This document shows, one piece after another, positions 1 to 59,685 of a stretch of DNA of 59,685 nt. Numbering within the stretch: position 1 is the stretch's first letter; every line of letters starts with the position of its first letter. The translations under genes were made by a program, and so were the position numbers. This DNA comes from a virus: the IMG/VR virus record IMGVR_UViG_3300008110_000055, positions 1 through 59,685 of that record. One strand, written 5' to 3'. Under the pieces are notes generated by a model, which was not told the origin of the DNA, made no database searches, and saw nothing but the letters and a program-made list of their open reading frames with translations.

Positions 1-117
1 CTATATATATATACTATAGTATATAGTAGTATATATACTATATACAGTATGTAGTATATATATAGTATATATACTATAGTAGTATATAGTATACTATAGT
101 ATTAGTATATATATACA
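1..117. repeat. AT-rich TATA/ACTATAGT repeat tract at left end
   Basis: This tract is almost entirely alternating TATA, GTAT and ACTATAGT units, with ACTATAGT being itself palindromic. It lies upstream of the first late gene. A tract of the same vocabulary occurs at about 46.0-46.12 kb in front of the replication genes. It could be an easily melted origin, a promoter or regulator-binding array, or the physical end of the molecule. The sequence alone does not decide. Confidence 0.75.
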
Positions 118-150
118 CTCTACCGAGTACGCTCTATCCGAGGTAGAGTG
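116..150. promoter_or_regulatory. 9-bp inverted repeat in the leader of the left arm
   Basis: CACTCTACC (116-124) and GGTAGAGTG (142-150) are perfect complements separated by 17 nt. A second, overlapping direct similarity (CTCTACCGAG / CTCTATCCGAG) lies inside. No T-run follows, so it is not a typical terminator. It may be an operator or an mRNA leader hairpin. The rest of 151-257 shows no gene and no convincing sigma-70 promoter. Confidence 0.5.
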
Positions 151-257
151 GTGAGGCGCTCGGTTTAGAGTGATTGAACTTATCTACCTGAACGGTGACT
201 AAGTAGCCACCAGACTCGCTGTTAGGCGCAGGGACGCTTGCGCTGAATGCCTATCCA

Positions 258-271
258 CTTCTCCGGAGAAG
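258..271 (+). promoter_or_regulatory. Palindrome containing the Shine-Dalgarno of the first left-arm gene
   Basis: CTTCTCCGGAGAAG is a perfect 14-bp palindrome whose right half (GGAGAAG) is the ribosome-binding site, 10 nt before the ATG at 282. If it folds in mRNA it would occlude the site, so translation of the first structural gene could be regulated. Confidence 0.5.
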
Positions 272-281
272 ACAATCCACC

Positions 282-1220
282 ATGAGTACACCACTAGAGC
301 TTCAGGTTGTACCTAACCATCTGCTTGAGCCTCAGTTCGATTCCGAAGAGAAGCGTGCTCTTCAGAAGCTAGCTGCTGGTACGGTAGATGCTGCTGTTGA
401 TGCAGTACAGCCTCAGCTAGATCAGCTTAACCAGCTACTCCAAGACCTGACAGTAGATCCCGTACCGTTTCGCTTCGTAGCTACTCCCGGCCAGACTAAC
501 TTCGTCATCAACGGCGTAGCCGCCGATAGTGGCGAGCTAGTCCTAGTCCACCGTAACGGTACCTACCTACACCCAGTCAACGACTACACCACGTCATTCA
601 CTATCGGTCCCGAGACTACCACGATCACGCTAGGTACTCCCGCTAACCTGAACGACGTGATTGCCGGCTTCGTCTACAACATCATCTCCATGACCGGAGG
701 CGGTGGAGGCGGGGCAAGTACGCTAGACCAGCTAACCGACGTCGTAATCCTAAACCCCCAGCTAGGGGACACGATCAAGTGGAACCCGGCTCTTAGCCGG
801 TGGGAGAACGCTCCGGACGCCACAGGCGGAGCTACGGGAACGAACATCACTCACACGGCTTCGGCTACGGACGTAACGGTAGAATCCAGTTCGGGTCTAG
901 ACACTACGATCCCCGCCGCTAACGGTACGCTAGCCGGCGTCATGTCAGCCGCTCAGGCAACCAAGCTAGCCGGTATCCAGGCCGGTGCTACCCAGAACGC
1001 AACAGACGCGGCTCTAAGGGACAGGGCTACCCACACCGGTACCCAAGCCTCCTCAACCATTGCATCAGCCTCACAGCGCGTCCTAGGCCGTTCTACGGCT
1101 GGTTCAGGAGCGGTAGAAGAGCTGACCCTCGGATCTAACCTAACGCTAGTCGCCGGAGTCCTCAACTCGGTAGACGTATCAGCCCCAGACTTTGTTCTTC
1201 AATCCTACGGAGTAATCTAA
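282..1220 (+). CDS. Putative tail fibre/appendage protein (312 aa)
   Basis: First gene of the structural arm. The protein has an N-terminal part resembling phage fibre modules (residues about 60-140, with phrases such as PVPFRFVATPGQTNFVING and VHRNGTYLHP), a Gly linker (SMTGGGGGGAST, about 138-148), and then a low-complexity Thr/Ala/Ser region (GVMSAAQATKLAGI, DRATHTGTQ) of a kind common in phage fibre shafts. It is followed by small genes with 1-2 nt spacing, as in a fibre plus accessory-protein cluster. The role in host recognition is inferred from this architecture. No catalytic motif is visible. Confidence 0.6.
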   Translation: MSTPLELQVVPNHLLEPQFDSEEKRALQKLAAGTVDAAVDAVQPQLDQLNQLLQDLTVDPVPFRFVATPGQTNFVINGVAADSGELVLVHRNGTYLHPVNDYTTSFTIGPETTTITLGTPANLNDVIAGFVYNIISMTGGGGGGASTLDQLTDVVILNPQLGDTIKWNPALSRWENAPDATGGATGTNITHTASATDVTVESSSGLDTTIPAANGTLAGVMSAAQATKLAGIQAGATQNATDAALRDRATHTGTQASSTIASASQRVLGRSTAGSGAVEELTLGSNLTLVAGVLNSVDVSAPDFVLQSYGVI

Positions 1221-1221
1221 C

Positions 1222-1614
1222 ATGGCAACTAACGCTAATTACGCCTCAACCCCGCGAGCTGCTGTAGCCGTCCTTAACGCCGCTAACACGAACCGAGATG
1301 GTACGGGTACGATCGTAACCATTCTGTCTGGCGGTGCTAGCGGTACTCGCGTAGACGATATCCGTATTTCGGCTACCGGTACTACCACTGCAGGTATGAT
1401 TCGCTTCTACCTCAGTCTGGATGGAGGTACAACCAGTCGCTTGCTGTTCGAGGTACCAGTCACTGCTATTACTCCGAGTGCTACGGTACCCTCGTTCCAG
1501 TCTATCCTGACTAACCTAGGCATCCTGCTACCGGATGCTAACGCCCAGCTAAGAGCTTCGACCAACAACGCCGAAAGCTTCCACTTGGCTGTGACTCGGG
1601 CTGGAAACTTCTAA
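1222..1614 (+). CDS. Small hypothetical structural protein (130 aa)
   Basis: I do not recognise this family with certainty. The protein is Thr/Ala/Gly-rich and predicted beta-rich (for example TTAGMIRFYLSLDGGTTSRLLFEVPV), which resembles capsid- or fibre-associated jelly-roll or beta-sandwich proteins. It starts 1 nt after the preceding fibre gene and is probably co-translated with it. A fibre or appendage accessory role is inference from position. Confidence 0.55.
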   Translation: MATNANYASTPRAAVAVLNAANTNRDGTGTIVTILSGGASGTRVDDIRISATGTTTAGMIRFYLSLDGGTTSRLLFEVPVTAITPSATVPSFQSILTNLGILLPDANAQLRASTNNAESFHLAVTRAGNF

Positions 1615-1616
1615 GC

Positions 1617-1970
1617 ATGAACGTAGGCATTTTTAGTGGGGTTCTGGGGGCTACGCCTTCGGACCCCGTAAGCATCCGAAACAGGGTATCTAACAGGGCT
1701 ACCAACCTGTCTGTACTGGATAGGGGTGGATCCGTACGCAAGACGGATACGGGAGCCTACACTTACGCAATCCGACCTGACGTAATCGAAGGATGGAACG
1801 ATGACGCTGCTATTCTAGTAGCTAACGATGGCAGCTCCGGAGATCTGACCGTAGCAGGGCAAGGTACGGTAGTCATTACCGCAGGCACTACGGTAGGAGC
1901 CGTTACTATTCCTCCCGGAGATAGCAGGCTTCTAAGCCGAGTAGGCGTGGATAGTTGGAGAGCTAGATAA
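1617..1970 (+). CDS. Hypothetical fibre-cluster protein (117 aa)
   Basis: An unrecognised small protein, beta-rich toward the C-terminus (VVITAGTTVGAVTIPPGDSRLL). It lies 2 nt after one gene and 1 nt before the next, so it belongs to the same operon of presumed tail appendage proteins. No motif, signal peptide or membrane segment is seen. Confidence 0.55.
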   Translation: MNVGIFSGVLGATPSDPVSIRNRVSNRATNLSVLDRGGSVRKTDTGAYTYAIRPDVIEGWNDDAAILVANDGSSGDLTVAGQGTVVITAGTTVGAVTIPPGDSRLLSRVGVDSWRAR

Positions 1971-1971
1971 G

Positions 1972-2679
1972 ATGGGAATTATCCAAGCAGCAGCTAGACC
2001 CCGTAGAGGGCTAGCAGGACCGATTAGTGTGGTGCACTCGTCTGTTTCTCACTATTCGGGAAGCGATGGCGAGTGGCAGATCATTATCCCTGATCCCGGC
2101 ACACTGCTAGCTAATGACGTAGTAGTAGTTTATAGCTCGACTATTAATGGTAGATGGAACGTGCCTACCCCTTCCGAGAACCTATGGGCAACTATTGGCG
2201 GAGACTTTCAGCAAGTAAATAGCAGAAACTATGCTTCAGAGGGACTTGTCCGACGTTTTGAGACAAATGGATCTTTGACACTGGCAGAAAGGACATTTAA
2301 GTACTTCACCAACTTTATCAACTCTACATCGCAGCTTGTAGTCGTAGTACTACGTGGTGTACGCAATAGCGGAACGTTTGTACAAGTTGACATTGGTCCA
2401 CGCGCTTATTCAACATTCGTTCCTCCCACAACCCCGTCGCCAGTATCAGCTGCTCGCGGTGGTTCAGGAAGCTTAGCTCTATCTTTCGGTCACACTCTTA
2501 GTGGTACTATTGGAGGTCCTCCGGGAGGATGGACTAACATCATTCAGCAGGATAACGCTGCAGGCGTCGCTTACTGCGAAGGGCAGTGGTTCCCAGCCGA
2601 TGGCACAACTACGCAGTTTGCTAGAACCCCGAGCCCGGCAACACGTGGCTTCGGTCTGATCCACTTTATCGCTCCTTGA
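1972..2679 (+). CDS. Hypothetical fibre-cluster protein (235 aa)
   Basis: The protein has a Ser/Gly-rich, beta-strand pattern and repeated short phrases (SDGEWQIIIPDPGTLLANDVVVV; later SGTIGGPPGGW) reminiscent of glycan- or surface-binding domains of phage tails. The codon mix is slightly more AT-rich than the neighbouring genes, with several plain ttt/gct codons, which fits a recently exchanged host-range module. Function is not established. Confidence 0.55.
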   Translation: MGIIQAAARPRRGLAGPISVVHSSVSHYSGSDGEWQIIIPDPGTLLANDVVVVYSSTINGRWNVPTPSENLWATIGGDFQQVNSRNYASEGLVRRFETNGSLTLAERTFKYFTNFINSTSQLVVVVLRGVRNSGTFVQVDIGPRAYSTFVPPTTPSPVSAARGGSGSLALSFGHTLSGTIGGPPGGWTNIIQQDNAAGVAYCEGQWFPADGTTTQFARTPSPATRGFGLIHFIAP

Positions 2680-2687
2680 GGTGATCC

Positions 2688-3020
2688 ATGAACCCGCTCA
2701 TTACCAACATTAATGCTCACGTACAGAGCGAGACCCTCGCTACGCGTACCATCATTGCGTGGAATCCAGTAGCTAATACCGGATCCATCAACTACGAATG
2801 CTCCGACTTCTACCAGCTTCGTTCAGACGGTAGCTACTTCGGAGTACCAGTACCTAACACCACGATCTCGGTACCTCTAGAGGAAGTCATTAACGAGACA
2901 GTTAACGTCGAGGTGGCTCCGGGAGTCTTCCAGCCCGTACCGATGACACTAGTAGCCGGAGCTATTAAGGCCCACTTTGCTGCTAAAGTTGCTCAACTAA
3001 GAGCCCGCAACGCGGGATAA
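2688..3020 (+). CDS. Hypothetical protein of the fibre cluster (110 aa)
   Basis: A small soluble protein with an N-terminal mixed region and a helical Ala-rich C-terminus (AIKAHFAAKVAQLRARN). An SD-like GAGG precedes the ATG. It may be a fibre chaperone or baseplate accessory. That suggestion rests only on location and size. Confidence 0.5.
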   Translation: MNPLITNINAHVQSETLATRTIIAWNPVANTGSINYECSDFYQLRSDGSYFGVPVPNTTISVPLEEVINETVNVEVAPGVFQPVPMTLVAGAIKAHFAAKVAQLRARNAG

Positions 3021-3033
3021 CGGAGGTACTATC

Positions 3034-3426
3034 ATGTCAGGATTTGCAGTTACCCAGCGCGCTTTCCGTTTTCAGGTAGGCACGCGTGAGTTCGCTATCG
3101 ATATCCAGCAGAACATCCTATTCGAGACAGAGCCGGGCGGTATCGGCGTATCACTATACGAGCGTGAAGGTGCCGTATGGCTTAACAAGTTTATCGAGTT
3201 CGGGCAGCCGCTCATGGGTGCCGGTGACGCAGCTATTACTGCAGCGGGAGGTGTCGTGCCGTTCTGTAGACTTATCGTAGGACGCGTCAACAAGGCGCTT
3301 AACGTGATCTTCGGGGCTACTAACGTAGATCCTCCCAAAAACCTAGCGGAGCAAGTACAGGATTACCTGCTAGCCAATCTCAAAGTTGTATACGTAGACG
3401 GCAAGCCGCAGGTACAGCTAACCTAA
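3034..3426 (+). CDS. Hypothetical protein (130 aa)
   Basis: Unrecognised. The ATG is preceded by CGGAGG. The sequence has alternating hydrophobic stretches (MGAGDAAITAAGGVVPFCRLIVGRV) that could be a weak membrane-associated or glycine-rich loop segment but are not a clear transmembrane helix. It sits just before the endolysin and is likely late-expressed. Confidence 0.5.
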   Translation: MSGFAVTQRAFRFQVGTREFAIDIQQNILFETEPGGIGVSLYEREGAVWLNKFIEFGQPLMGAGDAAITAAGGVVPFCRLIVGRVNKALNVIFGATNVDPPKNLAEQVQDYLLANLKVVYVDGKPQVQLT

Positions 3427-3436
3427 CGAGGGAACT

Positions 3437-3997
3437 ATGTCACGTCCATTCAGCCTAAACGTACGTCGCCAGACTGCGGCTGACTTGGTAAGGCACGAAG
3501 CGATCCGGGAGTTTGCTTACCCGGATCCTTTGTCTTTACTAGCCCGCAAGTACAGACGATTGAAGTGGGGATTTGTACCAGCAAGACAGCTACTGGAGCA
3601 GGTACCAGAAGGCGAAGAGCACGGACGTCCTTGGACTGTAGGAGTAGGATTCACTCAAGGAGTAACCCCTGACTCCCGTATGACCCGAGAGCAGTCTCTT
3701 CGCAAGCTGGACGAAAAGGTAGGCAAGTACGCTGGAGATCTACAAAGACTGATCCCCGACATCACCGAACACCCGTTCGTTATCCAGACAGTATTTCTAA
3801 ATCTAATCTTCAACATGGGCTTTGAGCGACTAGCAAAGTTCAAGAATACACTAGCTTTTCTCCGTCAGCGAGACTATCAGTCGGTAGCTGATAACCTAGA
3901 AAAGTCGCTCTGGTATCGCCAAGTAGGCACCAGAGCCGTGGAGCTAGTAGAGCGCGTAAGAACTCTATCCATCAAACAGGAGCACGTATTCCGATGA
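3437..3997 (+). CDS. Endolysin, T4-type lysozyme (GH24-like, 186 aa)
   Basis: This protein should cleave the glycan strands of peptidoglycan at the end of infection. The T4-lysozyme triad can be placed: Glu21 in RHEAIREF, Asp30 in AYPD (the same nine-residue spacing as T4 E11-D20), and Thr67 in PWTVGVGFT (T4 Thr26). About 30 extra residues (about 31-65) separate the Asp from the TVGVG strand, which is unusual for the family. No signal peptide or SAR helix is seen, so export should need a holin. Candidates are at 29.1-29.8 kb. The gene overlaps the next by 4 nt (ATGA). Confidence 0.8.
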   Translation: MSRPFSLNVRRQTAADLVRHEAIREFAYPDPLSLLARKYRRLKWGFVPARQLLEQVPEGEEHGRPWTVGVGFTQGVTPDSRMTREQSLRKLDEKVGKYAGDLQRLIPDITEHPFVIQTVFLNLIFNMGFERLAKFKNTLAFLRQRDYQSVADNLEKSLWYRQVGTRAVELVERVRTLSIKQEHVFR

Positions 3998-4290
3998 GCA
4001 AGAAGAACAAGAAGGCCGTAGCACTGGACTGCAACATCGTAGTCCTTACCAACGACATGACCCCGCAGAAGGTAGCTCTCATGGAGATGTTCTACCGGGG
4101 AGCCTTCGCTAACACCCTAGGCTACATGGATGCCCTTAACGAAGAGACTGGCGAAGTTGAGCAGCTAATCGTAGGCTTCGACAAGAACGCCGTCAACGGT
4201 CAGGTAGACACCTATCCGCTAGCCCGTCTCTTGGCTCCCAGCGAAGTAGCTAAGTACAAGGCACCAGACGGTAAGGGCGGGTACTTCTGA
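3994..4290 (+). CDS. Hypothetical protein before small terminase (98 aa)
   Basis: A soluble protein with a Lys-rich start and a C-terminal Gly/Lys-rich tail. It overlaps the endolysin stop (ATGA) and ends 1 nt before the terminase small subunit. No family recognised. The position hints at a packaging or head accessory role. Confidence 0.55.
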   Translation: MSKKNKKAVALDCNIVVLTNDMTPQKVALMEMFYRGAFANTLGYMDALNEETGEVEQLIVGFDKNAVNGQVDTYPLARLLAPSEVAKYKAPDGKGGYF

Positions 4291-4291
4291 T

Positions 4292-4717
4292 ATGACAACT
4301 CAGGCCGACAAGGCTTGGATCAACGACTTGAAGGACGCTTACCTACAGGGGGCGTCCGACGTCGAGATCTGCAAGATCCTTAAGATGACTCAACGAGAGT
4401 TCGACTCCTACTACGAGAAGTCTCCAAACTTCAAGGAGATGGTAGATATCGGACGTATGATGGCTAAGGCGTGGTGGTATGAGCAAGGTAGACGTAACAT
4501 CGAGAATACCAAGTTCAACACTACGCTATGGTCATTCAACATGAAGAACCGCTACGGTTGGGCTGACAAGACTGAGAACACTTCGGTCGATGCTGACTTC
4601 GAGGATATGGATCTCAGCAAGCTAGAGCAGATGCTTCGTAAGAAGGCACCTAGCGTACTACGCTTAATCAAGCCTACCATGACTGATGCAGAGATTGTGA
4701 ACCTCGATGCCAATTGA
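4292..4717 (+). CDS. Terminase small subunit (putative, 141 aa)
   Basis: The small terminase would recognise phage DNA and regulate the large subunit. Evidence is the helix-turn-helix-like N-terminus (DLKDAYLQGASDVEICKIL, residues about 10-30), an amphipathic helical middle with NRYGWADKTE, which is characteristic of small terminases, and its position directly upstream of and overlapping (11 nt) the large terminase. Length is normal for the family. The family call is by motif and context only. Confidence 0.75.
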   Translation: MTTQADKAWINDLKDAYLQGASDVEICKILKMTQREFDSYYEKSPNFKEMVDIGRMMAKAWWYEQGRRNIENTKFNTTLWSFNMKNRYGWADKTENTSVDADFEDMDLSKLEQMLRKKAPSVLRLIKPTMTDAEIVNLDAN

Positions 4718-7343
4718 CTTTGATTCCGATCTACCCTTGAATCCCTTTAAGCGCGTCTTCTCTTTGGAGGACGAGCTAGAGATGATGGACGCTGCCCGTC
4801 CTGACAAGGACAAGGATAACCGTAAGTCAGCGGCTCGTAAGATCTATGAGGTCACTAAGCTGATGGAAGTCTACGAGCGAAAGCTAGCAGAGGCAGGTAC
4901 TAGCAAGTGGTTCGTGGACGGTACTACTACCGACATCTCTAACTGCCCGAGACATCGTGCTTTTTTCGAGGCCGGTGCCGTTTACCACGAACGTCTGTTC
5001 ATGGCAGGCAACCGCCCGTTGGTTGCAGGTACAAAGGTACGTACGCCAGACGGCTACCACAAAAACATTGAAGACTTGAAAGAGGGAGATAAGGTACTAG
5101 CATATCAACTAAGTACTAACTCCCTAGTAGAAGCTAAAGTAACTAAAACGTATCACTACAATGAGCCAGCCTTTACTTACTCTAACGGAAAAGGCGTGTC
5201 CGTGTCTAGTACCCCAGACCATGAGTTTTTATATGTGTCTGGTAAAGGTGTATTGCGTCAAGATAAGGCAGAAAGATTAGCAGGTAAAGTGGATCGCAAA
5301 GTAGTAGTCCCATGTAAGTGGGATGTAGAAGAGAAAGATCCCGGCTTTTCAGAACGAGAGGCTTTACTGCTAGGACTACTAACTGGAGACGGGCACCTGT
5401 GTGCCAGAAATAGTCAGTTCAAGTTCACGAACAAGGCTAAGGAGTTAGTAGACTTGGCGGTAGCTTTAGGAACTGAGTTAGGAACGCAGCCGCGAGTAGT
5501 AAATAGCGGTACTTTTTATGATGTGTATTTTCCTAAACCCGAAAAAGGCAAAGGTAAGAGCACTCTGTTTCTGCTGCTAGAGCGTACTAATTTATTGGGA
5601 ACTAAGTCAGGGAATAAAACTGTACCCCAGTCACTTTTCTGCGCTCCGGTAGGGCACATCAAAGCTTATCTGCACGGACTGCTAGCTACTGATGGCTATT
5701 CGCGTTTGGGTAGGTATTGCCTCAGTACTACGTCCGCCTTGCTAGCCGAGGGCGTAGTGTCCTTGTGCCTCCGCCTTGGAATCAGAGCTACTGTCGCTAC
5801 GCGTAATCGTAAAGACCCTAACCATGCTGACGAGATTGTAGTATCTATTACAGGAGACGACAATCTAAAAGTTATCGGCAATGTGCCAACCAAGCCCTAC
5901 AAGCTACGGGGTGGTCGTGGACGAGCAGAGGTGCAAGCAGTCAGCTTTACAAAAGCAGAAGCACTAGGCAACAAAGATGTCTACTGCATCACTATTGACC
6001 ATCCAGATCACTTGTTCGTAGCTAATGGATTAGTTACTTCCAACTGTGGTAAGTCCATCTCGGGAGCTTTTGAGACGGCGTGTCATCTTACCGGACTGTA
6101 TCCAGAGTGGTGGGTAGGTAAGCGTTTCGATCACCCGATCTCAGCTTGGGCTGCCGGTCAGACGGGTCAGACTACACGCGATACCTGCCAGAAGGAGCTG
6201 CTCGGACCTCCGGGAGCCCTCGGCACTGGCATGATTCCTAAGGAGCTTATCCTAGGGACGGCGGTAAAGCAGGGCGTAGCTAACGCTATCGAACTAGTTA
6301 AGGTACGCCACGTATCAGGAGGAGTATCGGTACTAGGATTCAAGTCCTACGATCAGGGAGTCAAGGCGTTTTACGGTACGGCACAGCACGTAATCTGGCT
6401 AGACGAGGAGTGTCCTGACCTGATCTACAACGAGTGCTTGATCCGCACCATGACTACTGGTGGTATCCTGTACGTTACGTTCACTCCGCTGCACGGTATC
6501 ACCCCGTTCATCGTTAACTTCTGCAAGAACGCCAACTTCCTAGCCGGAGCTTCTCCAGTCACGATCATGACGGACGAGGAAGAGGAAGAGCAGCTAGGTA
6601 TTGGTAACAAGGCCAGCCGCGCTGTAGTCCAAGCTGGATGGGATCACGCTCCGTGGCTAGATGAAGATACCAAGAAGCGTCTAGAGGACAATACTCCTCC
6701 GCATCTACGTGAAGCTCGTCGTAACGGCACCCCATCGATCGGCTCCGGTAACGTGTATCCGATTCCAGTAGAGGAGATCGTGGTAGATGATTTCACCATT
6801 CCCGGTCACTGGCCTAAGTGGTATGGCCTAGACGTGGGCTGGAATAGAACCGCCGCTGTTTGGTTAGCCAAGAATCCAGACGATGGGTCTATCTACGTGT
6901 ACTCAGAGCACTATCGCGGACAGGCTGAGCCAGAAGTTCACGCCGCTGCTCTGAAGTCTAGGGGTGACTGGATCCGTGGGTGTATCGATCCGGCATCCAA
7001 GGGACGTTCTCAGGTAGACGGCCGCAAGCTAATCGACGTGTACCGTAAGCTAGGACTCAAGCTAGTCGAGGCCAATAACGCCGTAGAAGGTGGTATCCAG
7101 AACGTCTGGTCGCTACTAAGTTCAGGTAAGCTCAAGGTATTTAAATCCTGCGTGAACTTATTGAAGGAGTACATGGTCTATAGACGCGACCTTCAGGGAA
7201 GGATCGTAAAAGATAATGACCACGCCCTAGACGCTCTGCGCTACGGCATCAATACTGATAACGTAGCCATGGTCCAGCCGACCAATACGGCAAGACATTA
7301 CGGAGCCGCTAGTGCCCTCGGAGGAATCAGATATGACACCTAA
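4707..7343 (+). CDS. terL: Terminase large subunit precursor with in-frame intein
   Basis: This is the ATP-driven DNA-packaging motor and nuclease. The 878-residue precursor contains an intein (residues 104-446). The spliced product would be 535 residues, normal for P22-like TerL. Joining the exteins restores the Walker A motif GNRCGKS. Walker B is VIWLDEECP. The RNase H-like nuclease shows GLDVGWNRTAAVW, a central Asp in CIDPASKG, and the C-terminal DNDHALDALRY. The gene overlaps the upstream small terminase and is followed by the portal, whose SD lies inside its 3' end. Without splicing the P-loop is interrupted, so packaging should depend on splicing. Confidence 0.93.
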   Translation: MPIDFDSDLPLNPFKRVFSLEDELEMMDAARPDKDKDNRKSAARKIYEVTKLMEVYERKLAEAGTSKWFVDGTTTDISNCPRHRAFFEAGAVYHERLFMAGNRPLVAGTKVRTPDGYHKNIEDLKEGDKVLAYQLSTNSLVEAKVTKTYHYNEPAFTYSNGKGVSVSSTPDHEFLYVSGKGVLRQDKAERLAGKVDRKVVVPCKWDVEEKDPGFSEREALLLGLLTGDGHLCARNSQFKFTNKAKELVDLAVALGTELGTQPRVVNSGTFYDVYFPKPEKGKGKSTLFLLLERTNLLGTKSGNKTVPQSLFCAPVGHIKAYLHGLLATDGYSRLGRYCLSTTSALLAEGVVSLCLRLGIRATVATRNRKDPNHADEIVVSITGDDNLKVIGNVPTKPYKLRGGRGRAEVQAVSFTKAEALGNKDVYCITIDHPDHLFVANGLVTSNCGKSISGAFETACHLTGLYPEWWVGKRFDHPISAWAAGQTGQTTRDTCQKELLGPPGALGTGMIPKELILGTAVKQGVANAIELVKVRHVSGGVSVLGFKSYDQGVKAFYGTAQHVIWLDEECPDLIYNECLIRTMTTGGILYVTFTPLHGITPFIVNFCKNANFLAGASPVTIMTDEEEEEQLGIGNKASRAVVQAGWDHAPWLDEDTKKRLEDNTPPHLREARRNGTPSIGSGNVYPIPVEEIVVDDFTIPGHWPKWYGLDVGWNRTAAVWLAKNPDDGSIYVYSEHYRGQAEPEVHAAALKSRGDWIRGCIDPASKGRSQVDGRKLIDVYRKLGLKLVEANNAVEGGIQNVWSLLSSGKLKVFKSCVNLLKEYMVYRRDLQGRIVKDNDHALDALRYGINTDNVAMVQPTNTARHYGAASALGGIRYDT
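5016..6044 (+). mobile_element. Class-3-like intein with LAGLIDADG endonuclease in TerL
   Basis: This is a 343-residue intein inside the TerL P-loop (MAGNR / PLVAGTKV ... NGLVTSN / CGKS). The N-terminal splicing block aligns as P1-L2-x-x-G5-T6, so position 1 is Pro, not the Cys or Ser nucleophile. Block B is TPDHEF. Block F begins VYC, placing Cys where most inteins have Asp. Block G is NGLVTSN with Thr at G:5 and +1 Cys. These Cys and Thr residues match two of the three residues of the class 3 W-C-T signature; the Trp position is Phe. Two dodecapeptide motifs (LLLGLLTGDGHL, AYLHGLLATDGYS) mark a LAGLIDADG homing endonuclease. The DNA is more AT-rich than the exteins, consistent with independent acquisition. 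Confidence 0.9.
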
Positions 7344-9546
7344 CGATATGCCCGTCGAAGCCGAGCAGGATCTACTGCAGGCTACCCCGGAAGAGCTAGA
7401 AGAGCAGGCACGTCAGGCGGCAGAGGCCGAACGCGAACGCCGCGAAGCCCTGCTCAAGGATCTAGCCGCTACCGTAGAGTCAAAGTTTGAGACTCGCCGC
7501 AAGAACCGCTCAGGCAAGGAGCGTCAGTGGCAGGAGTCTATGCGACTATACTACGGATCCCTAGCCAAGGTAGGAAAGGTAGGCGTAAGTCCTGATCGCC
7601 CGTTTTCGAAAGAGGCTTCAGCCGATCGTCCGGACTACAACATCGTACGTACCAAGTGCGATATCGCCATTGCTCAGCTAATCTCGCAGCAGTTTGCTGG
7701 CGGAGATAAGAACTGGGACCTAGTACCGTCTGGGGAAATGGACGCCCAGTCCTGCATCGGAATGGAAAACACGATGGTACGTCAGCTCGATAAGAGCAAG
7801 TACGGGTATGAATCACGTACGGCTATCGAAGACCGCGTAATCCTAGGTTCTGCCGTTCTTAAGGGTCCAGTAAACACCAGCAAGGTTAAGTCATCTTACA
7901 AGCTAGATCCGACTAGCGCTCAGTGGGCTCCAGTATTCCAGTCCAACACCGAGCCGTCTTACGTTCGTGTCGATCCGTGGTACTTCTATCCGGACGATTC
8001 GACTAACGACTTCTGCTCAAGCGAAGACACGATCGAGCTACACCCACTCTCTAAGACGGAGATGGCCAAGTACTCTAAGCATCCCGGCTTTATCCGCGAT
8101 GCAATCATCGAGCTGCTCAAGGAAGACCCCAAGGACTATAGTACTTCCGCCATTGAGGAAGCTTCGGCTCTCATGGAGACTAGCCAGTCTTACATGAAGA
8201 ACAAGTATATGGTCCTAGAGTATCACGGTCCTGTTACTTCCGAACAGCTAGAAACTCTAGGCATCGTCCCGTCCTACGACTCAGTAGACGGCAAGACCTA
8301 CTACGGCGAAGTATGGGTATGCCAAGGTAAGGTCATTCGCGTAGAGCTAGCTAACATCGAAGACTTCGAGCTACCGTATCAGGTGTGCGAGTACAAGCGT
8401 GACCCGGTCAGCCCGTTCGGCGTTGGCCTGCCCCTACTAGTACGTGACGCTCAGCGTGTCGTAACGCAGTCGTGGCACATGGTACTAGACAACTCGGCCA
8501 TTTCTTCTGGTCCTCAGGTAGTTATGCAGAAGGATCTCATCGAGCCAGTAGACGGTGATTGGGAAATGCGCCCGCGTAAGGCTTGGTTCCTTACCGACCT
8601 ATCAGCTAACGTCAATCAGGCGTTCCAGTTCTTCGTTCCGCCTAACGTATCCGGCGACCTAATGGCTGTACTCAATGCCGCCAAGCAGTTTGCCGAGGAA
8701 GAGTCAGGTATTCCGCTGATGTCTGCCGGTCTACAGAACGGAACCGCAGTAACTACCGACTCGGCTACCGGACTAGGACTGCTTCAGCAGGCTAGCACCA
8801 CGCTACTTGACCTACTGAACGAGATGTGGGACGACAAGGTGACTACCCGCGTTATCAAGCGTCTATACGCTTGGAACATGCAGTACAATCCTGACCCGAT
8901 GATCAAGGGTAACTTCGAGATCGACGTAAAGTCTAGCTCAGATTACCGTAACAAGCAGCTATACATCCGCGATATGGAGAAGCTCAGCCTAGAAGCTAGC
9001 CAAAATCCCCAGACTGGTAAGTACGTTAACCTAGACGAGCTGCTAGTTGCTCGCCTAAGCATGATGCACCTGCCCTCAAGCCGCATCATCCGTACTCCGG
9101 AGGAGGTAGCTGCCTACGAACAGCAGATGGCACAGGCTCAGGGACCCAATCCGGAGCTAGTTAAGTTGCAGCTAGAGGAAAGACGTCTAGCTCTAGAGGA
9201 AAAGCGTGCTGCGCTAGAGGAGCTAAAGCTAGAGTTTGAGTTCAATCAGGCTCAGCAGCGTGAGGCTTGGGAATTCCAAGAGCGTCAGGCTAATACTTAC
9301 GCCCGAGTAGCGGAAGCGGAGGCTCAGGTAGTAGCCAGCCAGAACGAAAAGGACGTAGCCATGCTCAATCTAGCCGCTAAGGACGAGCAGTTCAGGGCTA
9401 AGCTAGGTACCGACCTAGAGATTGCCCGTATGCGTGAGGAGACTAAGGCATTCCTATCCGGTCAGCAGGACAATCGCAAGCAGATCGACCAGTTACTAAC
9501 AGCCCGCGAGCAAAAGCTCAAGCGCGAAACCGGATCAGGTATCTAA
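7333..9546 (+). CDS. Portal protein (737 aa)
   Basis: This is the dodecameric head vertex ring through which DNA is packaged and ejected. Identification rests on size, position after TerL, a charged helical N-terminus, the phrases YKRDPVSPFGVGLPLLVRD and ATGLGLLQQASTTLLDLLNEMW typical of P22-like portals, and a long coiled-coil C-terminus (residues about 610-720; ELVKLQLEERRLALEEKRAA) like the P22 portal barrel. The ATG at 7333 is chosen because GGAGGAA lies just upstream. An in-frame ATG at 7312 lacks such a site. It overlaps terL by 11 nt. Confidence 0.88.
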   Translation: MTPNDMPVEAEQDLLQATPEELEEQARQAAEAERERREALLKDLAATVESKFETRRKNRSGKERQWQESMRLYYGSLAKVGKVGVSPDRPFSKEASADRPDYNIVRTKCDIAIAQLISQQFAGGDKNWDLVPSGEMDAQSCIGMENTMVRQLDKSKYGYESRTAIEDRVILGSAVLKGPVNTSKVKSSYKLDPTSAQWAPVFQSNTEPSYVRVDPWYFYPDDSTNDFCSSEDTIELHPLSKTEMAKYSKHPGFIRDAIIELLKEDPKDYSTSAIEEASALMETSQSYMKNKYMVLEYHGPVTSEQLETLGIVPSYDSVDGKTYYGEVWVCQGKVIRVELANIEDFELPYQVCEYKRDPVSPFGVGLPLLVRDAQRVVTQSWHMVLDNSAISSGPQVVMQKDLIEPVDGDWEMRPRKAWFLTDLSANVNQAFQFFVPPNVSGDLMAVLNAAKQFAEEESGIPLMSAGLQNGTAVTTDSATGLGLLQQASTTLLDLLNEMWDDKVTTRVIKRLYAWNMQYNPDPMIKGNFEIDVKSSSDYRNKQLYIRDMEKLSLEASQNPQTGKYVNLDELLVARLSMMHLPSSRIIRTPEEVAAYEQQMAQAQGPNPELVKLQLEERRLALEEKRAALEELKLEFEFNQAQQREAWEFQERQANTYARVAEAEAQVVASQNEKDVAMLNLAAKDEQFRAKLGTDLEIARMREETKAFLSGQQDNRKQIDQLLTAREQKLKRETGSGI

Positions 9547-9547
9547 C

Positions 9548-9766
9548 ATGAAAGCACGCATCCCTAACCTCAACATCTACGACTCAAACTGGGTAGCTAT
9601 CAAGGACTTCCTAGCTGCCCAGCTACAGAAATCACGAGAAATGCTAGAAAATCCTGCATTAAGCCATGAGGATTCTTGCGTAATTCGTGGAAAGATCCTT
9701 GTTTACAAGGAGCTACTAGCCGCTGAACGTGATATTCAGCAGGCCGCGACTAGATCGCCAACTTAA
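9548..9766 (+). CDS. Hypothetical protein (72 aa)
   Basis: A small helical protein (SREMLENPALSHEDSCVIRGKIL) that starts 1 nt after the portal. The helical pattern and a position between portal and scaffold resemble small head-assembly accessory proteins of podoviruses. Function is unknown. Confidence 0.6.
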   Translation: MKARIPNLNIYDSNWVAIKDFLAAQLQKSREMLENPALSHEDSCVIRGKILVYKELLAAERDIQQAATRSPT

Positions 9767-9783
9767 ACGGAGAATGAACTTTT

Positions 9784-10773
9784 ATGAATAACACCCCTCT
9801 AAGCGACAGTGAAGCCCAGAAGCTATTTGCCAGCGTCAGCAAAAACCTTGATGACCCTGATAAGCTAAATGAGATTCTGGGTGCGACTACGGTGCCGGAT
9901 CCTGATCCCGCCCCGCAAGTAGTAGAGGAAGAGGTAAAGCAGGAAGTAGTTGAACAGGAAGTAGAGAAGAAGGAAGAAGAGAAGCAGGCCCCGACGCAAG
10001 AAAGCGAAGCTCAGGTCCCGGCAGCTCAGCCGGAAACCGCCCTATCAAGGGAAGAGCTAGAGCGTCTAGTCCAAGAGAACAAGCTGCTGCAGCACAAGCA
10101 CCGATCGGAGACTAATCGGACCGCTGCACTACAGCGTAAGCTCAACGACCTAGAAACTCGGCTAGCGTCACTCAGTCCTACCGCCGCACAGCCGCCAGCT
10201 AAGGCCGCTCCGGCAACTGAGGAAGGCGAAGACGACGATCTTGCAGAGCTAAAGCGTACCGACCCCGCCCTTTATCGGATTATCAAGAAGCGCGAGGAAG
10301 CCGCAGCAGCCCAGATCGCCAGTCTACAAAACACTCTTACGCAAGAGCTAGCTCCTGTAAAGCAGGCTTGGCAGAATCAGGAAGTAGCGTCCGAAAAGGC
10401 GAGACTTGCTGAGATGGTACCAAACATTGCAGAGGTTGTACAAAGTGAGGCGTTCCATACCTTCGTAGGTAGCGCGTCTGATGGAGTAAAGCGTCTCGTA
10501 ATGTCCAAGCACGCTGACGATGTTGTAGCAGGACTCCAAGTTTACTCTCAGTGGCTACAAGCAAACGGTATGGTTAAGCAGGCTCCGGCGCAACAGGAAG
10601 CGCCGCAAGCTGTGCCAAGTCCAGCCGCTAGTCAACTAGCTGGTGAGCGTGAACGTAAGCTACAGCAGGCGGTTACTGTAAAGAGTCCGGCTGCTCCCGA
10701 GAAGAAAGAACTCACAGCAGAAGAACTTTTCGCGCAGTCGTATAAGCATTTCCATAAGTTGCATGGAAACTAA
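9784..10773 (+). CDS. Capsid scaffolding protein (putative, 329 aa)
   Basis: A highly charged, Glu/Gln/Ala-rich protein with an acidic low-complexity stretch (residues about 45-75, VEEEVKQEVVEQEVEKKEEE) and a coiled coil (about 90-135). The C-terminus is basic and helical (EELFAQSYKHFHKLHGN), like the capsid-binding tail of scaffolds. It lies directly upstream of the major capsid gene. The call is based on composition and position, which are characteristic of scaffolds. Confidence 0.8.
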   Translation: MNNTPLSDSEAQKLFASVSKNLDDPDKLNEILGATTVPDPDPAPQVVEEEVKQEVVEQEVEKKEEEKQAPTQESEAQVPAAQPETALSREELERLVQENKLLQHKHRSETNRTAALQRKLNDLETRLASLSPTAAQPPAKAAPATEEGEDDDLAELKRTDPALYRIIKKREEAAAAQIASLQNTLTQELAPVKQAWQNQEVASEKARLAEMVPNIAEVVQSEAFHTFVGSASDGVKRLVMSKHADDVVAGLQVYSQWLQANGMVKQAPAQQEAPQAVPSPAASQLAGERERKLQQAVTVKSPAAPEKKELTAEELFAQSYKHFHKLHGN

Positions 10774-10796
10774 CCTTAGTTAAGGAGATTTAATCT

Positions 10797-11801
10797 ATGT
10801 CATTTTCAGGTACTCAGTACGGCGACATCTCACCTCGCGTAGGTATCGTAGCCGTTGCCAACATGCTCGCTTACGCGGACACCCAGATCATCCTCGATAA
10901 GTTCGCCAAGGTCGAGGCTGTGCCGAAGAACAAGGGTCTCGTCATCCGCTTCCGTCGTCCAGTTCCGTTCGAGGTTAACCCGACCGCGCTGATCGAAGGC
11001 GTGACGCCTGCCCCGCAAGCCCTTGAGTACGAGGACGTTCAGACCTCGCTAGCTCAGTACGGTGCGTGGGTACCCTTCACGGACGTCATCGCTGACACCC
11101 ACGAAGATCCGAACCTTAAGGTCATGACCGAACTCTGCGGTAAGCAGGCGGCCGAGACCAAGGAGCTTATTACGTGGAACGAGATCCGTGGTGGTACTCA
11201 GGTGTTCTTCACCGGTACGGCTGTCAGCCGCGCTCAGGTTCAGGCTGTTCTAGACATTGACGACATTCGTCTCATTGTCCGCCAGCTCAAGCGTAACCAC
11301 TGCCGCAAGATCACCAAGAAGCTCTCGGCTTCTCCGAACATTGCGACCGAGCCGGTCAACGCTTCGTTCGTCGGCGTTGCCCATACCGACCTTGAGCAGA
11401 ACATCCGTGCTCTGCCCACGTTCGTCCCAGTCGAGCGCTACGCTTCGGGCACTCCTCTCCACGCAAACGAGCTTGGTCGTATCGAAGAGGTCCGCGTAAT
11501 CCTCAGCCCGATGCTAGAGCCGTTCCTAGGTGCGGGTTCGGGTACCATTACCGGCGTACTCAACAACGGTTCAAACGTTAACGTCTATCCGTTCATCATC
11601 TTCGGTGAAGAGGCTTACGGCGTTACCCCGCTTAAGGGTATGGACTCCGCCGCGATCGCGGTAATGAATCCCAAGATGGGTGCCAGCTACGAGGATCCGC
11701 TAGGTCAGCGTGGTTTCGTTTCATGGAAGATGTGGTTCTCGGCTGTACGTCTAAACGAGCAGTGGATGGCTCGTCTTGAGACTGCGGTTGGTGCCCTCTA
11801 A
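10797..11801 (+). CDS. Major capsid protein, N4-gp56 family (334 aa)
   Basis: The main HK97-fold shell subunit. It matches the N4-gp56 family pattern: an N-terminal TQYGDISPRVGIVAVANML, a basic IRFRRPVPF strand, LAQYGAWVPFTDVI, and the C-terminal GQRGFVSWKMWFSAVRLN. Its codon usage (CTC, GTC, TTC-rich) differs from neighbours that prefer cta/gta, as expected for a very highly expressed gene. A strong TAAGGAGA ribosome site precedes it, and the same TTAAGGAGA context precedes the next gene. Confidence 0.92.
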   Translation: MSFSGTQYGDISPRVGIVAVANMLAYADTQIILDKFAKVEAVPKNKGLVIRFRRPVPFEVNPTALIEGVTPAPQALEYEDVQTSLAQYGAWVPFTDVIADTHEDPNLKVMTELCGKQAAETKELITWNEIRGGTQVFFTGTAVSRAQVQAVLDIDDIRLIVRQLKRNHCRKITKKLSASPNIATEPVNASFVGVAHTDLEQNIRALPTFVPVERYASGTPLHANELGRIEEVRVILSPMLEPFLGAGSGTITGVLNNGSNVNVYPFIIFGEEAYGVTPLKGMDSAAIAVMNPKMGASYEDPLGQRGFVSWKMWFSAVRLNEQWMARLETAVGAL

Positions 11802-11827
11802 TCTCACTAGTTAAGGAGAAGTAAACT

Positions 11828-12346
11828 ATGTCTTTCCGTTCACCTGCCCACGTCGGTGGAGTTCGTCACCGCGCTCTTGCTGAGGCTCCGTTCGAGATCA
11901 GCGCAACTATCGACCTACCTGCTGGTCGCGGTCTCGTAACTTCTGACCGTCTCCGCTTCTTCCAGATCGGAGCTGGTTATCAAGTAGCCGAGCTAACCAT
12001 CAGCACTGATGACCTCGATGCCAACGGTACTCCCACCATCACCCTAAACGCCGGCTTTGAATCACACAATACCGGTGCGCAGGCTTCCAACCTAACCGCG
12101 TTCGCTTCGGCGTCAACGGTTGGTCAGGCTGGCGGTACCGCTCGCTTCGAGCCTACGGCGGCGGCTCCGGTAGCTAACTACACTGTAACGCTCTCGCCTC
12201 AGGTAGGTGCTGCTACTGCTCCTGCTGGCGCTACGCGAATTACGGTTACGGCTGTCGTCGTACCTGCCCGCGCTAACGCGATCCCGTCGCTAGGTAACGC
12301 TAACGGCGCTGCTTACGACCACGGTCGTCCTAACCCCACCGTCTAA
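11828..12346 (+). CDS. Putative head decoration protein (172 aa)
   Basis: A small Ala/Thr-rich, beta-rich protein directly after the capsid gene and sharing its strong TTAAGGAGA ribosome site, so it is probably made in large amounts. A decoration or cement role is inferred from position and composition (DLDANGTPTITLNAGF and related stretches). A terminator-like hairpin follows at once, which would close the high-expression capsid unit. Confidence 0.6.
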   Translation: MSFRSPAHVGGVRHRALAEAPFEISATIDLPAGRGLVTSDRLRFFQIGAGYQVAELTISTDDLDANGTPTITLNAGFESHNTGAQASNLTAFASASTVGQAGGTARFEPTAAAPVANYTVTLSPQVGAATAPAGATRITVTAVVVPARANAIPSLGNANGAAYDHGRPNPTV

Positions 12347-12360
12347 TTGACGATGGACTG

Positions 12361-12384
12361 GAGGGGGAGGGAAACCTCCCCTTC
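12361..12384 (+). terminator. Terminator-like GC hairpin after capsid genes
   Basis: GGGGAGG (12364-12370) and CCTCCCC (12375-12381) form a perfect stem closed by a GAAA tetraloop, with three further pairs possible below it. The following TTCTAGCTTT has only short T-runs, so termination may be partial. It could also be an mRNA 3' stabiliser. Confidence 0.65.
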
Positions 12385-12393
12385 TAGCTTTAC

Positions 12394-12468
12394 CAGTCAG
12401 TGGTGTAATGGCAACATGCGGGACTCCAAATCCCTGCGATCTGAGTTCGAGTCTTAGCTGGCTGGCCA
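12394..12468 (+). tRNA. tRNA-Trp (anticodon CCA)
   Basis: A cloverleaf can be drawn: acceptor CAGTCAG/CTGGCTG (one G-T pair), a short D arm, anticodon loop CTCCAAA with CCA at 12426-12428, T arm CTGAG/CTTAG with loop TTCGAGT, discriminator G and an encoded CCA. The anticodon stem has four solid pairs and a C27-T43 mismatch, and the D stem is only three pairs. CCA reads UGG. It sits between the capsid unit and the next structural gene. Confidence 0.8.
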
Positions 12469-12497
12469 CCTATCTAATGTAGAGGAGATCTACCGTC

Positions 12498-13100
12498 ATG
12501 AGTAATGACCACGCAGAATACACTAATGATCTAGACAACCTTCCGATTGGCGAGCTTCGTAAGAAGGCCGGCATCTACCGCGTGCCGCTAGCGCGCGACA
12601 TGACCAAGGAAGATATCATCAACGCCATTCGAGCCAAGATGGCCGAAGGCAAGTACGCTCTAGAGGCGTATGGTGATGCTCCCAAGCCCGGCTACGCTCG
12701 CATCGAAGTACACCTAGATCCCAATCCGACTTCCTCGAATCGCCCAGTCTACGTCTGTGTCAACGGCTATGCGGTTCTGATTCCACGAGGCATCAAGGTA
12801 GACGTTCCGATCAAGATCGTCGAAGCACTCAACAACGCTAAGTCAAAGCGTCTCCGCGAGAACGCCTCAGTCCCGCCCAACAACCCAGCTCGTTTCTACT
12901 TTGAAGAGGTGTCGAACTATCCGTTCAGTGTCCACGGCATGACACCCGGCCCGGATCCTCGCGGAGAAAACGAGAAGGTAAAAGCTGCAGTACACCTACC
13001 GCGTAAGAAGTTTCATGAGAAGTTCGGCTACTGGCCGAGAGAGGATGAACTCAAGGAAGCTCTACGCGATGGTCGTCTTGTAATCGAATACGTTAAGTAA
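12498..13100 (+). CDS. Hypothetical head-associated protein (200 aa)
   Basis: The N-terminus (LPIGELRKKAGIYRVPLARD followed by TKEDIINAIRAK) resembles a SAP/HeH-like small helical DNA-binding motif. The middle is a basic region ending in a Pro-rich segment. An SD AGAGGAGA precedes the ATG. Its place between capsid and neck candidates suggests a virion protein. The exact role is unknown. Confidence 0.6.
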   Translation: MSNDHAEYTNDLDNLPIGELRKKAGIYRVPLARDMTKEDIINAIRAKMAEGKYALEAYGDAPKPGYARIEVHLDPNPTSSNRPVYVCVNGYAVLIPRGIKVDVPIKIVEALNNAKSKRLRENASVPPNNPARFYFEEVSNYPFSVHGMTPGPDPRGENEKVKAAVHLPRKKFHEKFGYWPREDELKEALRDGRLVIEYVK

Positions 13101-13119
13101 TCTTAGGTAGGAGGGTTTA

Positions 13120-14043
13120 GTGGACTTTATCGAGCTAGTAAACGAGACGATCTCGGAATCAGGGGCTACCCTATCAGAGCTGGACTCGGTAGAGTTTGCT
13201 AACCCCTCCGATCCTATGCACCGTCGCTTTAAGATGTGGGTAGCTAGATCTTGGAAGGAGCTACAGCTAAGCCGAGAGCGATGGAGCTTCATGTCTAAGC
13301 GCGGGTACGGAGTAATCCTCCCGCGTATCTACGTCAAGAACGGCAGCCTCCCGAGCGAACCTACGCCGGGAGAGCTGTTTGAAGGCAAGATCAACTCCTC
13401 AACTTTTACAGTTGTAAAGGTTACGACTTTGAGTGGTAGCTGGGCTGCTGGCACCGCCGAAGCTTTCATTGATATCGACAATCTAGTAGGCGAGTACGGA
13501 CTAGGAGAAGTGTTCAACAGAGTCACAGATGGCGCACAGGACTGCTTCATGATTGGAGGCAGAGCGCGCTGGGACTTCTCCGAGTTCGCCCCGGACCTAG
13601 ACGATCTAGACTACAACTCAGTGTATCTAGGCTACGTAGATTCTACGCCAGCAGAGTACATGGACGGTCTGGACTTCGTTGAGTGGAATCTCTGGAACAA
13701 CTACTATGAGGCTGACGTAGGCAACCTAAGCAAGCCAGCTCAGATTACCGAAACCCCGGACCGACTGACTGACCTGTACCCTAGCCCAGAAAAGCCCTAC
13801 CGCATCTACTTCAACTACGATCGCGGTCCGCAAGAGCTAGTGCTGGCAGGAGACGTACCAGACATGCCGGAGGAGTTTCACACGATGATTATGTGGGGCG
13901 CAGTGCTCCACTACGCTGAGTACGATCAGAACAACGCGCTAGCCGCAAGAGCCGCTAGGCAGTACCGCAAGTACAAGATCAGACTGGAGAACAAGTGTCT
14001 ACCTAAGCTAGGCTGGGCACCAAGTCCATACAACAGAGGTTAA
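13120..14043 (+). CDS. Putative neck/head-completion protein (307 aa)
   Basis: It begins at a GTG with TAGGAGGG just upstream. The N-terminus (DFIELVNETISESGATLSEL) and the MWVARSWKELQLSRERWSF segment are of the kind seen in podovirus structural proteins encoded between capsid and tail hub. The C-terminal helix is rich in Arg and Tyr (AARAARQYRKYKIRL). A head-to-tail adaptor role is inferred from gene order. No residue-level motif proves it. Confidence 0.5.
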   Translation: MDFIELVNETISESGATLSELDSVEFANPSDPMHRRFKMWVARSWKELQLSRERWSFMSKRGYGVILPRIYVKNGSLPSEPTPGELFEGKINSSTFTVVKVTTLSGSWAAGTAEAFIDIDNLVGEYGLGEVFNRVTDGAQDCFMIGGRARWDFSEFAPDLDDLDYNSVYLGYVDSTPAEYMDGLDFVEWNLWNNYYEADVGNLSKPAQITETPDRLTDLYPSPEKPYRIYFNYDRGPQELVLAGDVPDMPEEFHTMIMWGAVLHYAEYDQNNALAARAARQYRKYKIRLENKCLPKLGWAPSPYNRG

Positions 14044-14048
14044 GTCCA

Positions 14049-16679
14049 ATGAGCTACACGAACGATGTAATTCCTCTAGCCTACGGACTCGACCTAGTAG
14101 AACCCAAGCCGCTAGCTGCCTCCGGGTCGCTGGCGGTTTGTCGTAACTACGAGATTACGGACAAGGCTGGCCTACGCCGTATCGACGGATTCGAGCGCTT
14201 CGACGGTAGACTAGGCGGAGAGTGTGATAAGTACTGGCAGGTATCAGTAAGCTCGCCTGTAGGATCAGCAAGCCTAGGCGATGTACTAGCCGTAGATACG
14301 TTTGGTGCTATCGGTACCACTACCGGCATCCCTAGCAATCAGCTAGGTGTATTCGTACTAGGAGTGGTAGTACAGGTAGTCAACTCTACTAGCTACATCG
14401 TAGCTGTCATTAACGAAGACCTATTCCCTGTAGTAAGGGACGAGGATAGCTATGTCACGTCTCTAGCTACCGGCGTCGATCGCCGCCTGTTCCGCCTAAA
14501 CAAGAGTACTAAGACTCTAGTCGAGCTAGGCAATCTATCCTTGGTCCGAGACCTGAGGTTCTTTGCCACGTCTCCACAGGATCAGTACACCAAGGCGCTG
14601 AGCTACATGACTTACCTACGCTCGACGGTAAGCAGCCTGCCGGGTCCTGCCGTAATGACCTATCGCCACAAGGGCATCAACTACGCCGCTGCCGGAGCTA
14701 ACACTCTGGAGCTTCGTGGCTCGTCAGCGGGTGCTATCGTAGTGTCGTCTGTACCAAATACTGTAGTAGGCAACTCATTCAACGGAGCTACTGCGCGCGT
14801 TCTAGGCTACGAGGTAATCACGATCTCGGGAGAGGATCGCGTAGTAATTTCCTACGAGGATCTTAATACCGGTTCGTGGGATCTAGCCGCTGCTGCTGCG
14901 GGTACTACTATCACCGGACTCACTGCCACTATCGGCGGTGTTTCGCTAGGTGGCGGTCTATCGCTGGTCATCTTCGGCAAGGGCTATAGCCCGGACAAAG
15001 CCGTGATGTTTACCTGCGGCGCTGAGCAGGCTGAGTCTGTGTCAGACTACTTCGCTTCGATTCACGGCGGATGGAAGTTCTTTAACACCGGATGGGCGTT
15101 CTCGTTTGATACGGGCAACAGCCATGTGTCTGGTCAGGACGAGATTCCTAAGTACGAGCGCGGCCTAAGTATCCCTACTCCCGGCACATTCCAGTACTGG
15201 ATCTCTGATGGTACTAACACCTTCACTGTAGACCTGAACACCTACAAGGTGGCTAGTGGTGCCTTCTCGGCAGGTAACGCCGTAGGCACGATGCAGGTAA
15301 CTAAGGTAGTAAGGGTTGCTGGCACTGCACCGATGTTCACCGTCGGCTACAGCGTGTACAACTCAGCCACTCTGACTACTCCGAACCGAGTAGCCGTCAT
15401 CACGTCTGCGCCTAGCTACAACTTCCTACCCGGCATCTCGGCTCTTCAGAGAGCTTCTAGCCGCTACGTAGCCAGCGACTACAACTACTATGGCCTAGAG
15501 GATCTGGACGCCGTATACGTCGCTACAGGGGCTTCTAAGGCATTCTATTTTAACCGTGAGCGTCTGATCTTCATTAACGACAGTACCCCTGACACTGAGT
15601 ATCCGCGTCATACGGACAGGATCGCTAACTCGCTAGCCCTAGGCTACGCCGATGGCATGGTCCGTATCTCCGTAACTGGAGAGCCGTGGAATTACTCAGG
15701 TCTCGACGGTGCTGCCGAGTTTGCTATGGGCTATCCGGTACGCGGACTGCTGTCTATGCCGGGTGATACTCTCGGCGTATTCTGTTCAAACGGAGTGTTC
15801 GCTATTCAAGGCAGCGTACCTGATAACTTCTTGAAGAGAGTCATCCTGCCCAAGACTGGAGCTGTAGAGTACACGGCTGTATCGCTAGGTGACATCGTGT
15901 TCTGCTCACACTCAGGCGTAGTAGCTCTCAGCCAGTCAGACAAGTACGGTGACTTCGTAGGCATTCCTATCTCGTACAAGCTGTCCCCCATCATTCGTCC
16001 CAAGACGTCAGCTAACGGTGCCATTGTCTGTGCGATTCCTATCCGCACCAAGAACCAGTATAAGATCTTCTCGGCTGACGGAGACATCTTCACGTTCACC
16101 TTTAACGAGGGACGTCCGGTTCAAGGAACGACGCAGACGCTGTACCTAGGTCTCGAAAACTTTACAGATGTAAACGGTAAGGAGTTCGTGCCGCTAGCTT
16201 TGTCGTCTGTCCTAGACCACGACGGAATCGAGACAGTACTAGCGTCGCATTATTCCCCTACTAGCCGTGTAGCTTCCAACTATCTGTACAGGCTAGACTC
16301 AGGCTGGGGCTTTGACGGCAAGGCTATCAAGGCTGAGTTCGACGTCAACTGGTACTTTGCTGGTAATCCGTTTGGGTACAAGGTAATGCGTAAGGTACGA
16401 GTAGATGGTGTAAGCCGTGGACTAGCTTCGCTCAGAATCACTACGGCTAAGGACTACGAGAACGAATACCAGTCTACGTTGATCAACGCTTCTATCCCAG
16501 ATCGCCAGGACTTCATCAAGCAGGGTGATACGCCCTACACCAACATGGCTAACGTAGCTGAACGTGGTCTAAACGTATCTATCAAGGTACTGCACGAGCC
16601 CAGCATCAACGCTCCGGAACCTTCGCACACACTTCAGACTCTATTCATCCAGTTCACTCCGACCAAGGTAGATGCTTAA
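14049..16679 (+). CDS. Putative tail hub/nozzle or DNA-stabilisation protein (876 aa)
   Basis: A large, beta-rich, Gly/Ser/Thr/Tyr-rich virion protein. The N-terminal phrase CRNYEITDKAGLRRIDGFERF and later ISVTGEPWNYSG fit the beta-propeller-like tail hub/nozzle proteins of short-tailed phages, and a P22 gp10-like role is possible. Length and position after the neck candidate agree. A TTAC-N4-GTAA palindrome occurs inside the coding sequence near 16163. The specific family is not certain. Confidence 0.6.
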   Translation: MSYTNDVIPLAYGLDLVEPKPLAASGSLAVCRNYEITDKAGLRRIDGFERFDGRLGGECDKYWQVSVSSPVGSASLGDVLAVDTFGAIGTTTGIPSNQLGVFVLGVVVQVVNSTSYIVAVINEDLFPVVRDEDSYVTSLATGVDRRLFRLNKSTKTLVELGNLSLVRDLRFFATSPQDQYTKALSYMTYLRSTVSSLPGPAVMTYRHKGINYAAAGANTLELRGSSAGAIVVSSVPNTVVGNSFNGATARVLGYEVITISGEDRVVISYEDLNTGSWDLAAAAAGTTITGLTATIGGVSLGGGLSLVIFGKGYSPDKAVMFTCGAEQAESVSDYFASIHGGWKFFNTGWAFSFDTGNSHVSGQDEIPKYERGLSIPTPGTFQYWISDGTNTFTVDLNTYKVASGAFSAGNAVGTMQVTKVVRVAGTAPMFTVGYSVYNSATLTTPNRVAVITSAPSYNFLPGISALQRASSRYVASDYNYYGLEDLDAVYVATGASKAFYFNRERLIFINDSTPDTEYPRHTDRIANSLALGYADGMVRISVTGEPWNYSGLDGAAEFAMGYPVRGLLSMPGDTLGVFCSNGVFAIQGSVPDNFLKRVILPKTGAVEYTAVSLGDIVFCSHSGVVALSQSDKYGDFVGIPISYKLSPIIRPKTSANGAIVCAIPIRTKNQYKIFSADGDIFTFTFNEGRPVQGTTQTLYLGLENFTDVNGKEFVPLALSSVLDHDGIETVLASHYSPTSRVASNYLYRLDSGWGFDGKAIKAEFDVNWYFAGNPFGYKVMRKVRVDGVSRGLASLRITTAKDYENEYQSTLINASIPDRQDFIKQGDTPYTNMANVAERGLNVSIKVLHEPSINAPEPSHTLQTLFIQFTPTKVDA

Positions 16680-16691
16680 GGAGCCCCTATA

Positions 16692-17672
16692 ATGACCAGT
16701 ACTGTACCATCAACTCAGCAGCTAGGAATGCAACTGATCGGAGAAATGCCTCAGATCAGGACTAACGTAGGCCCCGGCTTCCAGCCCGTAAACGTGGCAG
16801 CCCCGGCACAGGCCGGCAACATCGATGTTAACCGAGAGATCTCGGGGACCAAGGCCCTAACCAAGCCTATGGACTATCAGTTCGCAGAAGACCGTCTAAC
16901 CAATATGGTCAACTCGAACAGTCGCTTCATGACGGAAGCTAAGCGTTCAGGTCTAGAGCAAGCCGCTACTCGTGGAGCTGGTAACAGTTCTATTGCTGCG
17001 GGTGCTGCTATGCGTGAGGCTATGAGAGCTGCTGCGCCTATCGCTCAGCAGGATGCAGGCTTTACGCAGACCGAGTATGGACGTGGCATGGCTGCCCAGT
17101 ACGAGGATGACCTAGCCGGTAACTCGCTGATTCGTGATCTAGACAAGACCCTGTTCACTCTACGTGGCCAGAACGCTATGTCTCAGAACGATCTGATGCG
17201 TAACATCGCTATGGCCAATGCTCAGGCTGGTATCTCAGATTCGACAGAGCGTGCTCGCATGGCTCGCCAGAATGAGATGGCTAACGCGGACGTTATGCGC
17301 GAAGCTATCCGCACACAGACGGACTTCCAGTTCCGCAATCAGATGGCCGAGAATGATACGTTCCGTACCAACTGGCTACAGGAACAGTCTAGCTTCCGAG
17401 ATATGATCAGCCAGACTTACACGTCTGAGCTAGGACTAAACGCTGCTATGCTAGACCGCCTAGGTCAGGCTTTCGTAGACGATCCTGAAGTGTTTAACCC
17501 GCAGGTAGTTAATGGTATGCTCAACTTCTTCCGTGGTCAGGCTAGCGGTATCATCAATCAGACCCTATCCAACATCATCGGAGACCGCATCGGTGCTACC
17601 CAGCCTGTCCCAGCACCTCGCGCGCCTAGCGGCACTGAGCAGCCCGGTGTAGTTAGAGACCCCGGTACCTAA
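16692..17672 (+). CDS. Putative internal virion/ejection protein (326 aa)
   Basis: A helical, Gln/Asn/Met/Ala-rich protein with repeated EMANADVMREAIRTQ-like segments, typical of proteins stored in the head and ejected with DNA. The C-terminus is Pro-rich (QPVPAPRAPSGTEQPG). It is the first of a run of such proteins before the 2226-residue one. The role is inferred from composition and context. Confidence 0.6.
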   Translation: MTSTVPSTQQLGMQLIGEMPQIRTNVGPGFQPVNVAAPAQAGNIDVNREISGTKALTKPMDYQFAEDRLTNMVNSNSRFMTEAKRSGLEQAATRGAGNSSIAAGAAMREAMRAAAPIAQQDAGFTQTEYGRGMAAQYEDDLAGNSLIRDLDKTLFTLRGQNAMSQNDLMRNIAMANAQAGISDSTERARMARQNEMANADVMREAIRTQTDFQFRNQMAENDTFRTNWLQEQSSFRDMISQTYTSELGLNAAMLDRLGQAFVDDPEVFNPQVVNGMLNFFRGQASGIINQTLSNIIGDRIGATQPVPAPRAPSGTEQPGVVRDPGT

Positions 17673-17682
17673 GGAGTAAGAT

Positions 17683-18132
17683 ATGTCACTGTTTGGTAAT
17701 ATTCTAGGAAGTATCGGATCTGCTATTCTCGGCAGATCTCAGCAGCGTTCTGCGGATCGTGCGGCTAGGGAGATGTCCGAGCGAGAGATCGCGTTTGAGC
17801 GAGAGGCTATCGGCCTACGCGCTAACGAAGATCGTCGTACCGCTAAGGAAGCCGCCTTGCTGCAGGAGTGGATGAGACAGAACAAGCGCGGCGAAAGAGT
17901 ACGTGGAGCCAAGAACTTTACTGGGTTTGCTGGGTCAGAGTTCAGGAACTATACACCTGCCGCGTCTGCTAATGGCAGGCAGGTAACGCCTGACGAGTTC
18001 ATCAGCTCAGGCGGATTGCTAGCGTCACTGGCAAATCCTCCGACTCCTGCCGCTACCTTAGCTACTCCCACACCTGCTAGCGGTGGCCTGATCGGCAACC
18101 TAACCAACGCCCTGTTTCCGAGGACTCCATAA
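17683..18132 (+). CDS. Putative ejection protein with N-terminal hydrophobic segment (149 aa)
   Basis: The N-terminus, MSLFGNILGSIGSAILG, is a short glycine-rich hydrophobic segment followed by a charged helix (SADRAAREMSEREIAFEREA). This layout, a membrane-active segment plus coiled coil, is common in small podovirus ejection proteins. The C-terminus is Pro/Ala/Thr-rich with a second hydrophobic Gly segment (GGLIGNLTNALF). The TAA shares its last base with the next ATG (TAATG). Confidence 0.6.
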   Translation: MSLFGNILGSIGSAILGRSQQRSADRAAREMSEREIAFEREAIGLRANEDRRTAKEAALLQEWMRQNKRGERVRGAKNFTGFAGSEFRNYTPAASANGRQVTPDEFISSGGLLASLANPPTPAATLATPTPASGGLIGNLTNALFPRTP

Positions 18133-18578
18133 TGGATGATAAGTACGCAGAAGGTGAAGATGACGGCATCGAGATGGACCTAGACATTCTTGTCGGCCTA
18201 TCCCTTAAGGTCATCAACAGCCCAGAAGGTGCGCAGGCGCTAGTCGCTGCCGCCAAGAACACCAAGACCCCGGCTAAGGGCGCTGGCCAGTTCATCATCA
18301 TGCTGATCGAGAACGTCAGTAAGGCTCTAGAGGATAGTGGTATCGATGTAGATCCTGCCGCTTGGATGGCCTCCGATGGTGCAGTAGCTACTGTCACTGA
18401 CGATATCATCGACGTCCTCTTAGAAGGCGGAGTCGAGATCGATCCTAACACATTCGCAGAAGAGCTGTATTTTGTAGTAGCGGATATGGTTAAGGGTATT
18501 GCTCAGGCTGAAGAGGCGCAGTCCGCTAGCCCTACGGCTGGTGCTAGTCCGATTGCTAACGCTCCCCTACTAGGATAA
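18132..18578 (+). CDS. Hypothetical acidic protein (148 aa)
   Basis: A strongly acidic, helical protein (many Asp/Glu, few Arg) with no recognised family. It overlaps the preceding stop by one base and lies within the ejection-protein block. It may be a chaperone or an internal head protein. That is a guess from charge and location. Confidence 0.55.
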   Translation: MDDKYAEGEDDGIEMDLDILVGLSLKVINSPEGAQALVAAAKNTKTPAKGAGQFIIMLIENVSKALEDSGIDVDPAAWMASDGAVATVTDDIIDVLLEGGVEIDPNTFAEELYFVVADMVKGIAQAEEAQSASPTAGASPIANAPLLG

Positions 18579-18588
18579 GGAGGTATCT

Positions 18589-19242
18589 ATGTCACTACTA
18601 GAAGCTATCCTAGGCGGAGCTATGCAGGGTGCTGGAAGAAGTATGGTCGAGGAAGACCAGCGCAAGAAGGACTACATGGATGAGAAGCGCCGCAACGCTA
18701 GAGAGGACGAGCTAGAGGCACGCCGAGCTAAGCGTGCTCTGGCTGAGCAGCTACGCCAAGAACAGCGCGAAGACAAGCAGTATGCTCGCCGTCGTGCAGA
18801 CCAGACTGCTGACCGAGATCTAGAGTGGAAGCGCGGTGAGCCAGAGCGCCAGACCAATCAGCGCTACATGGACTGGATGATGAGTCAGCCTCGCGGAGGC
18901 AGTGGCGGTGGTGGTGGATCCAGCCGACCAGTGTCTGTGACTAGCGAAGGACTACTAGCCAAGATGGGATTCCAGAGCAAGGACGAGCTGTACAAGTCAG
19001 GTGACGAGCAGGCTATTACCGCCTACGAAAGCCTCCTCGGTACCAAGCTAGCTCCGGAAGAGCTGGACGACCTGAACAATCGGCTAAGTGGTCTGGCGTC
19101 TAGACGTCGCGGTGCTCAGAGTATTCTGTCCAGCCAAGATGACGGCATGATTTACTTCGACACTGGATCACCTAACCAAGTACGTAACTCGGATGTAATG
19201 AGGCAGGCTGCCCTGCAGTCACGCCAGCCACCAACTCGATAA
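18589..19242 (+). CDS. Putative internal virion protein (217 aa)
   Basis: It begins with a hydrophobic Gly-rich segment (MSLLEAILGGAMQGAGRS), then a very highly charged Arg/Glu/Lys helix (residues about 24-85), a Gly linker (RGGSGGGGGSS), and a mixed C-terminal domain. It shares the MSL(L/F)...G opening layout with the protein at 17683, which suggests the two belong to one functional set of ejected proteins. Confidence 0.55.
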   Translation: MSLLEAILGGAMQGAGRSMVEEDQRKKDYMDEKRRNAREDELEARRAKRALAEQLRQEQREDKQYARRRADQTADRDLEWKRGEPERQTNQRYMDWMMSQPRGGSGGGGGSSRPVSVTSEGLLAKMGFQSKDELYKSGDEQAITAYESLLGTKLAPEELDDLNNRLSGLASRRRGAQSILSSQDDGMIYFDTGSPNQVRNSDVMRQAALQSRQPPTR

Positions 19243-19257
19243 GGAACCTACCTTAGT

Positions 19258-22200
19258 ATGGCACTTACCTCGTATCAGCGCAGACTAATCTCTCTAGGTC
19301 TAGCCACTCCAGAAGAGTTCGGCGTAGAGAGTAGCGCCGTAGCTCCGCTATCTATCAACGAGTTTCTAGTAGACCCTACCCCGCGCCTGCCTATTGCAGC
19401 TAAGCCTAAGGAAGATATGGGATTGCTGGAGATGGCTGGGCTAATCCCTGAAGCTGCTATTCAGGGTAGACGTGCTGCCGATACGACTGCTGCGGAACTA
19501 GAGAGAGCGCTAGCTGGCTCAGGCAGGGATATAGTAGCTACTGGCAACGTACGTAATCCGCTAAATATTATCGGAGCCTTATACGACGCAGCTACGACTG
19601 AGGCAACACTAGGTGAAGCCTTTGGTGATAGACTGACGTCGGATCGCGAGGAGTTGGCTCAGGCTCGGTTAGAGCAGAACGAAGCTCGGCAGAGAGTAGA
19701 AGCTCTCGGTGAACGCAGTACAACGCTACGTACCGTAGCGGACGCGGCTGGCTCGGCACCAGAGAGCGTGGGCTCGATGGTCGGCGGTATTGCTGGCGGC
19801 GCGCTCGGTACGTTAGCTAAGCCGGGCGGTGGTACTGCTGTTGGCGGCGTCATCGGATCAATGGTCGGCTCTATCCCGATGGTACGCAAGGCGTTCTACG
19901 CATCATGGGACGAGGCTTATCAAGCTGCCCGTCAGGCTGGAATGTCAGAACAAGAGGCATCGTCTCTAGCAGACGAGCAGGCGTTCGAGCAAGCTTCCGT
20001 TGAGTTCGGCGTCGAAGCCGTTACCGGTGCTATCCCCGGCATCAAGATTGGCGGAGGACTGCTAAAGCGTACTGCGCTTAATGCTCTAGGACGTACAACT
20101 GTAGAGGCTGGATCCGAGGCTGTTACTCCGTATGCCCAGAATGCTGTGCGTGCCGGCTCTGCAGCTATCGAAGGAGACGAGAGAGAGGCTGGCGTAATTG
20201 CTGGCATGGTCAAGAACTGGGATAGTCCAGAGCTACGAGAAGAGGCAGTACGTGGCTTTCTAGCTGGCGGTCTAGCCTCAGGCGCTCTGATTACTCCGGT
20301 AACTGCTGCCGAGCAGGCTGCTCAGATTCGCTCAGAGCAGGCACTACAGGCAAAGAAAGATGACCTACGTAATGAAGCTGCTGACGCTTTCCAGACTGCG
20401 CGTACTGATCGTCTTCGTCAGGAGGCTGAGCTTACTCGCGCTACGGAAGCACTTAAGCAGCAGGAGCTAGTCCGCTTCGCGGCTAAGAATGAGAACAACG
20501 CCCGCATCGCTTCCGCGTTCCAGACTGGCAAGGCAGAGCAGCTAGACCTCTTCGGAGGAGATCCAGAGCTAGCCGATGGCGTCGGTGGTGTGATGGAGGC
20601 TGAGTCACGCCTAGCGTCAGAGCGTAGTGTTCAGACTGCTCAGCAAGAAGCTGGCGTACGTGAGCGTCGTGCTCAGCGTGACGCTATCGATCGTGAGATT
20701 ACTACTACGGCTGCTAACGAGCCGGGTAACATCATGGCTAACGCTTTTGCGGCTGCTAACCGTGATCGTAGTATTGCTAATGCGGTAGACCTTCCGGCTC
20801 CTGCTGCTCCGCAGGCTCCGCCTGTAACTCCTGAACCAGAACAGCTATCTCTGCCGATGGTAGACAATCAAGTACGGGATATCGACGAAGCTCGCAAGGC
20901 TGTAGCCGCTAAGCAGGCCAGACAGCAGGCCGGTAAGCAGAGTGCCGTAACTAGACAGGCCGAAGTATCGCGCAAAGAGATGCGCGACTTTGCCGTGCGC
21001 TATCTAGAGCAGAACCCTAACGCTACCGATGATGACGTGCTAGTAGCCCAGAGAGACTGGCGTGCTGGCGAGATTGCTCGCAGGACTGCGGCTGTCCAGC
21101 CAGTAGCTACCCCGGCTCCCGTAGTCTCTAAGCCAGTTAAGCCTGCAGCACCCAAGGTACCTAAGGTAGCAGACGAGGACGGTAACGCTCCTGCTGTATC
21201 GTACGACGATGTACTAGCTCGCCTAGCTAAGCCTACTGACACTCCTGCTGTTACTGAGAAAGTAGCTAAGGTAGTGCCGGAGAAAGCTGCTATCACTGTG
21301 GAAGGTGATACCGAAGAGTTTGACGTGGCTAGGATCAAGGAGCCTGACGTACGCGAAACGGCTAAGCGTAATCCTAACCTACGTAACTTCCTCAAGGGTA
21401 CCGTAGTAGAGCCGGTTATGTATCACGTTACCAGCAAGACTGCTGACATTCGTAACTGGGTAGCTGCTCGTGGACAGATTGGCCCACACCTTAGCACTAA
21501 CTTTGAGGTAGGTACCAAGGCTGCTCGTGGTAGCAACCAAGACAAAAAGACTCTACGCATGGCTGTCAACATCAAGAAGCCGCTGCGTCTACAGGACTAC
21601 GGTAACTGGGGTATCGAGGATGTAGGTCCCCAGCTACGCGACATGAACCTAGTAACTCCGGAACGTCTAGCTCAGGCTGAGGCGGAGGTTGCTGCTATCC
21701 GCGAAGAGTACGAATCCCTAGACTTCAGCACACCGTTTTCCGAGAACAGGATGATGGAGCTAGAGGCTAAGGAGAATGAAGTAGTACGCGAGCTGATCCG
21801 CGAGACTGGGCACGATGGCGTTATGTACGTCAATCGTTTCGAGATCCCCGGACTAGATGACACTGAGAAGCAGTCACGCCTAACAGCGCGCGGTAAGCCT
21901 CGCGGTGCTGATCTAGTTATGCCTGACGCTGAGTTCGCTGACATCTTCCCTGAGGTGGATGTGTCTGTCATGGCTCTAGACTCTAACCAAGTCAAGAACA
22001 TCGACGAGAACACTGGGGAGTTTAACCCGGCTAACTCTGACGTTAAGGCTGCTGTAACTACAGGAGAGATTGCCGAGACGTACGGAGAAGATGCTGCTAA
22101 CCTAATAGACGACTACAACAATGCTCGCGGTCCTAAGCAACGAGTACAGGCTCTATTCGATTACCTAGAGGTAGCGTCGCGTACTGGTCGCGAGAACGCG

Positions 22201-25200
22201 ATCGTTCGTACTCTACTGCCGATCATGAAGAAGTATCAGGGTCTAGTACCTGACATTCAGATCGACACGGCTAAGAAGTACGTTAAGACTCAGAGCGGAC
22301 TAGAGACGCTAGGTTATTACAACCCGAACAACGGTAAGCTGCGCTTTGGTATGGGCGGCATTACTCCACGCATCGTAGCTCACGAAATCCTACACGCTCT
22401 TACTTGGGTAAGACTTCGTGACAAGGCTGCGGTCAAGACGGACAAGCAGCTAGCTGCCGCTGTTGCTCAGATCAGCGAGGTACGTAACAGCTTCCAGCAG
22501 TGGTACGATACCAAGGGTAAGCAGGAGCTAAAGCGTAATCCAGACTCCCCGCTCAGCAGAATCATCTCTCCGCGTAACGGCGGCTTGGTGGATCAGGCTG
22601 GTAAGGTAGACGTGGATGAGATCGTAACCTACGGTCTAACGGACAAGAACATTCAGGATGTACTACGTAGCCTGCCGGCCCGTGGTACGCTCGGCAACGT
22701 CTACCGTAAGCTAGTCAACCTAGTCCGCAATGCTCTAGGCATGGCTGACTCTAAGAAGAACATGGACGCGCTTGAGTCGCTACTTGAAGCTACGGCTACG
22801 GCTATTGATACCACTACTACGGACAATCGTAGCGAAGTGCTGGCTGATTTTTCTGATTCTACCGTAGACGAAGTAGCTACGCAGGCTAGAGAAGTAGCGG
22901 CTGCCGCGACTGGCGGACTAGATAAGACTACCCTGATGGATAGGCTGTCTGTATCTACCAACGCTCTTGAGCGTGCTCAGGAAGTTATGCAGGGCAAGCG
23001 CGATCCTAGCTCGCTTAAGGCTAAGGTTGCTGACTTCTTCCTGCCTAAGAATGCGGGAGTAGAGTCTCTGCGTCAGGCTATCGAGACGGCTAAGGGACGC
23101 GAGGTAGCGCTAGAGTATATCATCTTAGGTCAGACTGCCGACGAACAGATCATCGCTAACAACGAAGAGCTAGCTAAGACTCTCATCAAGCCGGGCATCT
23201 CTCCGGAGGACTACGCAAAGGCTGAGGCTAAGATCAAGCAGGAGAACCCAGAGCTGTTTGGCGCTCTAGTCAACATGCGCGAAGAGTTCAAGAAGAACAG
23301 CCTACAGATCGTAAAGGAGCTGTACGAGTCTTCACGCGTAGAGAACGGTGAGTTCAAGCCTAGCCCTGCGGTAGTACGACAGATCAACGCTATCATGGCT
23401 AACCTAGATAACTACTGGACTACGGCCTATCAGGTACACAACCCCAAGGAGCGTAAGCAGTGGCAAGAGCTGGTCCGTGGTACCGACAAGGGTAAGCAGA
23501 TCCTACAGGATGCTACGGAATTCCTACGCAACGACCTGACTAACTTCGAGCTGGACAAGCTTGAGAAGATGCCGCGTGCTCGCCTTGAGCGCATTCACGC
23601 TGCTTGGATCGGAGAGGCTGGAGTTAGCACTCTCAAGAAGGATGAGCTAGTATCAGCTCTTCGCTCCTTCTTCGCAGGGTCTGATCCGCGCAACTCTGAG
23701 GCTGCAGAAGCTACCGTCACTACGGCTATTCAGGATCTACTACGTGAGACCCGTGGTGTAGACAGGCTTACCAAGTACTTCTCACAGAACCGTGTAGGAC
23801 TCGGCGTGCTCAAGGAGCGTGTCGATGTGCCTGCTCCTATCGCTGCGCTGATGGGCAAGATCGAAGATCCTCTCACGGTAATCTATAACACCCAGCTAGC
23901 TCAGGGCCTACTGCTTGAGCAGCTACGCTTTGCGCGTCAGCTAAAGCAGGACTACACTGGCAAGTACTTCTTCAATTCCAAGAGCGACGCTACTGCCGCT
24001 GGGGTTACGAACGCTACCGAGCTACGCGGTCCGTCAATGGGCGCACTGAATGGAATGTGGACTTCGCCCGAAGCTGCGCAGATGTTTGCCAACGACTCTG
24101 AGACTAGACATCCTCTAGTCGAGTTGATGTCGAACACTCTCGGCAAGTACGCCAGCGTCTTCAAGTTTACCAACCTCGTACTCAATCCGCTACTGATGCT
24201 CTACAACGGCGTCGGTTCTTTCAGCATGGCTATGGCTAACGGCGTAGGTCCTTCTTACATGAGTAAGATTATCCCCGCTGTAATCGGTACTACGGCTGCT
24301 AACCTAGAGGCACTCAAGACTGGTAAGTTTAACCAGCAGACGTACGACATGTACCGCAACATGCTGGCCGATACTCCGATTGCGGAGGCTATGCGTCGTC
24401 GTCCGCTAGAGCAGGCGGTAGAAAACCTACGCTCGGCTGGCGCTATGCCGGATAGCTCAACGTGGGAGCGCGTGAGCAAGACTGCCGGTGATAGCTATAG
24501 TGCCCTGTGGACTATCTACTCGGGTATGGACCTAGGCGCTAAGCTAGTAGTGTACTACAAGCAGCTAGATGTTCTTACTGAAGTAAACGATAACCTGCCG
24601 CAGGAGCTACGCCTAACGGAAGACCAGCTATCAGAACGTGCCGCTGCGCGTACTCGTCAGACTACGTTCTCGTACGAGCTGGCTGCTTCTCTAGTCCGTG
24701 ACCTAGATCGTACCGGTATCTTTGTATTCGCTACCTACCAGTACGAGACGTTCCGCTCGCTGCTAATGTCGGGCTACAGAGCTGCTGACGATATCCGCCT
24801 AGCTGATACTCTGGCTAACGAGGGTCACACTGCTGCGGCTAACGTTCTCCGGGGGCACGCTGCTGGACGTAGCATCGGTATCGCTGCTGCCATGAGCAAT
24901 CAGTACCTAGCCAACAAGCTAGCTCTAGCCGCGTTCATGGGCTTTGCCTCAATGATCGGCTACGGTCTAGATGAAGGAGACGAGGAGGAGCGTAAGAAGG
25001 TAGAAGACGCCTACCGTATGTCCAACAGTTTCGTCATGAACAAGGACGTACGTGTAGTAGGTAAGGCTCCTGATGGTTCATACCTGATGGTAGACGTAGG
25101 CCGAGTAACGGATCCCTACGGTCCGATGACGGAGCTTATGGGTGCGATCGGGTCTGGTGATACTGAGCGCATTGCCGCGGCTACTGCTGCTCTAGTCTCG

Positions 25201-25938
25201 CTCAATCCGCTACTCAAGGATTCGGCCAAGATGATTACCGGTCAGAGCCGTGTGCCTACTGCTATCCGCAACGATCCAGAAGCGGACGCGGGCTATAAGG
25301 CTGCCGGACTGAACGACAACTTCATCAACTTTGCTGCTGGCTCGTTCTTGACTGCGAGCGGTATGCTCAAGCAGCCGATCGTCGAAGCGTCTAAGTTTAC
25401 CGGCCTACTAGAGGAAGTGGATGTAGTGCCGGAGGAGGCTGTCGTAGAGCACTGGGCTGTAGAGATGGCTACTAACAATCTCATTAAGATGCAGAGATTC
25501 GACCCACTTAAGAGTATCAATCTCCTACAGCAGCAGGATCTACGTACTGCTAAGCGCGACCTTAACGACGTGGTAGCTGCGTCAGCTACGCTGGATATGG
25601 ATAACATTCGTAGCCAGTACCTAGACGTACGCTCTCAGGAAGTCGAGGGACTCAAGGAGTACGTAGCTCTGGCCGAGATCGCTAGGATTTCTGGCAAGAC
25701 TCCGGAGGAGATCGCTGCTGCTCTAAAGGAAACTAGCCTATCACGCGGGCAGCAGACCTATGTCCTCAGCCCGAGAGCTGTAAACTTTAGCTCGTCCGTG
25801 TTGTCTGAATCTACCATTAAGCAGCTAGAACAGGACGAGATGGCGAAGGCAGATACCCACCAGCGCCGTGTCCAGATTGCTAACAAATACCGAGAGCTTC
25901 GCCGCGAGCTTAACAAGATCGACAGGGAGAACCGTTAA
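19258..25938 (+). CDS. Giant internal/ejection protein with ART-like and zincin motifs (2226 aa)
   Basis: By far the largest protein, in the slot where podoviruses encode internal core proteins that enter the host with DNA. Features in order: a Gly-zipper hydrophobic region (about 170-205); a long coiled-coil, Ala/Gln-rich part (about 360-580); an ADP-ribosyltransferase-like domain (about 718-880) with YHVTSKTADI, GPHLSTNFEVGTKAA, AVNIKKPLRLQDYG and GHDGVMYVNRFE, resembling ART domains of phage polyvalent proteins; a zinc-metallopeptidase motif HEILH (about 1042-1046, in IVAHEILHALT); and a helical C-terminal half with hydrophobic segments (about 1640-1680 and 1885-1905). Activities are predicted from motifs only. 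Confidence 0.75.
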   Translation: MALTSYQRRLISLGLATPEEFGVESSAVAPLSINEFLVDPTPRLPIAAKPKEDMGLLEMAGLIPEAAIQGRRAADTTAAELERALAGSGRDIVATGNVRNPLNIIGALYDAATTEATLGEAFGDRLTSDREELAQARLEQNEARQRVEALGERSTTLRTVADAAGSAPESVGSMVGGIAGGALGTLAKPGGGTAVGGVIGSMVGSIPMVRKAFYASWDEAYQAARQAGMSEQEASSLADEQAFEQASVEFGVEAVTGAIPGIKIGGGLLKRTALNALGRTTVEAGSEAVTPYAQNAVRAGSAAIEGDEREAGVIAGMVKNWDSPELREEAVRGFLAGGLASGALITPVTAAEQAAQIRSEQALQAKKDDLRNEAADAFQTARTDRLRQEAELTRATEALKQQELVRFAAKNENNARIASAFQTGKAEQLDLFGGDPELADGVGGVMEAESRLASERSVQTAQQEAGVRERRAQRDAIDREITTTAANEPGNIMANAFAAANRDRSIANAVDLPAPAAPQAPPVTPEPEQLSLPMVDNQVRDIDEARKAVAAKQARQQAGKQSAVTRQAEVSRKEMRDFAVRYLEQNPNATDDDVLVAQRDWRAGEIARRTAAVQPVATPAPVVSKPVKPAAPKVPKVADEDGNAPAVSYDDVLARLAKPTDTPAVTEKVAKVVPEKAAITVEGDTEEFDVARIKEPDVRETAKRNPNLRNFLKGTVVEPVMYHVTSKTADIRNWVAARGQIGPHLSTNFEVGTKAARGSNQDKKTLRMAVNIKKPLRLQDYGNWGIEDVGPQLRDMNLVTPERLAQAEAEVAAIREEYESLDFSTPFSENRMMELEAKENEVVRELIRETGHDGVMYVNRFEIPGLDDTEKQSRLTARGKPRGADLVMPDAEFADIFPEVDVSVMALDSNQVKNIDENTGEFNPANSDVKAAVTTGEIAETYGEDAANLIDDYNNARGPKQRVQALFDYLEVASRTGRENAIVRTLLPIMKKYQGLVPDIQIDTAKKYVKTQSGLETLGYYNPNNGKLRFGMGGITPRIVAHEILHALTWVRLRDKAAVKTDKQLAAAVAQISEVRNSFQQWYDTKGKQELKRNPDSPLSRIISPRNGGLVDQAGKVDVDEIVTYGLTDKNIQDVLRSLPARGTLGNVYRKLVNLVRNALGMADSKKNMDALESLLEATATAIDTTTTDNRSEVLADFSDSTVDEVATQAREVAAAATGGLDKTTLMDRLSVSTNALERAQEVMQGKRDPSSLKAKVADFFLPKNAGVESLRQAIETAKGREVALEYIILGQTADEQIIANNEELAKTLIKPGISPEDYAKAEAKIKQENPELFGALVNMREEFKKNSLQIVKELYESSRVENGEFKPSPAVVRQINAIMANLDNYWTTAYQVHNPKERKQWQELVRGTDKGKQILQDATEFLRNDLTNFELDKLEKMPRARLERIHAAWIGEAGVSTLKKDELVSALRSFFAGSDPRNSEAAEATVTTAIQDLLRETRGVDRLTKYFSQNRVGLGVLKERVDVPAPIAALMGKIEDPLTVIYNTQLAQGLLLEQLRFARQLKQDYTGKYFFNSKSDATAAGVTNATELRGPSMGALNGMWTSPEAAQMFANDSETRHPLVELMSNTLGKYASVFKFTNLVLNPLLMLYNGVGSFSMAMANGVGPSYMSKIIPAVIGTTAANLEALKTGKFNQQTYDMYRNMLADTPIAEAMRRRPLEQAVENLRSAGAMPDSSTWERVSKTAGDSYSALWTIYSGMDLGAKLVVYYKQLDVLTEVNDNLPQELRLTEDQLSERAAARTRQTTFSYELAASLVRDLDRTGIFVFATYQYETFRSLLMSGYRAADDIRLADTLANEGHTAAANVLRGHAAGRSIGIAAAMSNQYLANKLALAAFMGFASMIGYGLDEGDEEERKKVEDAYRMSNSFVMNKDVRVVGKAPDGSYLMVDVGRVTDPYGPMTELMGAIGSGDTERIAAATAALVSLNPLLKDSAKMITGQSRVPTAIRNDPEADAGYKAAGLNDNFINFAAGSFLTASGMLKQPIVEASKFTGLLEEVDVVPEEAVVEHWAVEMATNNLIKMQRFDPLKSINLLQQQDLRTAKRDLNDVVAASATLDMDNIRSQYLDVRSQEVEGLKEYVALAEIARISGKTPEEIAAALKETSLSRGQQTYVLSPRAVNFSSSVLSESTIKQLEQDEMAKADTHQRRVQIANKYRELRRELNKIDRENR

Positions 25939-25940
25939 TC

Positions 25941-27155
25941 ATGCTACCACAGTTCAACAACCAGAACACGCCGGTTACTCCTAACAACGGCAATCCGAAT
26001 ACCATCTACAACAAGCCTCGCGCTACTGAGTATTCTGGGTACATTACTCCTGTAGGCTACCTTCCGGGTGAGGAGGCGCTAGATCCGGTGTATGAGCCTA
26101 CTGCTAGCGTTCAGCCTACGTTCGCTCCCATGGACAAGAATCCTAGAAGTGCTGGTCCGGTCGTGCCTGAGACCATGCTACCTAACTACGGCATGCTACA
26201 GCCTCAGCAGGAGGTTAAGCCTGTACGCGGTTCTGACGATAACTACCGTGGCCCTATGCCTAGCGACGCTGTTCCTATGCCTAAGCCACGTCCCATTTCC
26301 GTAGGGGATAGTGGCCCTGTAGCGCCTGTAATCAGCGGTCCGAGTATTCCGGGAAGCCCGTCAACGGCTACTCCCGTAGTCACGCCAGAGTCGGTAAGTG
26401 CTCCTGACAATCGTACCACTATGGGTCAGTGGCTACCGCGTTTCGCTATCGATCCGTCCGTACTAGGTACGCAGTTCGGGTCTAGTGGTAACTCCTCACT
26501 AGACTACTGGAGACAGCGCTTAGGGCAGATCAGGTCAGGGGGCACGCAGCCGCAGGATCCCGGAACTACACCCGGTCCTGGTACAGGCGGCGGAGCTACA
26601 GGTCCTATTGCTCAGCCTAACCAGCCGGCTGATCCTATCACTCCGGTCATCCGTCCGCCTAATGACTCAGCCACACCGGGCATCATCGGCGTAGATCCTC
26701 AGTTCAACACCGGGCAGTTTGGCCTAGGTGCTGGTCTAGGTCTAGCTAACTTTAGTACTGTAGCCTCTGCTATCTTCCCGAACGATCCGTCACGTTCCAG
26801 ACAGGCGGCTGATACTCTAGCGCGTACGTATCCTCTGATGGACGCAGCTCAGCGCGCAGAGGTAGAGGAGTTGGACAATCCGAGCACTCCTCCGGAACGT
26901 CGTCGTAGTATCCTACAGCGCGTGGGCGACTTCCTCAAGAGAGAGTGGGAGAAGGAAAAGGCGAACTGGTCAGAGAATCCTATGAGAGAACTTATCAACA
27001 CCTTTGTTCCGGGTGTAGGTACAGCTATCCAAGCTGGCGTAGATATCTTCCGCCCTGACGTAGATCCTATGATCCGCGAAGGCATGGTTACTGTAGGAAG
27101 AACTACACAGACCAACACCGGAGACCGTTCAGCAGAGCGCGCTAGCCCGAGGTAA
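25941..27155 (+). CDS. Hypothetical Pro/Gly-rich structural protein (404 aa)
   Basis: Residues 1-260 are low-complexity and very rich in Pro, Asn, Thr and Gly (GGTQPQDPGTTPGPGTGGG). The C-terminal third is more ordered and helical (LKREWEKEKANWSENPMREL). It starts 2 nt after the giant protein. The extended region suggests a flexible virion protein or linker. Function is unknown. Confidence 0.55.
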   Translation: MLPQFNNQNTPVTPNNGNPNTIYNKPRATEYSGYITPVGYLPGEEALDPVYEPTASVQPTFAPMDKNPRSAGPVVPETMLPNYGMLQPQQEVKPVRGSDDNYRGPMPSDAVPMPKPRPISVGDSGPVAPVISGPSIPGSPSTATPVVTPESVSAPDNRTTMGQWLPRFAIDPSVLGTQFGSSGNSSLDYWRQRLGQIRSGGTQPQDPGTTPGPGTGGGATGPIAQPNQPADPITPVIRPPNDSATPGIIGVDPQFNTGQFGLGAGLGLANFSTVASAIFPNDPSRSRQAADTLARTYPLMDAAQRAEVEELDNPSTPPERRRSILQRVGDFLKREWEKEKANWSENPMRELINTFVPGVGTAIQAGVDIFRPDVDPMIREGMVTVGRTTQTNTGDRSAERASPR

Positions 27156-27163
27156 CTACTAGT

Positions 27164-27364
27164 ATGAGCACTGAAGACCTGTACAAGGTAGTTCGCTCTG
27201 GCAACCCTGACGTTGAGCGAACGCAGCTAAACAAGATCCTTGCCCGCCTAGCAGAGCTAGCAGCTCAGGGCGGGAGCGGAGGCACTAGTCTGGATATTGA
27301 TGGTGGCGATGCGTTCACGACGTTTTCTGATACAAGTCCTGTGATCGACGGAGGAGGAGCTTAA
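27164..27364 (+). CDS. Hypothetical protein (66 aa)
   Basis: A short protein with a helical N-terminal half ([18 protein letters not shown]) and a Gly/Asp-rich C-terminus ([13 protein letters not shown]). That tail resembles a small segment often found before phage fibre genes. It ends 1 nt before the collagen-like fibre protein. Confidence 0.5.
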
Positions 27365-27365
27365 C

Positions 27366-28037
27366 ATGGCAACCAAGTTCCGCCTCAGGCGAGATACTGT
27401 GGCTAACTGGACTTCTGCTAATCCAGTGCTGATGGACGGAGAGATTGCCATTGAGATGGGATCTCCTCGTAAGTGGAAGGTAGGCGACGGTGTTACTGCG
27501 TGGAACAGTCTGCCGTATGGATTTGCAGGAGACCCCGGGCCTACCGGGCCTGCCGGTCCGACAGGAGCTACCGGTCCGCAAGGACCTCAGGGCGTCGCTG
27601 GTCCAGCGGGACCTACTGGAGCTACGGGTCCAGCGGGAGCTACGGGAGCGCAAGGTCCTCAAGGTGTAGCGGGTCCTACAGGTCCTCAGGGACCACAAGG
27701 CTTAACCGGGCCAGAGGGTCCGCAAGGTCCGCAGGGAATCCAAGGTCCCCCGGGCGAAGGCGGTGGTACCACTATTCTCAAGGGACAAGTTACTCTGACG
27801 CTAGGTAATGGCAAAGGAACCCTAGCGCACACCCAGACGTTCTCAGCTACCGGCGTCACTAGCTCTATGCACGTAGACGTAAGACTAGCGGGAGTAGGTT
27901 CTACCGAAGAGAACGAACCAGAGCTACTAGATCTTGTGTCACTGTGGGCAGTACCATCAACAGATTCAATTGAAGTAGGCGTAACGTTTTCAACCCTAAC
28001 CTCCGGCCCTGTGCTGGTTAACTGGAGCGCATTCTAA
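27366..28037 (+). CDS. Collagen-like tail fibre protein (223 aa)
   Basis: The N-terminal domain (about 1-55: [42 protein letters not shown]) matches the module that starts many phage fibre proteins (Mtd N-terminal-like). Residues about 57-130 are collagen-type Gly-X-Y repeats rich in GPTGPAG and GPQGPQG, forming a trimeric stalk. The C-terminal beta domain (about 135-223) may bind a receptor. The repetitive DNA could let stalk length vary. The stop overlaps the next ATG. Confidence 0.85.
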
Positions 28038-28783
28038 TGGCAAAGCTATCAACTAACAGAAAGCTGGGAACCCAGCATCCTAGAGAGAACTTCCTAGTTA
28101 CTGGATCTCTTGCATCAGTCAACGCAGAACTACTACTGGACGTAGATGGATGCTCTACTTTCACTCTCGATACTCGCGGTACTTTCGTAGGTACAGTAGT
28201 ACTTGAGGGTACTATTGATGGTACTAACTGGCAGGCAATCCCGGTAAAGCCTATGAACGCGGCGTCCGTGCTGCTTCAGCTAAACGTAACCACTGCTGGT
28301 ACATTCATGGGAGAGTGCGTAGGCTTTGATCGTGTTCGCGTACGTATGACTGCATACACTTCAGGCGCTGCTATCACTACGCTGCTAGCTGTCAATGGCA
28401 TCCTACCTACTGTTCTCGACTCTCGCCTAACCGCAAGCGTAGGTACTTCAGTAGGCGCTGCCGGCGCTGCAGTCACTCTGACCCTAGCTTCTCCGGGAGC
28501 AGGCTTGCGCCACTACCTAACGTATCTGTCTGTCAATAGGTTCGCTACCGCAGCTCTTACCGCTGCTGCCACTCCTGTGACTATCACGACTACCAATCTT
28601 CCCGGCTCCCTAGCATTCTCGTTCCCTGCTGAAGCGGCGCTACAAGGTACCATTGATCGCTGGCGTGAGGACTTTGCTTTCCCGATCGCAGCCTCGGCTC
28701 AGAACACGGCTACTACTATCGTGTGTCCTGCAACTACCGGCGTGATCTGGCGCGCAACTGCTGGCTTCTACGTGGCTCCATAA
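28037..28783 (+). CDS. Putative fibre-associated protein (248 aa)
   Basis: A beta-rich, Thr/Ala/Val-rich protein. The middle (TFTLDTRGTFVGTVVLEGTIDGTNWQAI) resembles carbohydrate-binding or fibre-tip domains encoded next to collagen-like fibres. It overlaps the fibre stop by one base (TAATGG), suggesting coupled translation. The role as tip or accessory is inferred. Confidence 0.55.
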   Translation: MAKLSTNRKLGTQHPRENFLVTGSLASVNAELLLDVDGCSTFTLDTRGTFVGTVVLEGTIDGTNWQAIPVKPMNAASVLLQLNVTTAGTFMGECVGFDRVRVRMTAYTSGAAITTLLAVNGILPTVLDSRLTASVGTSVGAAGAAVTLTLASPGAGLRHYLTYLSVNRFATAALTAAATPVTITTTNLPGSLAFSFPAEAALQGTIDRWREDFAFPIAASAQNTATTIVCPATTGVIWRATAGFYVAP

Positions 28784-28785
28784 CT

Positions 28786-29088
28786 ATGACGTGGGATACT
28801 AGACCTAAGAGCCAGAAGAAGGGCGATGCGCTCAGTCAACTGCTGAATGCTTGGTTCTTTAATGGCAACCCTGACGAGTCGCTGTCGGGCCGTAGCTACT
28901 TCGAGACGGAGATAGCCTACAAAGAAGGACGCCCAGTGCGTACTGTCTGGAGAGTAGTTCGCTTCCTAGCGGAAGTCCTGTTCTACTACCGAGATCGCGG
29001 GGATCACACCCGCCTAGCGTTTATCGAAGACATCGAGCGGGCAGGAGTAAGATACGAAGCCACGTTTAAGTACATCAACTACGTGTAA
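28786..29088 (+). CDS. Hypothetical conserved phage protein (100 aa)
   Basis: The ATG at 28786 (MTWDTRPKSQKKG) is preferred to an upstream in-frame start inside the previous gene. The protein contains SLSGRSYFETEIAYKEG, a phrase I associate with small proteins found beside lysis genes in other phages, but I cannot name a function. It is soluble, with no signal or membrane segment. Confidence 0.55.
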   Translation: MTWDTRPKSQKKGDALSQLLNAWFFNGNPDESLSGRSYFETEIAYKEGRPVRTVWRVVRFLAEVLFYYRDRGDHTRLAFIEDIERAGVRYEATFKYINYV

Positions 29089-29105
29089 AAAGGGAGCGTC
29101 AAGCA

Positions 29106-29453
29106 ATGTCTATTGGACTATCAGAGGAGAAGACCTTATACCTACTAACTGAACAGTTTAGCAATCTACGCCAAGAGCTAGCTCACGCCCGAGACTCTTA
29201 CGCCGACTTGCTAGAAAAGGTTAGTGCTCAGTCAGTACTGCTAGCGTCGCTGGCTGAGAGAATCGACGCTAACAATCGTCTACTAGACGAGCGTAAGAAG
29301 ACCGATCACAGTAGGATCAAGGATCTAGAGGACGACTGCACTAAGCTGTACGATAGGGTCGAGAGTCTAGAGAGATTCAGATGGAAGGCTGCAGGTGCTC
29401 TGACTGTCCTAGTCGTAATGTGGGAAGTACTACGAGATAAGATCGGACTATAA
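29106..29453 (+). CDS. Putative holin-like membrane protein with coiled coil (115 aa)
   Basis: Residues about 10-90 are a charged coiled coil. The C-terminal 25 residues form a single membrane helix (AAGALTVLVVMWEVL) followed by a short DKIGL tail. This coiled-coil-then-helix layout is like haemolysin XhlA-type lysis accessories. The context is a lysis cassette, directly before another membrane protein and Rz/Rz1. Confidence 0.6.
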   Translation: MSIGLSEEKTLYLLTEQFSNLRQELAHARDSYADLLEKVSAQSVLLASLAERIDANNRLLDERKKTDHSRIKDLEDDCTKLYDRVESLERFRWKAAGALTVLVVMWEVLRDKIGL

Positions 29454-29828
29454 ATGGATATCAACATTCTAGTTACCCACCCGTTCCTAATGCTATGGGC
29501 AGGACAGTTTCTCCACATCCTGAAGAAGGTGAAGGAACTAGAAGAACGTAACCCTAGGATCACAATTAGGAAGTACGTTAAGCGTCACTCTTATGGAGTT
29601 ATGTTCTCCCTGATCGGCGGCTTGGTAGCATATGCCATGCTATTTGAGATGGGAGAACTCTCCGCTGTTTCTGCTTTCATGGCTGGCTACATGTCAGACA
29701 GCCTAATCGACGCGGCTGCTAGCCGTGTCAAGCGCAAGGTATCTGGCGATGCTGGGTACTACGACTACGAGGATACTCCTTATGATCCAAGACCTAGTAA
29801 TCCCCCCGTCCGTGACGAAGACCTTTAA
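29454..29828 (+). CDS. Putative holin (124 aa)
   Basis: The protein shows two or three hydrophobic segments: NILVTHPFLMLWAGQFLHIL (about 3-23), YGVMFSLIGGLVAYAMLFEM (about 47-67), and SAVSAFMAGYMSDSLI (about 70-86). The tail is acidic and proline-rich. It starts right after the previous stop and overlaps Rz by 47 nt. It is the best holin candidate to release the signal-less endolysin encoded at 3437, but which of the two membrane proteins is the holin is unclear. Confidence 0.6.
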   Translation: MDINILVTHPFLMLWAGQFLHILKKVKELEERNPRITIRKYVKRHSYGVMFSLIGGLVAYAMLFEMGELSAVSAFMAGYMSDSLIDAAASRVKRKVSGDAGYYDYEDTPYDPRPSNPPVRDEDL

Positions 29829-30234
29829 GCTGATTGGCTACGGCCTAGTCCTAGCCCTGCTAATCGGAACGCACACGGCGGTATACATGAAGGGAAGAGC
29901 TGACGTAGAAGAGAAGTACGCCAGCGAAACTATCGAACAGTTAGAGGAAGACATCACGGATAACGCTGAGCGCATCGAGCGACAGGTAACTACTCTGTCG
30001 AACGAGCTAGCTGCTAGCCGTGACCAGAACCGTAAACTACAAGAGGCTATCGATGCGAACCAAACTGTTAACACTAATCCTGCTTGCGATCTTAGCGACG
30101 ATGAGTTCCGGCTGTTCAATGATGCCGTCTCCGAAACCCAACGTGGTGTGCCCAGCGGTGGTATTGGAGCCCTGCTCTCCACTAAACCCTCTAAGGAATC
30201 CGAGCGCGGGGGAGCTGAAGACGAGATCGAATGA
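29782..30234 (+). CDS. Rz: i-spanin, Rz-like (150 aa)
   Basis: This is the inner-membrane spanin subunit that helps disrupt the outer membrane at lysis. An N-terminal membrane anchor (FKLIGYGLVLALLIGTHTAVY, about 15-35) is followed by a periplasmic coiled coil (about 40-100, with EEDITDNAERIERQVTTL). The ATG at 29782 has GAGGA upstream. A longer in-frame ORF from 29725 would add a non-hydrophobic extension inside the holin gene. It encloses the Rz1 start in another frame. Confidence 0.8.
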   Translation: MIQDLVIPPSVTKTFKLIGYGLVLALLIGTHTAVYMKGRADVEEKYASETIEQLEEDITDNAERIERQVTTLSNELAASRDQNRKLQEAIDANQTVNTNPACDLSDDEFRLFNDAVSETQRGVPSGGIGALLSTKPSKESERGGAEDEIE

Positions 30235-30316
30235 GTGGGTGACTGAGTACCGAGTGTGTCAGCTCAAGCACCAGTTCCTTACCGAGTGCTTCGAGGCTAC
30301 GAGGAAGAAGGACTAA
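30053..30316 (+). CDS. Rz1: o-spanin, Rz1-like lipoprotein (87 aa)
   Basis: The outer-membrane spanin partner. The ATG at 30053 gives a lipoprotein signal MRTKLLTLILLAILATMSSGC with lipobox SSGC, then a Pro-rich mature part with several Cys. It lies in the +1 frame within Rz and extends beyond it, the classic embedded or overlapped spanin arrangement. Presence of Rz/Rz1 indicates a Gram-negative host. Confidence 0.82.
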   Translation: MRTKLLTLILLAILATMSSGCSMMPSPKPNVVCPAVVLEPCSPLNPLRNPSAGELKTRSNEWVTEYRVCQLKHQFLTECFEATRKKD

Positions 30317-30320
30317 AAGA

Positions 30321-30353
30321 AAAACCCCCGGCGATTAACCGGGGGTTCTTTTT
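30321..30353. terminator. Bidirectional intrinsic terminator between the arms
   Basis: AACCCCCGG (30323-30331) pairs with CCGGGGGTT (30339-30347), a 9-bp stem with a 7-nt loop. T-rich sequence follows on the plus strand (TTCTTTTT) and, read from the other side, on the minus strand (TTTTTCTTTT). It separates Rz1 (+) from the 30359 gene (-) and would stop transcription from both arms. Confidence 0.92.
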
Positions 30354-30358
30354 ACTAC

Positions 30359-30595
30359 TTAGTTGTGATCTCCGGGATCTCCGAAGTCTAACTCTAGTTG
30401 CTCGGGAGGCTCTTCGCCGTCGAACGGTTCGTCCCCGTTTAGTAGCTGTTCGATCTCGGTCAGCAGCATAATCAGCGTGTCTGTGATCTGGCTGCTACGC
30501 TCAGTGTCTAGCAGTACCGCCTTGTCTAGAGCACGCTCAAGTAGCAGCTTTGCTCTGTAGACGCTACGTGCTGGTAGGTCATCACCCCAATCCAT
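30359..30595 (-). CDS. Hypothetical acidic protein, last gene of right arm (78 aa)
   Basis: A small protein with a helical, leucine-rich middle (ITDTLIMLLTEIEQLL) and an acidic Pro/Glu tail (FDGEEPPEQLELDFGDPG). An SD AGAGGAGA precedes the ATG. It is the promoter-distal gene of the minus-strand arm, ending just before the terminator. Function is unknown. Confidence 0.6.
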   Translation of the reverse strand: MDWGDDLPARSVYRAKLLLERALDKAVLLDTERSSQITDTLIMLLTEIEQLLNGDEPFDGEEPPEQLELDFGDPGDHN

Positions 30596-30597
30596 AG

Positions 30598-30786
30598 TTA
30601 CGTTCTCCTCTTGCTTGGTACATAGTGCCCGCCAAGGGCCGAGCGAATGTGAGGAGTCACATCAGTCCCCGCAGGAAACGCACGCCTGATGATGTCTACT
30701 GCTTCTACTTTGTTGCCGGCTAGAAACTTGGACACTGCGTTAGCGTACAGTCGGTCGGTCATGATTCGTCGATCTTGGACTAGCAT
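30598..30786 (-). CDS. Hypothetical basic protein (62 aa)
   Basis: A small basic protein (DRLYANAVSKFLAGNKVEAV, C-terminal YVPSKRRT). An internal ATG eight residues in (MTDRLY) is an alternative start. It is separated by 2 nt from the next gene, so it is operonic. No family recognised. Confidence 0.55.
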   Translation of the reverse strand: MLVQDRRIMTDRLYANAVSKFLAGNKVEAVDIIRRAFPAGTDVTPHIRSALGGHYVPSKRRT

Positions 30787-30798
30787 CTAGGTACCTTG

Positions 30799-31626
30799 TT
30801 AGTTGTTGGCTAGGCTAAAGCGTTCTTTGGCACGCTTGTAGTTACGCTGGAGGAATCGTGCAAGAGACGTACCTTCGTACTCCTCACACAGGTAGTTCAT
30901 GTCTAGAGGCATCTCGCTAAAGTCACCGTCCCGTACGGCGTTGAGTACGACAACTCCTCGCCAATGGGAATTCGCCATACCTTTGTACGGCTCGTCATGG
31001 AGATAGCAAGAGCCCGCGACAATTCCTCTAATGACTTTCCCGGTGGCAAGCTGCTTAGATCCGATATCGTAGCCCTGAACGTGCCCTTGGACATAAGGAA
31101 CTCCAATTGCAGAGAGCTTGTGGTGTGCGGTGCCTCCGATCGGACGACCTGTATTTGGGTTGGAGAAATAGTGCGCGTACGTAATTCCGTCCACAACGAC
31201 CGCGCGAGGGCCTCCATTGAAATACTCGACGACCTCCCACCCAAGCGACCGGTCAACCAAGTTGTGAGGACCCATGAGCCCGTCAAGACGAGGATCGTTA
31301 GCAATAGTGCGATCCATTCGATGTTCATGATTACCTCGGAGAATGATCTTGCGCTTAGGTTTGAAGTCACCCATGGAGTGCTCTAGGATTCGCAGCGCTT
31401 CGTTGCCTGCCTCTACGTCCTTGATGTACCGGGCTCCTTCCTTATCGATCGAGCCAGCGGGAGACCAGCTACTGAGGGAATGAAAGTCCCAGTGATCTCC
31501 CATGTGGATAACTACGTCAGGCTTGTAGCGGGCGATCGCCTTGCCTACCCACTCGAAGTGTACCATGGGAGTACCCGGACTAACCTGCGTGTCAGGGATA
31601 ATTAGGTGACGCTTGGCTTTACTCAT
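30799..31626 (-). CDS. Metallophosphoesterase (calcineurin-like, 275 aa)
   Basis: A predicted metal-dependent phosphoesterase. Motifs in order: IIPDTQV near the N-terminus (Asp of motif I, with Gln where His is usual), VVIHMGDHWDFHS (GDxxD), LRGNHEHRMDR (GNHE), and later AHYFSNP and a GHVQGYD His motif. The substrate may be phage or host nucleotides or nucleic acid ends. It overlaps the next upstream gene by 8 nt. Start MSKAKRHLIIPD fits the family. Confidence 0.82.
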   Translation of the reverse strand: MSKAKRHLIIPDTQVSPGTPMVHFEWVGKAIARYKPDVVIHMGDHWDFHSLSSWSPAGSIDKEGARYIKDVEAGNEALRILEHSMGDFKPKRKIILRGNHEHRMDRTIANDPRLDGLMGPHNLVDRSLGWEVVEYFNGGPRAVVVDGITYAHYFSNPNTGRPIGGTAHHKLSAIGVPYVQGHVQGYDIGSKQLATGKVIRGIVAGSCYLHDEPYKGMANSHWRGVVVLNAVRDGDFSEMPLDMNYLCEEYEGTSLARFLQRNYKRAKERFSLANN

Positions 31627-31828
31627 CGATAGTCTGTCCAGTGAACTGCCAGTACGGAACGAAGAAGAACCAGAAGGCTGTGTGGTACCACTTAGGTGGG
31701 ATCTGTACGTTTACGGCAAACGCCCCATCTTCGTCTGACATGTCTACGATCTGATAGGCGGTACGGTAGAACAGAAACGCACCCATTAGGTACAGCCATA
31801 GGATAACAAATGCTACGTACTCGTTCAT
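31619..31828 (-). CDS. Hypothetical membrane protein (69 aa)
   Basis: The N-terminal segment EYVAFVILWLYLMGAFLFY (about 3-21) is a clear membrane helix, and a second aromatic hydrophobic stretch (TAFWFFFVPYW) lies near the C-terminus. It overlaps both neighbours. Function is unknown. Confidence 0.65.
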   Translation of the reverse strand: MNEYVAFVILWLYLMGAFLFYRTAYQIVDMSDEDGAFAVNVQIPPKWYHTAFWFFFVPYWQFTGQTIDE

Positions 31829-32022
31829 TAGTTTACTGTCTCCTGCTTAGTCTCGCCGTACTTGGCGATGAAGTTAAGGACTAGCTGTCCCATGACCAGC
31901 GCTGCCGGTACGTTACCCTGCTCGTAGATCACACCGTCCGGGGTCTCGAATGCTGCCTCTACCTTGATGCCGTTGTCCGGCGCTTCAGTCAGGGTCAGCT
32001 TAAACTGCGATAGCTCAGCCAT
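31828..32022 (-). CDS. Hypothetical protein (64 aa)
   Basis: A small beta-then-helix protein (FKLTLTEAPDNGIKVEAAFE; ALVMGQLVLNFIAKYG). It overlaps the downstream start by one base and the upstream endonuclease by 8 nt, so it is expressed with the recombination/replication operon. No known motif. Confidence 0.55.
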   Translation of the reverse strand: MAELSQFKLTLTEAPDNGIKVEAAFETPDGVIYEQGNVPAALVMGQLVLNFIAKYGETKQETVN

Positions 32023-32434
32023 CCTTACGTTCCTCCATCCACTCGGGCGGGATCTCGCCGTGCTCCGATACGTGATACTTGATACCTACCTTACGGCACC
32101 AGTCAGAGTAGCGAGTCTTACTCTGCTTGGAGATCTTGTTATCGCGCATCAGCAGGATGCGGATGTCTAGATCTGGATGCTGTTCTACTACTAGCTGCAT
32201 CTTCTCACGAGCCTTGGCATCCAGCTTGCCCTTTGCTTCGACGTAGATCCCGTTGAACAGGATGAAGTCTGGCGTGTACCTACGGTTCTTAACAGGAACC
32301 TTGTACGGGATGCTGACTGACTCGTAGCTGAAGTCTACGTCATTACTCTGTAAGAATTTCCAGAGCTTGCGTTCGTAGCCTGATCTAGTATCGCTTAGTG
32401 TCTTAGCTTTAGGCGGTGCCGGTTTCTTAGGCAT
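32015..32434 (-). CDS. Endonuclease I-like Holliday junction resolvase (139 aa)
   Basis: Resembles T7 gp3 endonuclease I, which cleaves branched DNA during replication and packaging. It has the N-terminal SGYERKLWKFL helix (catalytic Glu in T7) and the nuclease core YTPDFILFNGIYVEAKGK, with the PD...ExK signature. Length matches the family (T7 about 149 aa). It overlaps ThyX by 8 nt. Confidence 0.85.
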   Translation of the reverse strand: MPKKPAPPKAKTLSDTRSGYERKLWKFLQSNDVDFSYESVSIPYKVPVKNRRYTPDFILFNGIYVEAKGKLDAKAREKMQLVVEQHPDLDIRILLMRDNKISKQSKTRYSDWCRKVGIKYHVSEHGEIPPEWMEERKDG

Positions 32435-33137
32435 CCTTTAGAACCTTCCACGCTGTAGGCCAGAGCGCCTCTAGCTGCTTGTCAATCTCTGCGGCGTAGT
32501 GACGGATCTCTAGCTGTGCGCCTTCGTCGATGCGTAGCTTATACCAGTGGGCCCAGTTACGCAAGTTAAAGGTACAGTAGAAGCGTGTCACCATCGCTGT
32601 AGGCAGCACTCCCCGCGCCAGTTCCCGCGCAACTCCAAGCTCAAGCATGCTGTTGTAGCTCTGCAGGGCGTCCTGAATCCCCATCTTGTATTCTTCAGAC
32701 GCTTCTCGCTGCCTCTCGACTGCCCCTTCGCTCGACTGCTTGTTCTTAGCCGCTTGGGCACGGAACGTATCGGGGATGTAGTACGTGTCCGAAGGATCGC
32801 TGGTGTACCTCATAGAAATCTCATTAAACTGGCCAGTTCTATGCCGCATCCACTCTCGTGCTACGTACAACGGAGCTTCGATAAGGAACGAAGCACTTTG
32901 ATGTTCAAAAGGAGAGAAGTGCTTGTGCTCCGCTAGGAATCGCATCAGCTTTAGATCCTTCTCGGGATCGTCTCCAGTCTTGTCCTCTCGTCCGTGAGAT
33001 ACTCGGGCTGCGGATACCGGAAAAGTATCGGCGTCCTCGTACCACACAGTACCGAACTCGTCTATATTCTTTTGCATCGTGTAAGCTACTAGCTCGATAC
33101 GCATATCGGCTAGCGTCTTGAAGTTAATCCCAGCCAC
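32427..33137 (-). CDS. thyX: Flavin-dependent thymidylate synthase ThyX (236 aa)
   Basis: Converts dUMP to dTMP using FAD, NADPH and methylene-tetrahydrofolate. The ThyX signature RHR-x7-S is present in RHRTGQFNEISMRYT. Other family features are SPFEHQSASFLIEAPLYVAREW before it and QARWEL-equivalent RNWAHWYKLR later. Length is typical. It sits in a nucleotide-metabolism cluster with dCMP deaminase, dNTP hydrolases and ribonucleotide reductase. Confidence 0.93.
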   Translation of the reverse strand: MAGINFKTLADMRIELVAYTMQKNIDEFGTVWYEDADTFPVSAARVSHGREDKTGDDPEKDLKLMRFLAEHKHFSPFEHQSASFLIEAPLYVAREWMRHRTGQFNEISMRYTSDPSDTYYIPDTFRAQAAKNKQSSEGAVERQREASEEYKMGIQDALQSYNSMLELGVARELARGVLPTAMVTRFYCTFNLRNWAHWYKLRIDEGAQLEIRHYAAEIDKQLEALWPTAWKVLKDA

Positions 33138-33465
33138 TGTTGTCCTCCGGCTTACCAGCCATCACGCGTTCCATGTTGTACAGCGCACGTTCAACATCCA
33201 CCGGATACCACCCTGCCGAGTCTCGCGTGTTAACGCCGAAGCAATCCATGAAGATCTTTTGCGTATCTGAGTTCAGGCTGTGAACTAGATCATCAAACGC
33301 TGCGTCAGTTACTCTTACTCCGTAGTCTGTTCGAACGATAGGCACTCCGTAGGCTTCGCACTTCGGGCAGCCTGAGAGGATTTGGTCTGGACCCAAGGGC
33401 ACGTGCTGTCGCGCTTCCTTAGAATCCACAGTAGCTGTGCCATTTCGCTTAGTTTGCTTTGCCAT
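33124..33465 (-). CDS. Hypothetical protein with CPKC motif (113 aa)
   Basis: The N-terminal part contains SGCPKCEAYGVPIVR, a possible half zinc-ribbon, and a helical C-terminus (ERALYNMERVMAGKPE). Its first 50 codons overlap the 3' end of the exonuclease ORF in another frame. The Cys-x2-Cys phrase suggests this frame is the functional one there. It overlaps ThyX by 14 nt. Confidence 0.6.
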   Translation of the reverse strand: MAKQTKRNGTATVDSKEARQHVPLGPDQILSGCPKCEAYGVPIVRTDYGVRVTDAAFDDLVHSLNSDTQKIFMDCFGVNTRDSAGWYPVDVERALYNMERVMAGKPEDNSGWD

Positions 33466-34106
33466 TCGTCTTCTCCATAGTAGCGACGGTATTCGCGCTT
33501 ACACACCTCGAACCATCCGTCAGGGTTATCGCTCTCGTCTAGCAGCTTCTCTGCAGTCTTAGGACCAATCTTAGGTACACCCTGAATGTTGTCCGTAGGA
33601 TCACCAGTCAGTAGCTGAGTAAAGAACCATCGCTCTGCAGCAAGGCCGTCGATGAACTTGGCTTCGCCCTTGACGAAGTTGTAGTGCCAGCCCTTGATCA
33701 TCTTCATATCCTTGTCGATAGAGATGATACAGCTCTTGCCCTTCAGCTCGTACTGTCGAATGCCCTGCATATCGTCAGGCTCAATGCCATCGGTAGGGAT
33801 TGCCTTGTGGTACTTGATCAAGTACTCCCTAATCTCATTATAGTACTGAGGCTTGGGCGTGTCAAGTCTGTTACCCTTGTAGGGCTTGGTCTTCGCAATC
33901 TCGTTCCGGAAGTTACCACTGCCGCTGATGTACAGCTCCGCCTTACTGTCGAATGGAGCGAGCGCGTTGGCTACTACCATCTTGACAGAGTGCAGTACGT
34001 TCTCGATCGGCTCGTCTTTCTCGGCTGCGAAGCCTACGCGGTAGACAATCAGATCGCAATCAAGGAGCGGGGTCAGCTTCCGAATCTTGGTAAGTGAATC
34101 GCTCAC
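33315..34106 (-). CDS. 5'-3' exonuclease, T7 gp6/FEN-like (263 aa)
   Basis: Removes RNA primers and degrades host or recombining DNA. It starts at a GTG. FEN-family motifs: LLDCDLIVYRVGFA (metal Asp), KPYKGNR, IEPDDMQGI, CIISIDKDMKMI, and the helix-hairpin-helix LTGDPTDNIQGVPKIGPKTAEKLL. The conserved part seems to end at about residue 222 (AQLLWILRKRD). The last 40 codons overlap the next gene by 151 nt and have no family-like content, so the C-terminal tail may be accidental or new. Confidence 0.85.
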   Translation of the reverse strand: MSDSLTKIRKLTPLLDCDLIVYRVGFAAEKDEPIENVLHSVKMVVANALAPFDSKAELYISGSGNFRNEIAKTKPYKGNRLDTPKPQYYNEIREYLIKYHKAIPTDGIEPDDMQGIRQYELKGKSCIISIDKDMKMIKGWHYNFVKGEAKFIDGLAAERWFFTQLLTGDPTDNIQGVPKIGPKTAEKLLDESDNPDGWFEVCKREYRRYYGEDEWQSKLSEMAQLLWILRKRDSTCPWVQTKSSQAARSAKPTECLSFEQTTE

Positions 34107-34401
34107 CTTTGTATTCTCCTTGAGGTGTATAGTAGATGCCTTCGATCAGCAGATCGTTAAGCTCGGCAGCTACGCGATGGTGTAGGACTAGCACGATCCT
34201 CTGTGAATCCAGATCAGTGTAGCCGCGTCTCAGAATATCTAGGGCTGTCTTGATCCTGCCGAATAGGCTTTTGTCCGGAGCTTCTACAGCGAAGGGCGTG
34301 TGGAATGTGATCGTACACCAGTCACCACTACGTCGTACTTCTTTTAGTTCGCTAGTACGTGAGGGGAACACAATAAGCGAAGGCTCATTCGAGTTCGTCA
34401 T
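34060..34401 (-). CDS. Hypothetical protein (113 aa)
   Basis: A mixed alpha/beta protein (GDWCTITFHTPF, ESPDKSLFGRI-like FGRIKTALDILRRGYTDL, QRIVLVLHHRV). It overlaps the exonuclease start by 47 nt and the upstream gene by 17 nt. No family recognised. Confidence 0.55.
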   Translation of the reverse strand: MTNSNEPSLIVFPSRTSELKEVRRSGDWCTITFHTPFAVEAPDKSLFGRIKTALDILRRGYTDLDSQRIVLVLHHRVAAELNDLLIEGIYYTPQGEYKGERFTYQDSEADPAP

Positions 34402-34567
34402 CTAGTCTATTCCTCCAGTTAGTATCTCGTTCGTATGGCTGGTGCAGTGGATGATCTCGCCGCCCCAGCTTCTCGTCTTTCTTCTTGTCCCGAAAACGGG
34501 AGGGCTTGGTGTATTCGTGCATAGCCTTGGCTACTGGATTACGAAGCTTGGGAGGCTTGATACTCAT
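34385..34567 (-). CDS. Hypothetical very basic protein (60 aa)
   Basis: A Lys/Arg-rich protein (KPSRFRDKKKDEKLGRRDHP, followed by ERDTNWRNRLDDELE), probably nucleic-acid-binding or partly disordered. It overlaps both neighbouring genes. Function is unknown. Confidence 0.5.
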   Translation of the reverse strand: MSIKPPKLRNPVAKAMHEYTKPSRFRDKKKDEKLGRRDHPLHQPYERDTNWRNRLDDELE

Positions 34568-34805
34568 ATCCTGTTTCCACTAGAGTCTCGTAGTTGCTAT
34601 CTTGCAGTACGCCATACACTACACCCGGCAGCTCTGACAGACGGATCGGGAACGTATCGATCTCTTGGTTATCAAGAGGACGCACCTTAACTACCAAGCG
34701 CTGTCCGTCGCAGTTACCCTCGAAGTAGAAGAGGGTACGTAGGTAGTTAGAGAATCTTACATCAGTAAAGCCGTACGTCTCCTTGAACTCCTTAACGGTT
34801 GTCAC
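34539..34805 (-). CDS. Hypothetical protein (88 aa)
   Basis: A small protein with a predicted beta-rich core (YFEGNCDGQRLVVKVRPLDN, GVVYGVLQDSNYETLVETG). It overlaps its two neighbours by 29 and 14 nt, typical of this tightly packed operon. Unrecognised. Confidence 0.5.
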   Translation of the reverse strand: MTTVKEFKETYGFTDVRFSNYLRTLFYFEGNCDGQRLVVKVRPLDNQEIDTFPIRLSELPGVVYGVLQDSNYETLVETGYEYQASQAS

Positions 34806-35139
34806 CGCTACCTCCGATTACGTTACGAGTCATGCGAGAGGTAAGCTTGGCTACGTTGCCGTCAACAGCTTCCTGCATCATGATACCCTGATCCTTGAGG
34901 CACCGTGCTAGCTGCCACAGAATGTCACCGCCTTCCTTGACTAGATCAGCACGTAGCTTCTCGACGTGTACTACGTATTCTTCGGGTGGCATACCGCGAC
35001 CAGCTACGTCGCGCTTAAACTTAGCTAGCTTGCCTAGGAACTCTCCAACCTCTTCAGCCAGAGCTAGCTGTGGATAAGCCGGGTCAGTGTAGATAGCAGT
35101 AGTCTCAGTCCAGTCTTGGTATTCGTTAAACTCTTTCAT
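34792..35139 (-). CDS. MazG-like nucleotide pyrophosphohydrolase (115 aa)
   Basis: A predicted all-alpha NTP pyrophosphohydrolase that trims dNTP or ppGpp-type nucleotides. The MazG metal-binding pattern is visible: ALAEEVGEFLGKLAKF (EExxE) and LVKEGGDILWQLARCL (ExxD). Length suits a single-domain phage MazG. It lies beside another dNTP hydrolase and dCMP deaminase. Confidence 0.82.
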   Translation of the reverse strand: MKEFNEYQDWTETTAIYTDPAYPQLALAEEVGEFLGKLAKFKRDVAGRGMPPEEYVVHVEKLRADLVKEGGDILWQLARCLKDQGIMMQEAVDGNVAKLTSRMTRNVIGGSGDNR

Positions 35140-35311
35140 AGTGTAGTCCTAGTGAGTTAAGTACCTTGAGACCTTCTTCGTATTCCTCTAGAGTGTAGTA
35201 CGGCCCGCCACAACACTCTGGGTCACTGCACGAATTGTCGCTTAGATACAGCAGCATATCCTCGGTAGCATAACGCAGCTTATTCAGCTCGTCAGTTGTT
35301 AGCGTTCGCAT
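35126..35311 (-). CDS. Hypothetical protein (61 aa)
   Basis: A small acidic protein with a Cys pair (DNSCSDPECCGGPYYTLEEY) that could bind a metal. It overlaps both neighbours by 14-20 nt. No family recognised. Confidence 0.5.
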   Translation of the reverse strand: MRTLTTDELNKLRYATEDMLLYLSDNSCSDPECCGGPYYTLEEYEEGLKVLNSLGLHYERV

Positions 35312-35771
35312 TCAGCACCTTATGCGGTAGATCGTTAAGATCTGGATAATTGCGAGTAAAGTGGAGGATCATGGTAGTGTTGCAGAGAATGTGACCGATG
35401 TGAGACAGACCTGATTCGGCGTCGTTTTCCTGCTCTTCTACCCACAGAGCGTGTGCGTGTCGCAGAGCGCAAGCTACAGGGATAGACCACGCCATGCCCT
35501 TAGCCCAGTTCCACGCGGCGTACTTACGCTTGCCATACTCGAACACGTGGGCGCAGTCTGCTACGTGCTCCCGCATCATCATGTTGTGCCAGTGTGTCAG
35601 AGCGGAATCATCGCCTGCAAACATTAGATCATGAAGAGCGTCAGCTAGATCTAGGTGAGTCCTGCCTTTTACATAAAGCAGCCTGGGCGGAATCAAGCTA
35701 AGGTCCGGCTTACCGTCGTTAAAGCGGGCACCACTCCCTCGCTCAGTACTATTAACGTTTCCAATTGGCAT
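35292..35771 (-). CDS. dATP/dGTP diphosphohydrolase-like protein (DUF5664/MazZ type, 159 aa)
   Basis: It matches the phage family annotated as dATP/dGTP pyrophosphohydrolase: N-terminal GARFNDGKPDLSLIPPRLL, then VFEYGKRKYAAWNWAKGM, ALRHAHALWVEEQENDAESG and LSHIGHILCNTTMILHF. The last two carry the E/D/H residues expected for metal-dependent hydrolysis. In 2-aminoadenine phages a member of this group cooperates with PurZ. No PurZ is seen here, so a role in adjusting the dNTP pool is more likely. Confidence 0.78.
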   Translation of the reverse strand: MPIGNVNSTERGSGARFNDGKPDLSLIPPRLLYVKGRTHLDLADALHDLMFAGDDSALTHWHNMMMREHVADCAHVFEYGKRKYAAWNWAKGMAWSIPVACALRHAHALWVEEQENDAESGLSHIGHILCNTTMILHFTRNYPDLNDLPHKVLNANANN

Positions 35772-36192
35772 TTACTTTGTACTCCTCGATTCCTTGTTCA
35801 GTCGTGTAGACAACACGTACAATACCGGCAAGCTCAATCTCGCTAGCACACGCAGCACATGGCTTGCAGTTGGCCCACTTGCCATTCCGATCAAGCCGGG
35901 CAACGTAGATGGTGTGTAGCTCTGTACCAAGCCAGCGTTCTTCATTGCAAAAGTCCTCGGCGTCTAGGATAGCTGAAAGTTCTGCGTGAAGGCAAGGGTT
36001 CTCGATCTGCTTACCAGCACGTTTATTGGCGGCGTACTGACGCGGGTGGGTTCTTCGCTGGTTGTGTCCAGACCCGAGGTTGTTGCCGCGATTATCACTA
36101 ACTACTGCGCCAATCTTAACCCTGCCGAAAGTACTCTGAGTACTCTGATACAAGGCGTTAGCTATTCCCTTTCGGTCTCTGTCGTTAATCAT
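35752..36192 (-). CDS. dCMP/cytidine deaminase-like zinc enzyme (146 aa)
   Basis: Would convert dCMP to dUMP, supplying ThyX. Zinc-binding and catalytic motifs are LHAELSAI (HAE) and NCKPCAACASEI (PC-x2-C). The N-terminus holds the usual KIGAVVSDNRGNNLGSGHN strand pair. Length and neighbours fit. Overlap with the next gene is 20 nt. The substrate (dCMP rather than another base or RNA) is inferred from context. Confidence 0.85.
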   Translation of the reverse strand: MINDRDRKGIANALYQSTQSTFGRVKIGAVVSDNRGNNLGSGHNQRRTHPRQYAANKRAGKQIENPCLHAELSAILDAEDFCNEERWLGTELHTIYVARLDRNGKWANCKPCAACASEIELAGIVRVVYTTEQGIEEYKVNANWKR

Positions 36193-36246
36193 TGTAAGTC
36201 TCTAGTTATGGTGCCCCGTGTAACGCCGGGGCCACGCGCTTACAGC

Positions 36247-36411
36247 TTAGCGAATAGCCATCTCTCGATGGGTATCCCAGATACCGTAGTTAGGATTGCC
36301 GTCCTTGTGGGCACGCGCCTCGCCGCGAGTAGCGGCACGACGCATAGGCTTAGCTACGCCCGTCCTGGCAAAGGTGTTCTTTGAAAAGATGAAGTAACGA
36401 TGCTTACTCAT
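36247..36411 (-). CDS. Hypothetical small basic protein (54 aa)
   Basis: The ATG at 36411 (MSKHRYFIFSK) has AAGGAG seven bases upstream. A longer in-frame ORF starts inside nrdJ and lacks a site. The C-terminal half is Arg/Ala-rich (KPMRRAATRGEARAHKDG). The 54-nt gap to the next gene (36193-36246) shows nothing notable. Confidence 0.6.
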   Translation of the reverse strand: MSKHRYFIFSKNTFARTGVAKPMRRAATRGEARAHKDGNPNYGIWDTHREMAIR

Positions 36412-36422
36412 ACTAAGTCTCC

Positions 36423-39400
36423 TTATAGGATATCGCATACCCCCGCCGTACAAGCGAGGTTCTGTACACCAGTAGTGGTATCTTCGCGCTCGAAGTCCGA
36501 GAGCTTAGACCAGTCAATGTTCTTCGGGAAAGCTTCGGCAGCCTTTACATAAGTAAGCTCGTCGATCTCTTGGTAGGGAGCTTGCTTGTAAGTACCGCCA
36601 TCGTAGGGAAGGAACGAGATACCGCTCAGGTCGTTGAAGTTCTTAAACACCCAAGCTCCTACGTCAACCCACTCGTGTTCCTCTACGTTGATCGTGACAC
36701 TGACCTGATGCTCTGCCCAGTGCTTGTTGTAGATCATCCACAGCTCTAGGTGATCCAGCGCCTTCACATCATCACGCGTCTTGCAGACGTCGGGAGCCTT
36801 GATCGGGAAGTAGAACACTGTAGTACTGTCAGGCTTCATCACGCAAGGCTCGTTAGGAATACCCATAGCCTTCATAAAGTCCGTCATCGGATCCTTGTTG
36901 TCACCACGCACAGAGCGTAGATAGAACTTAGAGTGACGAGGGTGGATACCAGAAGCGGCGTTGGTTAGCTGACTAACTGTTCCACTTGGCTTAATTGTTG
37001 ACGTAGCAGCGGAGCGATTGATGCCTAGGGCGTCAGCTAGCTCTGCGTTAACGACGTTGACGTGCGCCTTAAGCTGCTCAAGAAACTCAGCCAGCTTAGC
37101 CTTACCCATGTCACCGTTAGTCAGACTGTTGTCGTAGATGCCAGTAAGGCTTACTCCAAGTAGTCGCTCTTCCTCAGCGTTCTTTTTCCAGATCGGACGT
37201 ACGTATCGAAAGTTGGTGAATGTAGACTGGATCGTACCAAGGATCGCAGCGATGCTAGCCTTGCGCAGAAGAGAGCTTTCAGTATCATCAGCACGTACCA
37301 CTACCTCACTCAGTTATGTTAATCCCAATTCGCTAGATCGGGACGATAGGTTTTAAGTACCCACTGCGAGAACTTAACAAGTTCGTCAACGCTGGCTGCA
37401 CCTTTCATAGCGTTAGCACATTGACTTAGAACTTGGATGTTATCCTTAGTATAACCACGGTCATTATCAATTCTATCTAAGCTGGGGCTATTCTTATAAG
37501 CTCCCGATTTGCCTGAGTTAGCATTGATAGTAATGCCTGTAGCTGGACATACATCAGGAATCATAATGTCGTCTGCGGTCAGATCAAACTCAATGCCCTT
37601 GTATTTGGCACGCTGTTTAGCTCTCTGCCACATCTTCCATTGAGGAGTCATGCTTTTTACTCGACTGCAATTGCACTTCTTACAAAGTACCATCTTGCTA
37701 GTCTTCTCGAAGATAACTCCGCAGTTAGTACATTCTCTGTGCGTATCTGATTCCAGATAGCCCATGAGATTCTTCTTGAGTTCCATAGGTGTCCTCCTCT
37801 AGAGGTAAGGTTATGTAATCTTGTGACATTACATAGACACCAATAGTTCCCTAAAACCTATACCCTTATGTTTCCATAAGGCTCAGACTATATCATCACC
37901 CTCTTGCGAGGGGCTGGGCGCTTCCACTCCGCTTGGAGTGTACGAGCATAAGCTCTAGTCGTTGAACCTTCCCCGCCTAGCGGGGCTTGGCTGCTGATTG
38001 TCCTCGTCACTACACGTTAGGAGTTTCCAGCAATTCACCCAGTTTTACAACCTCTATGATTAAAGGTTACACAAGCCCGCAGAACGCAAGGCGATTTCCG
38101 CACCTTTATTGTTACTCGTCATTTAGACGGGGTTGGACGTTTGCGCCAACCTCCTCGCATTCCTGCGAGGAACAGACTATATCATCACCCTCAGACAGAG
38201 GGGCCAATCGTCCGAGCTTGTAGAGAAAAGACTTCTTAACGTAAGGAAGAATGATAGACTCAAACTTATCATTGTCCTTAGTACGAAGAGAAAGGTACCA
38301 GTATTTGTTTTGGCGATTAACGTTGAACTCAAGGCCCAGCTTCTCACGGATAGCCTGCTTAAGCAGCAGGTTATCTCCGTAGCTAAATCCTTTAGTGTTC
38401 AGCGTATACTTCGGAGAAGCGTTGCAACGCTTATCAACAAAACGAGATCCATCGGCCATGAAGATAATAGCAAGAGCTTCAGCATCAAGCATAGTCAGCA
38501 TGTGAGGATCGATCACCTTCTTACCATCAATATAAACTCTCTCGTGAATCTTGGTCAGCAGCGGATGCACGCGACTTTCTAGGCGCACTTGCGGAGCGCG
38601 ATTAAATCCGTCCGTGTTGTAGTCCTTACGCTGATAGATACGAGTACCGCAGTTTATAGCAGCGAGACTGTCTGCACACATAGTCACATAATCAAGATTA
38701 GCTTCGCGCATGTTCATAATGAACCTAGCGTTGTCGCACTTGCCAGTGATGTACAGCCCGCCGTCAAACGTACTAAAGTAATAGAGACGCTTGATGATAT
38801 CTTTCTTGTTGCTCATAGTCGTTACACCTCCCATATCGGGTTGGCACGGTATTGTCTGGTCTAGACTTCCACCGTTTTTAGATTGGTTATTCAGCGCAGT
38901 TTACACTGCGAGGCCGCTAGCATTTAACGGGTTAGTGCCTACGATCTTATCGGCGTCACGCTTACCGATACGCTCCGTCTTATCTCGGATACCCTTACGA
39001 TAGTAGATCCCGCGCTCGCCACTCTTACTGTTGTAAAGAGATGTCCACTCTTCTAGGAACTGACCGATGGTCGGTACGTCCTCGTACACGGCGGAGTTGT
39101 TAGCCAGAGCAAACTCCGGGTTACGCTCCCACCACATACCAGCCTTGGCGTCACGTACACGAGGAGAGCTTAGGTCAGACAGAGAGATCAGCGCCGAACG
39201 GCGTACGCCGCCAACCACTACAATCTCACCAATCTTGCAGACTAGGCCATGTACCTCTAGATCAGTGAGCTTGCGGCCAGCAGCACCACGGAAAGTACGA
39301 ATGGTATAATTGAATAGATCCACCAGCGGGTCAGGACCAGACGCGCGTCCTCCAAATACCTTAAGCCTCGCTCCCTTGGGCCGGACTTTGGATACATCGA

Positions 39401-39914
39401 AACGAGGCAGCTTGCCAGCATAGAGCATAGCAATAAGCTCGCGGTAAGCAGAGGCCCAGCCAATCCTGCTATCGCCAACCACGATAGTAGAGTCTGTTTC
39501 ATGGAAAGACTCTGCTACGTCAGGTAGCTGATTTACGTAGCGGGTTTCGCAGGAGAACCCTACCCCAGTACCACACGTCAGGATGTACAGGATCTCGTCG
39601 AATGCTCGGGGATGATCCATCGCCACGAACGAGCAGTTGTACAGCGCCATCTCGTCCCGCTTCGCCGCTTCGCCTGCTGTCATCAGTGCTCTCATCGAGG
39701 GCATGACTTCTAGGTTCAGGATCGCTGAGCGAATCTCGGACTTGTCGATACTGAGCTGCGGCACTTTGTCCAGCACCGGAGCTACGATGTTCGTCATGTA
39801 GCGGTCCACTGTCTCCGGCCACGTCTCTCGTCGGTTCTGTTCCGGAAGCCAACGGCTGTACCGGCTTAGGGCAATGAATGTCTGGAAGTCTGTTGGTAGG
39901 TAATTCGTCGTCAT
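36423..39914 (-). CDS. nrdJ: Class II ribonucleotide reductase in three exons (638 aa)
   Basis: Adenosylcobalamin-type (RTPR-like) reductase making dNTPs. Exons read as 39914-38927, 38103-38063 and 37310-36423 (minus strand). Joined they give 1917 nt with no stop before the end. The junctions restore GTNP-CAEIALRSAGLCNL-SEVVVR, a sequence expected in this family. Other motifs: MALYNCSFVAMD (substrate-site Cys), STFTNFRYVRPIW, EEERLLGVSLTGI, and the C-terminal Cys pair ACTAGVC. The start ATG follows AAGGAAACTG. The two intervening segments are group I introns carrying homing endonuclease genes, so functional enzyme requires RNA splicing. Confidence 0.9.
37311..38062 (-). ncRNA. Group I intron 2 in nrdJ
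   Basis: A 752-nt intron between exons 2 and 3. P1 pairs exon AACCUU with intron GAGGUU, giving a U-G pair at the 5' splice site, and the intron ends with G before AGTGAGG. The core shows phage group IA-type phrases, in order: TTGCTGGAAACTCC, CAATCAGCAGCCAAG, GTTCAACGACTAGA, GATATAGTC, then a P9-like hairpin CCTTATG-GAAA-CATAAGG with a GNRA loop. An HNH endonuclease gene lies downstream of P9. Confidence 0.9.
37319..37786 (-). CDS. HNH homing endonuclease in nrdJ intron 2 (155 aa)
   Basis: Presumed to promote intron transfer by cutting intronless nrdJ. N-terminal zinc-finger-like Cys pairs (CTNCGVIF, CKKCNCS) are followed by an HNH-type core: CPATGITIN, SLDRIDNDRGYTKDNIQVLSQ with the Asp-Arg-Asp pattern and Asn motif of this group, and a C-terminal ANAMKGAASVDEL. 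The ATG has GAGGAGG upstream. The ORF ends 8 nt before the 3' splice site, downstream of the ribozyme core. Confidence 0.85.
   Translation of the reverse strand: MELKKNLMGYLESDTHRECTNCGVIFEKTSKMVLCKKCNCSRVKSMTPQWKMWQRAKQRAKYKGIEFDLTADDIMIPDVCPATGITINANSGKSGAYKNSPSLDRIDNDRGYTKDNIQVLSQCANAMKGAASVDELVKFSQWVLKTYRPDLANWD
38104..38926 (-). ncRNA. Group I intron 1 in nrdJ
   Basis: An 823-nt intron between exons 1 and 2. P1 pairs exon CCGU with GCGG a few bases inside the intron, placing a U-G pair at the 5' splice site. The last intron base is G (ATAAAG before GTGCGG). The core phrase GGTGATGATATAGTCTG is shared exactly with intron 2, and a P9-like hairpin CCTCGCA-GGAA-TGCGAGG with a GNRA loop follows. 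It carries a LAGLIDADG endonuclease ORF whose 3' end overlaps the core. Confidence 0.88.
38112..38816 (-). CDS. LAGLIDADG homing endonuclease in nrdJ intron 1 (234 aa)
   Basis: Predicted intron-homing nuclease. The motif AEALAIIFMADGSR is a LAGLIDADG-type helix with catalytic Asp. Only one clear dodecapeptide is seen, with a weaker first copy possible at KRLYYFSTFDGGL. The start at 38816 (MSNKKD) follows GGGAGGTG. Codons for the last 30 residues (GDDIVCSSQECEE...) are at the same time the P7/P9 core of the ribozyme. The stop is 8 nt before the 3' splice site. Confidence 0.82.
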   Translation of the reverse strand: MSNKKDIIKRLYYFSTFDGGLYITGKCDNARFIMNMREANLDYVTMCADSLAAINCGTRIYQRKDYNTDGFNRAPQVRLESRVHPLLTKIHERVYIDGKKVIDPHMLTMLDAEALAIIFMADGSRFVDKRCNASPKYTLNTKGFSYGDNLLLKQAIREKLGLEFNVNRQNKYWYLSLRTKDNDKFESIILPYVKKSFLYKLGRLAPLSEGDDIVCSSQECEEVGANVQPRLNDE

Positions 39915-40050
39915 CAGTTTCCTTTAGTTCTAGTAGGTAGGCTAGACGTCGCAGCTCAATGGCCACGACTCTAGGAGAAAGGGACGGGTTGCGCGTGGCA
40001 ACCCTCCCTAGTTGGTTCCTAAGCTCGTCCAGTTCGTAGCTTAGTCCCAC
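39520..40050 (-). CDS. Uncertain ORF overlapping nrdJ start (up to 176 aa)
   Basis: It starts at a GTG overlapping the stop of the ssDNA-binding protein (GTGGGACTAA). Residues 1-45 (ELDELRNQLGRVATRNPSLS, then VVAIELRRLAYLLELKE) are helical and gene-like and fill the 126-nt gap before nrdJ. The remaining 395 nt lie in another frame of nrdJ and have the Ser/Gly/Asp/Arg composition of an out-of-frame shadow. A real, translationally coupled protein is likely. How far it extends is doubtful. Confidence 0.4.
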   Translation of the reverse strand: MGLSYELDELRNQLGRVATRNPSLSPRVVAIELRRLAYLLELKETDDDELPTNRLPDIHCPKPVQPLASGTEPTRDVAGDSGPLHDEHRSSGAGQSAAAQYRQVRDSLSDPEPRSHALDESTDDSRRSGEAGRDGAVQLLVRGDGSSPSIRRDPVHPDVWYWGRVLLRNPLRKSAT

Positions 40051-40583
40051 TTCTCTCCGTCCTCAAGACCGGCAGTATCAGGATTGCCGTCTTCTTCTGA
40101 AGCCGTGCTCTTCTCTACCTTACCGACCGAGTAGTTGTAGAACTTCTCGGTAGTCTCGTCTAGGAAAGCCGAGAGGATAGCAAACTTCTTGTCCGCGTTT
40201 GCAGTCTTCGGGAACTCAATAGCGCCGTTAGCCACGGCGAGCTGGATAAACGTGAGAGCAGAGTTTCGCGCTGCCTGCTTAGAGATGACGTCCTGTCGCT
40301 TGTCATCGTTGCCGCCGCCGTAACCGCCACGGCTAGGGGGTGCAGTTCGAGTAGGTGTCTCTGCTGGAACATCCTCTCCAGTAACGCGCTCGACCTTACT
40401 ACCTTTGGTCAGGTTCCAGTACTTGCCATTAGCAGTGACGTCGAACTTAACGTAGTCACCTTCGCTAGCCTTCGGCGGATACTTGCCGATCGAGTAGTAC
40501 TCGTTGTTAACTTGGATCGAGTACATGGTGCCGTACTGAGTGTCACGTGACGAGATCTTCTGAATCTTACCCTTAACGATCAT
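40041..40583 (-). CDS. Single-stranded DNA-binding protein (OB-fold, 180 aa)
   Basis: An N-terminal OB-like beta barrel (about 1-70: MIVKGKIQKISSRDTQYGTM, YVKFDVTANGKYWNL), a Pro/Gly-rich linker (about 74-95: PPSRGGYGGGND) and an acidic C-terminal tip (EEDGNPDTAGLEDGEKWD) that in such proteins recruits replication partners. It lies directly downstream of DNA polymerase. The call is from architecture and context. Confidence 0.75.
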   Translation of the reverse strand: MIVKGKIQKISSRDTQYGTMYSIQVNNEYYSIGKYPPKASEGDYVKFDVTANGKYWNLTKGSKVERVTGEDVPAETPTRTAPPSRGGYGGGNDDKRQDVISKQAARNSALTFIQLAVANGAIEFPKTANADKKFAILSAFLDETTEKFYNYSVGKVEKSTASEEDGNPDTAGLEDGEKWD

Positions 40584-40587
40584 ATGA

Positions 40588-42495
40588 TTACTTTTCCTTT
40601 CTTGTAGTCGTACCGTCTGGCAGTACGTTATAGATAATCTCGGTAGGCGATTCGCCCCAGTTCCGAGATAGTTTGATTCCGCAACCCAGCGGGGCTACGA
40701 AGTCGAAGTTGTATCCCTTACTCAGGTAAGGAAACACAGCATCAGTGAAGCACCACTTACTCAGCTCTTCATACAGCTCCTCACTACCTTTAGGTACCAG
40801 CGAAATGATACTGTCGTGGATCGTGTTGACAATCACGATACCGGTGTCCTCGATCAAGTGCCAGAAGTGTACCAGCACCAGCGGGATAATCTCTCCGGTC
40901 GCAAGTCCTTGGACTGGAAAGTTATGGACTTCCGTGCCCACATTAACGTGACCAGTCCTAGTACTAACCTTAACCTCTGGCCAGTAAAACTTAAGGCCGT
41001 AAGGTGTAGTCAGCTCCTTGTTGTTGATGACGCTGAGGATCCATCCTCGTTGCGTGTTGGAGATACCTTTGTACTTCTGCTTGAAGAACTCGGCGTATGC
41101 CTTCTGTGCTTCGGTCTTACCCATGCCACCATACAGCGGGGCGAAGGTAGAAGCCTTGGCCTGCTGGCGAGTGGTAGGCTCGCCTGCTTCGGTAAGAACT
41201 TGCGCCGTAACCGAGTGAACATCTGTACCCGAAATGATCTCGTCGATTGCGATGCGGTCGTTACCAAGTGCAGCAGCTACGCGGAACTCAAGCTGGGCTG
41301 CGTCAGCTTCTCCCACGTAGTAGTCTTCATCTCCCGACCAGAACAACCGCTTGTACTGGCGAGGAAGATTCTGACCCTGTACTCCCTTCGGCTTCTTCTG
41401 TCCGGTAAAGAGTAGTGGCCTACCACTAGAGCTAAGACGTCCTGTCTTAGTCACACCCTGATTGAATACGGCGTAGAACTTGCATCCGTACTCTCTCACC
41501 ACACCCACAAAGAACTCTAGGTTCTTGGTAAGCAGCGCTGATAGCTTGTTAAACTCCTTGTACTTTGTAAGGAACGTAGTTTGCACTTCGTCCTTAGCTA
41601 CCAGCTTACCTAACGTGGCCGAGTCCGTGGCCAGCACACCCTTAGCAGTAACGATTGGCAGGCGTGTACGAGGATCGGTAGGGGGAATGAACCCTAACTT
41701 CTCGTACAGAAGAGCAGCTAGCTGCTTGCCGCTGTTGAAGTTAACACCGTCACCTGCAATCTCACGAAGCGAAGCAGAGGCATCCTGATACTGCTTGATC
41801 GTAGTCTCGTACTCGTCCATCACAGCACGAGGATCAAGCGTCAGACCATTGAACTCAATGTCAGCTAGTACAGAGCAAGTGAGGTTACGTACATGGACTA
41901 GTGGCAGTAGGTTCGATTCGTCAAGCAATTGAACCTGCTTGAGGAAGATCTCCAGCGTAGCCTTGACGTCGTGCTCGCAGTACTCCAGTAGCCACGACTT
42001 AGGGATCCACTCTACAGGATACCCGCTAGAGATCAGCAGCGAGATACGGTCTAGCTTCTTTGTTACATTGTAAGACTTGGCTAGCGCTGACAGGCTGCGC
42101 GGCTTGCGGAGATTACCATCGAGTACCCACTGGCCTAGCATGGTGCAGTAAGCCGGACGACTACGGAGATCGAAGCCGCACCGCTTGAGCCACTGCAACT
42201 CGAACTTGGCGTTGTGTGCTACGAAGAACTCGCAGAACTTGAGATCCTCGATAAGCTCCTGCATCTCGTACTCGTTACCGAACTTGTACTTCTTGGTAAC
42301 AGTCAGGTCGTCACGATCTACGATCGTCCAGCAGGCGAGGATTAGTTCGTTGTCTTTATTGAGTGCTGATCCCTTGTCGTGTGAGGTAGTCTCGAAGTCT
42401 AGAACTGCGAAGCGTCCAGAGCGAACATCAGAGTACCACTTGCTCCACTCTGGATCCCGCACGTGCGGGGGTAGCTTATCGTAATAGGGATGCAC
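40588..42495 (-). CDS. Family A DNA polymerase with 3'-5' exonuclease (635 aa)
   Basis: The replicative polymerase. Proofreading motifs are VLDFETTS (Exo I), FVAHNAKFELQWL (Exo II) and YCEHDVKATLEIF (Exo III). Polymerase motif A is VGEADAAQLEFRVAA, motif B is RQQAKASTFAPLYG (R-x3-K-x6-YG), and motif C is VNTIHDSIIS, where the usual Glu after HD is Ser. Length is close to T7-like polymerases. Neighbours are an SSB and, upstream, primase and helicase. Confidence 0.94.
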   Translation of the reverse strand: MHPYYDKLPPHVRDPEWSKWYSDVRSGRFAVLDFETTSHDKGSALNKDNELILACWTIVDRDDLTVTKKYKFGNEYEMQELIEDLKFCEFFVAHNAKFELQWLKRCGFDLRSRPAYCTMLGQWVLDGNLRKPRSLSALAKSYNVTKKLDRISLLISSGYPVEWIPKSWLLEYCEHDVKATLEIFLKQVQLLDESNLLPLVHVRNLTCSVLADIEFNGLTLDPRAVMDEYETTIKQYQDASASLREIAGDGVNFNSGKQLAALLYEKLGFIPPTDPRTRLPIVTAKGVLATDSATLGKLVAKDEVQTTFLTKYKEFNKLSALLTKNLEFFVGVVREYGCKFYAVFNQGVTKTGRLSSSGRPLLFTGQKKPKGVQGQNLPRQYKRLFWSGDEDYYVGEADAAQLEFRVAAALGNDRIAIDEIISGTDVHSVTAQVLTEAGEPTTRQQAKASTFAPLYGGMGKTEAQKAYAEFFKQKYKGISNTQRGWILSVINNKELTTPYGLKFYWPEVKVSTRTGHVNVGTEVHNFPVQGLATGEIIPLVLVHFWHLIEDTGIVIVNTIHDSIISLVPKGSEELYEELSKWCFTDAVFPYLSKGYNFDFVAPLGCGIKLSRNWGESPTEIIYNVLPDGTTTRKEK

Positions 42496-42507
42496 CGTAA
42501 GTATTCC

Positions 42508-42759
42508 TTAGAAGTCTTGGCGACGAGGACGTCCGCGTGGCCGTGGCTTGATCTTGAAGATAGTCTGAGAATCTTCTAGCTCTTTGATCGAACCATCTTT
42601 GTTGTACTTAACTTTGGTGATAGGGCCAGTAATCACACGGCTATCTGGATTCTCTTCTGGATAGACACCCAGAACAGGGAAGTCAGGATCATCATCGAAG
42701 CCCACAATCCACATCACATCTTTGTCATCGCGGGACTTTACATTTGTAAGACGCGGCAT
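42508..42759 (-). CDS. Hypothetical protein with basic tail (83 aa)
   Basis: A small protein ending in a strongly basic RGRPRRQDF segment (AT-hook-like RPRGRPRR), so it may bind DNA. The ATG follows GAGGAGA. A TTTAC-ATTT-GTAAG palindrome lies in its first codons (42737-42750). It lies between the polymerase and the tRNA-Arg. Confidence 0.6.
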   Translation of the reverse strand: MPRLTNVKSRDDKDVMWIVGFDDDPDFPVLGVYPEENPDSRVITGPITKVKYNKDGSIKELEDSQTIFKIKPRPRGRPRRQDF

Positions 42760-42781
42760 TAGTAATTCTCCTCGGTTAAAG

Positions 42782-42858
42782 TGGCGACCCCGGAGGGACT
42801 CGAACCCCCGACCACATTCTTAGAAGGAACGTGCTCTATCCAACTGAGCTACGGGGTC
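42782..42858 (-). tRNA. tRNA-Arg (anticodon TCT)
   Basis: A complete cloverleaf: acceptor GACCCCG/CGGGGTC, D arm GCTC/GAGC, anticodon loop CTTCTAA with TCT, T arm with GTTCGAG loop, discriminator G and encoded CCA. It decodes AGA (and AGG by wobble), a codon rare in many proteobacteria but used in this phage. Confidence 0.95.
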
Positions 42859-42870
42859 ATATAATCAATA

Positions 42871-43017
42871 CTACGGGACGTTCTCTTCGTAGTCAATAGA
42901 GATGCCGAACTTGTTTAGCTCTCGCTCAGCATGAACTAACTCGTCTACATCGTTAGCGTGGAAGTACGCCCGCAGCAGACTGTCTAGGTACTCTAGCTGT
43001 TTAGTCGTCAGGTGCAT
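42871..43017 (-). CDS. Hypothetical small protein (48 aa)
   Basis: A short open frame filling the gap between the tRNA and the acidic protein: MHLTTKQLEYLDSLLRAYFH, then an acidic helical region ending IDYEENVP. It ends 13 nt before the 5' end of the tRNA gene. The helical, charged content and full use of the gap argue for a real gene. No family recognised. Confidence 0.5.
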   Translation of the reverse strand: MHLTTKQLEYLDSLLRAYFHANDVDELVHAERELNKFGISIDYEENVP

Positions 43018-43185
43018 TTAGTTAGGGCTCCAGAACTGATCGCAAACATCGTCCTCGCAGAAGTCGTCGTAGTAATCCTGATCGTACTTACCGCTATCCT
43101 CGTCCTCCTCTTCTTCCTCGCCTTCAACAAAGTCGTCAGTCAGATCGGCAAGGTACTCGTCGTAACCCGGCAGTCGATTAGTCAT
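43018..43185 (-). CDS. Hypothetical highly acidic protein (55 aa)
   Basis: The chosen start at 43185 (MTNRLPGYDEY) overlaps the stop of the upstream gene (ATGACTAA). Residues about 20-48 are almost all Glu and Asp (VEGEEEEEDEDSGKYDQDYYDD), with two Cys. Such DNA-mimic-like acidity is often seen in phage proteins that block nucleic-acid-binding host enzymes. That role is only a suggestion here. Confidence 0.55.
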   Translation of the reverse strand: MTNRLPGYDEYLADLTDDFVEGEEEEEDEDSGKYDQDYYDDFCEDDVCDQFWSPN

Positions 43186-43363
43186 ACTTAAACTTAACCT
43201 CCTTGGCAGACCAGCTAGCAATTACGTACCCGGCAAACTCCGCTTCCTTCTTCGTCTTAAAGTGTAAGGTTCGATTGATATCGCGGATACCGAGAGGACG
43301 TAGCGCCCACATATCGTAGTACCCCATGTCGCTAAAGATCTCGAACGTCATTTCGTTTTTCAT
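43178..43363 (-). CDS. Hypothetical protein (61 aa)
   Basis: A small mixed protein (FEIFSDMGYYDMWALRPLGI; AEFAGYVIASWSAKEVKF). It resembles short phage proteins that begin MKNEMTFEIF but has no assigned function. Overlaps with both neighbours point to operonic expression. Confidence 0.5.
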   Translation of the reverse strand: MKNEMTFEIFSDMGYYDMWALRPLGIRDINRTLHFKTKKEAEFAGYVIASWSAKEVKFKYD

Positions 43364-43737
43364 TTAGAGTTCCTAGCGGCGTCGATGGCGGCGATTGCCA
43401 TTCGTCGCCAGAATTCTTGTCGCATGTATCTCTCTGCATCGTAGCTATCGCCCGCTGTGAGGCTTAGGTACGTGCGGTACAAGGCCTCCATCATGTCGCT
43501 GACCTTTACGGAATTTGCTGCCAGCGCAGCGTCGCGCTCGGCCTCAAGCTCAAACAGCCTGCGGCCCCTGATAACCACCTGTTCCGCAAGCATCACCACT
43601 CGCTTTTCAAGCTCCGCGATGCGGGCGTCGGCTTCGTCCTTGGCGTACCACTTCCCGCCCGGGTCGGCGGTCATTTCGTGGCGCTCATGCCCTCCCTGCA
43701 CGTAGCTTTCAAGTGCATACCTCGTCAGTAAGGTCAT
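43360..43737 (-). CDS. Hypothetical coiled-coil protein (125 aa)
   Basis: Residues about 33-75 form a heptad-like coiled coil (DEADARIAELEKRVVMLAEQ). The C-terminus has a conserved-looking EFWRRMAIAAIDAARN. The C-rich codons and lack of CTAG differ from the older backbone and match the following 2.3 kb, marking the left end of a likely transferred module. Confidence 0.6.
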   Translation of the reverse strand: MTLLTRYALESYVQGGHERHEMTADPGGKWYAKDEADARIAELEKRVVMLAEQVVIRGRRLFELEAERDAALAANSVKVSDMMEALYRTYLSLTAGDSYDAERYMRQEFWRRMAIAAIDAARNSK

Positions 43738-44651
43738 TCGTCGTCTGCTTTCACTTTGTCGTGTCGTTGTCCCTTGAGGCGCGGCTCGCGCAGCAGGCCA
43801 TCCTCGGTGATGCCGAGTGCCTCGACCTCGAAGATTTTACCCACGGGGTTGTCGCCGTTTGGCAGTTTCATGAAGCCGTCCCACCAAGCGGACCTCTGCG
43901 GGAATGTACCGCCGCTGGCCTTGATGGTCTTGCCCTTGTAGCTGAGCACCAGCTTTCCGGCCATGCCTGCCATCTTGCCCTTGCCTTCTTCCACGCCGAC
44001 GCAGCGCAGGTCCAGCGAGATCACAGGCTTCACCTTGATGAGGCTACCGTCCGTGACGTAGCCCTTGTACCAGTGATGCTCGGGATGTCGGAGGATCAGG
44101 CCGTCGTATCCGCCTCGCTGCACCCACTTGTTCGCGCCTTCTTGCGGATCAGCGTAAGTGCCCGGGGGATAGTACGCCACAAGCTCCACAGGTGAGCCTG
44201 CGAAGTTGCCGTGGTCGAGCCGTTGCTGGAGGTGGGCGAAGCGGGTGCGGTAGGGAACATCGTGAAGCCCCATGGCGAATGATCCAGAGGGGACGATGTC
44301 ATATACGACCATGCGAAGCCCGGGAGCGGGATCGTGCTGTCGCACCATACCGCTGATAGTTGGGAACGGGACACCGTCGATCCACGCTTCTCCGAAGACA
44401 ACCCAGCCGGGGCCGTAGATGCGCTGCAAGGCGCTGCCGATGTGGGCGCAGGACTTGATCTCCTCCCCGGTTGCGGAGAGAACCTCGAAGCCGCCATCGC
44501 TCCACAGTCGCACAGCAAGGGCGCACCCGTCGTACTTGCGCTGGGCAATGTGGGTGGAGATGAGGGCGAGAAGATCACCACCGACCTCCTTCTGAAATGC
44601 GGCGGACGTTGCGTCCAACTCGCGGGGTTTCTGAATGATGTAGTCAGCCAT
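43734..44651 (-). CDS. ATP-dependent DNA ligase (305 aa)
   Basis: Seals nicks in phage DNA. The adenylation lysine is Lys39 in QRKYDGCALAV (KxDG motif I). WVVFGEAWIDG is motif III, YDGLILRHPEHHW motif IV, and LIKVKPVISLDL motif V. A C-terminal OB domain completes the enzyme. Length suits small phage ligases. The codon bias is GC-rich and unlike DNA polymerase next to it, so the ligase may have been acquired separately. It overlaps the next start (ATGGCTGA). Confidence 0.92.
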   Translation of the reverse strand: MADYIIQKPRELDATSAAFQKEVGGDLLALISTHIAQRKYDGCALAVRLWSDGGFEVLSATGEEIKSCAHIGSALQRIYGPGWVVFGEAWIDGVPFPTISGMVRQHDPAPGLRMVVYDIVPSGSFAMGLHDVPYRTRFAHLQQRLDHGNFAGSPVELVAYYPPGTYADPQEGANKWVQRGGYDGLILRHPEHHWYKGYVTDGSLIKVKPVISLDLRCVGVEEGKGKMAGMAGKLVLSYKGKTIKASGGTFPQRSAWWDGFMKLPNGDNPVGKIFEVEALGITEDGLLREPRLKGQRHDKVKADDE

Positions 44652-44754
44652 AGATGATGTAGCCTAGCAGGAAGCCAAGGAGGAAGAAGATTAGCATGCA
44701 CCATGCCAACACCTGCACTGCGCCTAGCATTAGGTCGCGGATGATCTCAGGCAT
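44644..44754 (-). CDS. Small single-pass membrane protein (36 aa)
   Basis: MPEIIRDLMLGAVQVL... reads through a strongly hydrophobic helix (AWCMLIFFLLGFLLGYII) and stops at TGA overlapping the ligase ATG. The start overlaps the stop of the preceding 42-aa gene (ATGCCTGA). Tight overlaps on both sides and a clean membrane helix support a real microprotein. Function unknown. Confidence 0.6.
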   Translation of the reverse strand: MPEIIRDLMLGAVQVLAWCMLIFFLLGFLLGYIIYG

Positions 44755-44875
44755 ACTTCACCGCCGTCCGCTGCAGGCCGCTCTCGATGATAGCGACTGC
44801 CTTCTCGAACGTGGTCTCGGCGTCGAGCTTCTCGGCGAGGTAGGCGTAGAGGTCCGCCTTGTACTCGTCGCTCAC
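44747..44875 (-). CDS. Hypothetical small protein (42 aa)
   Basis: A GTG start overlapping the upstream stop (GTGA) reads MSDEYKADLYAYLAEKLDAE..., a charged amphipathic helix, and ends in the ATGCCTGA overlap with the next gene. An SD-like GGAGGC lies upstream inside the previous gene. It fits the chained overlaps of this module. No family recognised. Confidence 0.55.
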   Translation of the reverse strand: MSDEYKADLYAYLAEKLDAETTFEKAVAIIESGLQRTAVKYA

Positions 44876-45246
44876 TGCTTGCCTCCAATGGCCGCGAGGG
44901 CGTCGCGTGCTTTTGAGATTCGCTCACTGCGCACGCCCCAGCCGGAAGATTCTGGGTGCGTCCGATTGACGTACTCAAGGGAGTCGATGCAGTCCTCCAA
45001 CGCCTCCACCACCCCGGCCTGCGCGTTCAGCGCGGCGGCGATGCGCTGGTTCCATTTCCGCACGGCGTCCTCGCGGGTCTTACCAGCAATCTCCATCACC
45101 GACGACGGCTGTCCTTCCTCGCGCACGCACCAATGACGAACGCGGGCGCTGATGACTTGCAGGCGCAGCCCAGTCCAGTGCGTCGATTCATTGACTCGTG
45201 TTTCGCCAGCACCGCAGAACGGGCACGGCTCAAGATGCTCACTCAC
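44872..45246 (-). CDS. Lar-like zinc-binding protein (124 aa)
   Basis: The start at GTG 45246 (MSEHLEPCPFCGAG) overlaps the upstream stop. The pattern EPCPFCGAGETRV ... RVRHWCVREEG ... AGKTREDAVRKWNQR is that of the phage restriction-alleviation (Lar) family: a CPxCG zinc half-site, a second Cys, and the AVxxWNxR ending. In Rac prophage, Lar relieves type I restriction. Family-level inference only; many such proteins have no tested role. Confidence 0.7.
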   Translation of the reverse strand: MSEHLEPCPFCGAGETRVNESTHWTGLRLQVISARVRHWCVREEGQPSSVMEIAGKTREDAVRKWNQRIAAALNAQAGVVEALEDCIDSLEYVNRTHPESSGWGVRSERISKARDALAAIGGKQ

Positions 45247-45680
45247 TTGCCCACCCCCGTAGTCGGCGTAGCCGACGTTAGCGATGCGCGGATGCGCTGC
45301 CATGCGTCTTTCATCGTCGGCCCAGCCAGTCCAGACTGGCGCAAAAGCTCGTCAACAAACATCACATCCTCCGCGCTGGCCGCAGGTGTAACCTGCTCGG
45401 TAGCTACGCTACGCGGCTGCGGGGCGGCGTAGAGTGGTGCCCAGCCTTCGTCGGCATCGGGGCACTCGGATTGCCACCGAACCTCGGTTTCATCCGTTCC
45501 AATGGCGCGGCCATCGTCGTCGCAGATAAACCGAGAAAGCGACCACGCCACCGGCTCGGCCTGCGTCAGCCCAAGCTCGGCTAGCACGGCGTCGGCTATC
45601 GTGCAGGGATGGGCGCGCGGAAAATCGGAGTACGCGGCTTCAATCGCCCGCGCTACGCGCTCTCGAAGATCAGCGGTCAT
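45243..45680 (-). CDS. Hypothetical protein with PLYAAPQP motif (145 aa)
   Basis: Helical N-terminus (RERVARAIEAAYSDFPRAHP), then EPVAWSLSRFICDDDG and GWAPLYAAPQP, a phrase I know from many proteobacterial phage hypothetical proteins. GC-rich codons match the ligase/Lar block, supporting one imported unit. Overlaps the gene below by GTGA. Confidence 0.6.
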   Translation of the reverse strand: MTADLRERVARAIEAAYSDFPRAHPCTIADAVLAELGLTQAEPVAWSLSRFICDDDGRAIGTDETEVRWQSECPDADEGWAPLYAAPQPRSVATEQVTPAASAEDVMFVDELLRQSGLAGPTMKDAWQRIRASLTSATPTTGVGK

Positions 45681-45996
45681 TGCAGATCTCCCTAGCTTCG
45701 TTGTAGGTGAGAGTACCTAGACACACGTTGAACCGTCCGGTACTAGTTGAGTACCACATAGCGCCCTTACCAGTGAAGTTTACAAAGTAAGAAGTGCTAC
45801 CGATCTTACCAGACCAAGCGTTACCGAACGCTGACTTCTCGAACCCAGCATCGATTAGCAAGTGAAGATCACGCTCGGTAAACGTGCGGTCTTCGTACGC
45901 TCCGTCCTGCCAGTTAGGCTCAGTGTCTAGGACGGAGACGATGTCGTTGATAGCAGCACGCAGTTTGATCTTCTCTTCAGCAGAAACAAAAGCCAT
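45670..45996 (-). CDS. Hypothetical protein (108 aa)
   Basis: Helical N-terminus (EEKIKLRAAINDIVSVL) followed by an alpha/beta domain (RTFTERDLHLLIDAGFEKSA; GAMWYSTSTGRFNVCLG). The codon use returns to the cta/gta-rich backbone style, unlike the genes downstream of it. It is the first gene after the AT-rich tract at 46.0 kb, with AGGA before its ATG. No known family. Confidence 0.55.
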   Translation of the reverse strand: MAFVSAEEKIKLRAAINDIVSVLDTEPNWQDGAYEDRTFTERDLHLLIDAGFEKSAFGNAWSGKIGSTSYFVNFTGKGAMWYSTSTGRFNVCLGTLTYNEAREICNDR

Positions 45997-45999
45997 ATG

Positions 46000-46120
46000 T
46001 TATATCCTATGTAGTATATATTACTATAGTAATATACATAGTACTATATAGTACTAGTATATATACTATACTATAGTACTAGTATATATATTACTATACT
46101 ATATACTATACTAGAAAATA
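46000..46120. repeat. Second AT-rich TATA/ACTATAGT tract
   Basis: About 120 bp of TATATA, ACTATAG and GTACTAGTAT units between the helicase stop and the 45996 gene. It uses the same word set as positions 1-117. Its location next to the DnaB-like helicase and primase genes fits a replication origin, but it could also be promoters for downstream minus-strand genes. No terminator hairpin with a T-run is seen in it. The remainder of the 45997-46145 gap has nothing else recognisable. Confidence 0.72.
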
Positions 46121-46145
46121 CTGACCAGACTACCGTCTGTCAATA

Positions 46146-47387
46146 CTAATTCTGACTATCGGCTGAACCGCTAGGGCTAATCAGCCGGCTCAGTTGCTTG
46201 TTGATTCGGACGACTACTGGATCGTGCGAGTCGTCCTCACCGCCGATCTTGTTCTTCGGGAAGCTGATGCCTCGCTCGTTCAGTCCGAGCATCGGCTCGT
46301 CAGCTCCGATACCCATCAGCACGTCACACTGCGCTTGCACGCCAGTGTTACTGAAGTCCACGTCACCCATCTCAAGGTACATCTTGCCGGAAGCGGACTC
46401 ACCCGCCTGCGTCACGCTGATCATGGCTACGTTGGTACGCTTGCCGATGTTGCGCAGTTCAGTAGCCTGCTTCTCCAGAGCGATGACCTTGTTGCTCTCG
46501 TTCACGTTCAGGTTACGTAGCTGGTTGACGATGCAGACGTTAGGCTGGAACCGTTCGATCAACTCCTCGACTTGCTGCGGAGAACCTGGAGTTAGTTCGG
46601 CTACCGTGATCTGCTCCATGCCGTAGCTGTCCGCTAGGCCCTGAGCCCGCGCAGGATCGCTCAGGATCTCCTTGCGGTTCATGCCCGCTAGGTTGGATAC
46701 GTACCGCATCTGGACGTCGCTAGGACGGTCCTCGTTCTCTACGTGCAGTACCTTGAATCCTTGGCGAGCAAAGCCTGCACCCATGTTGATGATCGTAGCC
46801 GACTTGCCCATCTCGGGACGGGCGAACACGATGACGTGGTGTCCCGGTAGTAGCCCTCCGCCGAGGCGCTGGTTAACTACACGGGGGAATACCTGCATCA
46901 GCATCCCGCCAGAGTTACGCTCCATCACCAGACTAGCTACGTCGATCTTCTCGATAACCGTAGCACCCTGAGCGATAAGCTCGTCGAACGTGTTGATCTT
47001 GCTGATGTTCTGGTACTCGTCAATCAGCTCAAGCAGCTTGCCGTCTTTGTTGACAGCGGCGATAGCGATCTGCTGCTCGATCTCTCGACGGCGTACCTCG
47101 ATGATCGTAGTCTCTACGTTCAGCGTGCTGACGTCCGCAGCCTTGGCCTCATCGACTAGAGCCTTGAAGCGTTCGATGTGCTTGGGGTTAGGGAACGTAG
47201 CTCCGATCAGCTCGTAGATCAGGCTAACGTCCACGGCCTGAGCGTGGGGATCCCGCTGGTAGAACTCAGCCACCAGCTTCATCAAGTGCTGGAACTCACG
47301 GCTGTGTTCCTTAAGCGTGATAAGCCCGTGTACTTTCTCGAAGCTGGAACGATTGTTAAGTACTATTGCTAGTAGCTGAGTCTCCAT
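46146..47387 (-). CDS. DnaB-like replicative helicase (413 aa)
   Basis: Hexameric helicase for fork unwinding. The RecA-type core shows Walker A IVFARPEMGKSATIINMG (about 205-222), HVENEDRP and a later PNVCIVNQLRNL that occupies the Walker B place, then VAMISVTQAGESA. The N-terminal third is helical. It is encoded separately from the primase, unlike T7 gp4. SD GGGAG precedes the ATG, inside a CTTAC-N4-GTAAA palindrome region. Confidence 0.88.
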   Translation of the reverse strand: METQLLAIVLNNRSSFEKVHGLITLKEHSREFQHLMKLVAEFYQRDPHAQAVDVSLIYELIGATFPNPKHIERFKALVDEAKAADVSTLNVETTIIEVRRREIEQQIAIAAVNKDGKLLELIDEYQNISKINTFDELIAQGATVIEKIDVASLVMERNSGGMLMQVFPRVVNQRLGGGLLPGHHVIVFARPEMGKSATIINMGAGFARQGFKVLHVENEDRPSDVQMRYVSNLAGMNRKEILSDPARAQGLADSYGMEQITVAELTPGSPQQVEELIERFQPNVCIVNQLRNLNVNESNKVIALEKQATELRNIGKRTNVAMISVTQAGESASGKMYLEMGDVDFSNTGVQAQCDVLMGIGADEPMLGLNERGISFPKNKIGGEDDSHDPVVVRINKQLSRLISPSGSADSQN

Positions 47388-47397
47388 CCTATCTCCC

Positions 47398-48198
47398 TTA
47401 CGCTGGTAAACTTTCTATGAACTCGGTGAACTCTTCGTCGTCCATGTCCTTGACATCCTTCCTTCCGATCCTTATACTCAGAGGAAGGAGGTGTGAATAC
47501 TTGATTGCCTGACGCACGGCCTTGTCCTTAGCATCAGGATCGAGACTAAGAATAGCACGGCATCCAAGAGATTGCAACTCTTCAGCCATCAACTGAGTGA
47601 AGTCTCCGCCCAAGATAGCAGCAGCGTTGACACCGCTAGACGCCAAGCGAATCGCAGACGGAGCATCCTCAGTAACCACGACACGCTGGTGGGCGATGGA
47701 TGTGTCTGCTTTGTAGTACGCCAGCGCATTAGCGTTGTCGTTCTTATACGTGACTGCCTTCTTGAATCCGTCCTTCTTCTCGACCATGCGTCCGATGAAT
47801 CCACCGAACCGTCCGTCGTAAGTGTTGATCGGAATCCAGAGCCTGCCGTTACCATCGAGATCAGTGTACCACTCGATGCCAGCATCAGCACACATGCTAA
47901 CTGTCAGGTGAAACTTGGACAGGATACGAGGGTACATATCCTCAGGGATCTCGCTACGATTCACACGCGGTACAGGTTTGCGCCGTGACTTTACATCTGT
48001 AAAGCTTTTGCCGATGCAAGGAACGATGCCCTGAATACCACAGCTAGCACGATGACACTTGTAACCTAGGAAGTTGTTGTCTACTTGGAAGATGTTGAAC
48101 GTCGCCTCTCGTGTAGCCCCGCCTTCGCAGACAGGGCACACGTTAGCAGACGACGGGCCGATGCGGAGTACCTCCTCTTGCAGCCCGTTGTACTTCAT
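47398..48198 (-). CDS. DNA primase, zinc-ribbon plus TOPRIM (266 aa)
   Basis: Makes RNA primers. The N-terminal zinc ribbon is NVCPVCEGG ... YKCHRASCG (four Cys). The TOPRIM fold shows RVVVTEDAPSAIRLA (catalytic Glu) and AILSLDPDAKDKA (DxD). Length and split from the helicase are as in several phages that encode the two halves of a T7 gp4-like enzyme separately. The ATG overlaps the stop of the amidotransferase by one base. Confidence 0.88.
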   Translation of the reverse strand: MKYNGLQEEVLRIGPSSANVCPVCEGGATREATFNIFQVDNNFLGYKCHRASCGIQGIVPCIGKSFTDVKSRRKPVPRVNRSEIPEDMYPRILSKFHLTVSMCADAGIEWYTDLDGNGRLWIPINTYDGRFGGFIGRMVEKKDGFKKAVTYKNDNANALAYYKADTSIAHQRVVVTEDAPSAIRLASSGVNAAAILGGDFTQLMAEELQSLGCRAILSLDPDAKDKAVRQAIKYSHLLPLSIRIGRKDVKDMDDEEFTEFIESLPA

Positions 48199-49463
48199 CA
48201 GACTGCGGCCCGCTCGATCGTAGACTCTACAGGTCGGATGGTCGTGGTACCAATCACGGCGTGCATAGCCTTCTCCGGAATGTGAGTCTTGGCATTAGCG
48301 ACGTGGATGTTGGTGCATCCGATGATATCGCCAGACCAGATAGCCTCGGAATCCCGATAGAGTTTGTTGAACGTATCCTCGTCTCGGCCACAGTAGATGA
48401 CAAGCTTGCCCTCGTACATCAGCTTCTGAACCGAAGGAGACTTGATCTCCGTCTCAGTATCGGAAGGCCAGAAGGTACCGAACACAGTACGGGTATTCTT
48501 GTCTACCTCGCTGACAAAGAACTCTACCTTGGTACCACGAACAGCAGCGATGGTAGCAGCCAGCGTGTCATCCGCTGTAGCCACACTATCGTCAAAAGGG
48601 ACTACGTTGCTGGCAGCAGGCGCGGTGCTAGTCGTGATGAGGTTGTACTTCTGCTGGAGTTTGGCAAGATCGTCGAACGATCCGTCGTAGAGTGACGTGC
48701 TGGTAAACGAACGGCTCCACTCGATCTCCTTCTTAGAGTACGTGACCTTAGTCTCCTTGAGGTTGAGGATGTACAGAGTGTCAGCCTGCGCAGCCATGAC
48801 GTTGTTCGTGGTCTTGAGCTTGTTGCGCTCCGCCAGCCAGTGCAGCATGCCCGGCTCGCTGGCGAACAAACAGTACGTACCATCGTCCGACATGAGAGCG
48901 TGCATCGGACGGCGTCCGTTGTTGGCAACGTACATCTTGGACGGGTCGTCGTCGAAGAAGAACATTACAGAGTAAGCACCCGACAGACTGCAGAGGATCT
49001 CAGCGATCTGTGTATCACGCGCCTCGTCGTCCAGAGCAGCCGCCTCTACCAGCTTACCGAACAGCCACTCAGAGTCGGACACGTAGTCCTTGCCGAGCGT
49101 GTAACCAGACAGCGTGCCGTTATGGACACCCACGATGGAGACGTCGTACTCCTTGTTCCACAGACGGAACGGATGAGCTGCATCGACAGTGACTTCGCCC
49201 ACGGTAGCCGCACGATTGTGCCCGATAACCATGTAGGAGTGATCGACTTCGTCGAGGATAGCCTTAGTGGCACGGCTGGTAAGGAACGAAGCCGGGGCCA
49301 GCACATCCTTGTGCATCATCACGTGACTGTTGCTAGTCATGACAGCGAGACCGCAGCTATCTTCACCACGCACAGCTCCGGCGATCAGGGCATCCGATAC
49401 AAACTTATTGAGATCCTTGACCGGAGTGGGCGAGACATTGACAAGTCCGAAGATACCACACAT
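48198..49463 (-). CDS. Class II glutamine amidotransferase (GATase-fold, 421 aa)
   Basis: Begins MCGIFGLV, so Cys2 becomes the N-terminal nucleophile after Met removal. Other Ntn-type motifs are RGEDSCGLAVM, MVIGHNRAATVGEV, VHNGTLSGY and DSEWLF. It should release ammonia from glutamine or act as a related amide hydrolase/transferase. The C-terminal half (about 240-421) is unlike known synthase partners and may give the specificity. It stands at the downstream end of the amidoligase/ATP-grasp operon. Confidence 0.87.
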   Translation of the reverse strand: MCGIFGLVNVSPTPVKDLNKFVSDALIAGAVRGEDSCGLAVMTSNSHVMMHKDVLAPASFLTSRATKAILDEVDHSYMVIGHNRAATVGEVTVDAAHPFRLWNKEYDVSIVGVHNGTLSGYTLGKDYVSDSEWLFGKLVEAAALDDEARDTQIAEILCSLSGAYSVMFFFDDDPSKMYVANNGRRPMHALMSDDGTYCLFASEPGMLHWLAERNKLKTTNNVMAAQADTLYILNLKETKVTYSKKEIEWSRSFTSTSLYDGSFDDLAKLQQKYNLITTSTAPAASNVVPFDDSVATADDTLAATIAAVRGTKVEFFVSEVDKNTRTVFGTFWPSDTETEIKSPSVQKLMYEGKLVIYCGRDEDTFNKLYRDSEAIWSGDIIGCTNIHVANAKTHIPEKAMHAVIGTTTIRPVESTIERAAV

Positions 49464-49488
49464 ATGTCAGTTCCTTATAGCTTAGGGT

Positions 49489-50451
49489 TCAATAGAATTG
49501 GCGCGCCACGGTGACGGAATGATCCGACGCTTCGTCCGAATCGCCCTGGTGGCCATGCGTTGCTGCATCGACCTCGGTGCTATCCTCGAAGGCGTCATCG
49601 AACATAAGACCGCCGAGCATCACGAGCACATCGTCGCGGTGACGCATGTCGTCTTCGTCGCTTACAGAAGTAAGATTCAAGAACTCCGCATGTGCAGGCA
49701 GGTACCGAGTGATGAACTCCCGGATAGTAGCGCAGTCGCTCAAGAGCTCACGCACGTCAGCGCCAGACAACGACACCTTCTTCTGCTCAAGGCACATGTT
49801 CACCAGACCATACACTCCCTCTCGGCTAAGCCCACCAAAGTAGCGATACTCGATGGTGCCATACTTAGCAAGGGCAGTGATGTTAAAGCCGAGATAACGG
49901 TGTCCACCGACGAGCTGCTGAACAGCGCTATCGCACGGACGGTTGGTGACGTTAGTAGTCAGCAGACGGCTAGCCGCGAGCGACACAGCGTAGCAGTTAG
50001 CTTCGCGATGGGTGCCTGCAGTACCTACCACATACGGCTCCACGATAGCGGCAAGGGCCAGCGTGCGGGCCACCTGATCAGACGTGGTATCCGAGTAGTT
50101 GATGTGGACGTGAGTGGAAGTACGGACAGAATCTTCCAGCCCGTTGGCTGCCTTGATCTCGAACATCGCATCGATAGCAGTGCAGGCAGCCTCACCAAAC
50201 AAGGGCTGAGAGAACACCAGCTCGATGCCATTGCGCAGGCTGCCGTCGCCGTGAGGCGTGACAAGCGCACGATTGATCAGCGAGTTACTGCCCCAGTAAC
50301 GCAGACGATCCCCGCGAATGTTCATGTCCGGCTGCTCAAGCTCCAGCTCAACGCCTACATATTCAGTAGGAAGGGCCAGTTGAGCCGAGCCGCGCTGCTC
50401 GATACCGACGCGGCGAGTAACACCGAACATATCATGAATAGTCACAGGCAT
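49489..50451 (-). CDS. Amidoligase-fold (glutamine-synthetase-like) protein 1 (320 aa)
   Basis: Predicted ATP-dependent amide ligase of the phage/bacterial amidoligase family. Motifs match this family: VGVELELE (about 31-38, metal/ATP Glu), PHGDGSLRNGIELVF (about 64-78), THVHINYSD (about 115-123), TIEYRYFGG (about 204-212) and REGVYGLVNM. A Lys- or Arg-rich second half follows. Its product would be an amide bond between an amine and a carboxyl group, but substrates are unknown. It overlaps the unknown 242-aa gene by 10 nt. Confidence 0.85.
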   Translation of the reverse strand: MPVTIHDMFGVTRRVGIEQRGSAQLALPTEYVGVELELEQPDMNIRGDRLRYWGSNSLINRALVTPHGDGSLRNGIELVFSQPLFGEAACTAIDAMFEIKAANGLEDSVRTSTHVHINYSDTTSDQVARTLALAAIVEPYVVGTAGTHREANCYAVSLAASRLLTTNVTNRPCDSAVQQLVGGHRYLGFNITALAKYGTIEYRYFGGLSREGVYGLVNMCLEQKKVSLSGADVRELLSDCATIREFITRYLPAHAEFLNLTSVSDEDDMRHRDDVLVMLGGLMFDDAFEDSTEVDAATHGHQGDSDEASDHSVTVARQFY

Positions 50452-51170
50452 GGCACCACCTTAGGAAGAGTACGAGAAACAGTGGACTGAGTACGGCTAT
50501 CGATAAGACGATTGGATCGGGTATCGACTTTGTAGGTACCGTCGTCCTGACGAATGACCTTGAACATACCGTTACACATGCTGTAATGGAACCATACCTC
50601 AGTGCCGACGCGGAACAGGAGCATGGTCGGGGAGATGGCCAGCGTCGTAGTGTAGCTAGAGTTAAAGTCTGTCAGCGTGGCAACAGCCTGCTCGAAGCTG
50701 ACGTACATGCCACCAGTAAAGGCGGAATGAAGGACACGGAGAATACGGTAGCTGTCACTGGTCCAGCTACTGCCCACGTGAGGGCCGTCAGTGTGGGCAC
50801 CACCGACCCGCACCGAGCGCTCGCCGTAGCCACGAACGTAGCCACCCACCTTACGCTGTAAGAAGTAGCGACCAGTAAGCGTGCCGTCCTCCTCGCAGAT
50901 GTTGACGAAGCCGGAACGAACGATCGGCAAGAGATTGTCAGGATCGAACACAGCACGGAGCTGGTTAACTCCGAGACGAAACTCGCGCCCGATCAGATCG
51001 CTACCGCTGCTCTGGATGATCTTGCTGGCAGTGCAGGCAAGTCCTTCCTCTCGTCGGTAGAACGCACGCAGCATGATCACGGAGTCGTTGAACCGCATAA
51101 AGCAGTTGCCCAACGATCGCTGGAGATCATCGACATTCAGCACGTCGAAGGTGTGCTTCTTGATTTCCAT
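50442..51170 (-). CDS. Unknown partner gene of the amidoligase operon (242 aa)
   Basis: I do not recognise this protein. It has regularly spaced strand-like segments (VGGYVRGYGERSVRVGGAHT; AFTGGMYVSFEQAVATL; TEVWFHYSMCNGMFKVIRQ), no membrane helix and no nucleotide-binding motif. It sits between the two amidoligases and overlaps amidoligase 1, so it could be a substrate carrier, scaffold or third catalytic subunit of the same pathway. Confidence 0.7.
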   Translation of the reverse strand: MEIKKHTFDVLNVDDLQRSLGNCFMRFNDSVIMLRAFYRREEGLACTASKIIQSSGSDLIGREFRLGVNQLRAVFDPDNLLPIVRSGFVNICEEDGTLTGRYFLQRKVGGYVRGYGERSVRVGGAHTDGPHVGSSWTSDSYRILRVLHSAFTGGMYVSFEQAVATLTDFNSSYTTTLAISPTMLLFRVGTEVWFHYSMCNGMFKVIRQDDGTYKVDTRSNRLIDSRTQSTVSRTLPKVVPCL

Positions 51171-51173
51171 GTG

Positions 51174-51443
51174 TCACATCTCTGAGGTGGTATACTTGGG
51201 GAAGTTAGCTGGCTTTGGCTTAACTCCAGCCAGCTCGGACGTGTTGCCCCGAGCCATGACTTCTTTGTTCTCGGAGTCCGTGATGATAATGGCACTACAG
51301 AAGGAATACTTCCGAAAGCCTACGTCTTGCCGGACCTCGCGCTCTGCGTCTAGATCATTAGCAGCCGCTACCTTACCGCTGTAAAACTTACCGTGGTACT
51401 TGAGCCGGTAGTAGTACTGCTTATAGGAGATTGAACTGACCAA
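51174..51443 (-). CDS. Small unknown protein between ATP-grasp and 242-aa gene (89 aa)
   Basis: A TTG start at 51443 is preferred because AAGGAG lies seven bases upstream, inside the end of the ATP-grasp gene. Longer in-frame starts have no site. Sequence features: YYYRLKYHGKFYSGKVAA and an acid/basic C-terminal part ending KPANFPKYTTSEM. Its small size and basic Tyr/Lys-rich content make it a candidate acceptor or carrier peptide for the ligases. That is speculation. Confidence 0.6.
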   Translation of the reverse strand: MVSSISYKQYYYRLKYHGKFYSGKVAAANDLDAEREVRQDVGFRKYSFCSAIIITDSENKEVMARGNTSELAGVKPKPANFPKYTTSEM

Positions 51444-52170
51444 CGTAGAACTCCTTTGTTGAGGGAGCAGACAGCGCAGGAGCCGTGTTAACTTCGAGAA
51501 CATAGAGCCTGTCCTTCTTACTTACGATCAGATCTACTGCACCGAAGTCCAGTCCGCAGTTACGCACTGCGCGCTGAGCCATGTGAACCATGTCAGTAGT
51601 GACCGGGTCCACGTTGTCGGAACAGTACACCCAGCCGTGATGATAGCTGCGGATAAGGGCCGAGTAGTCCTCCTCGCTAGCGCCGTTACGCTTGCGCTTC
51701 TGCTGCACGAAGAAGTTATCCGACCACGTGTTAACGTGGATACGGTACTCAGCTTTCTTACGGATGTAAGCAGTGTACAGCTTAGCATCAGGCAGATCAT
51801 CAGGAGTACGGCACACTACGATGCCGTCTCCCGAATGGCTGGTCAGCTTGGTGCGAGCGAAGACGATGCGTCCCTCCTTCTCACGCAGCCATGCCGCTGC
51901 TTCCTCCTTGTCCAGCCAGTACGGAGGCCGGTCTTCGGCGTTGCCGGTACGAATGAAGAACTCTCGCTTGTCCGTAGCAAGGTGCGTGTCGATGTTGAGG
52001 ATCTTATCCGAGTAAGTAACCGGACCGCAGTTACCCCAGAAGATTACCCGTTCGTACTTGCGGATAACCCGGTCAAGCCGGGACAGGGACACCCGTCGGC
52101 ACGACGGCAGACTGCGACGCAACACTGCGGCGCTGGCGCTGGGGCGAGGACAGACGATTGCAAACTTCAT
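51421..52170 (-). CDS. ATP-grasp ligase (249 aa)
   Basis: ATP-grasp family enzyme expected to activate a carboxylate as acyl phosphate and join it to an amine. The start at 52170 (MKFAIVCPRPSA) has GGAGAA upstream; the longer ORF to 52260 is rejected. Family residues: EYRIHVNTWSDNFFVQQKR (Lys/Arg), GLDFGAVDLIVSKKDRLYVL and LEVNTAPALSAPSTKEFYV (metal-binding Glu/Asn, TAPAL loop). It overlaps amidoligase 2 by 98 nt. Its partners are the two amidoligases. Confidence 0.85.
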   Translation of the reverse strand: MKFAIVCPRPSASAAVLRRSLPSCRRVSLSRLDRVIRKYERVIFWGNCGPVTYSDKILNIDTHLATDKREFFIRTGNAEDRPPYWLDKEEAAAWLREKEGRIVFARTKLTSHSGDGIVVCRTPDDLPDAKLYTAYIRKKAEYRIHVNTWSDNFFVQQKRKRNGASEEDYSALIRSYHHGWVYCSDNVDPVTTDMVHMAQRAVRNCGLDFGAVDLIVSKKDRLYVLEVNTAPALSAPSTKEFYVGQFNLL

Positions 52171-52990
52171 TGATGGGTTCTCCACAGATACGAATGTACT
52201 CGGCTGCGCTGGCGTAGTTGTTGAAGCGGATGTTGCCGGCCCACGCGTGAGCATGGTCATACAAGTTCATGACCACTTGCCGTTCGCTAGTCTCCGGCTG
52301 CTGAGCAAGCCACCGTCCAAACTCAGTATACTTAGTAGCTCCTTCGATCGCAAAGCTATAGATAAACTCACCTCGCGTCTGGCTCTCGATGCTGTCGATC
52401 CAGCTAGCCCAGTAGCGAGTGAACAGCATCTGAGCAACGAGCACCTTAGCATTGACGGTACCCTTGAACATGCGGAACTCGACACGGTTGTTGCGCAGAG
52501 CGATGCCGTGCCTACATGACTGCCTACCGAACGCATACCCGCCGTCACTATCCATATACCTGCAGCTCGCCATCGAGGCGAACGAGTTATAGCCGTAACG
52601 CCGTGCGATATGCCGCAAGAAGCCGGCGTTATGATCAGCGCCGCTGTAGAAAATAGCCCGCCGCCATGCCGGAGTTTTGTTGGCAGCATTCAGGTTGATG
52701 TGAAGACCGTATCGATCACCACCTTCTTCCATCTCCACACGAGAGAACAGAGTGGTAGCCATGCGGTAGATCTTACCGATGTCATCATACGCTCCGAACA
52801 CGAACTCTACACCGTTAGCTCCGAGAGAACCGTCGCGTTCAGCACGGATGCCACGCACCGTCTGAGCTTGGTTGAAAGAGAAACGATTGACGTTAACCTC
52901 AAGCTCGATGCCCAGACCGTAGCCGTTAGGGTCGAGACTACTGCCCCGGTAAAGTGGGCCGCGATAAGAGTGATACCCGTACTGACGCAT
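52073..52990 (-). CDS. Amidoligase-fold protein 2 (305 aa)
   Basis: Second member of the same family, similar in motif order to the protein at 49489 but diverged: LGIELEVN (about 27-34), ERDGSLGANGVEFVF (about 51-65), YGLHINLN (about 94-101), NNRVEFRMFKGT (about 171-182). The C-terminus (about 280-305) lacks conserved features and overlaps the ATP-grasp gene. Two paralogues with one ATP-grasp enzyme imply either two ligation steps or two substrates. Confidence 0.83.
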   Translation of the reverse strand: MRQYGYHSYRGPLYRGSSLDPNGYGLGIELEVNVNRFSFNQAQTVRGIRAERDGSLGANGVEFVFGAYDDIGKIYRMATTLFSRVEMEEGGDRYGLHINLNAANKTPAWRRAIFYSGADHNAGFLRHIARRYGYNSFASMASCRYMDSDGGYAFGRQSCRHGIALRNNRVEFRMFKGTVNAKVLVAQMLFTRYWASWIDSIESQTRGEFIYSFAIEGATKYTEFGRWLAQQPETSERQVVMNLYDHAHAWAGNIRFNNYASAAEYIRICGEPINEVCNRLSSPQRQRRSVASQSAVVPTGVPVPA

Positions 52991-53009
52991 GTTGTTAGCC
53001 TATGGTTAG

Positions 53010-53579
53010 TTACTTAGCGAGATTACCGTACATGGAGTAGTATCCACGGTACGATCCATTAGAGAACCAGCGGCCCTCGTGCCACTGACCGATGCTCTCG
53101 TTTACAATTGTAAGACTAGCATCCGGATGGATGATAGCGAACTTGTTGTAGCCGATAGCCTTTCCGATGACGAGCTTCTCGCGTTCGAGGATCTCCTTAG
53201 TCAGCAGGGTACCATACTTCTCGATGAACAACTGAGTGTCCGACTTGGTTGCATCGTACATGTCAGCACCACGAAGCACACCATTGTGTGCGAGCGCCGA
53301 TCCGTCCGGCAAACGGAACGGATGGGTACGTTCCTTATCAGTCAGGCCGTGGGTACGGATGCGGAAGTGGATGACGAACGGAGTACTGGCACCATGCTTA
53401 GCCATCAAAGACTTAAGCGAGCGCATGAATTCTTCCTTGGTCATGAACCCCTTGCGGATCTTGACCACACCGTTCTGCGCATAGGCGAATCCACCGCCGT
53501 CACCGTTCGAGTCCCAGCAATTGTTCAGTTCTTCTTCACTGATCGTCTTGCCTGCGGGTACAACTGCGATGATACACAT
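53010..53579 (-). CDS. Second class II amidotransferase/hydrolase (189 aa)
   Basis: Begins MCIIAVVPAG with Cys2 as N-terminal nucleophile. Motifs: NGDGGGFAYAQNG, FVIHFRIRTHGL, THPFRLPDGSALAHNGVL and KSDTQLFIE, as in class II amidotransferases; the family relation to the 421-aa protein is visible in the HFRIRTHG/IGHNRAAT and AHNGVL/VHNGTL segments. It is much shorter, a nearly pure Ntn domain, so it may be a free glutaminase or a peptidase. A palindrome (53580-53592) ends next to its ATG. Confidence 0.85.
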   Translation of the reverse strand: MCIIAVVPAGKTISEEELNNCWDSNGDGGGFAYAQNGVVKIRKGFMTKEEFMRSLKSLMAKHGASTPFVIHFRIRTHGLTDKERTHPFRLPDGSALAHNGVLRGADMYDATKSDTQLFIEKYGTLLTKEILEREKLVIGKAIGYNKFAIIHPDASLTIVNESIGQWHEGRWFSNGSYRGYYSMYGNLAK

Positions 53580-53592
53580 CTTACTCAGTAAC
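53580..53592 (-). promoter_or_regulatory. TTAC-N3-GTAA palindrome at amidotransferase start
   Basis: On the coding strand this reads GTTAC-TGA-GTAAG immediately followed by the ATG of the 189-aa amidotransferase. The upstream gene's stop (TGA) lies inside it. Confidence 0.7.
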
Positions 53593-53808
53593 CTCTAGCT
53601 TGCGATAGATAGTGTTGAGAGTCTCGAACTCCACGAGCTTCGTTACTTCATCGTCGTACTTGACACGCACGATAATGGAGGTAGTCACATCGTCCTCGTC
53701 ACCAAGTCGCGGATGACCCTTGACTCCGCTCAGTCGGGCGCGGATACCTTCACCAGCCACGTCGATGAATCCGCGAACCTTACTGAAGTAAACAACAGGC
53801 TTGCTCAT
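53581..53808 (-). CDS. Hypothetical protein upstream of amidotransferase (75 aa)
   Basis: Start ATG 53808 (MSKPVVYFSKVRG) with GGAG upstream is chosen. The protein has KGHPRLGDEDDVTTSIIVRV, a probable beta hairpin, and a charged C-terminus. It ends 1 nt before the amidotransferase start and lies just downstream of a sigma-70 promoter, so it probably leads the amidoligase operon. No family recognised. Confidence 0.6.
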   Translation of the reverse strand: MSKPVVYFSKVRGFIDVAGEGIRARLSGVKGHPRLGDEDDVTTSIIVRVKYDDEVTKLVEFETLNTIYRKLEVTE

Positions 53809-53836
53809 CTCTTGCTTCTCCTTCCAGTGTGAGAAC

Positions 53837-53865
53837 ATTATACGCTAGGCACTAGGCGTTGTCAA
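53837..53865 (-). promoter_or_regulatory. Sigma-70 promoter for the amidoligase operon
   Basis: Reading leftward: -35 TTGACA (53865-53860), 17-nt spacer, -10 TATAAT (53842-53837). Both hexamers are consensus. The first downstream gene starts at 53808, about 30 bases from the -10. The spacer and the 3' end of the upstream gene contain CGCCTAG/GCCTAGCG repeats. Confidence 0.9.
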
Positions 53866-54364
53866 GTCGATTGATTCCCCACTTAAGCTCTGCCTCTCGC
53901 AGTTTGCCGAGAGCAATGGCTTGAGTGACGCGCTCCATTGCTACCTTCAAGGCAGTCTCACTATCAGACGCAATGACTAGCGTGCTGGCATTCCATCCAA
54001 CGATAGAATGCCGACCATCGCCGTAGAACTTAACCTCTTTCCCGAAAAATACATCACCCTCAGTGTGCTGCTTTACAGCGTAATCCTCAAACACACCGCC
54101 GAGTTTCGGCCCATAGTTCCCACCTACCCGATAGTCAATAGGTAGTACAATCGGAAATAGAATCTGCTTAGCGTAGATGTTAAACACCTTAGAACCTGCC
54201 GGATATTTAGGCTCGGGGTACTGAGGGTCTAGATCGAACTCCTCGATCTCATAATCACCGCGACTAGCAGCCACAGCCTTCTCGGCTAGCTCCCTCGTCG
54301 TGAAGATGCAGTGGACTTGGTAATCGGAGTACTCTCCAGAACTTACAGCGTAACAGATAGGCAC
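53852..54364 (-). CDS. Hypothetical protein (170 aa)
   Basis: GTG start at 54364 with AAGGAG upstream, inside a TTAC palindrome. The opening CYAVSSGEYSDYQVHCIFTT followed by ELAEKAVAAS is a pattern I associate with phage proteins annotated only as hypothetical. The C-terminus overlaps the promoter at 53.85 kb. The middle (IVLPIDYRVGGNYGPK) is beta-rich. Confidence 0.65.
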   Translation of the reverse strand: MPICYAVSSGEYSDYQVHCIFTTRELAEKAVAASRGDYEIEEFDLDPQYPEPKYPAGSKVFNIYAKQILFPIVLPIDYRVGGNYGPKLGGVFEDYAVKQHTEGDVFFGKEVKFYGDGRHSIVGWNASTLVIASDSETALKVAMERVTQAIALGKLREAELKWGINRLDNA

Positions 54365-54367
54365 GGC

Positions 54368-54580
54368 CTACTCCTTACTAGTGTAAGAAATCAGAGCGTT
54401 AACCTCAGCTCTACGTTGGCACACGACGGCGTGACCTCGCGGCAGAGGGTGAACGTTCTGCTCTACGATAGATGCCGCATTCTCGCAAGCCTTCTTGTCG
54501 TAGAATTTACCGTGGACCTTAGCCGGTAAGCCTCGGTCCGTCACAGTCATCAGCACAAACACGATAGCCACGCTATACAT
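54368..54580 (-). CDS. Hypothetical secreted or membrane-anchored protein (70 aa)
   Basis: The N-terminus MYSVAIVFVLMTVTDRG is a short hydrophobic segment that may be a signal or anchor. Two Cys (ACENAAS, VVCQRR) suggest a disulphide outside the cytoplasm. The stop and last codons lie in a palindrome preceding the next gene. Confidence 0.55.
   Translation of the reverse strand: MYSVAIVFVLMTVTDRGLPAKVHGKFYDKKACENAASIVEQNVHPLPRGHAVVCQRRAEVNALISYTSKE
54374..54387 (-). promoter_or_regulatory. TTAC-N4-GTAA palindrome before 54364 gene
   Basis: CTTAC-TAGT-GTAAG on the plus strand. On the coding strand it reads into GTAAGGAGTAGGCCGTG, so the Shine-Dalgarno of the next gene directly follows the palindrome. 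Confidence 0.7.
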
Positions 54581-54596
54581 TAGCTTACTCCTTCAA

Positions 54597-55004
54597 TTAC
54601 ACAGTCTCGTACTGCCAGTCCGTATCAACCCAGCGCACGAAAGAATCGTGACGCTCAGCACCGCCGATAACACCACTCTCCTCCTCGCTTACACTGTAAG
54701 GACGGGACACGGTACGGACGCGGTAGTCGCCATTAACGCAAGCGATATACCGTCGGTAGCCGACAGTCTTGATCTCGACCGGCTTGACACGATACTCCCA
54801 GTGATCCGCGAAAGCCGGCGTACACTTGCCTCGAACTTCTGCCGGAGTTTCTAGATCAACCCACGTGTCTGACGCACTGATACGGAACTGACAACGAACT
54901 CCGTCTGCCCACGCCTTGATAACCTCGGCGTGCTTGTGAGGCTTAGGAGTGCACGCGGCCCGCTTCATCAGGCAGTGACACGCATCGTAATTGCAAGGAC
55001 ACAT
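54597..55004 (-). CDS. Hypothetical protein, FxxWxDxxW C-terminal family (135 aa)
   Basis: Cys-rich N-terminus (MCPCNYDACHCLMKRAAC), then HAEVIKAWADGVRCQFRI and WEYRVKPVEI, a combination common in phage proteins of unknown role. The C-terminus (VGYRRYIACVNGDYRV ... DSFVRWVDTDWQYETV) is related to the ends of the genes at 56511 and 56876, so it is one of three paralogous modules. A TTAC palindrome lies inside (54688-54700). Confidence 0.65.
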   Translation of the reverse strand: MCPCNYDACHCLMKRAACTPKPHKHAEVIKAWADGVRCQFRISASDTWVDLETPAEVRGKCTPAFADHWEYRVKPVEIKTVGYRRYIACVNGDYRVRTVSRPYSVSEEESGVIGGAERHDSFVRWVDTDWQYETV

Positions 55005-55024
55005 TATCAGTTACTCCTAGTCCA

Positions 55025-55228
55025 TTGATTGCAGCGAGTGTGGTGAGAAGTGATCGGAACGTAAACGTTACCGCTCTTGACCATTGTGGTACTCGTGTAG
55101 CGCTGCGTGCCATTGAGGCCGGCCTGAAGGGCGATGCCGAAGCACTGTGGGTGGCAAAGCTACTGCTCACCGCAGACGTAGGGTCGTCTCGTGTCCTGAC
55201 GCCGCCCTGTCCAACCACCCGTCATTGA
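55025..55228 (+). CDS. Uncertain lone plus-strand ORF (67 aa)
   Basis: The 237-nt gap 55005-55241 has no convincing minus-strand gene. The plus-strand frame from TTG 55025 contains gene-like helical text (RVALRAIEAGLKGDAEALW), ending RVLTPPCPTTRH. A short hairpin, ACCCGTC-ATT-GACGGGT, overlaps its end at about 55210-55226. No good ribosome site is seen. It may be a degenerate or acquired fragment, or a small RNA locus. Confidence 0.25.
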   Translation: MIAASVVRSDRNVNVTALDHCGTRVALRAIEAGLKGDAEALWVAKLLLTADVGSSRVLTPPCPTTRH

Positions 55229-55241
55229 CGGGTCGCGAGCT

Positions 55242-55841
55242 TCACCGTCGCTCAAGCCACCAAGTCGTGAAGGCCTTTAGGTTCGCGTGCTGCGAATCGA
55301 CGTCGGCCAGCTCCACGCCGACGTTTGGCGATCCGTTCGACTCTCTCAGGATCAGCGCTTTGTGGACGTCCGCCGAGAGACCACGATGGTACGGAAGGAA
55401 ATCGTCGACGAAAGCGGCGGGCATCAGTCGCTCGATAGCGTCACGTTTGGGACTAACGTCATGCCCGGCGCCAGCGGTCACAATCACGTGATCGATGGGA
55501 AAGCCAAGCGCCAACAGGTTGTGTCGGCGAGCTTCAGCAAAGGCCTCATCCAACGCGGTGACACAGACCAGTCGGTAGCCCTCGTCGGCCAACTGATTGC
55601 ACGCTTCCACGGCGCCATCGATCGCTGGGATCGTTGACCAGAACTCTTCGTTGAACTCAGATCGAAAGCGCGTCAGCGATTCGCCCGAGAGGCGCTCCAC
55701 CGCCCAGTGATCCATGGGCCAGTAGGCATCCGGATCTCGAAGCGCTGGGAGTTTGCCAAACGCCTTTTCCCACGCATTGGCGTAAGCGGCGTTGTAGTCG
55801 AGAAGCACACCGTCGGCATCCAATGCGATAGTCCTGGACAT
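55242..55841 (-). CDS. HAD-family 5'(3')-deoxyribonucleotidase-like (199 aa)
   Basis: Probably dephosphorylates (deoxy)nucleoside monophosphates. The HAD motif I is LDADGVLLDYN, with the two catalytic Asp in DxD; motif II VCVTALDE, then VSPKRDAI with Lys and a C-terminal AAFVDDFLPYH (DD of motif IV). DNA here is GC-rich with no CTAG, like the 43-45 kb block, suggesting recent acquisition. ATTAC-TTGA-GTAAG ends at its start codon. Confidence 0.85.
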   Translation of the reverse strand: MSRTIALDADGVLLDYNAAYANAWEKAFGKLPALRDPDAYWPMDHWAVERLSGESLTRFRSEFNEEFWSTIPAIDGAVEACNQLADEGYRLVCVTALDEAFAEARRHNLLALGFPIDHVIVTAGAGHDVSPKRDAIERLMPAAFVDDFLPYHRGLSADVHKALILRESNGSPNVGVELADVDSQHANLKAFTTWWLERR

Positions 55842-55853
55842 TACTTGAGTAAG
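55840..55853 (-). promoter_or_regulatory. TTAC-N4-GTAA palindrome at nucleotidase start
   Basis: On the coding strand this reads CTTAC-TCAA-GTAAT with the ATG of the nucleotidase starting in its last two bases (GTAATG). Confidence 0.7.
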
Positions 55854-55855
55854 AG

Positions 55856-56164
55856 TTAGTTACGTGCGCCGTACTTCGAGAGCAGACGATCCACACCACG
55901 CGCACTTTCGGTAGCACGCGGCGCATTGGCCGGAGCATTGCGGCGCACGATGGCCCAATCACCGAGCGCGAACAGCCCGTCCTTGCCGTCCTGATCCAGA
56001 CCATGCAGGCGACCGACCATGACGTAGGACTTGGGCGAGATGATCCACTTGCGCTCGAACTTCTTGCGCTTGGGATTGAACACGATCGTACCCATCTTCT
56101 CGATCGGGGTGAAGACTTCGCCGTTGCGAACCTGCGTCACGGGAATGGTGATGAAGTTACTCAT
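55856..56164 (-). CDS. Hypothetical protein (102 aa)
   Basis: N-terminal FITIPVTQVRNGEVFTPIEK, basic centre (NPKRKKFERKWIISPKSYVM) and Ala/Arg-rich end. The ATG lies inside a GTTAC-TCAT-GTAAG palindrome, a clear case where the motif covers the start codon. No family recognised. Gene order suggests early expression. Confidence 0.6.
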   Translation of the reverse strand: MSNFITIPVTQVRNGEVFTPIEKMGTIVFNPKRKKFERKWIISPKSYVMVGRLHGLDQDGKDGLFALGDWAIVRRNAPANAPRATESARGVDRLLSKYGARN

Positions 56165-56169
56165 GTAAG
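56156..56169 (-). promoter_or_regulatory. TTAC-N4-GTAA palindrome covering a start codon
   Basis: Coding-strand reading is CTTAC-ATGA-GTAAC, with the ATG of the 102-aa gene forming the palindrome centre. Regulation of initiation by structure or by a bound protein would be direct here. Confidence 0.75.
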
Positions 56170-56176
56170 ATTCTCC

Positions 56177-56371
56177 TCAGACCGGGAAGCTGGAGTTGTT
56201 GGCGCTCTTGTTCTGCTGCCACGCGGCACGCGCAGCCTTGCGGCTGGCATTGCGCTGAGCGTTGCCATTGCGCGCATCCTTGGCAGTCTTGCCGACGCGC
56301 TTACGCTTCTCGTTGTGGGGATTCTTGTAGTCCGAGGCGAGGTTGATCGGACGCGAGGAGAACATGCTCAT
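56177..56371 (-). CDS. Hypothetical basic protein (64 aa)
   Basis: Start ATG 56371 (MSMFSSRPINLASDYKN) with AGAAGG upstream. Later residues are Arg/Lys/Ala/Asn-rich (KRKRVGKTAKDARNGNAQRN), suggesting nucleic-acid binding. It lies just downstream of a sigma-70 promoter. Confidence 0.55.
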   Translation of the reverse strand: MSMFSSRPINLASDYKNPHNEKRKRVGKTAKDARNGNAQRNASRKAARAAWQQNKSANNSSFPV

Positions 56372-56425
56372 CTCAGGTGTAACCTTCTGGAATACTAGCA
56401 AGGCGCTAGCCCGGCACGCTCTCAC

Positions 56426-56439
56426 CTTACAACTGTAAG
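56426..56439 (-). promoter_or_regulatory. TTAC-N4-GTAA palindrome in 5' leader
   Basis: CTTAC-AACT-GTAAG lies between the promoter at 56.49 kb and the 56371 start, so it is transcribed in the 5' leader. A longer symmetric flank (GCTCTTAC ... GTAAGAGC on both strands, partially) extends the possible hairpin. Confidence 0.65.
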
Positions 56440-56475
56440 AGCGTGGTGCGGCTGGTTCCTCGATTTTGTGGGACT

Positions 56476-56504
56476 ATTATACGCTAGGCTAGAGGTGAAG
56501 TCAA
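56476..56504 (-). promoter_or_regulatory. Sigma-70 promoter
   Basis: -35 TTGACT (56504-56499), 17-nt spacer, -10 TATAAT (56481-56476). Flanks are nearly identical to those of the promoter at 58.25 kb (TTGACTTCACC and TATAATAGTCCCAC), indicating a duplicated promoter cassette. Confidence 0.9.
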
Positions 56505-56510
56505 GCGGAC

Positions 56511-56873
56511 TTACTTCGGCGTGACCTCAATCTCGGACGTGATCCAGTCCTTGTCCACCCAGCCGATGAAGTTTTCGCTAGTCTCCCAGCGATTCACCAC
56601 GGCCTGACTGACAGCAAGGCCGGTATTTGTCTCGCCTCGGAGGTTGCGGAACATAAAGCGACGGTACTTCTCACTCGTCACCTTGACCGGAGCCGGGCGA
56701 AGTTCATCCTCGCTCGACCACGCTGACCCGTGCACTCCGCCCGGATTCAGGGGATCAATGAGTACCAGCAGTGGATACTCGCCCCTGTTAGGATCAACGA
56801 ACAACACCGTAGCTTGGCGATTGAAGGCCGCACAAACTACACGATCACCGACCTTGTACTTGGTATTGCACAT
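56511..56873 (-). CDS. Hypothetical protein, FxxWxDxxW family (120 aa)
   Basis: Start 56873 (MCNTKYKVGDRVV) follows GGAGGTG; the longer ORF is rejected. N-terminus KVGDRVVCAAFNRQATVLFV resembles a small SH3/KOW-like barrel. C-terminal YRRFMFRNLRG ... ENFIGWVDKDWITSEIEV matches the gene beside it (56876) and one at 54597. Unknown function, but clearly a duplicated family. Confidence 0.65.
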   Translation of the reverse strand: MCNTKYKVGDRVVCAAFNRQATVLFVDPNRGEYPLLVLIDPLNPGGVHGSAWSSEDELRPAPVKVTSEKYRRFMFRNLRGETNTGLAVSQAVVNRWETSENFIGWVDKDWITSEIEVTPK

Positions 56874-56875
56874 GA

Positions 56876-57241
56876 TTACACCTCCACTTCGATGGTCTGC
56901 CACTCTTCGTCGATCCACTTGATGAAGTCGTCCCGGTCGACGCGCCATCGTCCGTTCTCGCGGTACATAGCGAGCACGGGCTCGTCCATGTGATCCTTCC
57001 ACAGAAACCGCTTGTACCGGAACGTCTTGGTCGGACGCTTCTCGCGGACAAGGGACATCTTACCGCCGTAAGTACTCTCCCCGTCCTCCTTGTACCAAGC
57101 CGTCCTCTCGTTGTCAGTACTGGCATCGACCACACCGAGAAACGGGCGGCTTCCCCATCCTTTGTAAACTAAGATGACCGGACAACCTTCGCCGTTGACG
57201 TAAGTCTTGCCGACTTCAAGCTGGAGCTTTTCAGTACACAT
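56876..57241 (-). CDS. Hypothetical protein, FxxWxDxxW family (121 aa)
   Basis: Paralogue of the 56511 gene: N-terminal LEVGKTYVNGEGCPVILVYK barrel-like segment and C-terminal YKRFLWKDHMDEP ... RDDFIKWIDEEWQTIEVEV. Ends 2 nt before the start of its paralogue, consistent with tandem duplication and divergence. Preceded by a CTTAC-TCCG-GTAAG palindrome. Confidence 0.65.
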   Translation of the reverse strand: MCTEKLQLEVGKTYVNGEGCPVILVYKGWGSRPFLGVVDASTDNERTAWYKEDGESTYGGKMSLVREKRPTKTFRYKRFLWKDHMDEPVLAMYRENGRWRVDRDDFIKWIDEEWQTIEVEV

Positions 57242-57247
57242 TGTTTT

Positions 57248-57261
57248 CTTACTCCGGTAAG
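57248..57261 (-). promoter_or_regulatory. TTAC-N4-GTAA palindrome before 57241 gene
   Basis: CTTAC-TCCG-GTAAG (plus strand), 7 nt before the ATG at 57241. On the coding strand the ribosome site is CGGAG within the palindrome. Confidence 0.75.
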
Positions 57262-57262
57262 G

Positions 57263-57622
57263 TTACAGGTTTTCCTCGATCCAGTTGGCGATGCGCTTGA
57301 ATCCCCAGCGCTTGCCGTTGGTGCCGACGTCGTTTACTTCGGCCAAGAACTCACGCACTTGGTACAAGCTATCGTCAGCGGCTTGGCCGAGAACGTCATA
57401 CACCCCGAGCTTGCGCTCGGTTTTGACCGTCATCATGCAGAACGACTCGCCACGATGCGGGTCTACGTCGATGCGTCCATTGTCCAGCACGTGCTGGAGC
57501 ACGCCGAGGCAACAGAACCCCCCATTGAAATCGGTGAGTCGGTCTTGGCACTGGTTGTACTCGCCGGAGCGAAGGGCCTTGACCCACTTGTTCTTGATGC
57601 GCTTGGGCAGCTTGATCTTCAT
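57263..57622 (-). CDS. Conserved phage protein, FCCLGVL family (119 aa)
   Basis: Pattern KWVKALRSGEYNQC ... GGFCCLGVLQHVLDN ... RWGFKRIANWIEENL is shared by many phage proteins of unknown function. The Cys pair in FCCLG is the hallmark. Start ATG 57622 is preferred; GTG 57628 is possible. A CTTAC-TCCT-GTAAG palindrome lies 12 nt upstream of 57622. Confidence 0.7.
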   Translation of the reverse strand: MKIKLPKRIKNKWVKALRSGEYNQCQDRLTDFNGGFCCLGVLQHVLDNGRIDVDPHRGESFCMMTVKTERKLGVYDVLGQAADDSLYQVREFLAEVNDVGTNGKRWGFKRIANWIEENL

Positions 57623-57633
57623 TGTCACGATTC

Positions 57634-57647
57634 CTTACTCCTGTAAG
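57634..57647 (-). promoter_or_regulatory. TTAC-N4-GTAA palindrome before 57622 gene
   Basis: CTTAC-TCCT-GTAAG (plus strand). On the coding strand AGGAGTAAGGAATC provides the likely ribosome-binding site inside or just after the palindrome. Confidence 0.75.
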
Positions 57648-57649
57648 AT

Positions 57650-57979
57650 TTAAGCGTGCTGGTTTTCCAGCATGGACGGATTCCACAGACACTCAGACCA
57701 CGCCACGACCTTTCGCCCATCGTCGATGATGGGTTCGAGCTGGTCAGGCCTAGGCGTAAAGCAGATGGTATCGGTGCGGAACCTTGCTCGCTCGTTTGCA
57801 GAGGCTCTCTTGAGCACCTTGTTACCGTCATGCAAAACTTCACACACCGTGACAACATTCGGATAAGACTGCACCGTGGCTACGCACTTGATGCCCGTGA
57901 CAGTCACTACCTTCCCTACCATATCAGGGAATCCGATCGACCACTTTACCCTGTAAGATTTTCCGACTTCGACTTTCAT
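57650..57979 (-). CDS. Hypothetical protein, barrel-like N-terminus (109 aa)
   Basis: N-terminus KVEVGKSYRVKWSIGFPDMV and VVTVTGIKCVATV resemble the small barrel of the neighbouring paralogues (KVGDRVV, EVGKTYV), but the C-terminal FxxWxDxxW module is absent. Codons for SYRVK contain a TTTAC-CCT-GTAAG palindrome. Start may be ATG 57979 or GTG 57982, after GGGAG. Confidence 0.6.
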   Translation of the reverse strand: MKVEVGKSYRVKWSIGFPDMVGKVVTVTGIKCVATVQSYPNVVTVCEVLHDGNKVLKRASANERARFRTDTICFTPRPDQLEPIIDDGRKVVAWSECLWNPSMLENQHA

Positions 57980-58029
57980 CACGCTTTCACTCCCTTAGTT
58001 GCTCTGCAACGCTTGGGGTACCTGCACAA

Positions 58030-58209
58030 TCATGCGCGTACCCCCATGCGATCGCGGCTCGCCACGATAGACGCCCGCCAGTCCCGCTCGCTGCGCTTGT
58101 GGGCCTTCTTCTCCTCGACCGCCACGAAAGCGGCCTGCTTCCAAGGATGGGTTGCTTTCGGCTTCTTTACTTTGTAAGGTTTGAACCCGAAGAATTCACG
58201 GATAGTCAC
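58030..58209 (-). CDS. Hypothetical basic protein (59 aa)
   Basis: GTG start at 58209 with TTGGAGAAC upstream, directly behind the promoter at 58.25 kb. Sequence is Lys/Arg/Trp-rich (MTIREFFGFKPYKVKKPKAT; ERDWRASIVASRDRMG). The PYKV codons are again a TTAC-N3-GTAA palindrome. Too short for a family call. Confidence 0.55.
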   Translation of the reverse strand: MTIREFFGFKPYKVKKPKATHPWKQAAFVAVEEKKAHKRSERDWRASIVASRDRMGVRA

Positions 58210-58237
58210 TACACGTTCTCCAACTTTTGGTGGGACT

Positions 58238-58266
58238 ATTATACGGAGGATCTAGGGTGAAGTCAA
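58238..58266 (-). promoter_or_regulatory. Sigma-70 promoter
   Basis: -35 TTGACT (58266-58261), 17-nt spacer, -10 TATAAT (58243-58238), followed by AGTCCCACC. Same flanks as the 56.49 kb promoter. It overlaps the last codons of the 58460 gene and serves the 58209 gene and those downstream. Confidence 0.9.
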
Positions 58267-58460
58267 GCCAGCTCGTCGTCACCAAGGTCGTGGACGCAAA
58301 ACAAGCGCTGCTCGAACCTGAACGATTCGCTGTAGGTCTGGTAGACGCGGAAGGTGCCGCGAGTAGCGTCGTCTCCCAAGGCATCCAGCACGGCGTCCTT
58401 CAAGGCCGGAATGCTAGTAGCGTGGGCAATGACTTCACGATCACGAATTGCGATGAACAT
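58263..58460 (-). CDS. Hypothetical protein (65 aa)
   Basis: Small alpha/beta protein (MFIAIRDREVIAHATSIPAL; FRVYQTYSESFRFEQRLF). Start is 4 nt after the palindrome CTTAC-TCCA-GTAAG, whose right half with AGCGCC precedes the ATG. The stop is within the promoter for the next gene. Unknown function. Confidence 0.55.
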   Translation of the reverse strand: MFIAIRDREVIAHATSIPALKDAVLDALGDDATRGTFRVYQTYSESFRFEQRLFCVHDLGDDELA

Positions 58461-58464
58461 GGCG

Positions 58465-58478
58465 CTTACTCCAGTAAG
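58465..58478 (-). promoter_or_regulatory. TTAC-N4-GTAA palindrome before 58460 gene
   Basis: CTTAC-TCCA-GTAAG, identical in all 14 bases to the copy at 58598-58611. On the coding strand it reads CTTACTGGAGTAAG, with GGAG as possible ribosome site at its centre. Confidence 0.78.
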
Positions 58479-58484
58479 ATTCGG

Positions 58485-58592
58485 TTAGTCGAGGTGGATC
58501 GGTTCCCAGCCCATCGCCACCCACACGGCAGCGAGGACGGCATAGGCCACGCAAAGCGTCAGCAAAATCAGTTTAGCGCGACGATTGTTCAC
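58485..58592 (-). CDS. Small single-pass membrane protein (35 aa)
   Basis: A GTG start (58592), with GGAG just upstream, reads MNNRRAKLILLTLCVAYAVL... through one hydrophobic helix to MGWEPIHLD. Positive residues at the N-terminus suggest an N-in topology. Flanked by two identical palindromes. Likely an early membrane microprotein. Confidence 0.55.
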   Translation of the reverse strand: MNNRRAKLILLTLCVAYAVLAAVWVAMGWEPIHLD

Positions 58593-58597
58593 TCCAG

Positions 58598-58611
58598 CTT
58601 ACTCCAGTAAG
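58598..58611 (-). promoter_or_regulatory. TTAC-N4-GTAA palindrome before 58592 gene
   Basis: CTTAC-TCCA-GTAAG, six nucleotides before the GTG start of the membrane microprotein. Between this and the 58683 stop (58612-58682) there is no gene; CTAGCG/CCCTAGCGCT short repeats occur there. Confidence 0.78.
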
Positions 58612-58682
58612 AAACCGGGTCAAGGTGCCCGAGCTAGAGCCCGCGATTCACCCGCAGGCCCTAGCGTCTGGAACCCTAGCGC

Positions 58683-59276
58683 TTAGGCTTCATCCGCCAT
58701 GTCGAGGGACTCGGCCGCATCGCGGGCGAGGGAGCGCTCGATGCTGTACTCCGCGTAGGCGTTGTGGATCGCGGATTCAGCGTGCGACCAGTCGAAGCCC
58801 GCCGCGTCCATCTCGCGCAGGTAGCCAAACAGCTCGGCCAGCTTGCCGGAGACGGCCGGGCCAGCGGAGACCGGCTCAGTCGTACCCTCACCATCGCCAC
58901 CTTCGCCACCCTCGCCCGAATCGCCACCGCTACGCGGGCCACGCGGGGCCGATTCCTTGAGCGGATAGGCGAGGCGACGCGCCTGCCCGTACTCCCCCGG
59001 AAGCGTGCCGCCGTCCTTCAGGATCTTGTTGACAGCAGCGCACACCTGCCCGATCGACCCTTCCGCAGCGGTAATGGACGGGTCATCCTTCACCAACTGC
59101 TTATACGCCTTGAGCAAGTACTTGACGTGGGCCAGCTCACGCCCCGCGACGGTCTTACGGATCGCCTGATACACCACGTCCATCACGCCAGCGGCGGCGA
59201 TGATCGACTCTCGCGTATCCGTGAAGAGACCCACGGCGACGCCTTCCAGCACCTTAGCTTCATTCTTGCCGATCAT
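58683..59276 (-). CDS. Hypothetical first right-arm protein (197 aa)
   Basis: First gene behind the rightmost promoter, so presumably early and strongly expressed. Helical N-terminal domain (about 1-95, KVLEGVAVGLFTDTRESIIA), a low-complexity Gly/Glu linker (about 112-132, SGGDSGEGGEGGDGEG), and a helical acidic C-terminus. Unrecognised. Position suggests a host-takeover function, which is inference. Confidence 0.65.
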   Translation of the reverse strand: MIGKNEAKVLEGVAVGLFTDTRESIIAAAGVMDVVYQAIRKTVAGRELAHVKYLLKAYKQLVKDDPSITAAEGSIGQVCAAVNKILKDGGTLPGEYGQARRLAYPLKESAPRGPRSGGDSGEGGEGGDGEGTTEPVSAGPAVSGKLAELFGYLREMDAAGFDWSHAESAIHNAYAEYSIERSLARDAAESLDMADEA

Positions 59277-59286
59277 GACTAATTTC

Positions 59287-59299
59287 CTTACAGAGTAAG
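59287..59299 (-). promoter_or_regulatory. TTAC-N3-GTAA palindrome before first right-arm gene
   Basis: CTTAC-AGA-GTAAG. Coding-strand reading CTTACTCTGTAAGGAAATT gives the Shine-Dalgarno (TAAGGAA) as its right edge, about 8 nt before the ATG at 59276. Confidence 0.78.
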
Positions 59300-59352
59300 A
59301 GGGTATGCGACCCCCGGCGCTTATCCGCTAGCGGATTTGCTAGCTTGGTATC

Positions 59353-59381
59353 ATTCTAGACTAGGCTTTTGGCTTTGTCAA
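59353..59381 (-). promoter_or_regulatory. Sigma-70 promoter at right end
   Basis: -35 TTGACA (59381-59376), 17-nt spacer, -10 TAGAAT (59358-59353). It points left into the whole right arm. A 14-bp palindrome ATCCGCTAGCGGAT (about 59323-59336) sits just downstream, in a position suited to an operator. A TTAC palindrome (59395-59408) lies just upstream of the -35. Confidence 0.88.
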
Positions 59382-59394
59382 CCCGCCTCGTTTT

Positions 59395-59408
59395 CTTACT
59401 TTGGTAAG
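59395..59408. promoter_or_regulatory. TTAC-N4-GTAA palindrome upstream of rightmost promoter
   Basis: CTTAC-TTTG-GTAAG lies 14 nt upstream of the -35 box, outside any gene and outside the transcript from that promoter. This copy argues that at least some copies act as DNA sites and not only as RNA hairpins. Confidence 0.65.
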
Positions 59409-59685
59409 GCCTCAGTGCCTTCCCATTCCGGTAGCGGTGCTACCTAGTGATTAGAACTATACCGGCATACATAGTTAGTAGCAAGCAACTATTTCACTTG
59501 AAACTATAATCGGTTAACCTGCGTTCAGGTTTAGTAGGCTGGTTGCCTAGGTGAGAATGAATCGTATTTACGGGGGGATGTTGTATCACGGGGGGATGAG
59601 ATTGGTAGACAAGTGTATAGCAATCCATCATCCTTCCCCTAGCACGGGGGCGGGCACGTCCGCGTAGCGGATAGCCGTAGGCTAC
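59409..59685. other. Non-coding right end with short direct repeat
   Basis: No open frame of note. A direct repeat, TACGGGGGGATG / CACGGGGGGATG, occurs at about 59569-59580 and 59588-59598, separated by TTGTAT. Near the end, GTCCGCGTAGCGGATAGCC holds a CCGC...GCGG inverted pair. It may be a packaging or end-processing region, but no match to the left end of the window is visible. Confidence 0.45.

Follow-up and report, generated by a model that had tools for sequence, protein, structure and literature searches.

The nrdJ gene on the minus strand of the window (the whole 59,685-nt stretch of viral DNA that was analysed) is interrupted by two long inserts that leave a coding piece of only 41 nt between them, and this arrangement raises the questions of whether the gene still yields one enzyme and how it came to be entered twice in so narrow a segment. 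We regard it as highly probable that two mobile group I introns, each from its own family, entered the nrdJ gene of a tailed phage independently of one another.

The predicted spliced nrdJ gene

The host gene of both introns, nrdJ, encodes a class II ribonucleotide reductase (RNR) and is divided into three exons:

38927..39914, minus strand: nrdJ exon 1, 988 nt, codons 1-329 and the first base of codon 330 (open spliced frame, gapless alignment with L003)
38063..38103, minus strand: nrdJ exon 2, 41 nt, encoding (C)AEIALRSAGLCNL and aligning to residues 408-421 of 1L1L
36423..37310, minus strand: nrdJ exon 3, 888 nt (spliced frame, alignment with L003)

Joining the three exons gives a single open frame of 1917 nt and 638 aa in which NPCAEIALRSAGLCNLSEVVVR is restored; joining in silico with exon 2 skipped, or with only one intron removed, leads to immediate stops. 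Intron 1 splits the cysteine codon of the NPC motif, and intron 2 sits between CNL and SEV. The exons match phrog_367. An empty allele is directly observed in L003, an intron-less relative whose NrdJ is 97% identical to that of the window; aligned with L003, the window gene in its spliced form shows no gaps across 1917 nt, of which 1707 are identical. An earlier note on this DNA had derived the exon boundaries and coordinates that the spliced frame and this alignment now confirm. Its view that nrdJ is split by two group I introns around a 41-nt exon also holds, given the open 638-aa frame, the gapless match to L003 and the family covariation described below. The spliced product of 1.9 kb that it predicted from positions 39.0-37.2 kb is mistaken, as about 226 nt (1801 minus 1575) would be expected there and 1.9 kb is the length of the whole spliced gene.

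The NrdJ of L003 aligns to the solved B12-dependent enzyme 1L1L (E 5.9e-50), which places it in class II. On that structure exon 2 runs from Cys408 through Cys419, plus two residues, in keeping with the earlier proposal that the two introns target adjacent parts of a conserved active-site segment. The 41-nt exon encodes the catalytic centre of NrdJ and lies where nrdJ is most conserved.

Two group I introns with different endonucleases

The downstream insert has the following features:

37311..38062, minus strand: group I intron 2, site B, 752 nt, ending ...ACUG (Rfam 96.4 bits and family covariation)
38049..38054, minus strand: internal guide GAGGUU of intron 2, pairing with AACCUU at 38068-38063
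37319..37786, minus strand: HNH/endonuclease-VII-like ORF of intron 2, 3' of P9 (phrog_3322, E 2.9e-33; phrog_1035, 2.3e-21)

Intron 2 scores 96.4 bits against Rfam RF00028 and passes the gathering score of 50. In an alignment of its family, from which L152 was filtered out, P3, P7.2 and P9 covary across 30 distinct sequences. Standard pairs fill 150/150 cells of P3, 178/180 of P4, 150/150 of P7.2 and 207/210 of P9, against shuffled maxima of 71%, 87%, 92% and 78%, respectively. P8 is 87% paired, and P5, which is 52% paired with its strand register off by one, reaches 81% after a one-position slide. All five pairs of P7.2 show double changes. Subgroup IA is marked by additional hairpins, P7.1/P7.2, that separate P7 from P3, and intron 2 has them. 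The exon/guide pairing is complete in 29 of 33 sequences, including the window, and partial in 4; relatives retain it at both sub-sites. At the level of sequence comparison, covariation in relatives establishes intron 2 as a group I ribozyme.

The upstream insert is laid out as follows:

38104..38926, minus strand: group I intron 1, site A, 823 nt, ending ...UAAAG (Rfam 27.4 bits and family covariation)
38927..38930, minus strand: 5' half of intron 1 P1, CCGU, with U at the splice site; pairs with GCGG and covaries
38914..38917, minus strand: internal guide GCGG of intron 1 (sequence and covariation)
38816..38820, minus strand: 5' strand of intron 1 P7, GACUA, overlapping the A of the conserved ORF start codon (115/115 cells paired)
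38204..38209, minus strand: 3' strand of intron 1 P3, GAUUGG, with its partner CCAAUC in the 5' core (double changes in 6/6 pairs)
38112..38834, minus strand: LAGLIDADG homing endonuclease ORF of intron 1 (PF03161, E 4.4e-22; alignment of 12 relatives)

The Rfam group I model that the earlier note had named as a check recovers intron 2 and leaves intron 1 below the gathering score (27.4 bits versus 50, with E 3.3e-4 when 3.5 kb was searched); the intron 1 relatives L137 and L139 pass it, at 51.8 and 60.1 bits. Across 23 sequences of the intron 1 family, P1-P4, P6a, P8 and P9 covary; this comparison excluded L232, whose host gene differs, L258 and L338, for which no 3' core was found, and L246 and L250, which the motif missed. 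P1 has standard pairs in 90/92 cells, with a last pair of U-G in 22 of the 23 sequences and double changes in two pairs, and it occurs as CCGU/GCGG, CCUU/GAGG, GCGU/GCGC, GCAU/GUGC and GCUU/GAGC. The other well-paired helices are P2 (115/115), P3 (137/138), P4 (113/115), P6a (69/69) and P9 (161/161), and the shuffled maxima are 90% for P1, 58% for P2, 83% for P3, 91% for P4, 90% for P6a and 77% for P9. P7 is fully paired but invariant and hence uninformative on covariation. Pairing is weaker in P5 (85%), P6 (85%) and P8 (89%; 94/106), and P9.1 rises from 39%, with its strand register off by one, to 90% after a one-position slide. Comparative evidence of this kind likewise establishes intron 1 as a group I ribozyme. 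Both P1 pairings proposed earlier, CCGU/GCGG and AACCUU/GAGGUU, are real and covary in relatives, and both introns do end in G. No convincing candidate for a P10 pairing was seen in either intron on inspection by eye.

The two introns share just one 20-nt core stretch with E < 0.01 and are otherwise unrelated. The LAGLIDADG ORF matches Pfam LAGLIDADG_2 (PF03161) at 79.2 bits, with a cut-off of 25; its conserved start at 38816 places it between the 5' strand of P7 and the 3' strand of P3, and its 3' part overlaps P3', P8, P7' and P9. The intron 2 ORF has no match to HNH or any other Pfam family above the cut-off, and PHROGs labels it endonuclease, endonuclease VII or HNH; its aligned relatives share Cys pairs that do not vary, along with the motif L-D...D...G-Y...N. 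Of the two unrelated endonucleases announced earlier, LAGLIDADG is therefore upheld by Pfam, and HNH by PHROGs (phrog_3322) but not by Pfam.

Each ribozyme would excise itself with its own guide, GCGG or GAGGUU, and double splicing would yield a single 1917-nt message for the 638-aa enzyme. The end of exon 1 pairs with exon 2 at -8.2 kcal/mol, versus -4.3 with guide 1, and this could hinder splicing.

A shared target for mobile elements

Both families show a clear site preference. Of 28 viral loci of the LAGLIDADG family, 27 occupy the same Cys codon in genes for the RNR large subunit, and the remaining one is in a NrdB-like gene. Site B, or a position 6 nt upstream of it, is where 29 of the 35 best HNH-family loci interrupt nrdJ; 0 of the 45 weaker loci do so. 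Besides LAGLIDADG introns, the catalytic cysteine codon (site A) receives inteins, a split-intein-like arrangement and a separate family of compact group I introns, 170-190 nt long, that go unrecognised by Rfam; the HNH intron family enters the second site, 41 nt on. The pattern for the compact introns gave 26 matches, 6 of which (L339, L345, L347, L352, L354 and L361) look like chance; the compact intron of L341 is 190 nt long, and its 5' part is absent from the alignment, while a member of 172 nt lies in L071. As representatives of mobile families the two introns are ordinary, but their shared spot is a striking magnet for selfish elements, making this nrdJ segment a clean natural experiment on why such splicing elements crowd active sites.

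The intron 1 family appears to move horizontally, since its LAGLIDADG ORF in the window shares 71% identity with the one in L139, whose nrdJ is only 27% identical, and since the closely related nrdJ of L003 lacks the intron. Given the cleavage specificities that we infer for both enzymes, intron 1 would home to the catalytic N-P-C cysteine codon with its LAGLIDADG protein, and intron 2 would reach the C-N-L segment, 41 nt further downstream, by means of its HNH-type enzyme. Both homing sites would fall in this segment because it carries catalytic residues and hardly varies, and the length of the 41-nt exon would be the spacing of two independently favoured sites.

Site A is filled in 2 of 34 genes with an occupied site B; among the nrdJ loci that nrdJ queries retrieved, it is filled in 10 of 129; L054, initially flagged as occupied, reads through at the site and was counted as empty. 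The other doubly filled contig, L152, has an intein and an HNH intron 42 nt apart. Double filling matches the site-A background, so independent homing suffices, and this suggests that neither element excludes the other. It seems unlikely to us that the two introns move together with the 41-nt exon as a single composite homing unit. If they did, the coding piece for the catalytic core would itself be mobile, overwritten through co-conversion at each homing of either intron. A stringent pattern that combined the 3' end of intron 1 with the 5' core of intron 2 matched only the window; double-intron genes with other ends would escape it. In viral_contigs, from which the window's own record was possibly excluded, a pattern across both introns gave no further copy. 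Third-position changes relative to L003 are enriched in exon 2 (8/14, versus 167/625 elsewhere; Fisher p = 0.017), and one other nrdJ stretch is as divergent; co-conversion of exon 2 is only suggestive. The order in which the two introns arrived is likewise something we infer rather than observe.

Alternative explanations

In Twort orf142 the short exon is mostly skipped, and if the 5' site of intron 1 were joined in the same way to the 3' site of intron 2, splicing would act as an off-switch for the enzyme. Skipping is documented for short-exon twin group I introns in Twort, Coxiella and SIOphi (PMC10136302, PMC11878797), and guide 2 can pair with the end of exon 1 at -4.8 kcal/mol. That pairing puts no U-G pair at the splice site, however, and a stop directly after NP means that the skipped product cannot be an enzyme. 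The Twort introns are also a highly similar pair (PMC10136302), whereas those flanking exon 2 are unrelated outside the 20-nt core stretch. We consider predominant skipping improbable.

We give still less credence to a gene that is broken, or that works as separate polypeptides with introns that no longer splice. Split RNRs that stay active reportedly exist, to go by the title of a 2007 paper by Friedrich cited in PMC2814812, but here the catalytic Cys codon itself is divided, exon 2 contains neither a start nor a stop, and the splice-site pairings and ribozyme cores are intact in both introns. Moreover, 175 of the 210 differences between the window and L003 nrdJ fall at third codon positions, which argues that the protein is still under selection. 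An assembly chimera of intron-bearing and other fragments is barely credible. The window is a single metagenomic virus record whose twin-intron pattern has no second copy in viral_contigs, but both inserts lie at exact family sites seen in many contigs, the intron 2 site is occupied in two isolate genomes as well, the exon ends match each intron's own guide, and L152 has the same two sites filled simultaneously. Independent invasion by two introns thus remains our preferred reading.

Comparison with known systems

The coincidence of introns and inteins in RNR genes is reported for SPbeta and is the subject of a commentary entitled 'Lightning strikes twice'; nrdJ site A differs in showing several element classes at one codon. 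Intron 2 relatives are found in the nrdJ of two isolates, Rhizobium phage RHph_N3_13 and Roseobacter phage CRP-7, at sub-site B' and with HNH proteins 65 and 52% identical, respectively. Each has a single intron and an empty site A, whereas both sites are filled in the window; RHph_I3_11 has the empty allele corresponding to RHph_N3_13. Isolate genomes mis-annotate such introns, so that nrdJ looks broken: it is given either as partial halves plus a 'decoy of host sigma factor', or as a hypothetical protein flanked by two reductase CDS.

Introns and inteins both target conserved RNR positions (PMC3653736, PMC2814812). Twort nrdE reportedly has two group I introns, one with an HNH enzyme. It resembles the window in that a phage gene for the RNR large subunit holds several group I introns near conserved residues (PMC3653736), and differs in being class Ib nrdE rather than class II nrdJ. 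Short exons between group I introns are already known from Twort and Coxiella. Staphylococcus phage Twort orf142 has a 23-nt exon, but its introns are similar and the exon is skipped, unlike the unrelated introns of the window (PMC10136302). For Bacillus phage phiNIT1 rNDPL and the SIOphi terminase, cDNA likewise shows two group I introns with a small exon in between (PMC11878797); the RNR class and the endonucleases are other than in the window. In the 23S rRNA of Coxiella burnetii a 34-nt exon lies between group I introns of different subgroups (PMC10136302); this is like the window in its short exon between two different introns, but in a bacterial rRNA gene.

A twin-intron nrdJ gene

The class II ribonucleotide reductase (RNR) gene nrdJ of the 59,685-base window, a virus record in IMG/VR, carries two interruptions on the minus strand:

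39914-38927 (-), exon 1, 3' end AAC CCG T
38926-38104 (-), intron 1, 823 nt, last base G
38103-38063 (-), exon 2, 41 nt
38062-37311 (-), intron 2, 752 nt, last base G
37310-36423 (-), exon 3

The spliced exons form 638 stop-free codons. In IMGVR_UViG_3300032103_000007 (L003; L057 is the same contig), a close relative, nrdJ is unbroken: its protein is 97% identical to that of the window, and the two genes align over 1917 nt without gaps (210 differences, 175 at third codon positions). As the empty allele for both introns, the L003 gene fixes the intron boundaries. The open frame and the gapless alignment bear out the exon boundaries given in the earlier note, with the 41-nt middle exon, and the terminal G that it had assigned to both introns is present. 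The twin-intron gene is real and well supported, and its splicing is predicted.

Ribozyme cores

The Rfam group I covariance model, a check that the earlier note proposed for both introns, recovered intron 2 (96.4 bits). Intron 1, at 27.4 bits, stayed under the gathering score of 50, and both introns were therefore tested by covariation among relatives. In the intron 1 family (23 distinct sequences), P1 was paired in 90 of 92 cells with both-side changes at two of four pairs (CCGU/GCGG, CCUU/GAGG, GCGU/GCGC and others), which upholds the P1 pairing CCGU/GCGG proposed for the window, and P3 in 137 of 138, with double changes at all six pairs. Pairing was likewise high in P2 (115/115), P4 (113/115), P6a (69/69) and P9 (161/161), and weaker in P5 and P6 (85%) and P8 (89%); P9.1 was paired at 39% in the register first chosen and at 90% after a one-position slide. 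P7 (GACUA/UAGUC) did not vary. The intron 2 family (33 sequences, 30 distinct) gave complete pairing in P3 (150/150 cells, double changes at four of five pairs) and P7.2 (150/150), with 178/180 in P4, 207/210 in P9 and 118/136 in P8, an invariant P7, and a P5 that rose from 52% to 81% on a one-position slide. Exon end and guide were fully paired in 29 of the 33 sequences and partly in four, in agreement with the proposed AACCUU/GAGGUU.

The P7 and P3 strands of intron 1 flank the LAGLIDADG ORF, whose 3' part overlaps the 3' half of the core; the endonuclease ORF of intron 2 lies downstream of P9. At window positions 38192-38173 (intron 1 nt 735-754) and 37903-37884 (intron 2 nt 160-179), minus strand, the introns share an identical 20-nt stretch that spans P8' and P7'. 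It is a possible point of recombination, by which exon 2 would be deleted. The last bases of exon 1 (38927-38936) can pair more strongly with a GC-rich part of exon 2 (-8.2 kcal/mol) than with guide 1 (-4.3).

Insertion in the active site

In an alignment to 1L1L, a solved B12-dependent class II RNR, GTNPCAEIALRSAGLCNL lies opposite GTNPCGEISLANGEPCNL. With the CNL cysteine at residue 419, a backward count places the glutamate at 410 and the NPC cysteine at 408. In that enzyme Cys408 is the carrier of the thiyl radical, Glu410 a participant in catalysis and Cys419 a redox cysteine. Exon 2 thus corresponds in essence to the catalytic loop, and the radical cysteine codon is cut in two by intron 1.

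We call the NPC cysteine codon site A, the position after CNL site B, and the position 6 nt upstream of B (FC|NL) site B'. LAGLIDADG relatives turned up at 28 viral loci. Eighteen of these interrupt nrdJ at site A, as judged by HMM or flanks; nine occupy the equivalent N-A-C codon in RNR large subunits of greater divergence (four by translation, the rest by DNA flanks; L258 lacks its 3' side); and one, L259, lies inside an NrdB-like gene. Isolates with this family are Pseudomonas phages HHBS10_2 (NrdB-like gene) and SPA01 (NrdA-like gene). A further site-A intron with a LAGLIDADG ORF came from a genome collection (L338, JACGUG010000077.1); its 4.4-kb contig, labelled archaeon, could be a virus contig.

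The best 35 of 80 HNH relatives include 29 that interrupt nrdJ at B or B'; the remaining 45 include none. Besides the window there are 33 such genes, 12 at B (L152 included) and 21 at B', a count that takes in further loci and two isolates (RHph_N3_13, CRP-7). Each guide fits its sub-site: at B' GCAGAA faces UUCUGU, at B GAGGUU faces AACCUU, and one nucleotide beyond B GGAGAU faces AUCUCU. In RHph_N3_13 (L230, MN988507.1, 3239-3685) the HNH-type enzyme of the intron is annotated "postulated decoy of host sigma factor" and flanked by two "partial" nrdJ halves; its sister phage RHph_I3_11 has an intact nrdJ. Contig L154 (about 895-6483) has nrdJ in four pieces, with inserts near codon 93, at site B (an HNH intron) and near codon 455, and a further Rfam group I match upstream (895-1264, 68.2 bits).

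Other elements and double occupancy

Site A also holds inteins, Pfam-confirmed in L035, L039 (splicing domain just under the cut-off), L074 and L152, and read from sequence in L040, L075, L076 and L123. In L075 and L076 a stop closes the N-terminal part of the intein, and the C-terminal part follows; L076 has a separate ORF between the halves. Both look like split inteins, ending in a Ser +1 position. A compact, ORF-less group I intron family (170-190 nt, eight lengths measured) also sits exactly at site A; examples include:

L071 3446-3617, compact site-A intron
L014 5965-6140, compact site-A intron
L130 4769-4956, compact site-A intron

Nine members paired in 377 of 392 cells of a 45-pair consensus, with double changes at 21 pairs and covariation in P1, P3 and P9; Rfam RF00028 does not recognise these introns, and the L071 one had no Rfam group I match up to E = 10. 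Of the 26 contigs with the family's P7' motif, an HMM shows nrdJ interrupted at site A in 18 and two more are partial; the other six look like chance matches.

Queries with nrdJ found 134 loci, five of them without coverage of the segment. The remaining 129 comprise 119 empty ones (L054 among them) and 10 with an element at site A (seven intein-like, three compact introns); site B was filled in none. Two of the 34 site-B genes have an element at site A as well: that of the window and that of L152 (IMGVR_UViG_3300037424_000222), in which a 42-nt exon and the HNH intron follow an intein (PF14890, E 1.3e-13, with HNH_3). Since 2/34 is close to 10/129, no special mechanism is needed for double insertion. 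A pattern spanning both introns found no second intron-intron nrdJ in viral_contigs.

Movement of the introns

The LAGLIDADG ORF of the window and that of contig L139 share 71% identity, against only 27% for nrdJ; in the comparison with L150 the figures are 72% (HNH ORF) and 50% (nrdJ). Together with L003, whose nearly identical nrdJ has neither intron, these values show that both introns were acquired by horizontal homing and not by descent. Exon 2 has an excess of third-position differences from L003 (8/14, against 167/625 elsewhere in nrdJ; p = 0.017). Co-conversion would produce such an excess, but a second stretch of nrdJ is equally divergent.

The terminase large subunit gene (4707-7343, plus strand, 878 aa) contains an intein with a LAGLIDADG_3 domain at residues of about 111-445 (PF14528, 1.4e-11; PF14890, 2.2e-7, just below cut-off), which makes a third predicted self-splicing element in this phage. 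At 48198-52260 (-) lies a cluster resembling a glutamine amidotransferase, an amidoligase (PF12224) and an ATP-grasp ligase-like protein.

Comparison with known systems

The components of this gene are ordinary and their arrangement is a new variation on known ones; the point of interest is the shared site. According to excerpts of PMC3653736, introns interrupt RNR more often than any other phage gene of nucleotide metabolism. In the excerpts retrieved from literature on group I introns with nrdJ or class II ribonucleotide reductase, no description of introns at these nrdJ sites was found. Short exons between group I introns, as well as exon skipping, are described in excerpts on Twort and Coxiella (PMC10136302) and on phiNIT1/SIOphi (PMC11878797). 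The NrdJ-1 split intein has Ser at +1, according to an excerpt of PMC13123727; the candidate split inteins of L075 and L076 are alike in this residue, and we infer that they share its insertion site.

Follow-up and report, generated by a model that had tools for sequence, protein, structure and literature searches.

A palindrome, TTAC-N3/4-GTAA, recurs 41 times in the genome of a freshwater phage, against about 1.4 copies expected, and its placement, together with the similar layout of different words in several related phages, suggests an unreported system of scattered sites for a putative phage gene-control protein. Judging from sequence comparisons, we give a slightly better than even chance to the reading that a symmetric DNA-binding protein encoded by the phage uses the palindromes as dispersed operators to control early transcription. 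The window analysed here is the whole 59,685-nt stretch of record IMGVR_UViG_3300008110_000055.

Abundance and Sharpness of the Palindrome

An exact count over the whole window yielded 12 copies of TTACN3GTAA (shuffles: mean 0.68, maximum 4) and 29 of TTACN4GTAA (mean 0.76, maximum 3). The enrichment claimed in a first-pass annotation of this DNA was thus borne out by the shuffle control and is larger than had been thought. Neighbouring spacers showed no enrichment (0, 2, and 0 copies at spacers of 0, 1, and 2; 0, 0, and 2 at 5, 6, and 7), and no one-mismatch form was clearly enriched in the window. Because symmetric variants and G-U wobble forms were not enriched in the window either (wobble forms in the right arm: 0 versus about 3.2 expected, a small number), general selection for hairpins was rejected. 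The extension of many copies to CTTAC/GTAAG, noticed earlier, was confirmed: C occupies position -1 in 28/41 sites and G position +1 in 23/41, making the flanks nearly symmetric. On the sense strand, the flanking pair T..G (5) is not commoner than C..A (7), which, on these small counts, indicates no sense-strand bias.

About two thirds of the 41 palindromes are intragenic. Codon bias was rejected as their cause, since the coding copies occupy both stop-free frames. The flanks and loops of different copies are unrelated to each other. An origin as a side effect of biased codons or words, or by recent spread of a mobile repeat, is refuted by the Markov and shuffle controls, by the use of both frames, by the unrelated flanks and loops, and by the synonymous conservation described below; no point in its favour was found, and its probability is negligible. 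An excess of CTAG-N8-CTAG was also considered and dropped; the frequency of CTAG itself is close to that predicted from its trinucleotides.

The range 42737-59408 holds 29 sites and the rest of the window 12. The density rises to the right end, confirming the gradient described earlier, and is highest among the early genes and just past strong promoters. All 23 positions originally listed in that range are genuine and right to within one base, and six copies had been missed there (45780, 46021, 48965, 51758, 53780, and 57060). The left arm contains six copies rather than the two reported (13406, 16162, 20291, 22400, 24255, and 24575), and the interval 30.4-42.5 kb, described as empty, contains another six (32343, 34757, 36545, 39025, 40718, and 42063). 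Identical 14-mers, CTTACTGGAGTAAG, lie at 58466 and 58599 on either side of a 35-codon ORF (58485-58592, minus strand), as had been noted. The sites, none of which is assigned a strand, are as follows.

13406..13417, TTACAGTTGTAA: late gene; unchanged in G001; G030 has a site here, loop changed
16162..16173, TTACAGATGTAA: late gene; unchanged in G001
20291..20302, TTACTCCGGTAA: giant late gene; absent from G001
22400..22411, TTACTTGGGTAA: giant late gene
24255..24266, TTACATGAGTAA: giant late gene
24575..24586, TTACTGAAGTAA: giant late gene; same stems but different loop in G030
32343..32353, TTACTCTGTAA: intragenic
34757..34768, TTACATCAGTAA: intragenic; absent from G001
36545..36556, TTACATAAGTAA: ribonucleotide reductase gene, 3' part
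39025..39036, TTACTGTTGTAA: ribonucleotide reductase gene, 5' part
40718..40729, TTACTCAGGTAA: DNA polymerase gene
42063..42073, TTACATTGTAA: DNA polymerase gene
42738..42749, TTACATTTGTAA: barely within an 83-aa ORF
45780..45790, TTACAAAGTAA: intragenic
46021..46032, TTACTATAGTAA: AT-rich leader; may be chance
47398..47409, TTACGCTGGTAA: primase stop / helicase ribosome site
47991..48002, TTACATCTGTAA: primase gene
48965..48975, TTACAGAGTAA: glutamine amidotransferase-like gene
49662..49673, TTACAGAAGTAA: amidoligase-like gene
50851..50861, TTACGCTGTAA: intragenic
51373..51384, TTACCGCTGTAA: intragenic
51758..51769, TTACGGATGTAA: gene with PHROG match 'ribosomal protein S6 glutaminyl transferase'
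53102..53113, TTACAATTGTAA: intragenic
53581..53591, TTACTCAGTAA: stop codon / next start
53780..53791, TTACTGAAGTAA: 46 nt past -10 of promoter 53865
54073..54083, TTACAGCGTAA: intragenic
54343..54353, TTACAGCGTAA: near the beginning of a gene
54375..54386, TTACTAGTGTAA: fused to a TAAGGAG ribosome site
54689..54699, TTACACTGTAA: intragenic
55841..55852, TTACTTGAGTAA: overlaps an ATG start
56157..56168, TTACTCATGTAA: ATG start inside
56427..56438, TTACAACTGTAA: 38 nt past -10 of promoter 56504
57060..57071, TTACCGCCGTAA: intragenic
57249..57260, TTACTCCGGTAA: intergenic; GGAG on the minus strand
57635..57646, TTACTCCTGTAA: intergenic; AGGAG on the minus strand
57946..57956, TTACCCTGTAA: near the beginning of a gene
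58167..58177, TTACTTTGTAA: 61 nt past -10 of promoter 58266
58466..58477, TTACTCCAGTAA: intergenic; same 14-mer as 58599
58599..58610, TTACTCCAGTAA: precedes the 35-codon ORF
59288..59298, TTACAGAGTAA: 55 nt past -10 of promoter 59381; fused to the ribosome site of the first early gene
59396..59407, TTACTTTGGTAA: 14 nt upstream of -35 of promoter 59381; about 49 nt past -10 of the weaker promoter 59484

Association with Promoters and Gene Starts

Promoters in the window were taken as sigma-70-like consensus matches, including the following.

59456..59484, minus strand: promoter-like TTGCTA-17-TATAGT, weaker
59353..59381, minus strand: early promoter-like TTGACA-17-TAGAAT, with sites 59396 and 59288 on either side
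58238..58266, minus strand: early promoter-like TTGACT-17-TATAAT
56476..56504, minus strand: early promoter-like TTGACT-17-TATAAT
53837..53865, minus strand: early promoter-like TTGACA-17-TATAAT

Of the nine minus-strand early promoters of this type in the right arm, six are followed by a site at a distance of 25-70 nt, where 0.67 would be expected; none of 5000 shifts reaches 6/9. The main early promoter, 59381, has one site 14 nt before its -35 and another 55 nt past its -10. By eye, sites also stand on both sides of the promoter-like stretch that opens the early region in G017 and G018.

Gene starts showed a comparable association. The earlier estimate of eight or more copies near start codons agrees with our count, in which 8/29 right-arm sites end no more than 15 nt upstream of a start or overlap one (0.96 expected; 0/5000 random shifts as high). 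The ATG reported inside one palindrome is present in site 56157.

Conservation and Private Palindromes in Related Phages

At codon-matched synonymous positions within the stems, 27/28 are unchanged in the close relative G001 (21.5 expected, P = 0.005), and all stem bases are kept there in 11/13 sites versus 28/54 control pairs. These comparisons indicate that the palindromes are under selection. Searches with genes from 44-59.7 kb found no relatives close over that region, so the conservation figures apply to the window outside this part, where sites are densest. Loss of the palindrome from relatives had been named beforehand as grounds for abandoning the idea; at about 89% DNA identity the palindromes are retained, and at about 74% their individual positions turn over.

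Relatives bear their own, different palindromes of about 12-17 bp in a similar layout. Such private dyads were found in StenR_269, VpV262, the Vibrio phages 1.209, 1.015, and 1.139, and G006, G010, G012, G013, G017, G018, and G027. The word is GTTTAACGTTAAAC in StenR_269 and GTATACATGTATAC in the Vibrio phages, and G013 and G017 share one word. The dyad scan found none in T7, lambda, N4, or HMO-2011, and no dyad was detectable by it in the relatives G007, G008, G011, G016, and G021-G024; it also picks up mycobacteriophage TM4. The CACCC-GGGTG dyads of G025 and G028 were dropped, being mostly tandem repeats within genes. The would-be loop of the relatives' dyads is conserved and self-complementary (ACGT, CATG, TTAA, or A-NN-T), and this symmetry makes double-stranded DNA a likelier target than RNA. 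The Vibrio phages, too, combine two neighbouring spacings (2 and 3), as does G012 (2 and 3). AAAGTNACTTT is common to VpV262, from a Vibrio host, and 1.070.O, from an Enterovibrio host, whereas the V. breoganii phages have another word, which implies that the word tracks phage lineage more than host.

The podophage group with lineage-specific dispersed words includes the cultured StenR_269 (laboratory host S. rhizophila CEMTC 4565), 1.209.O (host V. breoganii), 1.139.A, 1.015.O, and VpV262. We consider it possible, at rather less than an even chance, that VpV262/StenR_269-type podophages share a family-wide system, in which each lineage would have a symmetric, spacing-tolerant operator matched by an unrecognised, fast-diverging class of DNA-binding protein; the sites would amount to orientation-free 'stoperators' in phages that show no sign of lysogeny. 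The private words provide ready bait for finding an unknown phage regulator class, and such sharp, lineage-private sites offer a natural experiment in the joint change of a DNA-binding protein and dozens of sites. The StenR_269 genome paper, checked for palindromes, promoters, and motifs, does not mention the dyads, and we found no earlier report of dispersed palindromic operators in phages in the literature.

Proposed Operator Function and Alternatives

We infer a DNA target, a phage-encoded binder, and repression of early transcription by binding. A symmetric, probably dimeric, protein would bind the palindromes as double-stranded DNA, recognising two inverted copies of the half-site (C)TTAC and accepting a gap of 3 or 4 bp. 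Where copies flank strong early promoters or follow closely after them, the bound protein would block transcription at initiation or early in elongation. At gene junctions and within early genes, it is predicted to form road-blocks to elongation and thereby to damp early transcription as it accumulates. The related phages would share this arrangement, their half-sites having diverged. Several points count against operators: most window copies are intragenic, unlike classical operators; few dimers tolerate a 1-bp spacing change, which turns one half-site by about 34 degrees; some relatives have no dyad that the scan could detect; and the scans of window proteins described below found no convincing regulator.

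The first-pass annotation had proposed either an operator or an RNA hairpin. The operator half gains support from the loop symmetry in relatives, the promoter association with sites both before and behind promoters, the lack of G-U wobble forms, and the absence of sense-strand bias in one-sided flank changes. As an RNA element, a nascent CUUAC-N3/4-GUAAG stem-loop would be bound by a phage protein and serve in antitermination (nut-like), mRNA processing, or as a translational operator covering the ribosome site. A loop of 3 or 4 nt suits a hairpin, the sites lie about +30 to +60 past promoters, in gene leaders, and in eight cases at start codons, and in some the loop or 3' arm contains the ribosome site. 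However, the wobble forms that a hairpin would accept are absent, the flanking pair has no strand preference, the relatives' would-be loop is conserved and self-complementary, and some sites precede promoters. The translational half is further weakened because roughly two in three sites are intragenic and because sites in very short intergenic gaps would lie close to start codons in any case. Several of the relatives' sites adjoin terminators and tRNA genes, as a hairpin might, but the terminators adjoin on both sides (7 and 4). We therefore regard an RNA hairpin as unlikely.

Less likely again is a role as host-factor or genome-organisation sites, at which a nucleoid-type or segregation protein, from host or phage, would organise or protect incoming phage DNA, so that density rather than exact position would matter. 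The density peak at one end, the copies within coding sequence, and the turnover of positions at 74% identity agree with such a role, whereas the strong ties to promoters and to gene starts and the tracking of phage lineage more than host do not. A further reading, promoters of the N4 type whose hairpins would be read by a phage virion RNA polymerase, is very improbable. The 2226-aa late protein of the window does belong to the family of the suspected virion RNA polymerase of StenR_269, but dyads also occur in G012, G013, G017, G018, and VpV262, whose giant protein is outside that family, and sigma-70-like promoters already serve the early genes. N4 hairpin promoters stand just upstream of the transcript start and hence upstream of the gene's ribosome site, whereas window sites overlap the ribosome site or start codon of the gene that they would transcribe; this misfit in position led us to reject them.

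Search for the Binding Protein

For the operator reading, a candidate binder is encoded at the start of the early region.

58683..59276, minus strand: first early gene, 197-aa orphan, two sites ahead

Its product has no homologue in phage records or viral contigs and gave no usable structure model (pLDDT 46). Among 54 mostly small window proteins scanned with Pfam and PHROG, none matched a helix-turn-helix regulator convincingly, nor did an integrase or known repressor turn up in the window proteins that were scanned. No family homologous to the cluster A immunity repressor appeared among the matches listed for these 54 proteins (Pfam/PHROG, top 25 PHROG families) or in a PHROG scan of 29 larger window proteins, although divergent proteins could be missed in both; no recombinase-like protein appeared among the matches for either set. 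The gene families common to dyad-bearing phages are only replication, structural, and amidoligase-cluster families, and were rejected since dyad-less phages have them too. A 68-aa protein common to G013 and G017 was also rejected, having no homologue in other dyad phages.

Comparison with Known Systems

Dispersed-site control of phage genes is best known from temperate phages (mycobacteriophages, SP-beta). The stoperators of cluster A phages (L5, TipsytheTRex) are phage-specific, asymmetric 13-mers bound by a monomer in one orientation, with more than 20 short sites genome-wide in promoter regions and short intergenic spaces (PMC9283540). Repressor bound to a stoperator halts elongation. Many window copies similarly lie in promoter regions and short gaps, though most are intragenic; unlike stoperators, the site is a two-fold, orientation-free palindrome with two spacings. 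The scans, which could miss divergent proteins, revealed no integrase or known repressor. SPBRE of SP-beta, a dispersed phage-specific 15-bp element in about ten promoter regions of the prophage, was later shown to be the site of the master repressor MrpR, which has a tyrosine-recombinase fold (PMC10516654). The window palindrome is likewise dispersed and phage-specific, but has 41 copies, most of them away from promoters, and no recombinase-like protein was found in the scans. In cluster K mycobacteriophages, 11-19 copies of SAS, an asymmetric 13-mer (GGGATAGGAGCCC) overlapping the ribosome site, mark the translation starts of a gene subset; inverted repeats are present at about half, and the ESAS are imperfect 17-bp repeats whose spacer varies (PMC3203893). 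The tie to translation starts is shared by 8/29 right-arm sites, whereas the window palindrome is exact, short, and of different sequence.

The boxB element of lambda nut has a 5-bp stem and a short conserved loop, and occurs in few copies near early promoters. The window sites resemble it in their 5-bp stem, short loop, and position close behind early promoters. They differ in their free loop, their 41 copies, the one site clearly ahead of the main early promoter, and the lack of enrichment of wobble or compensatory forms within the window. In gal-type flanking operators, the GalR sites lie at about -60 and +53. The site centres at the main early promoter 59381, near -55 and +53, are similar, but only this outermost early promoter of the window is flanked on both sides.

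Enrichment and form of the palindrome

Exact counting yielded 12 copies of TTACN3GTAA and 29 of TTACN4GTAA in the window, a viral contig of 59,685 bases, as compared with 0.68 and 0.76 in dinucleotide shuffles, confirming the excess over shuffled sequence that the first-pass annotation had set as a check. Among spacings of 0–12, the next highest count was 4, at spacing 11. All 23 copies listed in that annotation for 42737–59408 were exact (23/23), although the interval holds 29 sites rather than 23. Its claims of two copies in the left arm and none in 30.4–42.5 kb proved too low, as six were counted left of 30.4 kb and six in the latter stretch. The rightward density gradient that it described is present, with 29/41 sites lying right of 42.7 kb.

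Within the window, one-mismatch variants in either arm showed no clear enrichment and symmetric double variants showed none, indicating a sharply defined palindrome. Its flanks extend it to (T)CTTAC-N3/4-GTAAG with less strict bases, and the loops of the window sites share no consensus. Codon usage was rejected as the source of the genic sites, because they occupy both frames that avoid a TAA stop, the 12-mers splitting similarly (11 and 8).

Selection on the sites

The IMG/VR contig G001, compared across much of window positions 1–43.4 kb, has a DNA polymerase 95% identical to that of the window and aligned DNA 89% identical; no close relative spanning 44–59.7 kb was found. Thirteen window sites align in G001, of which 10 are wholly unchanged, one differs only in the loop, and two are lost; G001 also carries additional sites. 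All stem bases are kept at 11/13 sites versus 28/54 TTAC...GTAA pairs at other spacings, a retention whose absence from related phages the first-pass annotation had named as refuting its proposal. Third positions of conserved codons within stems are identical in 27/28 cases (codon-matched expectation 21.5, P = 0.005). In the more distant G030, whose best-aligned part is ~74% identical in DNA, certain sites persist with an altered loop, and others are lost or new. Judging from these alignments, the word persists across such divergence while site positions turn over.

Placement in the genome

Late genes occupy the + strand at 1–30.2 kb and early/replication genes the − strand at 30.3–59.7 kb of a contig that may be incomplete. 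The gene set includes terminase, portal, capsid, polymerase, primase, helicase, ligase, and ribonucleotide reductase, together with an amidoligase/glutamine-amidotransferase cluster. As the first-pass annotation had noted, sites gather at start codons: 8/29 right-arm sites overlap a start or end ≤15 nt upstream of one (0.96 expected), gene starts being picked by simple rules and several gene-neighbourhood tests using our own ORF calls. Nine sigma-70-like promoters were predicted from consensus matches on the − strand of the right arm. A site follows the −10 by 25–70 nt at six of them, against 0.67 expected, and these six include all four of the best. An association as high occurred in 0/5000 circular shifts; the promoter and start-codon windows were set after inspection of the data, making the P values somewhat optimistic. 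The outermost good promoter (59381) has a further site 14 nt ahead of its −35.

Two early promoters, 56504 and 58266 (−), have almost the same sequence, and that at 53865 is similar (TTGACttcaCC...GTATAATagTCCCAC). These promoters, within 53837–58266 (−), make up a small family.

Dyads in related phages

We scanned relatives for over-represented dyads. Many carry a private dyad, while about half show none.

Dyads found in related phages and viral contigs (G handles)
StenR_269: GTTTAACGTTAAAC, 10–11 copies
G006: TTAACNGTTAA, 6 copies
G010: GCGTTAACNGTTAACGC, 5–6 copies
G012: CTTAACATGTTAAG, 8–9 copies
G013 and G017: common dyad TCACACGTGTGA, 13 and 11 copies
G018: GTAGTTTAAACTAC, 12–13 copies
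G027: TTGCTANNTAGCAA, 9–13 copies
VpV262: AAAGTNACTTT, 6 copies; same dyad in Vibrio phage 1.070.O, 4 copies
Vibrio phages 1.209.O, 1.139.A, 1.015.O: TATAC-N2/3-GTATA, 13–15 copies

The same scan picked up TM4, known for its ESAS repeats, and gave no dyad in T7, lambda, N4, or HMO-2011. Most dyad copies fall within the early region, and the majority of phages that allowed the test showed intergenic enrichment; the Vibrio phages exemplify the order stop codon, palindrome, ribosome site, start. Two adjacent spacings are tolerated in the window (3/4), the Vibrio phages (2/3), and G012 (2/3).

Vibrio phage 1.209.O has a second dyad word, ATTTACAC(C)TGTAAAT, with the window's TTAC-N3/4-GTAA core, in three close copies near its genome end (43549–43619); 1.015.O and 1.139.A have similarly placed TTAC-N3/4-GTAA copies. 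GATC is strongly avoided in 1.209.O (1 in 43.7 kb versus ~145 expected), and is outside the window's most avoided words.

Nature of the target and its binder

The palindrome could act as an RNA hairpin, whose size it has, and both its position in leaders and its tolerance of differing loop length would suit that role. However, dyad symmetry in relatives continues through the would-be loop, wobble forms are absent, the sites show no sense-strand bias, and they occur ahead of promoters and on both sides of terminators. We therefore consider an RNA target rather unlikely and favour DNA. VpV262 and 1.070.O, from hosts of different genera, have one word in common, while those infecting V. breoganii use a different one, a pattern more in keeping with a binder encoded by the phage. 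The analysis demonstrates the sites, the selection acting on them, and where they sit; we infer that a symmetric phage protein would bind them as dispersed operators, shutting or damping early promoters and blocking elongation at downstream copies. Family scans of 54 mostly small window proteins, a gene-family comparison, and a homologue search and model of the first early protein did not turn up the binder.

By analogy, cluster A stoperators (PMC9283540) and SPBRE/MrpR (PMC10516654) are closest in working, and the start-associated sequences of cluster K (PMC3203893) also bear a likeness. Stoperators, however, are asymmetric and orientation-dependent (PMC9283540), whereas the window palindrome is symmetric, and SPBRE sites are tied to promoters (PMC10516654), a placement from which the window differs. 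Since the window sites depart from each of the three systems on a defining test, we class them as a novel form of dispersed phage operator that belongs to none of these.

Insertions and other genes

37308–38929 (−): insertion splitting the ribonucleotide reductase gene into two halves, absent from G001
37864–38098: group I intron (Rfam RF00028) within that insertion
38112–38834: LAGLIDADG endonuclease ORF in the same insertion
4707–7343: terminase large subunit ORF (878 aa), with ~1,028 extra bases at 5016–6043 missing in G001
42508–42759 (−): 83-aa protein adjoining DNA polymerase, conserved in G001, with a C-terminal AT-hook-like RPRGRPRRQDF
40041–40583 (−): 180-aa protein, encoded beside DNA polymerase in many of these phages

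The terminase insertion leaves the ORF open and looks like an intein. The 180-aa product is possibly a single-strand binding protein.

Follow-up and report, generated by a model that had tools for sequence, protein, structure and literature searches.

What does a compact run of amidoligase, ATP-grasp and amidotransferase genes do in a phage genome, and does it represent a new kind of pathway? We examined this question in IMG/VR virus record IMGVR_UViG_3300008110_000055, positions 1 to 59,685 (59,685 nt, hereafter the window), a record that may be a fragment. A sequence-only reading had proposed a phage-encoded amide-ligation pathway. The amide-bond enzymes, their catalytic residues and their conserved neighbors speak for such a pathway, but not for a new kind of one, as the same enzyme classes have already been described together. 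The novelty lies in the variant: we are confident that the cluster is a rare rearranged form of a known phage amidoligase/ATP-grasp cassette, and we consider this reading likely with its amide-ligation chemistry included, the target excepted.

Gene organization and enzyme families

All seven minus-strand genes initially described were found as open reading frames in the order and at the positions first given, and they overlap or are separated by about 40 nt at most. The run begins with a small class-II (Ntn) glutamine amidotransferase (GATase; GAT189, 53010..53579, 189 aa) and a second, divergent Amidoligase_2-type ligase (AL305, 52073..52990, 305 aa), followed by a RimK-like ATP-grasp ligase (51421..52170) and a Tyr/Lys-rich ORF (51174..51503; 109 aa, or 89 aa if translated from the internal TTG at 51443). 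Next come a 242-aa protein occupying a partner-family slot (50442..51170), an Amidoligase_2 ligase of the main cassette type (AL320, 49489..50451, 320 aa) and a long class-II GATase (GAT421, 48198..49463, 421 aa). Because a DNA primase (47398..48198) and a DnaB-type replicative helicase recognized by profile matches (46146..47387), both also on the minus strand, come almost without a gap after the cassette (at 48198 and 47387), the gene run is longer than seven genes, and the cassette directly adjoins the replication module. The ATP-grasp ORF opens at 52260 (279 aa), but its true start is probably Met31 (52170, 249 aa), since relatives begin there and a Shine-Dalgarno-like TGGAGAA lies ahead of this ATG.

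Upstream of the run, a predicted sigma-70-type promoter (53837..53865, minus strand) matches TTGACA-17-TATAAT perfectly (12/12), the sole perfect match in 8.6 kb. The consensus promoter first noted near 53.85 kb is present, but the first gene behind it would be a small ORF ahead of GAT189 (53581..53808, minus strand; phrog_4236). The promoter’s start point would fall past an ATG at 53838, so this gene would start at about 53808 (MSKPVVYF...), encoding 75 aa if that internal ATG is used.

Five of the seven proteins were convincingly assigned as two class-II GATases, two Amidoligase_2-type ligases and one RimK-like ATP-grasp ligase, and we regard these classes as practically certain. The identities proposed from motifs were borne out by Pfam, NCBIfam and PHROG matches and, for AL305, by HHalign. 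AL320 exceeded the Pfam Amidoligase_2 cut-off (23.7 bits against 22), matched phrog_7469 (8e-34) and carries every acidic, His and Arg residue that is invariant across 54 relatives. GAT421 matched GATase_4 (26.1 bits, cut-off 23) and the NCBIfam PRK00331 model (3.5e-17), while GAT189 matched phrog_25883 (3e-11); in both, Cys2, HPF, HNG and the Asp are retained, and in GAT189 these are Cys2, HPF 86-88, HNG 98-100 and D114, with R73 kept as well. The ATP-grasp protein matched phrog_2599 (E 2e-51), falls inside the family tree and retains K98, R136, E171, R173, K188, D243, E256 and N258, all invariant or nearly so. It shares the ATP-grasp family and a C-terminal D...LEVN motif with the RimK alpha-L-glutamate ligases (5zct, 4iwx), but is far diverged from them (profile E 5e-8). 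A general loss of catalytic residues, which would have undermined the proposal, was excluded for AL320, the ATP-grasp and both GATases. A sequence search for solved structures similar to Amidoligase_2, for which a glutamine-synthetase-like fold would be expected, returned none.

A rearranged phage cassette

Querying phage records with the cluster’s nucleotide sequence gave no match, and neither did searching IMG/VR with the 242-aa, 305-aa or ATP-grasp protein individually; an alignment search with the ATP-grasp family recovered at least 475 IMG/VR relatives. We examined 86 loci (80 from IMG/VR, five from phage records and the window), among which Amidoligase_2 was present in 79, a class-II GATase in 72, a partner-family gene in 55 and a COOH.NH2 ligase in 49. 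Replication genes adjoined the cassette in 78 of the 80 loci with sufficient sequence. The cassette is nearly confined to viral contigs, with only nine good matches on genome contigs, and eight of these have genes of the cassette or of replication within the stretch. The amidoligase/ATP-grasp/GATase neighborhood is therefore kept in other phages, which excludes the possibility that these gene neighbors are conserved nowhere else.

The literature describes a ‘peptidoglycan modification cassette’ in phiEco32, LUZ24, PaP3, tf, PA11 and RIO-1/PSA-HP1 (Iyer 2009; Hardies 2013; Duhaime 2017). A related cassette was predicted to modify peptidoglycan (PMC5498523), and one in phage PSA-HP1 is expressed early (PMC7082346). 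As in the window, this cassette combines Amidoligase_2, a class-II GATase and an ATP-grasp ligase next to replication genes, with a partner slot immediately ahead of Amidoligase_2. The window has its genes in a different order and encodes a small class-II GATase alongside a second amidoligase. Its six-frame translation gives no match to the COOH.NH2 ligase (PF14395), and Peptidase_C26 and GGACT are likewise missing, although the record is possibly incomplete. The published peptidoglycan model draws on some of these three families, and their absence from the window counts against our reading. Where 5.5 kb or more of upstream sequence was available (57 loci), 43 loci encoded a COOH.NH2 ligase, accompanied in 42 by Peptidase_C26 or GGACT; the 14 without this ligase all encoded a small GATase.

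The order of the window (GATsmall-AL-ATPgrasp-x-partner-AL2-GATlong-primase) defines a subtype that we also found in StenR_269 (L003), in IMG/VR loci L007/L008 and L020, and in a MAG contig (L170). The ATP-grasps of StenR_269, L007/L008, L020 and the window form one clade (support 100/96). Stenotrophomonas phage StenR_269 (OR838459) has the same gene order from the small GATase through primase and helicase. Its capsid and DNA polymerase are 55% and 50% identical to those of the window, but its cassette proteins merely 25-37%. Upstream, StenR_269 has two genes that the window does not, one for a further amidoligase-like protein and one for GGACT, which is also present in L170.

Whether all seven genes stay together can thus be answered in part: their order is kept in these relatives, but the slot of the 89-aa protein is not conserved, being occupied in sister loci by unrelated ORFs of 89+181, 114, 250 and 147 aa. 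Family searches for this protein (Pfam, PHROG, NCBIfam and sister loci) found none. The earlier suggestion that it might serve as a carrier is unlikely given the lack of a conserved counterpart.

The 242-aa protein had been described as having no recognized family, but it is probably not an orphan. It fills the slot directly ahead of AL320, and in our survey of ATP-grasp loci the partner family lay immediately ahead of Amidoligase_2 in 55 of the 55 loci that have a partner. It probably belongs to this family (phrog_4877/11055): although a plain HMM comparison was not significant (E 3.1), HHalign scored 25.3 against a shuffle maximum of 21.0, and a structure model guided by the family alignment showed the same element order and matched the same viral proteins as the family. 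The modeled partner fold appears to open with an SH3-like N-terminal barrel. Against the PDB, the partner model matched N-terminal SH3/KOW/Tudor-like barrels weakly (best Foldseek E 0.044, best Z 5.9) and had no full-length match, which does not make the fold new. We also considered whether the partner family is fused into long amidoligases that have no separate partner gene; HMM and HHalign comparisons were at background, and the idea is unsupported by sequence.

Proposed chemistry and target

Judged by slot, the enzymes would act as two pairs, AL305 with GAT189 and AL320 with GAT421, around the single RimK-like ATP-grasp. Each GATase would hydrolyze glutamine and hand the ammonia to its amidoligase, which would activate a substrate carboxylate with ATP and close it as an amide. 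Such ammonia-dependent amidation by both pairs seems reasonably probable to us. If it behaves like RimK, the ATP-grasp may attach a glutamate-like amino acid via another amide bond, and the partner protein may offer Amidoligase_2 its substrate. A COOH.NH2 ligase and a gamma-glutamyl-cleaving enzyme take the slot of AL305 and GAT189 in most relatives, and a similar product may therefore arise in the subtype through a different second ligation step. The variant thereby separates exchangeable parts (the second ligase and the associated enzyme that handles glutamine or gamma-glutamyl groups) from constant ones (the ATP-grasp, Amidoligase_2, a class-II GATase and, in most cases, the partner gene immediately ahead of Amidoligase_2), which narrows the chemistry and leaves a small, testable set of proteins. 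This matters for a cassette found almost exclusively in phages, with its ATP-grasp on at least 475 viral contigs, for whose members the literature searched yielded no reactions or demonstrated products.

Following the published prediction, we tentatively favor host-envelope peptides (peptidoglycan precursors) as the most likely target. These might be altered early in infection, for example excluding other phages. The gamma-glutamyl-cleaving enzymes of most relatives fit gamma-glutamyl peptides such as those of peptidoglycan, and this weighs against a possible but less probable reading in which the same chemistry modifies a host or phage protein (RimK-like tagging plus amidation) or yields a soluble amide-linked metabolite acting against a host or defense function. 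The nearest solved proteins to the ATP-grasp are ribosomal protein S6 glutamate ligases, no recognized cell-wall protein occurs in the cassette, and its position beside replication genes and near restriction to viruses also agree with another target. So does the partner’s barrel, a fold that often binds peptides or nucleic acids, though its fold matches are weak. A more specific proposal, that the cassette forms a new amide adduct on a non-envelope target (a host or phage protein, or a soluble small molecule directed against host defense), with the SH3-like partner as the recognition subunit of Amidoligase_2 and a bis-amidated product in the subtype, appears unlikely.

The second amidoligase and remaining alternatives

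AL305 fell below every library cut-off, Pfam Amidoligase_2 included. A protein search of phage records and a first alignment search built with StenR_269 proteins both returned nothing for it. Compared by HHalign with 54 phage Amidoligase_2 proteins, it aligned with 97% probability (E 9e-11, score 72; maximum of 60 shuffles, 24). A COOH.NH2 ligase identity was rejected (HHalign 0.1%). Its position in the amidoligase tree is unstable.

AL305 departs from the main-group invariants (E to N33, H to N99, R to Y132), which would be consistent with an inactive, purely structural partner and hence a single amidation. We consider this improbable, since AL305 retains GxExE, DxSL (as DGSL), E62, H97 and ExR, and its L020 homologue exceeds the Pfam Amidoligase_2 cut-off. 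Moreover, the H-x-N that replaces the main group’s H-x-H is common to all AL-prime proteins of the subtype, as expected of a specialized enzyme.

That GAT189 serves AL305 rests on its slot and on pairing statistics: an Amidoligase_2-type gene lies in the same stretch in 78 of 80 small GATase loci. GAT189 is of the same type as the GATase in the two-gene Amidoligase_2 and small class-II GATase pairs of many IMG/VR phages, and AL305 shares with many of their amidoligases a Tyr-rich motif upstream of GxExE. Unlike the window, these pairs mostly have no ATP-grasp or partner genes in the stretch, and many of the amidoligases in them have an extended N terminus, which AL305 does not. The small GATase type also occurs in OM43 phages MEP401/402 and mycobacteriophage Marvin.

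The proximity of primase, helicase and polymerase would also suit the placement of amide-linked groups on phage DNA, and class-II GATase domains participate in deoxyarchaeosine synthesis in phage 9g. This base-modification role is nonetheless very improbable, as scanning a subset of the window ORFs turned up none of the families that mark known DNA hypermodification pathways. For the 2-aminoadenine route, the adenylosuccinate-synthetase homologue is absent.

Finally, the StenR_269 paper called the genes of this region glutamine synthesis genes and tied them to phage tRNA (PMC10747016), but a supply of glutamine or glutamate to the infected cell is barely credible, since both GATases are expected to consume glutamine by hydrolysis and not to produce it, the ligases belong with Amidoligase_2 while neither AL305 nor AL320 has a glutamine synthetase profile hit in Pfam or NCBIfam, and this function needs no multi-enzyme cassette with a RimK-like ligase. 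The window variant thus calls that annotation of the StenR_269 genes into question.

Enzymes of the cluster

All seven ORFs of the minus-strand cluster (48198-53579) were found where the sequence-only reading had placed them, and profile matches agree with the amidoligase, ATP-grasp and class-II glutamine amidotransferase (GATase) classes claimed there. The main ligase, AL320 (49489-50451), scored above the Pfam Amidoligase_2 cut-off and matched phrog_7469 at 8e-34; the long GATase, GAT421 (48198-49463), exceeded the GATase_4 cut-off; the ATP-grasp protein, whose gene probably starts at 52170, matched phrog_2599 at 2e-51; and the small GATase, GAT189 (53010-53579), matched phrog_25883. The divergent second amidoligase, AL305 (52073-52990), passed no profile cut-off, but HHalign placed it with 54 phage Amidoligase_2 proteins (97%, E 9e-11, far over shuffles), and BLASTP linked it to its counterpart in IMG/VR lineage L007 at 1e-6. 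HHalign ruled out a COOH.NH2 ligase identity.

Comparison with relatives found the catalytic residues retained in AL320, the ATP-grasp and both GATases. AL305 keeps ExE, DGSL, E62, H97 and ExR, with departures: Asn replaces the second His of H-x-H, and also the third acidic residue. H-x-N is common to its equivalents in sister loci. The closest solved relatives are ribosomal protein S6 glutamate ligases for the ATP-grasp and glucosamine-6-phosphate synthase for the long GATase; sequence comparison gave none for Amidoligase_2.

The consensus promoter proposed near 53.85 kb has a perfect match at 53865-53837. Its transcription start would fall shortly after the called beginning of the ORF at 53838, so that ORF would really begin near 53808. 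An 11/12 sigma-70-type match also lies within the primase gene at 47450-47478 (+), opposed to the operon direction.

Recurrence and forms of the cassette

The nearest isolated relative found for the 59,685-base virus record, in which we detected no end repeat 12 to 400 bases long, was Stenotrophomonas phage StenR_269 (54.6% identity in the major capsid protein, 50.1% in DNA polymerase). An alignment of six ATP-grasps retrieved at least 475 relatives from IMG/VR. We read the best 80 IMG/VR loci, five phage records and the window; among these 86 loci, some incomplete, we counted ATP-grasp in 86, Amidoligase_2 in 79, class-II GATase in 72, a partner family in 55, COOH.NH2 ligase in 49, Peptidase_C26 in 38 and GGACT in 20, the last three identities being confirmed on representatives with Pfam. 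The enzyme genes recur together. The 89-aa protein is not a conserved part of the cassette: unrelated ORFs occupy its slot in sister loci. Where 4 kb or more of sequence follows the ATP-grasp (80 loci), 78 have primase, helicase or polymerase genes next to the cassette. Three cassettes (L049:5005-5880, L067:3071-3820, L068:869-1588) carry a second, very divergent ATP-grasp gene.

The same search of 84,980 bacterial and archaeal genomes gave 14 loci, nine of them good matches (E < 1e-10) and five distant ATP-grasps. The good matches had other cassette genes in seven stretches, GGACT plus replication genes in one and neither in one. The cassette ATP-grasp family is therefore almost restricted to viral contigs.

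In 57 loci the sequence extends 5.5 kb or more ahead of the ATP-grasp, and these fall into two forms, although the counts are not independent events because near-identical contigs are included. A COOH.NH2 ligase was present in 43, with Peptidase_C26 or GGACT in 42 of them; the 14 without it all carried the small GATase type (14/14). Within this second form, a small subset comprises the window, StenR_269 (L003), L007/L008, L020 and the MAG contig L170, all of which keep the long GATase and the partner slot as well. In an 89-row tree, which does not include L170, the ATP-grasp of the window falls into a single clade with those of L003, L007, L008 and L020 (support 100/96), and AL320 clusters with Amidoligase_2 of the same loci in a quick tree (SH-aLRT 92). 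StenR_269 and L020 each have three amidoligase-like genes; the additional one resembles AL305, lies upstream of the small GATase (L003:4102-4989, L020:4871-5890) and matches Amidoligase_2 at about background level by HHalign.

Ligase pairs and the partner protein

A small-GATase search gave 145 relatives, and 78 of the 80 loci retained also encode an Amidoligase_2-type protein within the stretch, in most cases as just these two genes, with neither ATP-grasp nor partner. In AL305 a Tyr-rich motif, YGYHSYRGP, stands shortly before GxExE; such a motif, defined only after the sequences had been seen, occurred in 21/37 amidoligases of small-GATase loci versus 2/46 of long-GATase loci. These patterns suggest two ligase-glutaminase pairs with separate origins, AL305+GAT189 and AL320+GAT421; the reading is an inference, since AL305 has no stable place in the tree.

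The 242-aa protein (50442-51170), described earlier as lacking a recognised family, fills a conserved slot. An HMM iterated from one phage protein, window excluded, joined 55 proteins, among them phiEco32 phi32_85, PaP4 gp23 and counterparts from CVT22, a Rhizobium phage and StenR_269. Each of the 55 is the last labelled gene ahead of Amidoligase_2, and in 53 the gene ends, as called, overlap or nearly touch. The plain HMM did not reach significance for the window protein (E 3.1). HHalign scored it at 25.3 over 142 colinear columns; 100 shuffles peaked at 21.0, and 18 other window proteins reached at most 22.3, in a 34-column match. AlphaFold models of a family representative (pLDDT 89.9, pTM 0.83) and of the 242-aa protein (78.8, 0.72) share much the same element order, and in BFVD they hit a common set of viral proteins, eight of them at E < 0.001 for the window model; this likeness is support rather than independent proof, because the family alignment went into building the window model. 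At its N-terminal end the family model weakly resembles SH3/KOW/Tudor barrels. Where the partner gene is missing (L016, L023, L036, L054, L066 and others), the amidoligases are extended by a long N-terminal stretch, in some cases Cys-rich and zinc-ribbon-like by eye, with no detectable partner-family similarity.

Proposed function and neighbouring genes

Sequence comparison establishes the enzyme classes, the catalytic residues (AL305's departures included) and the conserved association. Mechanistically, the two amidoligases would use ammonia derived from glutamine, the RimK-like ATP-grasp would add an amino acid and the partner protein may present the substrate. This kind of system is already known: the cassette has been called a peptidoglycan modification cassette, thought to change the cell surface against superinfection (PMC5498523; also PMC11945000, PMC10580990). 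In Pseudoalteromonas phage HP1, the genes predicted to modify peptidoglycan are switched on as soon as infection begins (PMC7082346), which supports an early host-directed role without pointing to the target. The StenR_269 paper reads the equivalents as glutamine synthesis genes (PMC10747016), a label for which the protein families identified here give no support. Neither the variant in which a second amidoligase and GATase pair replaces the COOH.NH2 ligase and gamma-glutamyl-cleaving enzymes, nor the partner family and its fold model, was described in the searchable literature, which is no proof of absence because most subscription papers lie outside it.

Elsewhere in the window, a ribonucleotide reductase gene (phrog_367; 36423-39914, minus strand) is in two pieces, 38901-39914 (profile 33-387 of 701) and 36423-37301 (419-696 of 701). 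Between them lie two ORFs, one for a LAGLIDADG endonuclease (38112-38834) and the other endonuclease VII/HNH-like (37319-37786); the split reflects either one or more introns or a gene divided by mobile endonucleases. No adenylosuccinate synthetase homologue was found in the window. A restriction alleviation protein Lar-like ORF (44872-45303, minus strand) scored 28.2 bits, just below the Pfam cut-off of 28.6, and a dATP/dGTP diphosphohydrolase (PF18909; 35292-35771, minus strand) belongs to a type also present in phages having altered nucleotide pools.
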